This document shows positions 1-64,000 of a DNA stretch of 64,000 nucleotides, one piece after another. The first letter of the stretch is position 1; each line of letters begins with the position of its first letter. The DNA is taken from assembly GCA_947184155.2 (NCBI GenBank), contig CAMXCT020000491.1:440345-504344 (forward strand), in the 5' to 3' direction. The notes under the pieces are model-generated. The model did no database searches and was not told where the DNA came from. It saw nothing but the letters and a program-made list of their open reading frames with translations. The position numbers were made by a program, and so were the translations under genes. This stretch comes from Cladocopium goreaui (Eukaryota; Sar; Dinophyceae; Suessiales; Symbiodiniaceae).

Positions 1-393
1 AGTCTATGCGTAAAGTCACAAGCGGAATCATCACAACAGGGCACAACCCAAGCACCAATCCAAGTCCGGATATTGCCGGGGTATACCCCACGAAATAAAC
101 ATTTCAATAAGGCAAACTACGATAAACGCTTCGATTCAGGCATGCGGCAGCCTAATTGTTTAAACAAAGACACGTATTATCTTGTTGCTTATGTATATTA
201 TATATACACGCATCGTTATACATATCCCTCCACATGTGTGAATTAATATAGACATCACATATATCATATCAATGCATCGCACACCTGATTGTTCACCATC
301 CAGTACGCTCTAGCCCCATCCGGTCAGGGAGGTGATGATCCAAATCTGGAGAATACGAGAATCGACGTTACATCTGTGTCATGGTCTATGGTA

Positions 394-507
394 TCTGGGT
401 AAATTATAATAATTCACTAGCCTGAATTAAGGCCATTTGGGGATGATTTCCCTTATTAACCATGATTTCCAGTGAGGTCACAGTGAGGTCGTTATAATTT
501 ACCCAGA
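394..507. mobile_element. Short inverted-repeat element, family 5
   Basis: Termini TCTGGGTAAATTATAA and TTATAATTTACCCAGA are perfect inverted repeats; the interior contains AAGGCCATTTGGGGATGATT. A second full copy is at 39427-39542 and a half copy near 23145. Confidence 0.8.
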
Positions 508-3186
508 AACATGGTATATGGGGTACGGTCATCTGGTTAGACATTGGCCATCCCCCAAGAACCGGGCAATGCTACACATCTTTGATGTTTCTCCTGATAT
601 CAACCAACATTTATGGTGAGGTCATTTGAAGTCGTTAGAAAATAATATACTTTAGACTCCCCCAAATCCCATGTTAGTTGTACTCTTATCTCCATTGTAC
701 TCCTATATCTTATTGATTTACTCCAACATGCTTAGCTAGAAATGACCGGGGAATTGGATGCTTTGAAACTCAACATGGCACAACATCACCAATTGTTGTT
801 GCCCAATAGCGCGTCTCGGAAAAAAACAAACAGTTTCGTATGTGACATACCATCATTGGTCAAAAGTGGTTCGACATATGAAGGGTTGCGCCTCTTCTTT
901 AGGATAATCAGTGAGGGGCAAAGAAACATGGTTTGTTCCAAATACTATATATATATTATATGTATATAATATGTATGTACCTTGCAATCGAAAGCCCTTT
1001 TTCAAACAGGGTTTGCCAGCCAAACATGTTGGATGAACCGTGAAACCCCTCCGGGTGCCCCCAATTGGATGGTTGTAAAAAAACCGTGAGAAAGTACGAG
1101 TCAAATTGGAATCATCGTGCAAAAACCAGAAATGGAGACTTTGAAACATGTGATGCTAAAAATGGAAATTGGGATGTGTTGGGTCAAAATTGGGTATCTA
1201 AAAATGAATGATTAGTCCTTGGGCCAGTTGCAATTGTACTTCCATTCCTCTGGTACCTTGATTGAAGCTACGGGCCGGCCAATGTAGGTATATACGGATG
1301 TTTCCTAAAATGGGGGTACCCCCAAATCATCCATTTATTAGATGGATGTTCTATTATAAATCATCCATTTTGGGGTACCCTCTAGTAATTTAACATAGCT
1401 ATTGAACATTTCCCATTTATAGTTGATTTACTTATTAAAGATGGTGATATTCCATAGCTATGTTAGATTATCAAAGGGTTCACGCATGTATGGAACCCCA
1501 TCCACGAGTTGGTCGCCTGCTTCTGTGCTGCGGAGGCCAGGTGTTTCTCCCCTGGCGAAACAAACCGTGATGGGTTGATCCTTAATGGAGGTACCCCTAT
1601 TCATCATCCATTTGGTGGTACCCCCCATTTATGGAAACCTCCATTAATATTGTATTACCTCTGGTTACGAACCAAAAATCAACTGGGAGGTACGTTCAAG
1701 CACCCTAAATTTGCAATTTTAATATCAAAAAATGGCTATCATCAGCAAAATTGGGATTTCACCGACCAACATTATATTGTACCTATAAACAATGACGGGC
1801 CGTAGAACCAGACTCATATGTTGATGGGCTTGCAAGTGCAAACAACTATCACTGCGGGTTGGCCTATTTCTGTTTCAATCAATAACTCCCTACACAAGTA
1901 GGAGGAACTCATCGTTGTACGAAAGCTTTGCCAAAATGGAGATCCCAATCTTGCATCTTCAAGGCTGCTAAGAACCATTAGTACAGGCTGCGCACTGGCT
2001 GGGTTCAGGCCCCGGCTATCTTCCTGGGACATCCACTGATAAAAATGGCTCAGACCGAATGCTGTTGAATCTGAGGGACCAAACCAATGATGACCCATAT
2101 CGCCCAGGATTTTGCTACGTCCAATTTATTCATTGTGGTTACCCACTTGAACAATCATTTGTCACTATTTTCAGGGGTGACCCCCGTGGTTGACCTCATT
2201 TGGCAGTACTAATCCAGGGTCGACATCACGTGGCAACCAGGCCCCCGATCCTAGAGCTGTGGTCCCTAGAATCAGGACTTTGTAGCCTTGAATACCACCT
2301 TGGGAGCCCTCAGTGCGACTCAAATGAACCTTTCGGGTGACCTCACACATGATCACAATTTCAAAGCAAGAATAAGATGCAGAACGTGTTGAAACCCGAG
2401 CAGATCTGAGCCTTGTGACACTGAACATTGTGCAAAATGAACCGGTTCTTCTGCCATTGGTGGGTCCAACACACTCAGCCACTGGGTCAGAGTGGCTGAG
2501 CGACAAATTGCTTCCACTGAGATCACCGAGGAGCTAGAGGAAGGCCTTCCCCAGTTTTAAGTTGGGTAGAAACCTATCTAACCTACAGATGTATGTACAT
2601 GTATGTATATACATTGTATATATTGTATATATATATATATCCACCATAGACCCTAGGCGTTAGTTCTAAATCTATTTGATCGTATTTGCCTATCGGTTTT
2701 GAGTGCGCCTTCCTGTAGTTTACAACCAAGTCCCCAGCGCCCCCTGCCACCTTCGTGGCACCACATGACCTGACGAGGTCCTAATTGGGGGCGTTACCTT
2801 TGGGACTTTGGGATTGGTTAAATTCCCATGATAATATAGTATATGATATGAGTCATATGAGTTTAAGTGATGTTGAGTACAAACACTATATATCGCCACG
2901 CAACAATATATATGGCCAAGGTCAGATTAGAATGATGTACATAGGATGGCCAGAGAAAACCACGAAGTAAGGAACGATTTGCCATGTCTAGCAGGATACG
3001 GGATTTACATGGATTCACCCTCTGGTAACATGGCAATGGAAAATCCTCTATTTATAGATGATTTCCACGTGCCACGTTTGATTACCAGAGGCTACTGATG
3101 TTTTGGAAATGCCACAAATGGGTGCCTTTGAAAAGACACTTTCTCAGTCACTTTATCCAGCATGTCCCTCAATTCAAGAACAAAGT

Positions 3187-3295
3187 TACCCTCTGGTTAT
3201 TTAACAGTTCGCCATGGAAGCCATGGTCCATTTATAGATGGTTTACCTATTAAACATGGTGATTTTCCATGGCTATGTTAACTAACCAGATGGTA
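3187..3295. mobile_element. TA-flanked MITE, family 1
   Basis: TACCCTCTGGTTATTTAACA ... TAACTAACCAGATGGTA. Family 1 is the commonest element here: about 105-120 bp, termini CCCTCTGG/CCAGAGGG, subterminal GCTATGGAAAAT, flanking TA. The TA duplication resembles Tc1/mariner-derived (Stowaway-like) MITEs. A diverged copy is at 3017-3091. Confidence 0.8.
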
Positions 3296-5151
3296 GATGG
3301 ATTTGCAGCCTCAGGCATCAGTCACTTCAAGTAGCGGCTGTTGATGGCTGTTGTCTACAATTCTTGCCCCAAGAACGGTTTGGTTTCGACAATTCGGCGG
3401 TTGGAAACTGCCGTTTCTGGGTTTCATGTCGGCAGCTGTGGAGCACATATTTCATCATATTTCAATGACCTCTCTGTCGATGGCGACATCATTTTTGCTC
3501 CCAACATAGAACCCCCCCATCATGGATGGTAAACCCAAAAATACATGGTTGGTATAAACACCTCGCCGGGAGAAGTCTCAGCCAGCCATGCGGACCTGCA
3601 TGACGTTCGCTTCACCTGTGCGGGCAAGCGACTGGCTCGAGATATTTTTCAGACAAAAACATATTGGTGCATTGGGGGTTGCCATCCCAGACAGTGTTGA
3701 AAGTAAACCATATTAAAAACAACAACACCAATGGTCACCAACCAAATGTAAAAAACAAAACTGAGGGAGGATTCCCCAGGATCGCAGAACTGATGCTGAA
3801 CGTGGAACTCAAGCACCCCAAAGTTGTTTTTCTTTTAAATCACCTGTTTCTTCAGCCAGTTCCATGCATAAAGAATAAAGAAATCTTATGTGTCACTATA
3901 TTATGTCTATTCATAATATCTTACTTAGGAGATTCAGGTGAGACACCAACCACAGACAAGTTATATGTACATTACATACTACTATACCATATCATCGTCT
4001 ATGGTTTAAATGTCATCAGAATCATTATATCATTCCAGTGCCGCTGAGAAACCCAAGCAGTTACCAGTAGTGAGAAAAAGATGCAGAATTTGACTTGCAC
4101 AGGTTGGATGATCCTCCAACACACATTGCCAGTCAGCACCAGAATCATCACATTAAGCCTGCTTGTATCAGCACCTCGCAATCACTTCATTCACTAAATA
4201 TCAGATTGTTGGTGATAGTCCACTATATCCCCTCTCCCGATCCTCTTTGTTGCTTTCTCCTGCAGAGCAATCTTTATAGAGGCATTGACAGAAGCCTGTC
4301 TTGATCGTTTCCTGAATTATGCTCAAAAAAAATGTCTATCAACATTTCGAATATCTGTCATGGTTCTTTGAAAAAATATCTCCAGCAATTTTTGTGATGT
4401 GTCAAATATATTAATACTTAATACAGAAAACACATAAAAGTGTGTTGAGTCCCCATTCTCCACAGGCATTTGTTTAATGCAACGCAGATAGAAACCCATG
4501 CTTGCTGGCTTATGAACATGGGGGGTCAAACCTGGCCCAAAATGGGATTCTTAAACCTTGAGCCACAATCTACTGGCCATGGCCATGAGATTCATAAGTC
4601 GATTATCTATTGAGAAAAGTACAGCCCAAGCACTGTATAAGAATTCCTTGTATAAGAAAATGAGGGGCTGATTTTTTTTGCCGCATATATGTTTTGTGGA
4701 ATATGTATGCAAATGGAAGTTAAGAAATTAAGGGACCCTTGACCGAATAAGTGTACATATATACTGACATGGGCCTTTCCGATAAGAAATTGAGGGACCC
4801 TGGCCCACTGGCCATCGGCAACCAACATTCTTATATATCTTATATAACGCTCGCGCGACGTATACATGTCAGCAGTTCTCGATAAGCCCAGCCCAAGGCG
4901 AAGTAGCCTGGTTGTTTGATATGTTTGATGTTGCATCAGAAATCTTGGACACGTTAGGCCGTTAGGTTTCTGGGTTTTGCTTGACCCGTTCTTCATTCAC
5001 CGAGATTTTCCATGGCTTTTCCCAGAAGTGGCCACTTGGAGCTCCCCCCACCATCCAACCATCCATGGCCTCTCGCTTCCCCCGGCCAAACTAAAGCTCA
5101 AGGCTCAAGCCGAACACTGCGGAGGATGGACTCCATCCGGTGTTAAACGGT

Positions 5152-5258
5152 TAATTTTCTGGTAAACACGCAAAAAACTATGGAACATCATAATTTTTAA
5201 TGGGTAAATCCACTATCAATTGCCATTTTCCATAGCTATGTTAGTTTACCAGAGGGTA
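5152..5258. mobile_element. TA-flanked MITE, family 1
   Basis: Left end degenerate (TTTTCTGGTAAAC), right end TTTACCAGAGGGTA intact. Confidence 0.7.
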
Positions 5259-5883
5259 TGTCCAGTTGTGGGATGAACTAACATGAACTAAGCCACAACA
5301 GCTGTACGAAGTGGGGGACCAACCACAGCTCGCTGTCATTTCCATGAGGAAAATCATCTTCCATATCCCATCGGTTTGCGTTTCATGCTGGTTTTCAAGT
5401 GAGCATTACCAAATACACCTCGAAGACCTATACGCATGTGACAATGTCCAATTTTATATTGCATGGGCCCTTGAAAAAAAAACTTATGGTTCGAGCTGGT
5501 TAGGAAAGTATATTTACAAACCCTCAAAAGGCCAGATCGAAACTGTATTCAGTTATAATACATTTCGGTATACATATAACATGATATATGTGTATATATA
5601 TATATATATCCATAGATTAACCATAGATTAACCATAGATTAACCATAGATTATCCATAGATTAACCATAGATTATCCATAGATTAACCATTATTATTAGA
5701 TATTCCTATGAAAAAAACACATATGAATTGTATTAAACTACGGTTATCCGTATTTGACCAAGTTGCCAGGAATGGGATACTCCCATGACATTCAGCGACC
5801 ATGTCGCCCGGTATTTTGCACAGAAATCGAAGACGAAACTTTGACGGCGGAAAACACTGCACCAGAACTATTTTCCTGCCATG

Positions 5884-5968
5884 TAGCCTCTGGTAAACGT
5901 TTACATAACTATGGAAAACCACTATGTTTCATGGGAAAACTCACTATTTCTATGGCCATTTTCCAAAC
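5884..5968. mobile_element. Truncated family 1 MITE
   Basis: Left end GCCTCTGGTAAAC and the loop are present; the right terminus is missing. Confidence 0.6.
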
Positions 5969-7136
5969 GCGTAGAAGACGACTTAACATCATCCTGCCAT
6001 GTAGCTTTGGAATCAAAGAGTAATTAGATAGATGAGTAGATGACGCAAGGAAAAAAAAACATGTGGCCCGAAACAACATGAAACGACATGATGCCTGTGT
6101 GTCTTCCCAATGTCACCCGGTCACCGACACCTGACATGGCGCGCAGCAACTACATGGTGCCTATTGGTGCTTTTGAGCCAAATCATCATGACAAAAAAAA
6201 TAACAAACCAACATATAGAACTATGGAAAACATAGAATAGAACAATGCAGAAAAGTACAGACAATATTGGCAATCTATCGAAAATCATGGACACATGATG
6301 AAAATTAAAATGGTTGGACATGGCTCAAGTCAATTGACTGCTGGAAACTTGCCATCCCATCACATGTGTTGACCTGGTTGGCAAATGTACATTGATATTT
6401 CCGGAATGGATATGAATGGATCGAGATGGGCAGTGTCACCCTAGAATCATCAATAGCGTGTACGCGGGATAATTCTCACTGGAAAAGTGTTACTTTTTCC
6501 ACATGACATCACATGGCCAAGAGAACCAGCCAACCTAGTTTTTGTAGCTGGCAAGCTTACAACATATCTTGGGTTATCCCACTTCGGGACTAAGCCACTA
6601 ATCACTAGAAAAATAACAGAACTGAATCAGTGTTCAACCCAAGGGATTCTTTCTATACAAATTGTTTTGATGTGTTCGTCTTGAAACATTTCAAAACATG
6701 TAAAAAAAAGCACCGTTGAACGCTACAAAAATTCATCACCATGTCACCATGGACTCAAAAAAGCATGTTTCGTGCGTTCCCCTGCTTAAATACTGTGAAA
6801 TTCCCTGAAATAAATCCGAATCCTACTTGATTACTTGGATGTGCATCCTTGCAAAAAGTGGCTAGTGTCCATATTTTTTCAGCTGGCTATTGGTTGGGTG
6901 CCCTTACATCCCAATTATCCCAGTGAAATTCTAGTATACGTATATAAAACCAATGAGAAATTCCATTGGTAGTAAGATAATCCAATTATTCCAATTATCC
7001 AAATTACCAAAAAAAAAATACCCTCCAGTAATCAGTTCCATGGCGTGCTCGAAAATCCTCTATTTTTCATGATTGGTGTTACTAAAACCCACATTTATTG
7101 GCGAATTTCCCAGCCAACCATTTAACATTCATTTAA

Positions 7137-7251
7137 CTTACTGGTACTAAACGCAGGGAATGGATGGGAATGATCCATAGAGTCATCACATTCGTAATGT
7201 CATCATCCCAGCAACCCCCAGCACCCCATCCAGCAACCCTACGTAAAACGC
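7137..7251. mobile_element. Inverted-repeat element, family 7
   Basis: CTTACTGGTACTAAACGCAG at the left and CCCTACGTAAAACGC at the right enclose GGATGGGAATGATCCAT and CAGCAACCCCCAGCA. Related copies at 42725-42834 (complete) and about 13470-13559 (half). Confidence 0.6.
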
Positions 7252-7534
7252 TTAACATAAGTTAACCCTAGAGCTGATTACTGGAGGGTACCTGTCCACT
7301 GTCCACCCCCGCTCCGTTTTTTTTACAGAATCAATGGACTTCTCACGGACAAACGGTGCCGTGATGGTCCTGGTCCAAGAAGTGAACGGGGGATTTCACC
7401 ACTGGGATTTCACCACCAAGGATTCACCACAAAAAAGATCGGCCAAAATAAGGATTCAATCACCATGTTCATCCATTAAATCCCATGGAATTCCCATTGT
7501 TCATGAATCAAATCAATCAAATCACCATTTTCCA

Positions 7535-7652
7535 CTGGTTGGTGGTTGAACCGCCACCCCTCTGAAAAATGATGGAGTGAAAGTCAGTTGGGATGATAAC
7601 ATTCCCAACTGAATGGAAAGTCATAATCCAAATGTTCCAAACCACCAACCAG
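7535..7652. mobile_element. Inverted-repeat element, family 2
   Basis: CTGGTTGGTGGTTGAAC ... GTTCCAAACCACCAACCAG. Family 2 shares an interior ACCCCTCTGAAAAATGATGG and CAGTTGGGATGATGACATTC; copies run 98-146 bp, or 224 bp where another element is inserted. Confidence 0.8.
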
Positions 7653-8035
7653 AGAATAGATTGAACTACCAGTAACTGCCAGTAACTGGAATTTAGATGA
7701 ATTGAGTTATCCAAAAATGAAAGCTGAGGAAAAGTGAGCGATTAAATTCAGGTGATCGAAAAAAAAACAGTGGAAATCTGATTTTAATACTCTACAAATG
7801 GTGGATTTTTAGCGTTACCATGTGAAACAATTCCAGGGGGCGAACGAAAAAATCGTGTGTGTGTGTACCCATACCATCCCATACCATATATCTATTGTAC
7901 ATCAAACTTCTTCCAGGGTTGCCAAGACCTCAGATTCTCACGTATTGAGGTAAAATGGCCAATGCCCCCCCGGCTTTTGGCTTTTGGCTAACCGTAGGTC
8001 GGAGCGCCCCTGCTTTATGTGGTTGACTTGTTTCT

Positions 8036-8153
8036 TACCCTCTGGTTATTTAACATAGCCATGGAAAATGGCTCATTTATAGATGATTTTCCCATTAAAA
8101 CCCTCCATTTATTAGGGATTTTCCATGGCTATGTTAGTCATTACCAGAGGGTA
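8036..8153. mobile_element. TA-flanked MITE, family 1
   Basis: Complete copy, TACCCTCTGG ... CCAGAGGGTA, both TA flanks present. Confidence 0.85.
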
Positions 8154-8834
8154 AATGCTGCTGGTGCCATGGAATGCCATGGATGAACTCAGCAGGTTTT
8201 GGGAGATTCCCACATCGATTGACCCGATGTGACCATCCATCAACAGGGTTTCGGTGAGTTTCAACGACTGGATGATCAACGGACATTGCACAGATCCCAT
8301 CTGGGTTGCAGCCGGGCATTTCATGCGTCATATTCCCATGTGCTGCTTAGTTGTTTTGTTATATGTATATATATTTATATATTATACTATATTTATATAT
8401 TATAACTATAACTATATCATAATATATAATATATATGTATATATATATATTATGTATACAGTAAATATGTATACGTAGTCGTTGACATTTGAAAGGATGT
8501 ATCTATAATTTGTCTGTTCTATCCGATGTTTCTTGATTGTTTCTCTTTCTTCCTTATCTATATCCTTTACCAGGACCAATCTTACACACCGTGCCAAAAA
8601 CAGATATCGTTCAGTTTTTCAGCCAATACACTCTACCCTCATTGATAACAACAAATGCTACCCAACCAAATTTTAACATGCTTACCTGAGGACCTGGGTA
8701 GTGGTAGTCTCTACATTCATATACGTATGTAAGTACAGATATTATGTGTGGGTTACAACCCTAGTACCTTTCTGTTCACCGCAAATTGCTGGTAGTACTG
8801 TAAATGGATGTTCATACATGCAAGAAACAAGTTT

Positions 8835-8949
8835 TACCCTCTGGTAAACGTTTACATAGCTATGGAAAATCACCACGCTATTAATGTGGTAAATCAACTA
8901 TGTCTATGGCCATTTCCAATAGCTATGTAACAGTCATTACCAGAGGGTA
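8835..8949. mobile_element. TA-flanked MITE, family 1, just 3' of lepA
   Basis: Complete copy, TACCCTCTGG ... CCAGAGGGTA, 77 bp beyond the lepA stop codon and so probably within the 3' UTR. Confidence 0.85.
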
Positions 8950-9026
8950 TAGGTTTTGGCCAATCCCATCCCTGTGGCCTAAAACATCAACGCTGCCGGC
9001 CTCCTTGAAGCGACGGCAGGATTTTA

Positions 9027-9053
9027 TCACATTTTCACCATTGCCACAAAGGC
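9027..9053 (-). CDS. lepA: lepA terminal exon, 27 nt: AFVAMVKM stop
   Basis: Encodes AFVAMVKM and TGA after acceptor CTTGGGAG|GCC. With the previous exon it reads [12 protein letters not shown], matching the family's final VPQEAFLAVLKL. An inverted-repeat element starts about 80 bp downstream, in the presumed 3' UTR. Confidence 0.9.
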   Translation of the reverse strand, partial: AFVAMVKM

Positions 9054-12000
9054 CTCCCAAGGAATGGCGTCCAGGTCGTTCAATATGTCACGAACGGTTG
9101 GAGATTCAGAATTGTTGCGAAATTTCTAGAGAGAACTCATGGCCACACCATATTCATCTAATTAGTTCCGCTTTTGATCCCTAAAAGTCGTAGAGATTCT
9201 TTCAAATTCGCACAAGCCTCCAGCTGGAATGGTGGATTTCGGAGGACATGGACACCCGTAAAGAGAGACACGCATTTGCCACTCGATATTGCAAACCTAT
9301 GTGCACAAGTGTATCAGATAATGATATTACATTGTATGTATTACTGTATGGATACCATTGCTGAAACATCCATGTATGGATCATATATATTCTATATATT
9401 GCATCATCACATTTTGTACATAACATGATCATATCTACATGAGACAGACAGCTTGGTACCAACATTTATGAATCATATCCCCATATCACAGGTGCTTGAA
9501 ACACTTATAGTTGATGGTTAAAATTCCCCTTAAATAACCAATCATCGCGCAACAGGCGTTTTGATTCCAAATCCATTCTAAAATCACCCGTTTTTAGCTG
9601 ATTTCACCATCAAATCCTCATTTAAGCAACTAATCATCTATATCTATATCCCAGATTTTGGATGCTTTGAAATTACTTTACTTCGAGTTGTCCCCACCAT
9701 GACATCTATACGTTTTGTTACTGGCAAATCTTCTGGCATTCTATCTGACATATCTTCTGGCATTTTATCTGGCATATCTTCTGGCATTCTATCTGGCATA
9801 TCTTCTGGCATTCTACCTGGCATATCTTCTGGCATATGTTCTGGCATATGTTCTGGCATATGTTCTGGCATATCTTCTGGCATATCTTCTGACATTCTAT
9901 CTGGCATTCTATCTGGCAAATCCTCTGGCATATGTTCTGGCAAACATTCTGGCACTTTATCTGGCATACCTTCTGGCATTCTATCTGACATTCTATCTGG
10001 CATACCTTATGGCATTCTATCTGGCATATCTTCTGGCATTTTATCTGGCATATCTTCTGGCATTCTATCTGGCATATCTTCTGGCATTCTACCTGGCATA
10101 TGTTCTGGCATATCTTCTGGCACTCCTTCTGGCATATCTTCTGGCATATCTTCTGACATTCTATCTGGCATTCTATCTGACAAATCTTCTGGCGTTCTAT
10201 CTGGCAAACATTCTGGCACTTTATCTGGCATACCTTCTGGCATTCTATCTGACATTCTATCTGGCATACCTTCTGGCATTCTATCTGGGATATCTTCTGG
10301 CATTCTATCTGGCAAACATTCTGGCACTCCTTCTGGCATATCTTCTGGCATATCTTCTGACATTCTATCTGGCGTTCTATCTAGCATATCTTCTGGCATT
10401 CTATCTGGCCGTTGAGGTCCAGCGGTGCTCACTGAGCTCGGAGGGTCCCAGGTTGAGAACCAGCGATGCTCACTGAGCTCGGGCGGTCCCAGGTTGAGGT
10501 CCAGCGGTGCCCAGTGCGCTCAGACCCTTGCAGTTGAGGTCCAGCAGTGGCCACTGCGTGCGGAAGTTGGCGAAGAGCTTGGGGAAGAGTTGGCAAGGCG
10601 GAAGTGGACATGGAAGTGGAGGCAGAGGTGGTGGAGGAGAACGAGGAGGAGGAGAAGAAGGAGGAGAAGAAGAACAACTCTGATAAAATCTAACAACCCT
10701 CACCTGGCAGGTGGGGAAAAACTTTGAAGATATTTATCCCCGTGATATAACTATAAAATATCATAATATATTAAATATAATCATCAAACGTCAGGGGTGT
10801 CTGAAGCAGCCACCTTTCGTACGAAAGACGCTGCGGAAGTCTCGCCTCAGGAGGGACTTGCACCTTGGCGATTTCGCGCAGCTTGCGTTTGCCCTCCTTC
10901 TGCCTCGGCGGTGCGCGGTGGTAAAGGTGGAACTATGGGGAGATCAATGGGGATATTATATAAGAATCATCCTTAAGTAATTCATGGGTAATTCATGGGA
11001 GGAATCAACAATGATTATGATTACTATAGTTCATAAAGGTGTGTAACACAAGCATTAAAATTTAACATAGCTATGGAAAATCACCATGCTATTCATGGGA
11101 AAATCCACTATTTCTATGGCCATTTTCAATAGCTATTTTGACATAACCAGGTATGTAACACAACCATAAGTCCTCCGGCGCCTGGGAATGCCTGGGATCT
11201 GGAGACGAACAGACAAAGCCTCACCTGGTGGGTGACCTGACTCATCCATCGTTGATCTTTCTTTCTGGGTGAAAAAAACATGGCTGGTTGGTGGTTGAAC
11301 AAACTACCTACCCCTCTGAAAAATATGTATGAAAGTCAAAGGGGATGATTGTTCCCAATATGTTAGGAAAAATAAAAAATGTTCCAAACCACCAACCAAA
11401 TGGGGTCTATTTAGGCTTTATATGGAGTTATATGGAATTTCAATTGAATGTCATGGTCCCAGATGTGTTGGGTGTTGCGCGTATCCATCTGCCATGCTCG
11501 CAATTCTCTGCATAGACCACGCGCTTTTTGCACGCAGCAAAGGGAGTCCAGCATCCATATGTTCCTAACGTTTGAAACTATATATAAGCCTTGCTACAAC
11601 CTTTGCCTCACAAGTACTGGCTCATGGTTGGCCGGGGCCGGTCAGAATTTTAGCATCTCTGCTGCCATCTCTGCCGCAACTTCTCCTGCACCAGAGCAGA
11701 CATCGTAGACGCACTCCTCGAAGTAGCTGGAATCTGCGGCAGTTCCCAAGTGTTTCTGGCAGAGAGCCTTGGCATCAGCTTGCGCTTGGGCGTCACACAC
11801 CTGGCTGAAACCCGCATTCTGGCCATGCCCATCAAAGTCTTGAAGGTATTGCTGGGCGTGAGGGCTGCCACCAAGCTCTGCCCAAGCTTTCTTGACCTCA
11901 AATTCTTGGTCTTCTCTCGTAGCCAGCTGCAACATTGAACTATTCGAGCTCCGCATGTGCTTTTGGCCTTTTTGGCCCTTGAGCTCGCCACTTACAAAGG

Positions 12001-15000
12001 GTCTCCACTTCTGATTCGTCATGTAGAGCTTCATGTCGATGTGACGACCTTGTCGACACAAGACTTTCAATGTGGCAACTTTCTCATCAGCAATGAACAG
12101 ATCAATCCTCTTCCTGTTCTTGTTACCAACCAGCTGCATGCGAGAAGACGGCCCGGAAAGAAGCACCTCAGGAACTTCTGATGACCACTTCTTGGAGTTG
12201 CTCTGCGTTTGCCATTCGCAGCGTTCCGAAGTGATCTCCATGCTGGATGGCTCTGAACCCGAAGTATCGACCAACAAAAGACCTTTGGTGAAGGACTGGC
12301 GTCCGGCATAGTGGGCAAAGATTTGCCAATCCACATGGGGCTGCGGCAAGCCAAAGTGCCACACCAAGAAAGAGCCTTCCCTCAGCAACGTGTAGTGGCC
12401 GCCATCCAAGGTATGGATATGCGGATCACCCACTATGTCTGCCATGGCTGAGAATCTTGTTGGATTGATCACACCAAAACTTGTCTGCCGTGGGTCCGGG
12501 TCAAATTCGGCAACAGCCATCTGGGTGCCGTGAGCATCAAAGACGGAGGACGGCGAGGCACTGCCCTGATCATCGACTTGGTAAAGGGCTCCACTACTTG
12601 AATCGCGGAAAACCAGTTTTGGTTGCCCACCAATGTATCCAAGGTCAGTACCAGGGGGGTTATCCAATGTAGTTCTGATGAGTGGAAGATTGTTTGCATC
12701 AGCTACACTATCAGGCACACCAATTGAGTCGTAGATTGTCTGTACTGCCGCGAGAAGGGCGGCAGTGTTGTCATTGATATTGACATTGCCCGTTGGACAT
12801 GACTGCGACAAGAACAAGGTGAAAGATGGATTCTCAAGCTCAGGTATTGTAACAGCCAGCAAGCCATTGGCATCAAAAGTACCCCAAACAGAGTTGATTC
12901 GATTCACCATTCCAAATGACGTTGCTGCTGCAGCAGCTCCTTCTTCAGTGGCCAAACCATCAGCCTCGACGCTCCAAATGCATCCCTCGAAGGCGGTATT
13001 TGGAGGTCCACTGAGCTCGATTTTCTGGGAATCCTGAAGAAGTCCTGTTGGATTGGGCTGAAATTCACTGATGAGGTATGAGGCCTTGGTGGCCTTGGTG
13101 GCCTTGGTGGCCTTGATGGCCTTGATGGCCTTGGTGGCGAGGTGCAAATGAGAACTGAGTTCGCATTCATTGGGTTCATTGGGTTCATCGCAGTTGTGTC
13201 CACTGATGACCCCCAGGGCCAAAAGCAACACATGGACACACAGCTTCATGTTGATGGCCGTGTATGCAAGCAGCGATCCACCGTAGATACTCGTTAGGTC
13301 AAGGTTCTAATAACAAAAGCTAGGTTGTAGGTTGTTTGAGCCAAGCGGTGACAAGGTACAATCTATAGAATTTTAGCGTCAAAACCTGTCAAAACCTCGG
13401 CTGCACATTGCTACAAGAGTAAACCAGATTTCAAGATTGACATCATCATCGCAAACATGCACTCCATGGATGGGTTGCTGGGGGTTTGCTGGGATGATGA
13501 AATTGATAGTTAGCCAGTGCATCATTCCCGAAAATTCCCGACGTAAAACGCACCAGTAAGTAAACCATATCCCATAGGATCCATGGTGCTGGTATATATG
13601 CTAACATAAATGGGGTTGATCTTGATGGGATCCATGTTACCATATATAGCAGCACCATGGATCCTATGGGTTACAGTATAGTATATACAAATGGAAGGAT
13701 GACATCCCATGTACTATGGAAAATAAAAAAAATGTTTGAAACCACCAACCAGTATATGTTGATTTACCCATAACATTTGGGGTATATTGATGGTAAATGT
13801 TACCATATATAGCATACATGGATCCTATGGGATATGGTTTACCCAGATTTCTCCCTTCGCCGAGGCACTTCTCCAGCAGCTTGGCCTTGCGCGTGGGATC
13901 CCCACTGTGGCCGTGGCTCAAAATCTTCTGCGCCACCACGTCCTGGCGGTGACCGGGTGATGTCATCGTGTTTTTCATCGTGTTTTTAATGGTGTTTTAT
14001 GGTGTTTTATGGTGTTTTGGAGTGATTTTGATGATGTTTTATGATGTTTTATGGTGTTTTATGATGTTTGTGGTGATTTTATGGTGATTTGTAGTGTTTT
14101 ATGTTGCTTTATTGTGGCTTTATTGTGGTTTGATGAGCATGTTCATGATTTTGTTAATGCGATGTTAATGGGATTTTCTGGGATTCTAGAGGAAATTCAT
14201 GGGTTTTGATGCGATTTCATGGTAATTTAATTTGATTTATATATTGAGGAACTTTACGGTCAATAATTACCAACACTATTCTTGGATTGTTAGGGATTTA
14301 TGGTAGATGGGTGGTAGAACCAACAAACGGTGAATCTGAATTCAAACAGCCAATAATCAATACTAATGGGCCAATACTATATATTAGTTCATGTCTTATG
14401 ATATTCATGGTATGTTCATTTGATTACGACAACATTCTGATGTAGTTTTCCCCAGCCAATTCTAGCTATTTTTTGAACATGCCATGGTTGTGAATTGTTC
14501 AAACCCCCGGGGTTACCCAACCAGTTTCAAAGCCGCTAAAAAGAGAGGGGATCGGCCCCTGAATGACCAACAAGAACGGGGAAAACTCCATGAAAATAGA
14601 TGATCAAGAGGAGTTTTCAAAGGGAAAATCGAAAATCCCCTATAAGTGGAGTTTTCAAAGGGAGAATCCCTATAAATGGTATCTTAACCTGTTTGGAGAA
14701 GGGTCATTGGGGCTGGTCGAAAACCTGCACGGTTCGTCACGGGTGTTGCGTGTGGATCCCGCTGCTGGTGTCACCATCAATTCATGGTCTCGGTGTCACC
14801 AATGTTTGATGTTCATCACATCAAGAAAAGGCAAGTTCCTCAATGACCCAACAAAAAATCATCAAAGTTATATTATTATTATTTTTATTATTATTATTAT
14901 ATATATATACACGTCATTTCAAACGGAGAAAGCATTGTGGTGAAATGAGGTAGGAAAGCATATATACAATCAATCCATATTATAGTAAATCTGAGTACGC

Positions 15001-18000
15001 AGTTTCTATTTGGGTCTCACGCCTCCAAGTATTTCCCCATTATGCCATTCTATCATTGATGTACCTGCTTGTAAACCGAAACCATAAACCATCCCATTTT
15101 TACTAGGAATAGGTGGTATAAGCCCTCCCAAAGGGGGCTTATCATTGGCTTTACCATCACACTAGCAAGTGGTTATCCTCATTAATAAGTCTAAGTGGCT
15201 TATCCCATATACACAAATGAAGTAATACCAGACTTATATCCCAAAGGGAAGGCTCAATTTGAGTGTACATATTCCATTAATTTCCATTATATACTGTGTA
15301 TAGAATTGTATAGATAATCTCCGATTACATCCAAATTTGGGTAATTTTCAGGTATATATATAATCTAATGTGGTGTGGTAAACACAACAATGCACCTACC
15401 ATTTGTGGATGATTTAGCACCCATTTATGGTGATTTTGGGGATGGTTTATGACATCGAATGTACAATGTGGCACTACAATACTATCCATATACACGGGTG
15501 TTTACAATTATTATTACAATATAATAGTAATAACACCGATTGCTAATTATTCATTACAGTATATACAAATGGATTTTACATCACCACACCGTCTTCCCAG
15601 AAGTCATGGCGCCGCACCAGGCCTTTCTCATTGGTTTGACTCTCGCCTGGCAGCCATAGGTGTTGGTGCCCCCCCGGTGATCGAACTGTTGGTTTAGTCT
15701 ACCCCCGCAACTTATAGCGATTTCGAACTGGGGCACCAACTAGTAGAGAGTTAGTTGGCTGGTGAATAAATGGGATTTTAACCTGAATGTCCAAGTTTAT
15801 CAATGGATAATAAAAGACTTTGCTTGATCAGCTATTGCTCTTGCTATTGCTTGTCTTATCCACCAAGTTGCATATGAAAATCATTGAATACTGTTGTGTA
15901 TTCAAATGCATCTACAGCTTTCGATATAACCCATTGACCAGTTAGCTCACTCTATTGCCCATCTATGCCCATCTAATCGTCCTCCAAGGGTATTCAGATT
16001 CCAGTCTGGAAACCCAATATAGTTTAACTACATTTAAATAGAAACCAAATATGTTGTTGCTTCGGGTCCCCACACAGTGGCATGAAAATGCCAAGAAAAC
16101 CCGTGGTTTGTTGCTCAATCTATCCATCTTCGGCAACCCTCATATTGGGTGACCATGACCATTAGAGATGGATATCACATGGCATTGGTCACAATCGGGT
16201 GCCCAAAATGGGATGGTTTACTACTGAAACTGACCAAAATCAAACCGTTTTTTTCATTCTTTTCAAGGTTTAGATTTCTAACAAGAAATGGTGATGAAGG
16301 TGATGATTCCCTAAAACTGCCCAGCCAATCTTAGATACTAACCGCATTTTTTTTAGCTGTTTAGGTTGGGGTCCCAATCATGGAAGTATTCAATATGAAC
16401 CGGGGATGAGAATGTTATAGTGTAGTCCAAGAATGACCCAGAACCCAAAGATGTTCATCTCGATCAAAATGCTCTGACCGTCTGACAAACGTGGGAAAAA
16501 TAGAAAAAACAACACAACAATTAGCCATGGTATAGACGTTTTTACATGGTATAACTGATTACACTTAGCCAGGTTATTACTCTGATTATGGGCGTCTATT
16601 ACACTCTGGTTATGACTAACAGTTCGCCATGGTTAAGCCATGGCCCTAATCGAAATAGATTCGATTTTCGCGAACTACACCTCCATAAAGTTGGTTGGGA
16701 TTTTCCAGCCGGCGATTCTCCCATGATTTTCCTTTCAACATAGCCATTGAAAACTTGGGGGTTAACTGGTTGGTTACCCTCCAGTAAATTAACAAAGACC
16801 CTGGCAGTCATCGGGGTTGGAAGACTAGTGAAACCATTCAAAATGGGTGATTTTCAGGGTCCAACTGTTAATTTACCAGGTTGGGAGATATGATGCAGTT
16901 TTACATTTTTTTGATATGCTATGGCTATGACATAGATTATCTAAGGTAAGAGGGATACCCTCTGGTTATGACTAATATAGCCATGGTATAGATGGCCCAT
17001 AGAAATAGATGGTTTACCTATTAAAAATGGGTGGATCTTTCCATGGCTATGTTAAATAGCCAGATGGTATATCATCATCATAGCATATCATCAATAATAG
17101 TCAGCAGTTGAAAAAAATGTAGTGAGACACATAGTGGGATATCAGATTCTTATGAAGAAATACCATGAAATAACGTTCATAGAATGAAACACTATGGATT
17201 CATATATACATATATATATATATATTCAAACACCTTCTGAGGGGGCTTATGGAATATGATTTGTGGGCTCCTTCTCAGGAAGAATCTGGATCTAGAATAG
17301 TGAAGCAACATAGGTCCGTCTGGAAATGGGGTGTTGAACTCCCATTTTGTAGCAATTCAGTAGGGAAATGTAGGGAAACTGAGGTTCCAAAGATATCCAA
17401 AGATGATGTTCAGATATATTTTCCCAAGTTTTCAGACCTCATATCAATGGGAGATCTTCAGGATCCAATACATGGAGGTACGTTAGTACCATATGTTTGA
17501 CCATTTTTTGTGGGGATATTCCCTCAAAAATAGACCTAAAGAATAGGCCTTATATATGGAATCGGTACCTTCATTTTTTTCGGTTCCCGACTCATGGCCA
17601 TTGATCACATGTCAACCTTGTCAGCTACCCCCCTGGTTGATCGACTCACGCTCACCTTGGCCACCACCTTGCCCCCGACCACCGCTTGAATCGCCACATC
17701 GAACATTTGCCTCGGGCCACGTCGCCGGCACTGCGACCCTATATCTTGAAATGTCTGGAGATTGGGGGTTAAGATTAAGATGAAATTGGGAGGGTTAGGT
17801 GAGACATGGTGAGACTGTGGGTTCAAACACATTGACCCTTGAACCTGTTTGTTTTCTGGTAGGGTATAGCCGCCCTACTCGACGCACATGTGCCTGAAAT
17901 GTTGGTGTGAATTGGGGGTTGTACATGCCTCCTATGGTATATTGATCCGCCGTGTTCCATCAAAACATCTATGCATCTATTTGGCAAGTTGCATCTGTCT

Positions 18001-21000
18001 AAAAATAGTGTACTAGTACGTCCCAAAAAAATCTATTTTTACGGATTCTAACTATTTTTATTCACCACTTACATCCGCTAAGTGCTAGTACGCCCCCCAA
18101 AAGTAGGTTATTCCCTTTATAGATGGATCATAACTATGGTCATTAACATGTTTTCACCACTTACATCCACTTTACCCTCAAGTAACAGTTTACTATGTAA
18201 GCCATGGACCATTTAATTGATACTAACATAGCTAGGATGAAAATGGTAATTTTTTAGTGACCGATGATTTACCTATCCCATAGGATCCATGTATGCTATA
18301 TATAGTAACATTTACCATCAATATACCCCATTTATGTTAGCATATATACTAGCACCATGGATCCTATGGGTATTAAAATGGTGTTTTTCCGTCGCAAAAA
18401 CCGAAAAGACCCTTTTGGGCTCGGCTCAGGTCGGGACGCAGGGATGAGTTTTTCCAACTTCTCCAAGTATCGCCTGGAGACCTCCGAACAAAAATCCGAC
18501 AGTTTCCGACCGTTTCCGACCAAAAAAATGGAGCCAAAGCAGTTTTATGATACATGGCAGTGTGTCAAAACCTTGTACCCCTTCTGTTCACATCAAAATA
18601 GCTGGGATTTATTGATGTTCATTCCCCTAAAAATGCTATGTATATAGGTATTGATCCATAGCCACATCAAGTGGGGTGAAACTATCAAACCCATGACGGA
18701 TCCATGGTGCTGGTATATATGCTAACATAAATGGGGTTAATCTTGATGGGATCCATGTTACCATATATAGCAGCACCATGGATCCTATGGGAAAAGGTTC
18801 AGTTGATTCCATGGGGGCGTGACGTGTTTCAAATTTCCGCTGGTTCTATCGAAACTACAATGTGGGCCCCCCCAGTTATAAGATGGTTTAGTTTCACCCC
18901 ATGAATACTATAGTTATTTAGCTATTACTATAGTGAAACTAAATAACTATGGAATTATGTAGTATTTATCTAAATTAACTACCATGGTTATGGTATAGTT
19001 ATAGTTAACCATAGTGAAATTGGAGTTATGTGCACCAACCAATAGCTATCGTAAACGGGGCCCCACATTGTCAAGAAATGGGCCCCAAACATTGCCCTGA
19101 AAAACAGAACAAAACAAAACGGGGAAAAAGGCAACCATCATGGAATATGTGTACAAGATTGTGACATGTATATATATATATACAGTATATATATATAAAT
19201 AATATATATATATATATCTAAATATCTAAAAATCCACATATCTATATATATATACATACATACGAATCGATTTATGGATTTATGGATTTATTGTATGTAT
19301 CCTATGTCCCAGGCGTCTCCCGGGAGACTCGCTGTGGATCCAGCAGCTGAGTGAACTCGTGCCGATCATGCTGGCTGTGAAGCTAAGCTGGCTGTGGCTG
19401 AAAAGAAATGAGGAACTCTAAGCATTTCACCATTTACTGTACATCTGTACATATGTACATATTAACTTAAACAACAAAAACAACATGTGAACTTACCAGC
19501 AGCCCCATAGCACAATGGCAGCGATGTGAACTCCTCAGAATTTCCGACAGGACCTGGAACCAAGGTAAATCACCCAACCTGGACCGACTTGGACCTGGGA
19601 ACAACTTTGGATTGGCATAAGACGGACTAAAACAATAATTCCTAGTAAATTTCCCAAATGGTGGAATAGTCAATTGGAAAACAGAAAACATCTTCAGCAA
19701 TTCTAAGCAAATATATGCATATGTAATATTACACAAAGAAAACATACGTTGAATACAGTAAATCCATGGAAACAAAAACATATAATATATACCATCTGGT
19801 TATTTGTTACAGTTCGCCATGGTATAGATGGCCCATAGAAATAGATGATTTTCCCATTAAAACATACCATCTATGTTTAAGGCCCATACTGTATCTCAAT
19901 CATCTTTGCCGGTTCAAACGGTTCAAACGCCCCATTGTCGCCAGTGGAATTGCAATGGACTTGCCAGTTTTTTACCAACATGTTCGATCATTTATGATGG
20001 TTAAACCATGTTAAACCATGTTAAACCATGTCAAACCAATCTTTGCCACCATGTTTGATGGTATTTCATGGTTACCCTCTGGTTATTTAACAGTTCGCCA
20101 TGGTATAGATGGCCCATAGAAATAGATGGTTTTCCCATTAAAACATACCATCTATGTTTAAGGCCCATACTGTATCTCAATCATCTTTGCCGGTTCAAAC
20201 GGTTCAAACACCCCATTGTCGCCAGTGGAATTGCAATGGACTTGCCAGTTTTTTACCAACATGTTCGATCATTTATGATGGTTAAACTATGTTAAACCAT
20301 GTTAAACCATGTCAAACCAATCTTTGCCACCATGTTTGATGGTATTTCATGGTTACCCTCTGGTTATTTAACAGTTCGCCATGGTATAGATGGCCCATAG
20401 AAATAGATGGTTTACCTAGCTATAAAATGGGTGGATCTTTCCATGGCTATGTAACAAATAACCAGAGGATAAAACATGGCTAAAACGCCATAAATTTTGG
20501 CTGAAAAAACCGTTGGTCAATCCCTTGAACCATAAATCACCATTAATCCCACTATTGATCCCATTAAACCACCATTCACCACTTGTTATTTAACAGTTCG
20601 CCATGGAAAATCCCTCATAAATGGCGGTTTTAATAGGTAAATCATCTATTTCTATGGGTCATAATGGGTCATTTTCCATGGCGAACTGTTAAATAACCAG
20701 ATGGTAACCACCATTAACCACCAAAAAAAAACGAGGACCTCCGGAGCTTTCTCCCGCAAGGCGAAGAAACTCAGGGCGTCCACCACTTCGCCATTGAGAC
20801 GGAGGTGCACCTGGCTTTAATGGTGATTTAATGGTGGTTTTATGGGATTGTATGGTGGTTTTATGGTGGTTAATGGTGGTTTAATGGGATCAATAGTGGT
20901 ATTCATGGTGATTGAATGGTGGTTTAATGATGGGCCAAATAGTGATTCATGGTGATGGTGATTAGTGTTTTTTTCTGGGTAAAACAATGCCATGTTAACC

Positions 21001-24000
21001 ACCCATGACTGGGAATGTTTTATATATACCACCATTTCGTGGAATAAAGGGTATGTATAAATGGAATAATGATATCGAAGTGGATGTATCCTTTCTTGGC
21101 AGAATAGACAAGTAAAATCGACTCATTCATGTGGGTTTTTCACAATGCCATAAACTGACCACCCCCCAGTCAGAACACCATAGGTATATAGGTGCTATGT
21201 ATAAATCCCCATGTTCATCCCATGAAATCACCGCTGGTTCATCCATTGTTCATCCCATAAGGGAGGCCCATTGTTTATGAATCAAATCACATCAAAGTCT
21301 ACCATGTTCCACTGGTGGTTGAACCGCCACCCCTCTGAAAAATATGAGTGAACGTCAGTTGGGATGATGACATTCCAAATATATATATATATATGTATGT
21401 ATATATATATGTATGTATGAGAAAAATAAACCATTCATGTTTCAAAGCACCAACCAGATGATTGTTCATTCTGATCAGAAAATATCACCATTAAAATCAT
21501 TGTTAAAGATTATCACTGTGAAACCAATAATGCATCCAATATCATCAGAATGATAAGTTGGTGAACATCACTATAATAACTAAGTTGGTCATGACAATAG
21601 CTGGTCATTCACCAACATACCTTTCACCAATATCATCCAATACCCTCTGGTAAACTAACATAACTATGGAAAACCACCATTTTTCAATGGGTAAATCACT
21701 ATAAATGACCGTTTTCAATAGCTATTTTGACATAACCAGAGGGTAAGCCAATAATGCTTGACCAGCTATTTTTCAATGTCGAAGTTCTTCGCTTCACGGC
21801 CTGCCTTGACCAAGTCCACCTGGAAGGACTGAAAAATTTCGGAGGGTTTTTTGAGAGGTCAGGGGCTGAAATTTTCGCGGAAGATCGTGATTGATGGCAC
21901 TTAACCAATGAAAAATAAGGATTTATTGGGAGTTAATGGGATTTAATTTACTGAGATTTAATGGGATTTAACAGGATTTAATGATTGAACCAACAAACAT
22001 GGTGATATATGGTGATGTAATGGTGGTTCCATAGGGTTCAACCAAGAACAATTCATGGTTTAATGAGATTTAATGGAATCTGATGACTTCACCCAACATA
22101 CAGTAACTGGTGAGTCAATGGAATGTACTGGGAACCTAATGGGAATTAAACGGTATGCATACCCCGAAAAAAAGGTGGTGCCCACCCAGGTGATGTTTGT
22201 TGCTTTATAAACGCAACTAATTCATACTAGTTCGATATATCTACGATAAACCATTCTTATTTGGACCAACTCTGCGATCTCGAACTGGGACACGACCTTG
22301 TAATATCACGGGGATTCGACGGAAAAAAAAAACATGTTGGTGTTCCAACTTCCAACATTGCGGCCACACTTTTATCCATCGAACCACCCCACCAATCTCA
22401 CCGAAAACTCCTCGTGGCGGACAGCTCGCACTTCGGTCCGGCCCCCTCGCAAGGAGCCCCCTGGCGCCACTCCAGCTGAGGCCGCTTGTAGCTCAGTTGA
22501 TAGGGCCCGATGCTCCGCCCCAGGCGGAGATGGCCGCCAACAAAATCACCGACGCAGTGGTTGCCAATCGAAATAGTCGCTGGGCTCTGCGGCAATTGAC
22601 CAAGTTGTCGATTTCGTAGGAGAACGCCTCAATTTGGTTGGTGCAGCTCGCAAAGTAGCAAATGACAAAGACCAAGATAAGCAAAGAACTGGCGCTGAGC
22701 AAGGGCGTGTAGTACAACATAACATCTCCTGTACCGTAGCAGATGCACTTCGGTGACCCGCATGTTCTCAGGTTAATGAGCTCTCAGAAATGTTGCTGTT
22801 GGTGGTTAAAAGAGGTTAAAAGGCCTTACTAAATCCCTATTTTAGGGCCTTAGGGGAGATCCTCTTTGGATGGGGTTGGTAAAATCATCATGAATAAATC
22901 CTTTCTCACCACTATTGAATAAAACCCCCTGAAACCCTGGTTTAGTCTTGGACCTGTTCATTTTTGCAGCCTAGTCATGGGGGGTATTTGGTAGGATCGA
23001 TAGATGGGTAGGGGGTATGCACCCCACATTTCTATCACCTGAGCTGGTTAGTTTCATCCATTACAGGGCTTGCCACGTGCATGTTCGTTAAAAGTAATGT
23101 GGCAAAGCCAATGATAGAGCACATTTTTTGCGGGATGGTTCTGGGTAAATTATAACATTTAGCTAAACTAAAATAAGGCCATTTGGGGATAGTTCCCCAT
23201 ATATCATGATCGCCTACATAGAATATGCCCGATTTCAACTCTACGGGTGTGGACGGAAAAAAAAACTTAGAATATGTGGGGTAGAAATATTTGGGGTAGA
23301 AATTTGGAGTGCATAAACAGTGCCAAAGCAAATACCATAGAAATAACGATATTCCCATATCGAAAACATGTGTGAAACCCAGCAGATTGAACATTTTTTG
23401 GCTTCTGGATAATTTTTTTTCATAGTTCTACGACACCAGTCGTGGGGGGTACCCTTCGGTGAGCCTGAAAAATTCATTTTTTTAATACAATATAAAAAGA
23501 AATTGGTCATTTCGGGTGACCTGTTTTTTTGTTGAAACGTTGTAGTTTAGGAACTTCAGACATCCAGGGTTGCTACTCCCCAAAGGGAATTACGTATATA
23601 ATATATACCCTTATAAGGCCTTTATACATGAAAGAGACCCAATTCCTTGCAGAACTACATACATAGAATATAGGTCCCCAGTGAACATATTCATCAATTT
23701 TTTGAGGATCACCACCCAATTCCATTGGTTTCCATTGCAAAATAGTTTTTTTTTCATAGTTCTACGACACCAGTCGTGGGGGTACCCTTCGGTTAGCCTG
23801 AAAAGTTCATTTTTTTAATACAATATAAAAAGAAATTGATAATTTCGGGGTGCCCGTTTTTTTTGTTGAAATGTTCTAGTTGAGGAACTTCAGACATCCA
23901 GGGTTGCTACTCCCCAAAGGGAATTACGTATATAATGTATACCCTTATAAGGCCTTTATACATGAAAAAGACCCAATTCCTTGCAGAACTACATACATAG

Positions 24001-27000
24001 AATATAGGTCCCAAGTGAAAATATTCATCATTTTTTTGAGGAACACCACCCAATTCCATTGGTTTTCATTGCAAAATAGTTTTTTTTTCATAGTTCTACG
24101 ACACCAGTCGTGGGGGGTACCCTTCGGTGAGCCTGAAAAACTCCTTTTTTTAATACAATATAAAAAGAAACTTGTCATTTCGGGGGACCTGTTTTTTTGT
24201 TGAAACGTTGTAGTTTAGGAACTTCAGACATCCAGGGTTGCTACTTGCCAAAGGGAATTACGGATATGATATATACCCTTATACATGGAAGAGACCCAAT
24301 TCCTTGCAGAACTACATACATAGAATATAGGTCCCCAGTGACATATGAATCATTTTTTTGAGGATCACCACGGAATTCCATTGGTTTTCATTGCAAAATA
24401 GTTTTTTTTTCATAGTTCTACGACACCAGTCGTGGGGGGTATCCTTCGGTGAGCCTGAAAAACTCATTTTTTTAATACAATATAAAAAGAAATTGGTCAT
24501 TTCGGGCGACCTGTTTTTTTGTTGAAACGTTGTAGTTTAGGAACTTCAGACATCCAGGGTTGCTACTCCCCAAAGGGAATTACATATATGATATATACCC
24601 TTATACATGAAAGAGACCCAATTCCTTGCAGAACTACATACATAGAATATAGGTCCCCAGTGAACATATTCATCAATTATTTGAGGATCACCACCCAATT
24701 CCATTGGTTTCCATTGCAAAATAGTTTTTTTTCATAGTTCTACGACACCAGTCGTGGGGGTACCCTTCGGTGAGCTTGAAAAGTTCATTTTTTATATACA
24801 ATATAAAAAGAAATTGATAATTTCGGGGTGCCCGTTTTTTTGTTGAAATGTTCTAGTTGAGGAACTTCAGACATCCAGGGTTGTTACTCCCCAAAGGGAA
24901 TTACGTATATAATGTATACCCTTATAAGGCCTTTATACATGAAAAAGACCCAATTCCTTGCAGAACTACATACATAGAATATAGGTCCCAAGTGAAAATA
25001 TTCATCATTTTTTTGAGGAACACCACCCAATTCCATTGGTTTTCATTGCAAAATAGTTTTTTTTTCATAGTTCTACGACACCAGTCGTGGGGGGTACCCT
25101 TCAGTGAGCTTGAAAAGTTCATTTTTAAAAACAATATAAAAAGAAACTGGTCATTTCGGGGGACCTGTTTTTTTGTTGAAACGTTGTAGTTTAGGAACTT
25201 CAGACATCCAGGGTTGCTACTTGCCAAAGGGAATTACGGATATGATATGTGCGACGGTCAAAACTCAATTCATGTGGTGAGGTCATGGCATCGCTTCATA
25301 AGGCCCCCTATCGCTACACACAGTCCCAGCACCCTTTTCACCAACTAGGCAGAATTGCTGCTAGAAGAGGAGGATCCAGATGAGGAATCGGATTCTTATT
25401 CCCCTTGCGATGGTATCTCCAGGGAAATTCAAACTTTTACTTGATCACCAAGGCTGACGTCGACAGCTTCAGCTAGACACCAGCCGGACTCACTGCAGGT
25501 CATCTGACCTCGGAGGCTGCCCTTGGCTTGTGTTGGCTTGTCTTGCCTGTGCTGCCTTGTTTCCGGCGCCTTTTTTTCTTCACCCCGCCTCCTTTGCAAC
25601 CTAATACCACGCCAAAATGAATCGGCAAAACCCTGACCAAATGAACCCTTTAAGAACTAACCCAGTAAGAACTTGAGGGTACCCTTGTTCATACTTCCCA
25701 TATTTTTCCACCTATAGCACAAGTTGTATAGTTTCAAGTGACCATGTGGGGTACTCCCTAATTTCATGGATTTCAGGTATCGCTCTGGGTATCGAGGGGT
25801 ATCGCTTCGGGCATCGCTACGGGGACCAGAAAATGTGTGATCTCAGGTGTATGTTTCAAGTGACACGAAATTCTGACAAGCTCCATGTTGCAATTCTACT
25901 CCTGGACAGTGGCTTTGGAGAAGCGTCCGTGACCGCACAAGGATGCTTTTTCAACATATCTCAGCACGGTCACTATCTGAATCAACATCATCACCATCAT
26001 CATCATCAGCATCATCACCATCATCAAGCTCATGATGCGTTATGAATTAGTTTCTTGCATACCTTATAGATCAACATACCCCAATATATCAATATTGTTT
26101 AATGTAACTATCTCATATATACTTGACGACAGGCCATCTTGCAACTACCCAGGAAGACCAGCCCACTGCGACTGCTCCAGTGTCGCACTCTGACATCAAA
26201 AGATTGGAAAGTCATGCGCCCAACAGGAAGCTTCAATCATAAACAAAGTCTAAAAAGAGGTATCGCTACATAAGGCCCCCTATCGCTACACACAGTAAAT
26301 CACATATTTTGAGTAGCGATGGCGGATCGTAATTGAAGCCTTTCATAGCGTCTTTTGACCCTTGCTCATATATACCCTTATACATGAAAGAGACCCAATT
26401 CCTTGCAGAACTACATACATAGAATATAGGTCCCAAGTGAAAATATTCATCAATTATTTGAGGAACACCACCCAATTCCATTGGTTTTCATTGCAAAATA
26501 GTTTTTTTTTTCATAGTTCTACGACACCAGTCGTGGGGGGTACCCTTCGGTGAGCCTGAAAAACTCCTTTTTTTAATACAATATAAAAAGAAACTGGTCA
26601 TTTCGGGGGACCTGTTTTTTTGTTGAAGCGTTGTAGTTTAGGAACTTCAGACATCCAGGGTTGCTACTTGCCAAAGGGAATTACGGATATGATATATACC
26701 CTTATACATGGAAGAGACCCAATTCCTTGCAGAACAACATATATAGAATATAGGTCCCCAGTGAACATATGAATCATTTTTTTGAGGATCACCACCGAAT
26801 TCCATTGGTTTTCATTGCAAAATAGTTTTTTTTTCTCATAGTTCTACGACACCAGTCGTGGGGGGTACCCTTCGGTGAGCCTAAAAAACTCATTTTTGTA
26901 ATACAATATAAAAAGAAACTGGTCATTTCGGGGGACCTGTTTTTTTGTTGAAACGTTGTAGTTTAGGAACTTCAGACATCCAGGGTTGCTACTTGCCAAA

Positions 27001-29091
27001 GGGAATTACGGATATGATATATACCCTTATACATGGAAGAGACCCAATTCCTTGCAGAACTACATACATAGAATATAGGTCCCCAGTGAACATATGAATC
27101 ATTTTTTTGAGGATCACCACGGAATTCCATTGGTTTTCATTGCAAAATAGTTTTTTTTTCATAGTTCTACGACACCAGTCGTGGGGGGTACCCTTTGGTG
27201 AGCCTGAAAAACTCATTTTTTATATACAATATAAAAAAAAAAATGTCATTTCGGGTGACCTGTTATTGTTGAAACGTTGTAGTTTAGGGACTTCAGACAT
27301 CCAGGGTTGCTACTCCCCAAAGGGAATTACATATATGATATTTACCCTTATACATGAAAGAGACCCAATTCCTTGCAGAACTACATACATAGAATATAGG
27401 TCCCCAGTGAACATATTCATCAATTTTTTGAGGATCACCACCCAATTCCATTGGTTTTCATTGCAAAATATATAGTTTTTTTTCATAGTTCTACAAAGTT
27501 CTACAACACCAGTCGTGGGGGGTACCCTTCGGTGAACCTGAAAAATTCATGTTTTTAAATACAATATAAAAAGAATTTGATCATTTCGGGGTACGTTCTA
27601 GATTAGGAAACCTGAGAAAAAACATTTTCCTGGATCAAAATGGATAGCCGGAAATATTCTATGTATAGGTTTTTTTTCGATTCCGGAAGATGCTTTTATT
27701 CTATGTATAGGTTTTTTTTACCGATTCCGGAAGATGCCTTTGGAGGCCGAAATTATCGATTCTGTATTCTATGTATCCCATCATGATTATATATACACAC
27801 ATATGTTATAATTTGTTATTATGATTTGTATAATAACAGATTCTAAATTATATTATGATTCAGGATGGCTTACCACCTGACTGGGCCTCTTGGTATCCCG
27901 AAGGCTGATAGTCGAAGCTTGCGAAGCCGTGACTTAAGGCCTAGCCATGGCGACTACGGGAACGTCTGGTGGGGATATTTAATGGAATATTGGAGGTTTT
28001 TTATGGTTTTATATGGTTTTATATGGTTTTACATGGTTTTACATGGTTTTATATGGTTTTATATGGTTTTACATTGTTTTATATGGTTTTATCTGGTTTT
28101 AAATGGATAATACTGGGATATTAATGGCATAATGGTAGTGGTGGGGATCCCCGATAAATAGTCCATTTTAGATCTGGCTGGTGGTTTTATCCCGCTCATT
28201 AAATGTTCATCCATTAAATCCAGTAAAAATACCCATTGTTTATGAATCAAATCACATCAAATCCACCATTTTCCACTGGTTGCTGGTTCAGCCTCCCCTC
28301 TGAAAAATCATGGAGTTCGTCAGTTGGGATGATGAAATTCCCAACTGAATGGAAAAATAATCCATTCATGTTCCAAAGCACCAACCAGAGATGCAAGTTT
28401 CTGTTATCTGAGAACATGTCCCAACTTCAGTTGATTAAAGATTAAAGTACCAAGTACCCATCCAAGGTTTGCGGGTTTGCCCAGTGGGGAAAGAAATGCG
28501 GCCACCAGGCAAAATGGTTGCATTCCATATATTCCATGGATCAAAACCACAATAGTCTGGTGATTTTGGACCCAAAATATGGCTGAATAGGTTGTGACCC
28601 ATCCCTATGTGCGTATGTATATATATATATATTGAAATACTAACCACCTATATAGTGTACCCTCTGGTTGTTTAACATAGCTATGGAAAATAGCCCATTT
28701 ACAGATGATTTTCCCATTAAAACCTCCATTTAGAATGGATTTTCCATAGCTATGTTAAATAACCCGGTGGTAGTAGTTAATAGGTTGCTTATCAACCCAA
28801 CCAATAGACCACTAGGATTTAACCAGCATGCTGGAATCATGATGGGAATATTATGTAATCAGATATATGTCCGTACAAACATATCAGATACACACATATA
28901 CAAACACAAACATGTGTAAACGCATGGATATCACCGATGAGCAACAGCGCTGTGCACTCGTGCCCAAGGCTGTAGGAAACACTGCACCTGTATCGTTCCT
29001 TGTGATCCTGGTTCAGAACGGGATCCCCCGAACGAATCATCAGCCAAGCGGGGTGTTGAACATTACATGATGATTTTTTGTTGGTTCTATA

Positions 29092-29127
<36 letters not shown>

Positions 29128-32100
29128 TATGTATGTATGTATGTATGCATGCATGCATGCATGCATGTATGTATGTATGTATGTATACATATATATATGT
29201 ATACATATGTGTATATATATATATGGAGGTTTCCTGAAATAGGGCTACCCCCATTTCATCATCCATCTTTCCATCAGGATTTTCCATGAAAAAAAAAACA
29301 TCCAGCTATTGGGGATCCCTCATTAATGAAAACCCCCATATGAATACTGTATATCATATCCCCAATCAATCCCATTAAATTCTTGGTGTAACGGTTAATC
29401 AATGCTCATTTTTTCATCACAATCCAATGTATGATCCAATCATGATATGATTGGTTGGTTGGTTATATATTATATCCTCCATTATGATCAGTGTTATTCT
29501 CCATATTATCATGTTTTCCCCATTACCTCATATAATCATTCGTTCGTTTATATCCATTGTTACTATTAATGATGTTTCTTTCACAACTCATATCATCTTC
29601 ATGATCCAATCTACGATCCACTTATACCTGGTTGATGCTTTCAACCCCTCTGAAAAATGATGGAGTTCGTCAGTTGGGATGATGACATTCCCAATATGAT
29701 GGGAAAGATAAAATTCATGTTCCAAACCACCAACCAGCCATTAAATCCCATAAAGCAACCATAAATTGGTGGATTGAATCCCAGAAAATCCCCATAAAAC
29801 ATCCACCATTTTTGGTTGGACCAAAGCCCGGCACAAAGTTCTTCCCTCCACCTGCAGTCGATCAAAGAAGTCGGTGATGACCTGGTCCGGTGACACGGTG
29901 ATTTTTTGAGTTCTGACAGAGACATGGGTCTTACCCTCCGGCAAATTAACATACCCTCTGGTAATTTAACATAAAAATGGAAAATCACAATTGTTCATGG
30001 GAAAATTCACTATAAATGGTGATTTTCAATAGCTATGTTAAATTAGCAAATTAACATAGACCCTGGCAGTCATCGGGGTTGGAAAACTGGTTTCCATCAA
30101 AAATCGTTTTTTTTTTCAGGGTCTGGTTAACATTTAAACAACCAAATTACCATCTGGTTATTTAACATAGCCATGGAAAGATTCACCCATTTTTAATAGG
30201 TAAGTCAACTATCAATGGGCCATTTTCCATGGCTATGTTAAATAACCAGAGGGTATATAACAATGTGAACATATGTTGACAAATAAATAGAATGGGATTC
30301 AATAGATTGATTTAAGGGAAAATCTGCAGGAAACTGGCTGGGGTTTACTCCCAAATATGGTCGTTTTTGTTTTGCGGCAACATGTGTAAAGATTATTGCA
30401 TTCCCAATATCCTTTTTTCTCTTGGGATACAGTCTTGGGAATGTTTTAAGTTCAAAGCCAATGAAGGCCAGCAAATGGATTAACTGGATTTTGAACCAAT
30501 GAACGGAGGCAGCAATCGAAGCAACAACCAACCAATCAAAAAAGATAACGAAGTTGTTTGAACATTGGGGACTAGGATTGGGGGTTTAACCAGTGTACCA
30601 AAACAAAACATGCATATGTTACGTATGTTCGTTGTTGCTCTACACATATACAATCACTATTATATGTATATACACGTTATCTTGTTGGCTTGCTGTTTGC
30701 ACAACATGTTTGTTTCGCGATGTCTACTGTACATGAGCTTTAGTTGCATCACACTCTTCAATTTGTGTAGTTTAAGTTGTGTTGATCATATCAAAGACCC
30801 ATATACTTTTGGTGGGTTGTTTAACTCTTGTTTTGAGATACAAGATAAAGATCACACTCCGGTGTTGGCATGCTGGTTATACTCCGGGTTTGGTTGTTGC
30901 ATCATGCGCTTCCTTCTAAGGTGTGTCTTCACTTAGTGTCAGGAATATCCCGCTTTGAAAGTGATACCCTTGTTTCGGGTGATTGTGTCCTATTCCGAAT
31001 GGATACATATACATGTGTGCAGATGTACATATACCATATACATTATATATGAGTATATGCCAAGACTTATATACCCACATGTAATGACAGGTTTAGGTTG
31101 TATTCGCACCCTTATTAGCCATGCGTTGCTAGTTCTTAGATCAAGTAATTCCCTAAAAATTCCCGAAAAAATCCCCGCACATTGGATCACCTTGTCATAT
31201 TTCACAAACCCGCACAGCGCATCACAAAGCTGATGTAAGCATAGCTAAGCCACATCTTTGGGTAGCTAAGCCACCATCGAAAGTCGTCAAATCACATGTT
31301 TTTTTTTCTGATGTTTCGTCCCACAATGAAAGTGGGAATCGTTCGTATATAATCCATATGAAGGATATTATATATATATAATTATATATAAATATAAAAA
31401 CATTATATATCTAATATTATCATTATGGCTTAGAAAAAAATCCTTATTTTTAATCCCTATTATAATGGTTACCCTCTGGTAATTTAACAGTTAGCTATTG
31501 AAAATGGCCCAGTCGAAATAGTGGATTTTCCCATAAAAAAATGGGTGGATTTTTCCAGTTCGCTATGTACCAAATTACCAGAGGGTACATATACCTTTAT
31601 GAACTATATAGTAATCATATAATCATTGTTGATTACTCCCATGACCCATGAATTAAGGATGATTCTTTTCATATGAATTAAGGATGAATTAAGGATGTCA
31701 TTACTTATTATCATGTTTTTGGTAATTCATCCCATTAATCCATGAATTACCCAATAATTTGTTCAAACCTCCCGGCACCTCGGCGAGTGGCAACCTGGCA
31801 CCGAGATTCGCCATGGGAGAATAGACCTACCTGGTTGGTGGTTTTGAACCGGGAAAACCCCGGTAGAAATGTATGGTGAATGTATGGTTAATATATAATG
31901 TATGGTTAATATATAGTTAATGTATGGTTATGATGATGGTGAATGATGGTGAATAGTGATCTGGTTGATGGTTTTGAGCCAGCCACCCCTCTGAAAAATC
32001 ATGGACAACTCGTCAAATGGGAGTATGAATTATTCCCAATATGATGGGAAAAATAAAAATGTTCCAAACCACCAACAAGCTACTTATTTACTTCAGAAAT

Positions 32101-35100
32101 CAGAGAAAATTATCATAATTTGCAATTGAAAATCCCCGAACTAAATGGTGGATTGTCCATTGTCATGTTTGGTTATCACAGGGTAAGGGGTTTCAACATC
32201 TGCCAAACATCGATATAGTGTTATCCCCCAATCATTATATAAACAATCCCTAGAACGAGCCCCAAAAAGCAGCAGCTGTACAGCTGGCTGTACACATTCA
32301 TGTATGCAAGTATCAAGTATAGAAATGGGTATGTTGGTGTAGATTACTCTCCCGAAAACTAGCGTTGTTGAATAAGGGATATCTCAGCATTTTGACTGGA
32401 AAGAATAAACCATAGTCTTTTAGTGCTTAATTGACAAAATAACAATAACAACAAATAATATTAATGTAAAACATGTCCTAACCTATATCAAAAATAATTA
32501 AACGGATATATCGGGACATCCTTTTTGATACCCCCATTTTAAGCATGGATTTTGGCAAAGCAACCTACCGGGTTCATGGTTCCTTCATGTGTTAACACAC
32601 AGCGCACCTCCAAGTCATCATTACTCGTTCTCCACTGTTGTCCAATGGCTCTACCTTAGGGCAAGAAACATGAAAAACTCCGGGTGGGATACCAATGGGC
32701 TCAGAAAAATGTCAGGTTTTGACATGTTTTGTTAATTCATTCACAGTCCACTGTCAAGGGTATATCATGATACATCATTTTGAGCTGTCCACATGTGAGA
32801 AAAGCAGAATACCAAGTTCATGCAACTTATTGGTTGACAAATCTTAGTTCTGGGTTCTTGGATTCCAAATAACGGATTATAGTTATAATTATCTGGCTAT
32901 ATAGGTAGAACAAAACGTCACTTTCTCAGCAAACCCAACATCAATGCTGACTATACCCATTTATGGTTGAATAATCACCACGAAAATGTTATATCACCAG
33001 AAAAAATGGTATAGTCAGCATTGATGTTGGGTATGTCAGTCCAATATATTAATTTCTCTTGAAAAAAATCCACACCAAAATCACCACGAAATATCCGCGC
33101 CAAAGGTTGACGAGAAACTCCATGGAAAATCCCCGTGATGAGACCCGGACAGAATTGGTTTTCCCCACGGAAATCATAAAGTGGTACTTGTAATAGTACG
33201 TGGATGATTGGCACTAATCATCGCTAAAATAATTTGAACTATATAATTTATATAATCTAGATATTTGAAACCCAACACTATTAATATCTATTAATAACCC
33301 CTAAACATTCTGATAAGAATCTAATGTTGGTAAATGATCATATTCCACTCACCTAAACTAAGGTAAGGCCAAACAGTGGGGATGATTCCAGGATCCGGTC
33401 CCCATTCCATCCATTGCATTCTCGTCATTTTCCCTATGAAATGGCTATTTCAGTGGGTTTTTTCCTAACCATTTCCAGACACAATCGGTTCACAGACCTC
33501 ATGAAAAACACCACTAAACCCAATGAAACCCCACTAAACATCACTAAACCCCAGTAAGCACGCAGTATCTCCAAAAAAAATAAGTTCGTGTACAACTGAG
33601 GCCTAGGCTGAGAGCTCCTGGCGTCCCGGAGCTAGGAGCCGAGAAAATCATGGCGCGTTCTACTTGGGCATAGAACTGGAATGTCCATATGCTATGGCTG
33701 GGTTATTAGTTATTTATATATGATTCCAAATATGGATGGGTTACGAGTTATTAGTTTACTATGGAAAGGTTATTTAGTTATAATAATCCAAATATTCTAG
33801 AAGAGTTAAATTAGAACCATGATATCTGGATACACTCACCTAAAATGGCGGTACCCCAAACCACCATTGGTTTCAATACTAAGTCATGGCCTAGTGACTT
33901 GGATAATTTGGGGTACCCCTATTTTTGGGGAACCCGCACACAGAGTAGATGAGATACCTTTTGGTCATTCAGCATAGCGAACTGGAAAATCACCAGTTTG
34001 AATAGGTAAATCATGATACATCATCTATCAAATGGCCATTTTCCATAGCTATGTCAAATAACCAGGTGGTATATAGCTGGATAACATGTTGCCTGATATA
34101 TATATAGATCATTCAGAAATATGGTGCCCATGGGGGTCCCCAAGTATCAGTATATATATATGTATATGTGGGATATATCATGTGAGACTTTGGTTTAAAA
34201 CCATTTAATGTGAACCCGGCCAGTGAGATATTGGAGTCGTATCCATATTTCAACCATTGGTTTAGCTGGCTGGATATACCCAGGCCAAGCCAGGTGTTTG
34301 CCCTTGAAGTAGTGATGATTAAATATCAACATTTGGTCTATGACTCTGTGAATCCTGGGTTAACATTTTTGTGGGTTTGTGGTGAGTTTGTTTTGACCAG
34401 AAATGGAGATACTAGAGAAGGGGGGACGAAAGGTAGGTATGCGAGTGGAAGTAAAACAAGGGAATCGGCTGACTCGCCGCCCTGGAGCTGTCGACAAGTT
34501 TTTTTCATTCGCAGGGTGGACTGCTTAAAACCCAGTGTTTTTTACATGTTTCATGTTGGGAAGGCATTTTGAAAGTGTCATTTTGTACTGCGTGGGCCTA
34601 TTCAAAATTGAGAAAATTGTATTTCGTGCAGGCGAAACGATCGTTTTTTTTTAAATCACAGTGGGAAAAAATTGGAAATTGTTCTTCATCAAGAAATTCC
34701 ACGTCCTTACAGCTTGAACGCATCTTTTTTCAACTCTGCCACAAGCATGCGGGAAGTTCTTCCAAGATTGAACTAGTGATGGAAGCATTATGCCTCCACT
34801 GGAAGCTTCGCGCCCATTTCCAACGATTTTCGTTGGTTCCCCCATGGGATTTGTCTTTTTGGGCAAAAAAGCGATCGGCTTCCATTTTTTTCAAAACTTT
34901 CCATGTGGAGTCAACTTGCTGGGTGCCTGCGACAACAAAGCGGTTGTTGAACTTCACTCGGGTTATTAGCCCCGCCCCACCCCATCTCCAACGTAGCATC
35001 ATGTTGGTGTGCAAGTGCCAAGGAAAGTTATTAGCCCCACCGCACCCTACCCCACCCCACCCCATCTCTAACGTAGCATCATGTTGGTGTGCAAGTGCCA

Positions 35101-38088
35101 AGGAACGTTATTAGCCCCACCCCACCCCACCCCACCGTACCAGCATAAGTATACAATCGCAAAAAATGACAACCCTTCCAGGGCGGCGAGTCAGCCGATT
35201 AATCAAGCTATGGGTGCCTGGGTGCGCAGCAGTTTTTTTCTGTCAACCGGTTGTGGCGCGGAGATTAACTGCGCGCGCTGGCAGGGATGCCCCCACTGAG
35301 ATGACGAAACCATGGGAGTCCACAGATTTACGGGTGTAAATCACGGCCGTCAGCCAAAGTGGAACACCAGGGTACCACAAGTAAAGGACAAGTTTCACAA
35401 CTTTGCATATATGTCTTTTTCGTTTATATCGATGCAAGAACATGTTTTTGCAGGTGGAAAGCGGCCGGTACCTTTGTTGTACATAGATGTCTGAGATAAA
35501 TATAATATATATATATATATAATGTGGGTAAAGCTAGAACGCTCACTTGGGGAACATCAGTTGTCAACAGATCCAAGGGCCATCAGGGGGCGGTTTCATT
35601 GCAGCCTTGGTGTGCAGGTCTGAAAGTTTAATGCAGCGGGAGTGCGTAAATCTACTAAACGGTTTCCCATGGTTCAGCTTTAGTGCAAAATTTGGATAGA
35701 GTTTGAAGTGTCGTGAGAGACCAACATGACTCGACCAAACACCAAAGACCATTTAGTAGAGATCCTGGGTTGCCGACAAGTTGAGGGACTAACTGACTAA
35801 CAGAACTCGATCCAACACCACTTTTTTCCTGATTCATTCTTCAGGTTTGACTTGTCCCCTGTTGCAACTTCAAAAATTGCGTCTACTAAATGGTTTCAGG
35901 TATTTTCCAAATCTGTGCTAAATGATCTAAATGGTTTTGGCAACAAATGACACCGGTACATCATATGATTAATATACCATGTTGCATCGTTATTAAATGT
36001 TTTTTCTCAGGGGTGTAGCGATGTTTTCTGGACTTTTGATTGGTACATCATGTTCTTCTACTACATGGTTACGGAGATGTCATGTCTACTATATGGTTCA
36101 ATTTGAGGGTTTGTTTATGTTATGTAAGGGTTTGTCTTTTGCTAGTTTTCGTTTTCTGCATGAATCTTTTTTTGAAAAAGCAAAAAAGAGCAAAAGGGAG
36201 CCAAAAAGAGCAAAAAGAGACAAACAAAATCAACAGAGACAAATTTAAAGGAAACCAAAAATAAACCTACTGAAACCTACTGAGCTGGTTTGTGAAAAAG
36301 AAACAATCCACATGTGTGCAAACACAGAGAGCACAAAGGTTTCCAATGGTTTCCCGTCCCTTCCTATTGCAACACATGACTACAACTGCTTTAAAAATTA
36401 CAGCTGCCAGCGATGAGCATCAGGTTCACAAAAATTCAGCTTGCCGTAGAGGGTCATGCATTGAAGTAAAATATTTGAACCCCACACATCACCACTTGCT
36501 AAGATTACAGCAGTGTCATCCGGTGGCTTGGCCACATGCAGCTGACAGTCGAGTAGCTGTGGACTTGCGCCCTGGGAAAACACAACTTATTTACATGTAT
36601 TTCCAAAAATACACCCCCAAAAAAAGCGCAAAAAAAAAAACAACGAGCTGCAAAGAGCCAAACTGAGCAAACAAGAGCAGAAACGAGCACAAATATGCAA
36701 AATTGAGCAAGCACAAAGGCAAATAAATACAAAAACAAACAAAAAAGAATCCAGAAAGAACAGAGTTGAGCAAGAAAAGATATTCAAAAGGCAAGAATGA
36801 GTCCGGAAGAGGCAAAAAGAACAGAAATATGGGCCAACAAGAGCAAACATGAGCAGAAAAATGCACCAAAAAGAGCCAAACAAAAACGAAAAATAGAAAA
36901 AACAGTAAACAAGAGCAAAAAAAACAGAAAATAGCAGAAAAGTGCAGACAAATGAGCCAAAAAGAGCCAAAAAGAGCCAAAAAAAACCAACAAGAGCACA
37001 AATGGGCAGAAATGATCAGATTTTTTTGTGTTTTATTGTTTCTTAATTAGTTTTCTTTTACATCCTTGGGAACCAATACATATCCACAACCTCCCACCAC
37101 ACACCACACACATTACTCTTGGTGAATTAAGGCAAAGACGAAGAATGCTTGCAAAAACTTGCCAACCTCATTCGGCAAAGAAGAAGAATGCTTGAAAGAA
37201 CTTGCGAACCAAATGGTTCTCATCGCGTTCTATTCTTCCCCAGAAAACGCCAGAAAACTCTGTTCAAAGGCCAGGTCGAAGGCTGTATGCCTCAAATCAA
37301 TGTTTCGTGGCAAATGCTTATCTAAGGCATTGCTCACAGCACATTGATCTGTGTAGCGAGTTGATGCTGAGCACAATCGCACGTTGATCACGCTGATCTG
37401 GATGTGTGGCTGAGCGCCCAGCGAGAAGATGCCACCGGTACTCCTGGTACTCCGGCGCCTCATAGGCTTTTGACAATGCCGCAGCCTGCCACAAATGAAC
37501 TATGAGGGAATACTGGCGAACTCTCCTCTATGTGCACTTGGGTGTGACCCTGGTGCGCCCGTACTCTCCACGGGCGGCTGGCTGCCCCGAATTGCTGCTT
37601 TTGATCCTGGTTGACGATCCGCAGCACGTCCTCTCACTCCAAAGTTCGCTCCGCGGGGGCTGCACCCAGACAAGGCATGAATCGCAATGCCATGTCATCT
37701 CTTCATGTCATTGAAATCTGCATTTTGCAGCATGCCTGTACCGTTCAAGAGCCATGTATATGGTTCTTTCACCCATTAATTGGTTGCGAGGAATAAAGCA
37801 AGGGCTGTGCATAGTACCCAAAAAATGTTCCTTTCTATCACCTAATTTAAGATGAATTTACCTTTTTGTCAGCCCTGTCCATCCGCCGTGCGGCACCTCT
37901 CCGCGCCGTTCTAGGCATAGCTGCTGCACAGCAGAGGTGAGTTCGCGGGGTAGGACCTTCGTCAACGGCGTGGCGAACGTTTCGGCGATGGTCAAAAAAG
38001 ACCCGGTCCGGGATGTGGAACTGACAAAGACTTAGTGGTGATTTAGTGGTGATCAATGGTGATTTAATGGCTTATATACAATACTATG

Positions 38089-38120
<32 letters not shown>

Positions 38121-41100
38121 GTATATATATATATATATAATGTGTTACGGTTATCCCTAATGGTGATTTAACGGTGACACACCCAGAAATGCTCCATGTA
38201 TGGAATATTTATATTTACCATTATTTACCTACATTTACCCAATGGCCCAAATGTAGGTAAATATTCCATACATGGAGCACCTGGGATATAAAGACATATA
38301 ATGCGTTAAGGTGTGTCTGTCATGAATGGTGATTTACTGTAATGGTTATATAATATAATGGGATATAATGGTGATCTAACCCATGCAATATCATATCACT
38401 AATACTGATTTAATGGTGATATAATGCGGATATAAGGGGATATATAACCTACTTGGATATGCAGTTAGGGTTCTTTCTATAATATGACCAAATACCCGCC
38501 GGTAATTTAACATAGCTATGGAAAATGACATATTTTCTAGTGGATTGTCCAACTGAAATGTTTATTTTCCATAGCAAACTCTTAGTTTACCAGAGGGTAC
38601 CCCAGAAGTTGGGATAAAACGCTATCACTTCTGGTTCTACGTGGGCAAGTTCACCGGAACTGCCCAAGTTATAAGGATTTCAAAAAAGGGACTCAGATGC
38701 TGAAAACCACATAGGTGTGTCTGAAAATGGCCTCTACAGCCTTCAGTTCTGGCCAGTTTCGCTTGCTGAAAAATGATGGAAAAATACTGGTTAATGCTGG
38801 TTTAATATGGATCACCTGTATGTATAATATGTATGTATATATATGTACATATTTCAAAAATAGGGATTTAACCAAGAACCTCAAGAAACATTGGTGTGCA
38901 GAATTGGATCAATATCCCATTGTATTGTCGAAGATGCACCAGCCATTTTATGGGGATATCATAGGAACGGAGATAGAAGCAACTGGGAGAACCCAAGTTC
39001 GACAGGGTCCTATTGGCATAACTCAACCTCAACTAGCCATCCGATTTATGGTCCATCTATTACCCTATATAAAGTAACATAGATGTGGAAAATGGCATCA
39101 AAAAAAACATACCAATATTACCTATGAAAAATGGTTATCTGGTTGGTGGTATACCTACCCCTCTGAAAAATGAGTTCGTCAGTTGGGATGATGACATTCC
39201 CAATATATGGAAAGTCATAATCCATTCATGTTCCAAAGCACCAACCAGCCATTAAATCAAATAAAACAACCATTTTGGTAGGTTAGTAACCCCACTTTTC
39301 TAATGTTCCAAAGCACCAACCAGTTATTTTCCGAAAAACATCACCACTACATCACCAAGTGTCAGATTTCATTACTCAAAATTTTCACTATATTCCAATG
39401 ATATCCCACTATATATATATATATATATGGGCAAATTATAATAATTCACAAACCTGAAACAAGGCCATTTGGGGATGATTTCCCTAACATAAACCATGAT
39501 TCCAGTGAGGGAGAGCAGTGAGGTCGTTATAATTTACCCAGATATCATCCATTAATAAATTTGGTGATTTTCCAAATTTGATATCCACCATCATGGATCC
39601 GCCGGAGTCGACCGAGTCGAACCGTTTTCAACACGTACTTTTTTCCACAGCTGGATCAATGGGGGATGATAAACAAAGCATGGGGATTCAGTAGTAATGG
39701 GATATGATATGGGTATAATTAATGGATATCATGAAAATGGTTTTTTTTTTTAAGGATATGATATGGGATTGAACATTATTTGGATATCATGGGATATGCA
39801 ACATACTTGGGGCTGCAGTGGGGATTATGAATGGGTATAACTAATTATCATAGTAAGAACCGCCATAATCTGGGATATGATATAACCCCGAAAACGATAT
39901 GTGGTTGTATAATATATACACTTGTAACTGGAACTGCAACAAGGAGGGAACATGATGTACCAGAGCTAGCATGGGGCAACCTATTTTCAGACCACTTTTG
40001 GTAGTGGGGTTTAGAGGTCGGCACAGGTCAATCGGCGGACCGCAAGGTGTCACAAAACTTGTGATAGCACGGAGAACCTTAAATACCCTTTGAACAATCA
40101 GCTTTTAGTGCATCAAATCATCCATCAAATCAACTTTCTTCCTGAACACAAGGCTCCAAAAAACCCAAGTCCCCAATGATAGTGAAAGTTCTTACTCAAA
40201 ATGCCATGGTAAATGCCACTAAAACAGACTTTGTTCCTCTCGAATTCACGCTGTGCTGGCAACACATGGTTGAACATTGCGTTGAACCAACTCACATCCA
40301 CAACGGAGCACAGGAACAAAATGTCAATGTTTATGCTTCCAGTGCCCTCCTTGTAGTTGTAGGTCTCAATCATCGCATCCATCAATGTGCTCACTTTCTG
40401 ACATTCCAATTTGGACTGGAACAGGGTCTTCTTGATGCGGGATGGGAACAAGGTATGGATTGCCTTACCCATGGAGGATCATGGAGGAACATTTCTTTAC
40501 CCTCTGACTCCTTTGTCAAAGCGGCTGGTGCTGCCATTCAGCCAAGCAACAGGATCTGTGTCTCCTGCGGCAGCATTCCCAGCATTCAGTCGTGCGACCG
40601 ATCCTGTAATCCTATAGGCCGTGTTGAGGTTGAAGCCTTTTTTGTGGGAATTTTGGGTGACAGGAACATCCATGTTGAAAACGCAAATTTGAAAAAACAA
40701 AAGATGCTAAAGTAACATCAAGTTTATATTTCTCAGTTTAACCATCATTCATTAACCATCTATGTGAACCATCTCAGTTTAACCATCTATGTCCCCCAAA
40801 GGGGCTTTCGAAGTGACTATGTTTATATCCCTCAGTGGTTTCACCCCCCATCAGCCATGCGGGCCATGCGACGATGGTGGCAGTGACTAGAGGCTCCTTC
40901 CGCAGTGCGTGCGGCCCCACGTTGGGGTCTGATGGATTTCATCAACAAATATGGGGATATAATGGGGGAAAATATAATGGGGACATAATGGGAATATATA
41001 AGCTATAATCTGATTTATATATGAGTTTGAAAGAACATGGTGAATTAACAATCCAAATCCGTTGCCGTTTTTGATAGGGAACATAACATGTCGCACATGT

Positions 41101-44100
41101 TTGAACCATGGTTTCATACTGGGACGTGCTGATATACATATACATATACATATATATATTTATAAAATAGAGATAATGGAATATATATATGGATATATGA
41201 TATATAACTATATAACCGACTGAAGTGTTGAACCATGTCTTGTACCCGCTTGAAAGATCACCCCACGAAACATAACTGTTTAGAAAGTGGGCTTAGTTCA
41301 CTCAATTATAAATGGGGTAACTGAGGAATCGGGATCTTATGAATCAAGGTGACCAGTTTCGATCCATGGGATGATCCGGCTGGCAATTTGGAGACATACC
41401 GACAGGGTGTAGTTCCAGGTATTATTGCATGGATATAAATATATATATATAAATAAATAGTATGGATACCTTCTATTACAGGTAATATGGAAATATATAT
41501 TATATAACTATGGTATATGGATATCTTTATACAACAGTATATTAAACCATAGTTATAGGATGCTATGGGGGCCATAGAAACCCAAGTCATGGAAGTGATG
41601 TACTACTGTACTACCATGGTTATATCATGATGCGGGTAAAACATGGTAAAATAATAATATACCACCCATTTGGGAATGGTTTATACCACCTATTTATGGT
41701 GATCCGGGGGATTGTTTATTATTGATTACTATATAATGTTATATCAAGTTATATCCATAACAAAAATCACCCCAACCCCCAATCACCAGTTTGGTTGGCA
41801 AACAATCCGCAAGGAAACCATGAAAAACAAGGACTCACTGTCACCCCGTCACCAGCGTTGTCGTTGTCTCTCCTGCACCCCTTTGGGCGGCATCTGCGGT
41901 GGTGATGGGAAGTCGCCGGCATGTTCCACCACAACCTGCCCCATGGTTGGGAATCGGCAAGTTGGTGAAGATAACTAAGATAACTAGGGTTTATGGCAGA
42001 GATGTTGATAGTACTCGATGTAACCTTTCCTAACTCAGAAAGAATCTATACTATAAATAGACCATAACTATAACATACTAGAACTAGATAGACTATAAAC
42101 AATTACGGAACACATACGCTAAACAAAAATACGACAAGGTAAGTACAAGATAATTTCATGGTTGATTCGCTCAGTTCTGGATGTGGGATATCTGGGTTAT
42201 CGTAAATCATTCCACATCTACAAACTGGGGTGCACGTACAGCAGCTCGACATGTTGCGTTTTACTTCAGGCAGCACAGTTTTTCTTTTGCTGGGGCAAGA
42301 ACAGCTAGTGGATCTTCCAAGCATGGATAATGTCAATCATCTGATTGATAATTTCCTCTTGTTTACATTACATATGTATATATATATATATATAGCAGGT
42401 GGGTTACCAATGGTAATTTGCGAACTCTCATGATCTTTCAAAAAATGTGTGTTATCATGTTTACTTTAAATATATGTTGAACATGTATATATAATTATAT
42501 ATCCTCTGGTAAACATACAAAAAACTATGGAAAATCACCATTTTTAATGGGAAAACTCACTATTTCAATGGCCATTTTCCAGTTAGCTTTTTCTATGTTT
42601 ACAAGGCCGGGTATATCCCCATGATTTGGGGCAAACAACACACATATGATTATCTGCTTGGTGGTTGAGCCCTACCCCTCTGAAAAATGTGAGTTCGTCA
42701 CTTGGGATGATGACATTCCCAATCTTACTGGTGCTAAACGTAGGAAATGTCGGGAATGATCCATTTCATCACTAGTAATAATAATCCCAGCAACCCCCAG
42801 CAACCCATCCATTCCCTACGTTTAGCACCAGTAAGCCATATATGGAAAAATAAAACATGTTCCAAACCACCAACCAGTAACCAGTATATGGGTATGGATC
42901 AATACCTATTAATACCATTCCATTTACCAGCTATTTTGATGTTCACCAGGGGTACAAGGTTTTGACACACTGCCATATCAGTATCTTGTTGCTTCAATCC
43001 ACAAGATTCCAACTTCTCACAGCAACTTCGTCCACCTCCTTGCCACTTTGCAGGGTGAGTCGGTACGGCACCGTGGGGCTCGTGGCCAAGACGTCCACAC
43101 CTCAGGGTGAACTCAACCATCCACCCGTTGGAGGTGCATGCAAATTTCTGTTCCCACAGCAGGTATTAAACTTCAACCAATTGCTTCTAGTACAAACATG
43201 ATCAATCCACACTGTATATATATATATGTCATATTTATGTATATATATATATATATTATATTGAACTGCAATAGATGAAAAGAGAGAGAGAGAGAGATAC
43301 ATTTTTCCATCAGCACCCCCTTAGATTGGACACAAACTGGTCGAATACATGACTGAACTGGGGGTTCTTTTCTGGGGTGTGTGTGTGAATTAGGGGAATG
43401 AATTTAATCGATTGATTCATCCCCATCCCATATGTTTCATACATGAGTAATTACTGCATTTTACATACATTTGGGAACCTTAGGGGAATGACTAGCAAAT
43501 ACCACACATGGAACATATGGCCATGATTATTAATTATATACTTCATCCACTCATCTGCAAAAAAAAAAAACATTCCGCAGAGCCAATGCCGGCAGCGGCT
43601 TGGAAACCTTCAGTGCCCGTACTTGAGCTCTGGCAGTCCCAAAAGATGGGACTTCGTCAAGTCGTCAAGTACCACATCTGTGTCAAGTTCTCCATGGAAG
43701 GTTGCCAGAATAGTTCATGGAAGAGGGGATTTGCACTGTTTCGGACTGCACTACGAGTAGATTGTCATGTCACCAAGCATCAGTCCGTCTCAAAGTTTGG
43801 TATGCTGACATGTGATGCGTTTCGCTCTTAGGTAGCACTACATTAAAAGCTCAACGTGAACCAAATCTATCACCCTTGTGTCGCTCCGACCCATTCGGCC
43901 GCCGCCCAACATTCAAATATACAGTTCAACATTGTTCAAATCATCCCGTTGGTAATTTCAAGCCCGCTGAACATCTCACTCGTTGGGAATCATCATCCTA
44001 GGTAAGGAATGAAAAAAATGATTAATTACTGTACTTGAGACTTGAAACAATGCTGTGTACATAATTAATTACATACTATATTTACTATCCCGTGTGTAAG

Positions 44101-44777
44101 TTTGTAAATAAAATTGAGCACCCCAGACACCCGGCGTCAGCACATCTCCGGTCCCCACGGGTCCCCGTGCCATATTCGCTGGTGAGTCGTTGGCGAAAAA
44201 CGTCCAAGTGCAACAACCCAAGGAAGCCGCACCTGTCAGGTGGGAACTAAAAGAGCTAATCCAACCACGCAATCACTCCACTTACACGACACAAAGGACG
44301 TGTTTTCTTTTAATCTTTCTACAATCGCGCACTGGTAGGGGTCAAATGACCTGATGTATACCCTCTGGTAAACTAACATAACTATGGAAAATCACCGTTT
44401 TTAGTGTGAAAATCCACTGTAAATGGCAATTTTCAATAGCTATGTTAAATTACCAGAGGGTAATGGTCAATGGTAAATATAAATGGAATACAATGGTGTA
44501 CACACATAGCCTACTCGGGAGTGCAGTTGAGGTTTTTAATGGATCTATACCCTCTATATCCCATGGCCAATCTATTTGTGGGTCTGAAAATGGGTGATCC
44601 CCAAGACATCCCAAAAAACTGGTTTCAATACTAAATTATGGTCTAATTTTGGATGATTTGGGGGTACCCCCGTTTTTGGATGTATATACATAAATATATA
44701 TATATATACATATATATAGAGATACATGTATACATATATATATACATACACATATATAGGTTATATAGATACATGTA

Positions 44778-44811
<34 letters not shown>

Positions 44812-47800
44812 CATACATATATATATATATACACATATATATATATACATATATATATGTAAATATAATATAAGTATATAAATACATTCATATAATTATA
44901 TCCTAAATCTGTTGATGTAGCACTGGATGCTCATCTATCTTCATCCATGGTCAACTCGCTCAGCTACAGACCCATAACCACATCCTGGTGGAGTAGTTTA
45001 CCGGAGACCCGCTGGTTTCCTGGTCGATACTCCCGTCCCGGGAGCGTATTTGATTTTAATCCGGGAGCGCCACGTGTTCATGGCCCATAGTTGGTTTACC
45101 GCATATTCAATACCATAGTAATGGAAAATCCAGCATTTATAGAAATGTTCTAGTTAAAAACCTGCATTTATAGGGAATTTTCCATTACAATACCCCGGTT
45201 TCTAATCAGATCAAGCATAGTACCACGTACAAGCGCAACATTGTAAAATCGCCCGTAAATTACCATAGATATGGAAAACCCATGATTTGTAGATAATGTC
45301 CCTATGGAAACCATTGGTTTTCTGCATCTATATTTGCTTCCCATTGGGTAAGTATTTAACAGCTCCACAAAGGCCCCCTGCCTGAAACCTGCACCAAGCA
45401 CTGGTGAAATGTCACGTTTGGCCTGGCAATCGGAATTTGAGCAGCAAGAAATGGAAATATGATGGGGATATACCGGGAAAAATATATAATATAATCAACA
45501 TTTACAGTATTATATATATATTGGTTTTTCCCAAACAATTCTTATGATTGGGATTATTTACAATATATATATATATATACCACAAATATATGATATTTGG
45601 GTTTGTCTGAAAATGGTGGTATACCTTCAAATTGTCATTTCAATTGGGAAAATGAGGATAACAAAATCAAAGTCTGGGACTCCGATTTTCAGACAAACCA
45701 ATATGTCCAAAACAAATCAACCAAAATGAACATTTCACCAACATAGAACTTGTGTCAATTTGCATGATGAGCATCTAACGGGAAAAACCCGGTGATGGAA
45801 GCGTTTTCGAAGAGATTTGGGGATATGGTTTTTCCAGGTGCAACTGGGTGATATGTTTTTTCTCCCGTTGAACCTAAATAGTACCATATCAATAATCATG
45901 TATTGTGTTATTCATCACCCTACAATCCAAACAAAATGGGACGAACTTGCTCAAACTACCATTTTGGATTTGTAAGAACCCAAAATGCGACTAAAGATGC
46001 CATTAATTCTCCATGTTTGGTTGAACGACAATATTTTGGTTCGTGAAAAAACAAACTTGAAGAAGTGCCACATACCACTGAACAACCTGTTATTTAGTAA
46101 AGGGATCAATATTGCATATATGTATGTATATGCATATACATATACATATATATATATTTATATGTCTACCAAAAAACACCACAAATTGTTACATCCTTAC
46201 TTTTCCATTCTTCGTAACTTCCATGCAGTAATGTTCCTATATGTATATACTTGCATATATTTTCATATTTATAGACAAGACCGCAAATCTACATTGAACA
46301 AAATACCAAACTCCCTGAACATTTAACCACTAAACAAAACAACCTCTATATATATGTACATATCATCGATTTAATATGATTTAACCGTGCATTTTATGCT
46401 TAAGTTGTGGCGAAAAATGTAATTATAGAAATGTTTGTACAATATATATTGAAAAACAAAAACAACGATAAATTCAAAAATAAAGAATGCACTATACATA
46501 TGTATACATGCTATTCATCATCATATAGTTGGTTATAAAACAAACCAAGTTTATATATATATATATCTATATAGAGATGCATTTCACCTGTTACATATTT
46601 GGATACTGGTGAAATAATATGATAGATATATATATATATACATATAATGCCCAGCGTTTGGTGGTCCCCCTCTCCCCCCGGAGATGGCGATGGCCCCTAT
46701 AAGTATATGTCAGTTATATTATACATATATGTAAATTATATATATATGTACATGTGTGTGTATACGTATGTGGTATGCGCATGTGCAAATGTAAACAGTA
46801 AGTATATGTATGTATATGTGTGAATATATATATATATATACTATGTATCCCTCCCCCTTGTGGATGTGGTGGGGGCGGGGGTGTGGGGAGGTGGGAGGGT
46901 CGGGGGGGGCCGGGGGGTAACCCTCCATACCATGTGGGATGGGGGGGAGGGGGGCCATGAACACGAGACATGGGACCATATATAGATAAAGATAAATTTA
47001 AACAGATTGATAGATAGATAGATAGATCGATGGATAGATAGATAGAAAGATAGATAGATAGATAGATAGTTAGATGAGATTAGATTAGATTAGATTAGAT
47101 AGATTAGATAGATACATAGATAGATACATCGACCGATCGATCGATGGGTGGGTGGATGGATCGATGGATAGATCGATAGACAAGATAGATAGAAAGAAAG
47201 ATAAATAGATAGGTAGATAGATAGACAGATAGATGGATAGATAGGTAGATAGATAGATATATACAAATAATTACATATACTATACATATAATTAAATAAA
47301 TATATAAACACGTATTTCCTAGTTCTACCACTCGCCATTCCTAAGCCACTGTGCAAGTTCAGCTCAAAACAGCTGTGAAATAGGGGACGTCGCAGGCTAG
47401 CTAGCATATGTTCAGGCTGAGATGCCAGGCGCCACAATGAATTGTGGCCAGTGGTTTTATATCGCGCATGTGTTCTCGAATGACAGCTATGTCGGCTTGG
47501 CTGTCCTCAGGAAGAAACCTCAGTACGATTTCGTTCATTCGACTTGGTGGCAGATAATCACTCTCTTTGTTCAAACCACGGAGCCCAAGGAGTCGCCTCA
47601 GCAACTTTTTGCAATGCTGTGTGGCCCTCTTGTTTTTTGCCAGTCCTCCAGGCGTTTGCCGATGGTCTCCAATAAGAGAAATTAACAGGATGGGGGGTTC
47701 GATGGCTACAAGGGATGCCCGTCATGATATCCCCAAAACTGTTGACTTTCATCCATAACCCCCAAGGTGATTGAGCTACAAAAATCCCCAACGCCCCACA

Positions 47801-50800
47801 CCTCCACGGAGGCGTCGGTCAGCAGCAGCCGCTGGATGGCGGTCTCCAGCTTCTCGCCGTCGCCCACAGCCTCGTTTGACGAGCGGGTGGCCAGGAACGC
47901 TGGTTGAACTAAGCGACAAAAATTGGGGAAAATTCGGTGCGTTGCCAACAAAAATTGGGATTTAACCATGGGAATAGAAGCAATCGACAGGATACTGCAG
48001 TTGAATTATGGTAGGCAAGTTGGTCTATAACTAGGCTGACGCTCGGGTTAAGAGATATTTGTGGAAGCACAGCTGCTTGACATCATGCACCGACAGCAAC
48101 GGTTATGGAAAAAAACGGGAACTAGGGAACTTCAAACAATTGCTCCATGACTAATGAGCAGTTCCTTGAACCTTTAACCCCTTCTGGACTGATATGCGGG
48201 GATAAGTTGCATAGTGGAAGCACTGGAAGCACGCTTTAAAAAATTATGTGTACAGGAAAAAAACAAAGAACCACCAACAAAAATCCAAAAATTACTTTAC
48301 TTCGAGTGATCCCCACCATGACATTTATCGATTTGTTACTGGCAAATCTTCTGGCATTCTACCTGGCATATCTTCTGGCATTCTACCTGGCATATCTTCT
48401 GGCATATGTTCTGGCATATCTGCTGCGATTTTTCCAGATTTTGCAGATTGCCTCGGCCAATTTCATAGTCCTTGATCTCCTCCAACTGATCCACAATCAG
48501 TTCTTTGCATGCTCCCTTTGCAAACAGCAAAAAGCTTTCATCGCTGTTGCGTGGCAGCCGGTGGCTTTAATTTTCAAATTGAACATCACAACCAAACAGT
48601 AGCTGCGCAAATTTGACCGTGTCAGTCACAACCAACATCACCATAGCTGCAAAGCACAGACAGTGGATCTACACCACATACATAAATATATATTATCCAT
48701 GTTTTCTGCATTGATATACAAACAGCCAACATTCTATATTCACATTTGAATGGAAATGTTCTATTCAGTCTAACAAACAAAAATTTCAGCATGTTTTGAT
48801 CGCAAACAGCCAAGACTTTTGGATTCGAACCAGAGGCGCGAAATGAGCTATTCTGTCTAACCATGTTTCTTAGCTTCGCAGCTGCTTCCAAGCAGACCCC
48901 AGAGCACGAGCCTGCACCATTGCCGCGACTGAGCAAAAGCAAAGAACCTGCCACAGAAAAAGCATGCAAGCAGTGCATATGGGCTACAGGCATCAACAGT
49001 GCCCAGCCTCCAGCAAGGATCGAGAACACAACCGAAGTGCCACAGTGTCACTACGAAGCACTATGATGCAAATGCTGTGATAACAGTGCTGTCATGTACA
49101 AGCTAAGCAAGCTGTTACTAACCCATACATACTTCTAACATCCACCTCATGCATACCAGCTGAACCACATGTCAGTTACAAGTGTTGTCATGCAACTGCT
49201 GTGATGCAACTGCTGTCATGCAAGTGCTGAAAGTCAAAACCAGCGCAAGCTGTTGCTTACCAATACAAACTGCTAAGATACACATGATGCAATGCTGTTC
49301 AAACACATCATCCGTTCCACGAGACAACTTGCTTTGACTTGATCTTGCTTGACCCAGGACCCAGCAAAGCAAGCGATCCACTCAAATTCTACACACATGA
49401 TCTTGTATTCTATCTGGCTTATCATCTGCTGTTCTTTGTCCATATGTTCTAGTCCACTTGACTGGCAAACTTCTTTCGGAGGTTCTATCCTGCATATCTT
49501 CTGGCACACTTTCTGCCAATCTATGTGGCATATCTTCTGGCATTCGATCCGGCATTCTCTCTCGCATATCTTCTAACATTCTAGCATTCTATCTGGCATA
49601 TCTCATGGCATTTTATCTGGCATATCCTCTGGCATTCTATCTGGCATAGCTTCTGGCATTCTATCTGGCATATCTCATGGCATTTTATCTGGCATATCTT
49701 CTGGCATTCTATCTGGCAGAGCTTCTGGCATTCTATCTGGCATATCTCATGGCATTTTATCTGGCATATCTTCTGGCATTCTATCTGGCACACTTTCTGC
49801 CAATCTATGTGGCATATCTTCTGGCATTCCATCTGACATTCTATCTGGCATATCTTCTGGCATTCTATCTGCCCGTTGAGGTCCAGCAGTGCACACTGAG
49901 CTTGGGAGGTCCCCGGTTGAGGTCCAGCAGTGCACACTGCGCTGGGCAAATCCCAGGTTGAGGTCCAGCGGTGCACACTGGGCTGGGCAGGTCCCAGGTT
50001 GAGGTCCAGCGGTGCACACTGAGCTGAGACGGTCCCTGGTTGAGGTCCAGCGGTGCACACTGAGCTGGGCAGGTCCCAGGTTGAGGTCCCAGTACACACT
50101 GAGCTGGGAAGTTGGCAAAGAGCCTGGCGAAGAGTTGGCAAGGCGGAAGTGGAGGTGGAAGTTGATGCAGACATGGTTGAGGAGAAACTAGAGGGGGAGG
50201 AGGAGGAGGACGAGGAGGAGGAGGAGGACAGCTAGCCGAGGAGGAGGAGGAGGAGGAGAACAGCTCTGATAAAATCTAACAACCCTCACCTGGCAGGTGG
50301 GGAAATATGTTTCGTTTTCGTTTTCGCTTCTGATTTTGAAAAACATGTTCAATGGATTTGTCTGAAAACAGGGTGCTCCAAAATTACCGATTAAAACGGC
50401 CACAACATGGAGGTATACCTATTATCAAGCGCACCTACTGTGATCATTAATCCCCAGTACATCAGCATTCATTGCTAATTACGTCGGACCCCGTTTCTCC
50501 AGTGAAGTCTCCATTGCTTTAAAAAAACAACCCTGGATGGTTAATCATCATTCTGCATTTTTTCTGATCAATTCCCATTGAACATCCTGAAATGGATATG
50601 GTTCAAAATTGGGTACCCCAAAAGTTGGACGGTTCATACTAAAAATAAACTAAAAACAACTAAAATCTGTGGTTCCACAAGTCTTCTATTTTGAGCCATA
50701 CCTCAATTTCATCGACCGTTAGTTGTGGCGTTCAAGGACCCGCACCTCAGGGAAAATGCCGGCGTAGACCATGGGCTGTGCGGGGCGAAAGCCCGGGAAG

Positions 50801-53800
50801 GCTTGGCCCAGCTTCTCGCCGCCTGCAACGGATAGAGCAGGGTCTTAGTAGGGGTTGGTGGGGAAAATAATGGTAGAGTTTGGATTGGTTTTCATGGGAT
50901 TGAATGCGGTTTCAATGTTTTAGTGGGAATCTAGTAGGTATTGATGTTGCTTTCATGGTGATTTGGGATTGCTAGAAATTGCGATGCGTTGTAATGAAGT
51001 TTTCTGCAAATAGAAGCCACAAAATTATACAAAATTGGGATATGGCTGGGATGTAAAGAAAATCCACTGGCCAAACTAGTGGGCGGTTGAGCCACCTATC
51101 CAAAAAAGTGAAAATCATGTGGGACCGTCATTCCAGGTAGGAGGAAATGTGAAGAAAAAAGGAAACAAAAATAAAAACAAGAAAACAAAAACAAATACAC
51201 CGCAATGAAAGTAGATGGCACTGCCCACTTCGAAAGTGCGCGTATAGATGGCGCCGACTTTTTGAAATTTGACACTTCAAAAGGGCGTGACATCTCAGGC
51301 CCCGTTTCATAGTTGGTTGCGCCATCTATGCCAAGAATCTCGCAAATTAGGAATCGAGATGTTCGATGTTTCTTTTAATGCAGTTCCCACTGGCTGCCCT
51401 GCAGAATCCTTGAAATGCCTCTAAGTTTGGGGATTGCGCCATCACGCAATCTATTCCTGCCTTTGCGGGTTTGGGTTGGGTTTGCAGCTGTTTTATGCAC
51501 TACCTATTCAATTCCCACAATGTTATTGTAGATCCTCCCATTCCAGCAATATTTTCGGGGACTTGTAGCCCTTTTGGGGGTTGCGCCATCCATTCCTCCA
51601 TTTTTGGGTTGTGGCTGGATTTGCAAGGGTTCCCACGGGAATATACACTTTTGAATATTAAATGCCAATTTCAGTCACATTTACAAGACCAAAAACGAAT
51701 AATATAGTAGCACGAAAAAAAAACATAAGTAAAAAAACACATGAAAGTGGAAGCAGTACTAATAAAAGTAACAATAAGAAAAAAAATGGTAATCGTAGTT
51801 TGTCTATATATGCACATTGTTTGCCTCCTGCCAAGGCTTTTGTCTGTTGGCAGAAAAAATAAACCTGGATTTTCTTTAGGGAGCCCCATGGGAGCCTGTT
51901 GAATTTGTTGCGGTTCATTTCGCCCTAAGCCGGCTGAGGCGATTTGGTCATCTTGCATGTGAATCCCCCGTTCCTGGGTTGCCCCGGTTTGAAGTTCTCC
52001 GTCGGAACCCATGGATTTCATTCACTTTCACACGTTAGAACTTAGCCGACTCCCCCCAGTGCACGCCTGAGGTCCCCAGGTCCAAAATTCATGCTTGCCC
52101 GACATGGTTTGATTTCAGCCCGTCCGCAATTGCTGGTTTATGACTCTGCCTACGGCATGCGTGCCCGTTGGTCCCTTGCGCTGTAGCGTTTTCTACGGCT
52201 CGGGCCGGCCAAGCACTGAAGGATCGCTTCGCAGCTCTAAGGGCCACAATCTCAGATCAAGCAAAGTGCTTGATGCAAAAACCAAGGAACCTTTTAGGGC
52301 GGCAAACCTATTTTTAAAAATATGCCCTGGTCGCTTCGCTTGATGAGGAGCAACCCGAGAGGAAATGGCATGTTGTCTTGTTGCCTTCGCTGTTTTCTTC
52401 GAGCACTTTCTGCACAAGGATAACTGGTTCATCATCTCTTTACTTTTGAAGGATATCACAGACCACAGTCGCTATAAATAAGCCTATCTAATCCTCTTCT
52501 CGTCACTATCAGTTTGACCTTCACAAGACTATATATATATATATCTTTCTGCTTAGCATGTACCCTCTGCCAATTCAACAGTTTTCTATGAAGAATCATA
52601 CCCTCTGGTAAACAAACATAGCTATGGAAAATCACCACTTTTAATGGGTAAATCAACTATAAATGGCCATTTTCAACAGCAAACTGTTAGTTTACCAGAT
52701 GGTATTTTTTGAGTGGTGAATCATCCAACTAAATGAGCCATCTATACCATAGCTATGTGAAATGACCGAATGTAACCCATGTTAATCCCAGTGTAAATCA
52801 CGTTTACATGGCATTAACCACGGTCACTATAAATCGATATTAACCACCACCAAATGGATATTCAGAGAAGGATAATATCTCCATGGCAAGCACTAAACAA
52901 CAGCCTACCAGTCTAAGGGATCCTCTTGGTGCAAAACATGGTGACTCTTGCGCAAAAAATGCAAAAAGGCTTTATAAACAAAACACGGCACCCCAAAAGG
53001 GGCAAAGGTTTATAGTTCTTCACCATAGGATTTAATGGGGATTGATTTACTGTATTTACTATAAATGGGGATTGATGGGTAAATTAAAGTGATTAAAACC
53101 ATTTTAAAAATTGTGTTTTACCCATTAATGGGGATTTACTATGATTTACTGGAAATAGCATCTTTTTAAGGATGACAAGTTGTCCATCATGTTTTCACTT
53201 CAAAAACTGCCAGTCTTTGGACACACCCTCATTCGAAAACATGGCTTTGTTCGTGGAATTCTGCAGACCCAGGGGACCCAGTCCTCAGATCCCTCCGGAA
53301 ACTCGACATTGCTGAATGACCCATTCTGCAAAAGATCATTTACCCGGCCTGGTAAACATACAAAAAGCTATTGAAAATATGGCCATTTATAGTGAATTTA
53401 CCCATTGAAAATAGTCATTTTCTATAGTTATGTTAGTTTACCAGAGGGTACTGTCAGAAAGATCTTTAAACATGGTGATTTTCCATAGCAAACGGTTGCA
53501 TTACTAGAGAGTAGACGGGATTTGGAAAATGGTGATGTTCCCATTGCACCATGCAGGATGCCTATCCCCCATGGTTGGACATGCTCCTGCTCTTAGGACT
53601 CGCTGACATAATCTGACATAATGGAAACTAGAACCACTGGTGACCAACTGATATGCATCATGTTATATATAGTTATACAATTATTGGTATGGGTCAAACT
53701 TGGATACCCCTAAAATCAAAGATTGTTGCTGAAAAGGACCAAAGTCCGTGGTCTTGTGGGCAATACATCTTGACCTATAGGCAGACGCGTTCATAGCCAA

Positions 53801-56800
53801 TACTACTCTTATATCTTTTCAGGGCCCAGTGGCAAGAATAAACCATACAAAAACCCTTTTAACATGATGTATATTATTGTCCAACCTTAGCTAGATTGAC
53901 CAGGATTTTTCTAGATGTTTTCATGTTTTTTTTGACTTGGGAGTAAATTGCCAATTTAGCAATGCATGTGTTCTAAGCTTTGAAGAAATTCAACATATTT
54001 CACCATCCTTCGCAGAATGCTCCCGCCTTCTGCGAAGACGGTCTCACCCACGCGGAAACTCCGAATGTCCTGAAAGGAGACCGTCACTTTGCCACTTGGG
54101 TATATCACCAATGAATATGATATTCAACCAACCACTATCCAATACATAATAGGAATAATTCAGATGTAATCAACAATATATCAATGGCAATTTCAGGACC
54201 CAACAGATGGAGCTACGTGTTTACGTACCATTTTTCAGGCCACAAAATATGTGGGGATATGCCCGAAACGCGCTGAAATTTAGACCTCAGTAATATAGTA
54301 GGTACCTCTTTTTCTTAGGTCCCTGAGTCATGGCCATCTGAACAATTTAGCCATGGGATTTCCATCAATTTGATCACTTCCATGTGGATGTAAGCAGCTC
54401 ACGCGCGCCGGGATGATGATCAAACACCGGCACACACCGGATTCGGGGTTTGATCGCAGCAAAAAAAACACCAGCACATGTTGGATTTCAAAGAGATTTC
54501 AATCGGAAAAGTGCAGAAACAAAGAGGTTTGAAGATCACAAAGAGGATTTCTAGATATTTCATGATATTTCTAGAGTTCAATCGGCAAAATTGGGATCTG
54601 CTGGGAGTTTATCAGCAAACATTGGGAATCGAGAAGCAAACGCGGGAATGGGGTCGGGGAGACTACCGAGAACTTGGTGGGAATTCGATGTGAAACAAGG
54701 TCATGGCTCGCGATGAAATGTGCGTCCGACTATTTTTGCCCAGCACAATTCAGTGGGTTCAGGGTTGTTTTCCCTGCCCACAATCTACAAATCAACTTCA
54801 CCCAAACACTGATCATGTCTGCCTGTTACACCATGTTTCATTGTTAGATCCCTACTCCTCATTCATTAAATCAACAGTTCAACATGTTTGCCCATTGAAC
54901 CTACAAACAAATGGCTAATTCCCATTAAATCACCATTGAAGTCCCATAAAATCACCATTTCATAGGTTAAACCATGTTGAACCCACCATTTTCCCCGTTG
55001 AAACCCTCCGTTTCGCACCTTGGCGCCGACCACGATGAAGCCGATCTGCCCGCTCTGCAACAAGTCGCTGGAGCAGAGATCCGGATAGAGGAAACCCAAG
55101 TCCTCGGCAGAAATGTGAAGTGATGGGGCCGGGGTTGGTTGGATGATGAATATATATATATATATAATTTACGATTTAATTCCATAGTATAACTATTACC
55201 AAGTAAGATTAACAAGAAACATGTCTCAATCTGTTGGAAGATCAATTAACTTGGAGATACCTACCATATAGAAGGTTTATATATGTCATTTGAGGTACCG
55301 GAAATGGCCATTGATTGGTTGGTGCTTCATCCTAACCACGTTGCTACACATGGCCGGCGTTGATTGGTCGAACGACTGCCCAATAATATCTCTTGGAAAT
55401 GCCATGGCTAAGAGTCCAAGAGATCCCTGGAAGGAAGGTTTGATTTAAAGGAAAAGGTCCATGAAACCACATGATCCACATGCGGTTGAATGGATGACCC
55501 ATCTAGGTCCAGAGCCCCATAATCGATTGCACAAGTTTAAACTCAAAATCTTCTGCTTTTCCCCACAAAAACCCGTCAGCTCCTCCCGAACAGCCCGTGG
55601 AACTCAAGAGCCCGAAACGGTTGAACTCCGCCGAGTGTCCGCGGCTAGATGGACGCGTTTCCCATAGGAGCAATAGATCTTGCTGCCCCTTTTCAGCTCT
55701 CCATCCTGATCTCCAAAAAAATGGAAGAAGTTTCCAACCCTCCAAGTGGACGAGAGTCAGAGCTTTGCATTTACAATATGAATTTATTTTTTAAAAAATG
55801 ATGAGTTCGCCCGAATTTGATGACTGGTTGGTGGTTGAGTCACCCCGCTGAAAAATATTATATAGTCAATTGGGATGATGATTCCCAATATATGGAAAAA
55901 ATATTCGAAACCATCAGCCAGATGATCTTCACAAAAATATGCATTTGCACGAGTTGATCTGTTAATCAAGAAACTCAGAGTTGTCGAGGGAAAATCTCGC
56001 CCCAGGGATGAAAAAAAGGGAAAAATTGTCCATTTATGGATGATCTGCCGATCGGCCTTTTCCTATTACTGTAATCAATCCAGGATCCATATCAATCCTA
56101 TGAAAAACATGGTGATTTTCCATAGCTATGCTAAAGATAAAGGAAATTACCACTTGATCGGACAGGACATGTGTGTTGGAAAGCCTAAGATAGCAAGATG
56201 GTCCCTTCTGAGGTATCCACATCTGAAAAGTCATCAGTTTCAGCAGGTCCCCATATATAGATGTCGGCAGATCGTCCCTGGAAATCATGGAACTTTGGGA
56301 ATTGCCCATTTCCACAAAAAGCCAGGTGCCCCTCAGGCAAATAAGTTGGCATAAAACCCCATCTATATATATAAGTATAAGTATCATACACTATTCTTGT
56401 TACTATAGTTATAAACAAACTTAGCCAACACACTGGGGCCCCATCCTGCCCCATCCTGCATGTGACTACTACCGAACTCCCTGGGGCCCCATCCTGTACG
56501 GCCACATACAGAACCATGCCGCGACGGCCTGCACGTGAAAACACACAAGATGTGTCAGGTCAAAGCGCCGAATTGGGAAATTGGGAAGTTACAAATTGGT
56601 CCCTTTGGATCCCTTTGGATCCACTATAAATCACCATTTTCAATGGGTAAATCCACTATAAATCACTATAAATTCACTGTAAATTCCCCCATATGGCAGT
56701 GTGTCAAAACCTTGTACCCCTGTAGTTCACATCAAAATAGCTGGGATTTATGGATGTGAATAACCCCCTAAAAATGGTATTAATAGGTATTGATCCATAC

Positions 56801-57259
56801 CCAGATGAAGGTAGTTTACCAACAAAAAATCGGGGACTACAGTAAACCATGGGAAAGAGTGATATGGATCCCCTCTGGTTATTTGTTACAGTTCGCCATG
56901 GTATAGATGGCCCATAGAAATAGATGATTTTTCCAGCTAGAAACCTCCATTTATAAGGGATTTTCCATGGCTATGCTAGTCATAACCAGATGGTAAGATG
57001 ATTTTTACCCAACATGGGGAGATATAGATATAGACTCTATATATATATATATATATACACTATCATATACTATCATATACTATCATATACTATCATATAC
57101 TATCATATACTATCATATACTATCATATACTGTCATATACTATCATATACTATCATATACTATCATATACTATCATATACTATCATATACTATCATATAC
57201 TATCATATACTATCATATACTATCATATACTATCATATACTATCATATACTATCATATA

Positions 57260-57326
<67 letters not shown>

Positions 57327-60300
57327 CCCCCATTTATCAGTCTGCATGCCTGTATTCATCTTTTCTTTTTTCTATGGACATATACACTATATATATATAT
57401 ATATATCATTATATACATTTAATTTACATACATGATCTCCGCTTTCGGCCCTGCATGGGGAATACCAATAAATTATCAACGGCGAAGGCCATAGCATGTC
57501 CAGTTGTTTCCCTTGGGATTCCTGTGATTTTTCATGTGAGTTGTAGCCCTCTTACTTGGATGTTCATCCCAGTTACCAGACTACCTTGTAATCCAAGTTT
57601 AGATGGGCTATGTATACATAATATGCATATATTGATTTAAAACCACATACTAACTGGGATGCACACATCTCAAACAAGTTGACTCTGACAGTAATTGTTT
57701 AACCAGAGGTGATCGTTGAAGTGTTTGCACTACTTGTGCTACTTTGATCAACTTTGATCAATGTACCATTTCCAAACTGGATCACCAACAGTGGCTGCAG
57801 TATCTGGTTTAATTTACCATTTTCATCCATTGCCACAGTTATCAAACATAGTGGGATTGTTTCCAATGTTGATTTATTTCCCAACAAGTAGTTATTGTTT
57901 TTCCCCACCTGCCAGGTGAGGGTTGTTAGATTTTATGTCAGTTGCCTCCTCCTCCTTCTCCTCCTTCTCCTCCTCCTCCTCCGCCTCCTCCTCCGCCTCC
58001 TCCTGCCTCGTCCTCCTCTCCTCCCCTCCTCGTCCTCCTTGTCATCCTTGTCGTCCTTGTCGTCCTCGTCGTCCTCGTCGTCCTCGTCGTCCTTGCTCAA
58101 CTGCGACCCGCGATCCACAGTGTTCTCTGCCGGACCTCAACCACGACCATCCACGCCCAGTGTTCCCTGCCGGACCTCAACCACGACCATCCACGCCCAA
58201 TGTTCCCTGCCGGACCTCAACCACGACCATCCTCGCCCAGTGTTCCCTGCCGGACCTCAACCACGACCATCCACGCCCAGTGTTCCCTGCCGGACCTCAA
58301 CCGCGAGTATCCACGCCAAGTGTTCCCTGCCGGACCTCATGTAGGAAGATATGGGACAAAGAATGTGCAGAAGAAAGTTAGCAAGAATGTCAGAAAGAAT
58401 GTCAGAAGATATGCCAGAAGATATGCCAGATAGAATGCCAGATAATATGCCAGAAGATATGCTAGATAGAATGCCAGATAGAATGCCAGAAGATTTGCCA
58501 GATAGAATGCCAGAAAATATGCCAGAAGATATGCCAGATAGATATGCCAGAAGATATGCCAGAAGATATGCCAGAAGATATGCCAGAAGATATGTCAGAA
58601 TATATGCCAGAAGAAATGTCAGATAGAATGCCAGAAGATATGTCAGAATATATGCCAGAAGATATGCCAGATAGAATGCCAGAAGATATGTCAAATAGAG
58701 TGCCAGAAGATATGCCAGATAGAATGCCAGAAGATTTGCCAGATAGAATGCCAGAAGATATGCCAGAAGAAGATATGCCAGATAGAATAGAATCAAATAG
58801 AATGTCAGAAGATATGTCAGATAGAATGCCAGAAGATTTGCCAGTAAGAAAATGTATAAATGTCATGGTGGGGATCACACGAAGTAAAGTAATTTTAATG
58901 TCAGCATCCCACCACCTATTTTTAACGTCAAGATCATACCTTTTTCTTGTCAAGATTGTGTATAAATGTTTTCTTTTCAAAAAAGAAACAGAATCTTAAT
59001 CGCTTGGTCTCTCTCATTTTGACGTTTGCACCGCAAAAAAATCACCGTAAAACTGTTCCTTTTCGAGTCACTGTCGTACTTGGCATCAAAGAGCAGAGCT
59101 TTGAAGGGCGCCTTCGAAGCTCCTGGCTTTCTTCGAGGGTGAAAGATGGGGGGTTCTTAGTCCATCTTCACTCCCAAAGCGATTCAAATTGTTAGATTCA
59201 ACTAAAGTATTCTCAAAAGATATGGCAGATGGTTCCAAACATGGACTCAGATTTACCCCCAAAATGGAATTAGACCGAGCATTTTATGGGAAAGACTGCG
59301 GATGTAAATGATATTACCACTTATTTTCAGATTATATAGTGAGGATAGCTCGGGTTTGCAAGGGATATTTACAATGGGACACCTGGAAAAACCATCTAAA
59401 AATGGGGATATGATACAAGGATTAGGGTTGGGCATACTATACATGGAATGGTTGCGGTTCAAGAACTGGTATCCTGGTATCGGGGGGCAATGGCAAATAT
59501 GGGGAGGTCAAGCAACTTGCAACAGAACACCCCAAAAAGCTCAACCAACAAAAAGTACGGGGATCTGAAACCAAGAATTGTGATATGAACTTTCGAACGG
59601 ACTATATTGGACCAACGCTAATATATGTGAACTTGATTGGGATCTAACCAACTAACACATGATTTAATCAGAATGCAAAGAACGCAGATTCAATGCGGAT
59701 GTCTGCAGATTTCACCAACAAAACCAGTTGGAAAAATGGGACTTCAGCAACATAACTGGGGATTTAGCTATAGGCTATAGCAAATATTTGGCACCTGAAG
59801 GTAAAATGTTCATAACACTTAAATAGGGGATACCACAGCTTTGAGGAAGAATTTCCACTCTCCAATTCGATCGCTTACTGCGAGGCATCTTGGGATCACA
59901 TACCTTATCTGAACTTCCCCAAGATTCCCCAAGCAGGGAGGGTCAGTTTGTTCATCAGCAACTTTGTGACAACCCATATCTATCCATATCTCCTATCCAA
60001 TCTCTCTCAGCGAAGACAAAAACAAATGGTTGAGATATACCGAAATTGAATGGCCAAATCATATCATGATGTGTATACCATTGATATACCATTGAATACC
60101 AAATATTCCTTTTGATGTTTCTCATACACAAAAGGAATGGTGCTTACTCCCTCGACCATGATAGATTGAGTGGCCAAATCTCAAGGAAAATCACCGTGTC
60201 TCTTAATGATTTTTCCACTTCCGTTCGAAAACTCGCAGAGTTTTCTCTCAATAAAAAGGGGACCTCAGGTTCGATGATTTGCTATCATTATTTCTTGGCC

Positions 60301-61992
60301 AAATCCACATTTTTGTCTGGGTATGTGAAGTTCAAAAAAACAGTTCTTGTTGTGCAAAAACCAACCATAGATATTTGCTGCTTCAGCATCCATTTTTGCT
60401 GCTTCAGAATTCATTGTCGCTGAGTTTACTGATCAAAATCAACATGTTTGCTGGTTGAAATTAATTACAATTCTTTGAGTGAAACAACTAAATTTCATAG
60501 GTGACATTCCGGTTTTTGCCCACTTTGCCAGGTGAACAACCGGATTTTTACACATCTTTACTGGTTCTATACCATCTGTTGCTGGTTTTCCAATGGGTTT
60601 TTGCCCCTCCAAAAACCAGGAATCGCGATCGACCAGTTCGCCTGGAGGTGGAGGTACCTTCTGGATGATGGCCTCCTCAGGAGCTCAACGATCTACCGGA
60701 GGCTGATCTAGATTAACCATTGGAAAATGGCTTTCAAACAATAAATAATGGGATAATCATCAATGATGGGATTATAATAGTGGTTATAATAATACTAGTG
60801 GTTATATAATGGGATAGAATGGGATTATAATGATGGGATTATAATGGGATAATCATCAATAATGGGACTACTAGATATATCCTGGTTGGTGGTTATAATG
60901 GGATAATCATCAATAATGGGATTATATGATAATAGTGGTTATAATACCAATAATAGTTGGTTGGTGGTTTCAAAGCCACCCCTCTGAAAAATGATGGAGT
61001 TCGTCAAAGTCAGTTGGGATGATGACATTCCCAAGATATGGAAAAATCATCCAAATGTTCAAATGACCAACCAAATCCTATTCAAACGGGGTTCACCGCA
61101 TGTGCGGAAAAAATGCCCAAGCTACTGTAGATTCCATGGGGTAGGTTATATAGTATCCCATCCCTCTGTCTCATGGGAAATCCCAATTCTTGCTGTTTTC
61201 ATCCCATGTTTCCTGGTATTGGTGACTTCCCTAGTTTCAAACATATGATTTTCTATATGTTTCCACTTTTTGGATCACCCATTTAACCCTGGAAAATTTC
61301 CACTGAATTTCCCCAAGCAACGTCCGCAGCTGAGGCACCAGAAGCTCAGGCACACCAGCCCCTGTCTTGCCACTCACCTGTCAGGGGATCGTCCCGAGTT
61401 TCGATTGGCGCATGGGATTTTTTTTTCAGTCCCCTACTTCTCGGCAAAATTCTCATGTTTGTTCATGTTGTTACCCTCTGGTAAACATACCAAAAGCTAT
61501 TGAAAATGGTCATAGAAATAGTTGATTTACCCATTAAAAAAGGTGGTTTTCCATATGTTTACCAGAGGGTAATTCGCTGAATCCCAGCAATTACTTGCTA
61601 GTGACTACAGAATGATAGGGAATGGGACCAAATTTCGCCGTACTTGGGGGATCGACCCACTTAGTAACTGCTTTTTAGCGGTTGATAACATATCACTATG
61701 GTATATCCCACGTATAACGTGTATATATATATAGTATATCTCTATATATATATGTATATATATATGAGGAGCGGACAAAATTATACGCTAAATCTAATGC
61801 CATGCACAAATTAGGGTCGTCCCCTATCGGTTATGAAGGTTTTGTGCAACCTCGGGCAGGCCAAGGCGAAGCAAAACTAAATCAGTCTTACAATAATTTT
61901 GTCGGTTACGCATATATATATATATATATTTATATGAATATTTATATCCCATTGGTAAATTGCTATGATATTATCTATCCCATAATATCAAC

Positions 61993-62024
<32 letters not shown>

Positions 62025-62383: not shown

Positions 62384-64000
62384 ATTTGCCACTGGTTGAC
62401 TAGAAGTTTCCATGATTGTAATGTTCTAGTGTGTGTTTTTTTTTTTATATAAAACATTCAAGTTAAGGTCGAATGAATTTCTATGGCAGTCACTGATCCC
62501 CAAGACTGCGGCCCCCATTCTCCAACTCGGAGGTGTGATTTGGAAGCGACCATGGGAATCCGAATCCGATCATGAGGGGTGGGGAAAATCCTGATTCAAA
62601 ACCTTGAAACATTTGGGTTTGTCTGAAATCTGAAAGTAGGATTAGGATACCCCGAAATTTGATGAATCATAATGTCTTCCGATGAAATTTGCATTGGAAA
62701 AAAGGGCTACTCCATTTTCATACACACCCACTTGAAACTATAAACAAGTGGTTTTAGCATGTTTTAGCTACAACAGCTTGAAAAAACACCTACTATCTTG
62801 CTCACATGAAGGATCAGCCCAGTGGTAGGCGCTCATGATGAAATGTCAGCAGAGGATTACTTGGATCTGCATCCCAGTTTCTAAGGGGGAGGTGGTAGTA
62901 GTAGCAGCAGCAGCAGTAGTAGGTACGAGTATATATATATATGTAATGAATCCAGTTTCCAAGTGGGAAATACTCAAGTTACATATATTGTTTGTTCATT
63001 AGCCACTCACGATGCCTGAATCCGGCACCACAAAGTGCAGACCATGGAGGTTGCATACTACTTGGTTGCTCACCCCAGGAATCGTGTGGTTAGTTCGCCC
63101 CAGTGATACAAGTGGAGTTTGACCCTTACCCTGTTGAATTAACTGGGGTCTCCAGGGTGAACTAAGCCACAGTGCTTATATCCCCATCATATTCCCAACA
63201 AAGCAGGTCGGTTACTCATCCATTGCGATAACCGCCATAATTATCCCCATTCATTGCTGGTTCGATAATTACCCATTGTTGGCTACGATTCCTAGGGTGA
63301 ACCACCGACTACCCACCAGTTTGGTTCAAATTCACTGTTGTTGCTGGTTCAATCACAAATAATCATTCGCCATCATTAACCATTATTAACCATTATTAAC
63401 CATATACTAACCATTATTAATTAACCATTATTAATTAACCATTATTAATTAACCATTATTAATTGTCCATTATTAATTAACCATATACTAACCATATACT
63501 AACTAATTATATACTAACCATTGTTAATTAACCATTATTAATTAACCATTATTAATTAACCATATACTAACCATATACTAACCATTATTAACCATTATTA
63601 ACCATTATATAAATCCCAAATTGTTGCCGGCTAAACCCCCGGTAACCTACCCTCCGTGTCATCAAACGTGTTGGAAATTCCCGTCCCCACTCTAAATGGA
63701 GCTCCGGACCTGTTGGAAAATGCTGCATGTACGGGGAAACGTCCCATTACAGAACCTCCATTTATAGTAGATGTTCCACGATTCCCCAATGAAATGACCA
63801 TTAATCACCATCTAATTCCCAGTGTTTTTCCATTAAATGTCCATTTAGCCTCTGGTAAATTAACAGTTGGACCCTGAATTTATCACTCATTTTTAGAGGA
63901 AATTAATCTTCCAATCCCGATGACTACCAGGGTCTATGTTAATTTATGGAGGGTAGATGTTCCAGCCATGTTTGATGGCACAAATGGGTAACCAATGAGG
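62384..64000. other. Upstream part of the lepA intron, no exon found
   Basis: I searched the minus strand for the G1-G4 motifs and for AG|G-bounded islands and saw none. The stretch holds TA repeats, a (CAG/TAG)n run at 62895-62925, the ATTAACCATTATTAATTAAC tandem repeat (63375-63610) and family 3 sequence near 63840-63955. Confidence 0.6.
63375..63610. repeat. ATTAACC degenerate tandem repeat
   Basis: Some 20 irregular copies of ATTAACCATTATTA and ACCATATACTA, resembling the 11-bp repeat at 5605-5690 (ATTAACCATAG). Confidence 0.85.

Follow-up and report, generated by a model that had tools for sequence, protein, structure and literature searches.

The window analysed here, a 64-kb stretch of Cladocopium goreaui DNA (C491:440345-504344), carries on its minus strand, from 62120 down to 9027, 29 exons of an EF-4/LepA gene that spliced alignment traces from just before the G5 motif through the stop codon. 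These exons measure 9-84 nt, and their 1,385 nt of coding sequence, stop included, are spread over 53,094 bp. A scan of the window with Rfam at gathering thresholds gave 0 hits.

Exons were placed with a custom spliced aligner in which a GT, GC or GA donor and an AG acceptor are obligatory, a G after the acceptor is favoured without being obligatory, GA donors score lower, and split codons are resolved. The guides were E. coli LepA, the protein P0001, and a blind profile. P0001 was found by homologue search and is a 642-residue protein encoded without introns on a contig of 2,026 nt with the source label 'lgn', which we take to denote assemblies of public reads. The blind profile was made from 16 of 18 aligned relatives, with the closest two, P0001 and P0002, excluded. 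The features are given below in window coordinates, with the guides that recovered each exon in brackets.

62074..62120, minus strand: exon 12 of 40, first in the window, its first two bases completing codon 182 (P0001 threading)
61339..61377, minus strand: exon 13, with the G5 motif SGKTG (E. coli LepA and P0001 threading, blind profile)
60642..60675, minus strand: exon 14 (E. coli LepA and P0001 threading)
59072..59122, minus strand: exon 15, its last base A giving S239 (G in P0001) (P0001 threading)
56494..56528, minus strand: exon 16 (P0001 threading, blind profile)
55640..55705, minus strand: exon 17 (P0001 threading, blind profile)
55019..55102, minus strand: exon 18, 84 nt, the longest in the window (E. 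coli LepA and P0001 threading, blind profile)
54027..54069, minus strand: exon 19 (P0001 threading, blind profile)
50746..50822, minus strand: exon 20 (P0001 threading, blind profile)
47802..47870, minus strand: exon 21 (E. coli LepA and P0001 threading, blind profile)
45382..45422, minus strand: exon 22 (E. coli LepA and P0001 threading, blind profile)
44171..44232, minus strand: exon 23, with CGFLGLLH (E. coli LepA and P0001 threading, blind profile)
43036..43100, minus strand: exon 24 (E. coli LepA and P0001 threading, blind profile)
41873..41935, minus strand: exon 25 (P0001 threading, blind profile)
40873..40896, minus strand: exon 26 (P0001 threading, blind profile)
37897..37956, minus strand: exon 27 (P0001 threading, blind profile)
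33609..33617, minus strand: exon 28, a 9-nt microexon (P0001 threading, blind profile, enumeration)
32608..32654, minus strand: exon 29 (P0001 threading, blind profile)
31779..31794, minus strand: exon 30, 16 nt (E. coli LepA and P0001 threading, blind profile)
29852..29881, minus strand: exon 31 (E. coli LepA and P0001 threading, blind profile)
27887..27940, minus strand: exon 32 (E. coli LepA and P0001 threading, blind profile)
21820..27886, minus strand: intron 32, the longest at 6,067 bp, about half of it two arrays of one ~330-bp tandem repeat
21805..21819, minus strand: exon 33, 15 nt (E. coli LepA and P0001 threading, blind profile)
20739..20810, minus strand: exon 34 (E. coli LepA and P0001 threading, blind profile)
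18438..18481, minus strand: exon 35 (E. coli LepA and P0001 threading, blind profile)
17656..17710, minus strand: exon 36 (E. coli LepA and P0001 threading, blind profile)
15623..15646, minus strand: exon 37 (E. coli LepA and P0001 threading, blind profile)
13869..13942, minus strand: exon 38, with the altered C-terminal tip GHSGDP (P0001 threading, blind profile, protein comparison)
10846..10903, minus strand: exon 39 (P0001 threading, blind profile)
9027..9053, minus strand: exon 40, the last, with the stop TGA (P0001 threading)

With E. coli LepA as guide, collinear LepA exons were recovered on the minus strand, together with forced false exons under lenient costs. P0001 gave the 29 exons with 459 of 460 residues identical and a threading score of 1948 on the true strand, whereas the plus strand scored 27, and a shuffle and the reversed sequence 30 each. 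The blind profile returned 29 exons at the same places, with ends that differ at three of them: the exon at 60675 is 11 nt too long, the exon at 59122 starts 11 nt late and the last exon is one codon short. It scored 2049; among the controls, the plus strand reached 54, two Markov-shuffled windows 57 and 46, and the profile with its columns shuffled 60. Short islands in 53 kb could perhaps be threaded into any conserved protein, and lenient costs do force false exons, for example upstream of 62120 and between 42244 and 35794. However, the distance between controls and true scores (46-60 vs 2049 for the blind profile, 27-30 vs 1948 for P0001) and the near-complete identity to P0001, an independent sequence, leave practically no probability that the chain is a product of chance or of guided assembly. 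The sequence-only reading had proposed a gap-free EF-4/LepA chain on the minus strand, from before G5 to the stop with its split codons resolving, which agrees with the present model, and had put the coding part at about 1.37 kb in 53 kb; its count of 28 exons has to be raised by one, and its size range of 15-84 nt holds at the upper limit and fails at the lower, where the microexon lies.

This smallest exon (33617-33609), which encodes Glu-Leu-Ser, was recovered by the blind profile too. Enumeration, under the same splice rules, of segments of 3-33 nt lying between the two adjacent exons, whose ends were free to move by 12 nt, gave it as the sole solution (1 found). The only mismatch to P0001 falls in codon 239, which is split over exons 15 and 16 (59072/56528): the genome has S (AGC) there, and P0001 has G. 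A single difference, A to G at the final base of exon 15, accounts for it, and polymorphism, RNA editing or a junction slip are its candidate causes.

When adjoining contig stretches were added to the window, a whole-gene model was obtained on the minus strand of C491, with the ATG at 515249, a stop ending at 449371 and a span of 65,879 bp. It comprises 40 coding exons and a 1,929-nt coding sequence with a complete open frame of 642 residues, 641 of them identical to P0001; the window holds about 72% of the gene, the 3' part, and the N-terminal 182 residues lie outside. The exons have a mean length of 48.2 nt and a median of 48 (range 9-99), the 39 introns a mean of 1,640 bp and a median of 1,165 (range 302-6,067), with a GC content of 0.59 in coding sequence and 0.40 in introns. 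All 39 introns follow the dinoflagellate spliceosomal pattern of GT, GC or GA donors and AG/G acceptors, those of the window included, as the sequence-only reading had recognised from its AG/G junctions. The donors are GT in 23, GC in 13 and GA in 3, types that the aligner imposes, and the acceptor is AG/G at 39 of 39, the AG being imposed and the following G only favoured. The exon ahead of the intron ends in AG in 28 of 39 cases, and 31 of 39 junctions are able to slide by 3 or more bases. For C. proliferum, PMC10666404 gives an AGG acceptor share of 96.1%. GT donors make up 59% (23/39) here vs 36.6% in that species (PMC10666404), and the donor shares are soft, given the lower score for GA in the aligner and the sliding of 31 of the 39 junctions. 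Spliced by these rules, the 39 introns would be removed to leave the 1,929-nt coding sequence of a 642-residue GTPase.

P0001 is a contiguous sequence that crosses these junctions, with its RNA or DNA origin unstated. Because the assembly (1.166 Gb, 6,202 contigs, 34 matches) yielded no near-identical copy lacking introns, P0001 is best read as a cDNA, and we infer that its sequence derives from mRNA. The one differing residue might be taken to mean that the locus is a decayed, unexpressed copy and that P0001 stems from another, working locus, yet all 40 exons are open in frame with 641/642 residues identical, and a second matching locus is absent among the 34 matches in the assembly, which makes such decay very improbable. 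The EF-4 gene is real and complete, with a structure in the upper range for these algae.

The protein P0001 scores 678 bits against the TIGR01393 equivalog (cut-off 533.9); the window part alone scores 465.7 bits (E 2e-139), under the cut-off because the N-terminal 182 residues are missing. In Pfam, P0001 has GTP_EFTU, EFG_C and LepA_C above cut-off, the last (PF06421) with 119.4 bits against a cut-off of 29.7; PF14492 (26.6) and PF22042 (21.9) fall short of theirs, which is 27, and the 5 Pfam hits include no family for EF-G domain IV. These profile matches bear out the LepA assignment that had been made from the bare letters. With bacterial EF-4/LepA (E. coli, 3cb4) and TIGR01393 the protein shares a full-length match, the G1-G3 and G5 motifs, the LepA-specific C-terminal domain and the lack of an EF-G domain IV family among Pfam hits, and it is 40-42% identical to two bacterial LepAs. 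It differs from them in having SKVD at G4, where they have NKID, and the tip GHSGDP with a 5-residue insertion, where they have CYGGDI. Ahead of its G domain, P0001 carries an N-terminal extension.

NKxD is the guanine-specificity motif. The SKVD of the window EF-4 departs from it, and in an alignment of P0001 with 17 relatives SKxD stands in 17 of 18 rows and NKCD in one; SKxD bears more on nucleotide specificity than on family placement. A tip resembling CYGGDIxRKxKLL is likewise lost: P0001, P0002 and P0013 have GHSGDP with the 5-residue insertion, whereas CYGGD is kept in the 6 other rows compared, and a plastid-type protein keeps CYGGDI.

A plastid-type EF-4 is encoded in the same genome at C1088:106816-93160 (L013, L015-L022), in 28 exons of 14-101 nt over 13.7 kb. 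Mapping with a doubtful extra 9-nt piece gave 29 exons and 522 of 526 residues identical to P0121; the piece, at C1088 116396, is taken as a false end extension. The N-terminal 159 residues were not found in C1088:106817-130300. As in the window gene, the exons are tiny and the acceptors AG/G, and the protein is of the Symbiodiniaceae plastid type (P0121; P0124 of Durusdinium trenchii, P0126 of Symbiodinium natans).

A tree of 26 proteins groups the window gene with P0001, P0002, P0013, P0019 and P0023 (100/100) on a long branch (2.09), outside a cyanobacteria/chloroplast clade (100/100) that holds the plastid-type EF-4s, including named Durusdinium, Symbiodinium and Effrenium proteins. The five companions are presumably dinoflagellate, to judge from the collections they stem from (EukProt, MMETSP and read assemblies) and from their similarity to the EF-4 gene. 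Algae that keep a plastid should require an EF-4 for it, and the window gene could be taken for that one, the more so as its position in the tree is not a positive placement, the tree being built without animal, fungal or plant mitochondrial GUF1. Against this, the separate C1088 gene is of the type found in the cyanobacteria/chloroplast clade (100/100), to which the window gene does not belong, so that we consider a plastid identity improbable. The mitochondrial reading is the natural one because the plastid-type copy in the same genome is already accounted for. We are confident that the window carries the 3' ~72% of a dinoflagellate nuclear gene for an organellar EF-4/LepA, probably a mitochondrial one of GUF1 type. 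Going by its family, the product would be a mitochondrial GTPase that binds the ribosome as other EF-4s do.

Two full-length single-frame LepA hits elsewhere, L001 (C1) and L002 (C2380), were considered as retrocopies and rejected, as they appear bacterial. They lie in stretches of GC 0.60-0.67 with closely packed ORFs, and they group together, apart from both eukaryotic EF-4 types. L001 and L014 are on C1 (7,377,000 bp), and L002 and L012 on C2380, bacterial-looking contigs in a dinoflagellate assembly; since the genes seen on C1 are bacterial in look, this largest contig appears to be a contaminant.

The sequence-only reading had called the gene structure extreme even for dinoflagellates, which stands in part. 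Compared with the C. proliferum averages in Table 2 of PMC10666404 (exon 120.4 nt, 17.2 exons, intron 839 bp, span 15.7 kb), the EF-4 gene has a mean exon of 48 nt, 40 exons, introns of 1,640 bp and a span of 65.9 kb, so that exon number, shortness of the mean exon and intron length each deviate from these averages by roughly a factor of two or more, and the span by a factor of four, species means being the only yardstick. However, in Table 1 of PMC7789003 exons have a median of 53 nt in Breviolum minutum (mean 99), 51 nt in Symbiodinium microadriaticum (mean 109) and 81 nt in Fugacium kawagutii (mean 256), and the median of 48 nt found here is therefore near two of these three published Symbiodiniaceae. 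Far longer introns, of 88 and 178 kb, are also on record (PMC7789003). In its exon median of about 50 nt, its GC and GA donors and its AGG acceptors the gene thus resembles other Symbiodiniaceae genes as described in PMC7789003 and PMC10666404, and it stands apart from the C. proliferum averages in the exon count, mean exon and span just given. The fine cutting is not peculiar to the window gene, because the C1088 gene is likewise split; the main difference between the two is intron length, the 27 introns of the C1088 gene averaging about 450 bp, about a quarter as long.

The two EF-4 genes have 2 exact intron positions in common out of 31 and 27, a number reached by 244 of 2000 random sets, and these exact matches give no indication that introns are shared; 7 pairs fall within one alignment column, a looser match taken without a control. 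Repeats lie in several introns of the window gene. In intron 32 (27886-21820), two arrays (23413-25243 and 26368-27591) consist of the one ~330-bp repeat, about 89-96% alike in listed pairs. A palindromic MITE-like element of ~105 bp, with the ends TACCCTCTGGTAA...TTACCAGAGGGTA, occurs at 20 places in the window (30 rows, strands merged; for example 44359-44462), 13 of them between the window's first and last exon and another, 62278-62383, in the preceding intron; it recurs on contig C1088. Composite tandem arrays lie at 9721-10674 (intron 39), 49473-50258 (intron 20) and 57945-58849 (intron 15; inverted), all in EF-4 introns, each with three parts in the same order: a 24-mer (CTGGCATATCTT...), a 40/41-mer and triplets.

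Introners, reported as common in dinoflagellates (PMC11453091), by definition carry inverted repeats of 8-20 nt close to each end of the intron (PMC10666404), and the structure could on that account record recent insertion of inverted-repeat introner transposons. The sliding of 31 of 39 junctions by 3 or more bases resembles the direct repeats of 3-5 nt that such insertion should leave, but this slide is largely the AG/G splice consensus itself, and an inverted repeat of at least 8 nt between the first and last 30 bases occurs in 0 of 39 introns, against an average of 0.49 with swapped ends. An introner origin is therefore unlikely. We propose that the gene may have become long by gaining many introns, which then grew through tandem repeats and the ~105-bp palindromic element.

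Among the 23 best hits to the window EF-4 (P0001-P0023), none has an NCBI or UniRef source, and P0002 (EukProt) has a name like that of a gene model. Homologue searches comprised the best 120 matches each and proteins of 0.55-1.75x query length (about 247-785 residues for the window EF-4), and would have passed over gene models that are fused or fragmentary. The result suggests that some dinoflagellate gene sets may lack conserved genes that are finely split. For the plastid-type EF-4, four of the best 120 matches have an NCBI/UniRef source (Durusdinium trenchii, Symbiodinium natans, Effrenium voratum and Polarella glacialis). Literature searches on dinoflagellate microexons, short exons and LepA/GUF1/elongation factor 4 gave nothing on the EF-4 gene among the titles and abstract openings of the matches listed. 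Tentatively, the window gene might belong to a distinct, fast-evolved dinoflagellate organellar EF-4 lineage with SKxD and a tip remodelled where other EF-4s approach the peptidyl-transferase centre, possibly adapted to the unusual mitochondrial ribosome of these algae, in which the gene can be split finely enough for most public gene sets to have missed it. A 29-exon chain invisible to ORF finding can be recovered by reading sequence alone, and the fully resolved gene model, with its microexon and its GC and GA donors, offers a test case for gene predictors.

Nested in intron 38, on the same strand as the EF-4 gene, is a single-exon ORF of 535 residues (13249-11642, minus strand). No Pfam family was found on it, nor a relic spliced leader beside it, the window having 5 matches to the leader motif at no more than 3 mismatches vs 2.9 expected. 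The ORF has 36 homologues, 8 of them EukProt gene models, which bear either s-numbered names or Skav names, the latter denoting Fugacium kawagutii.
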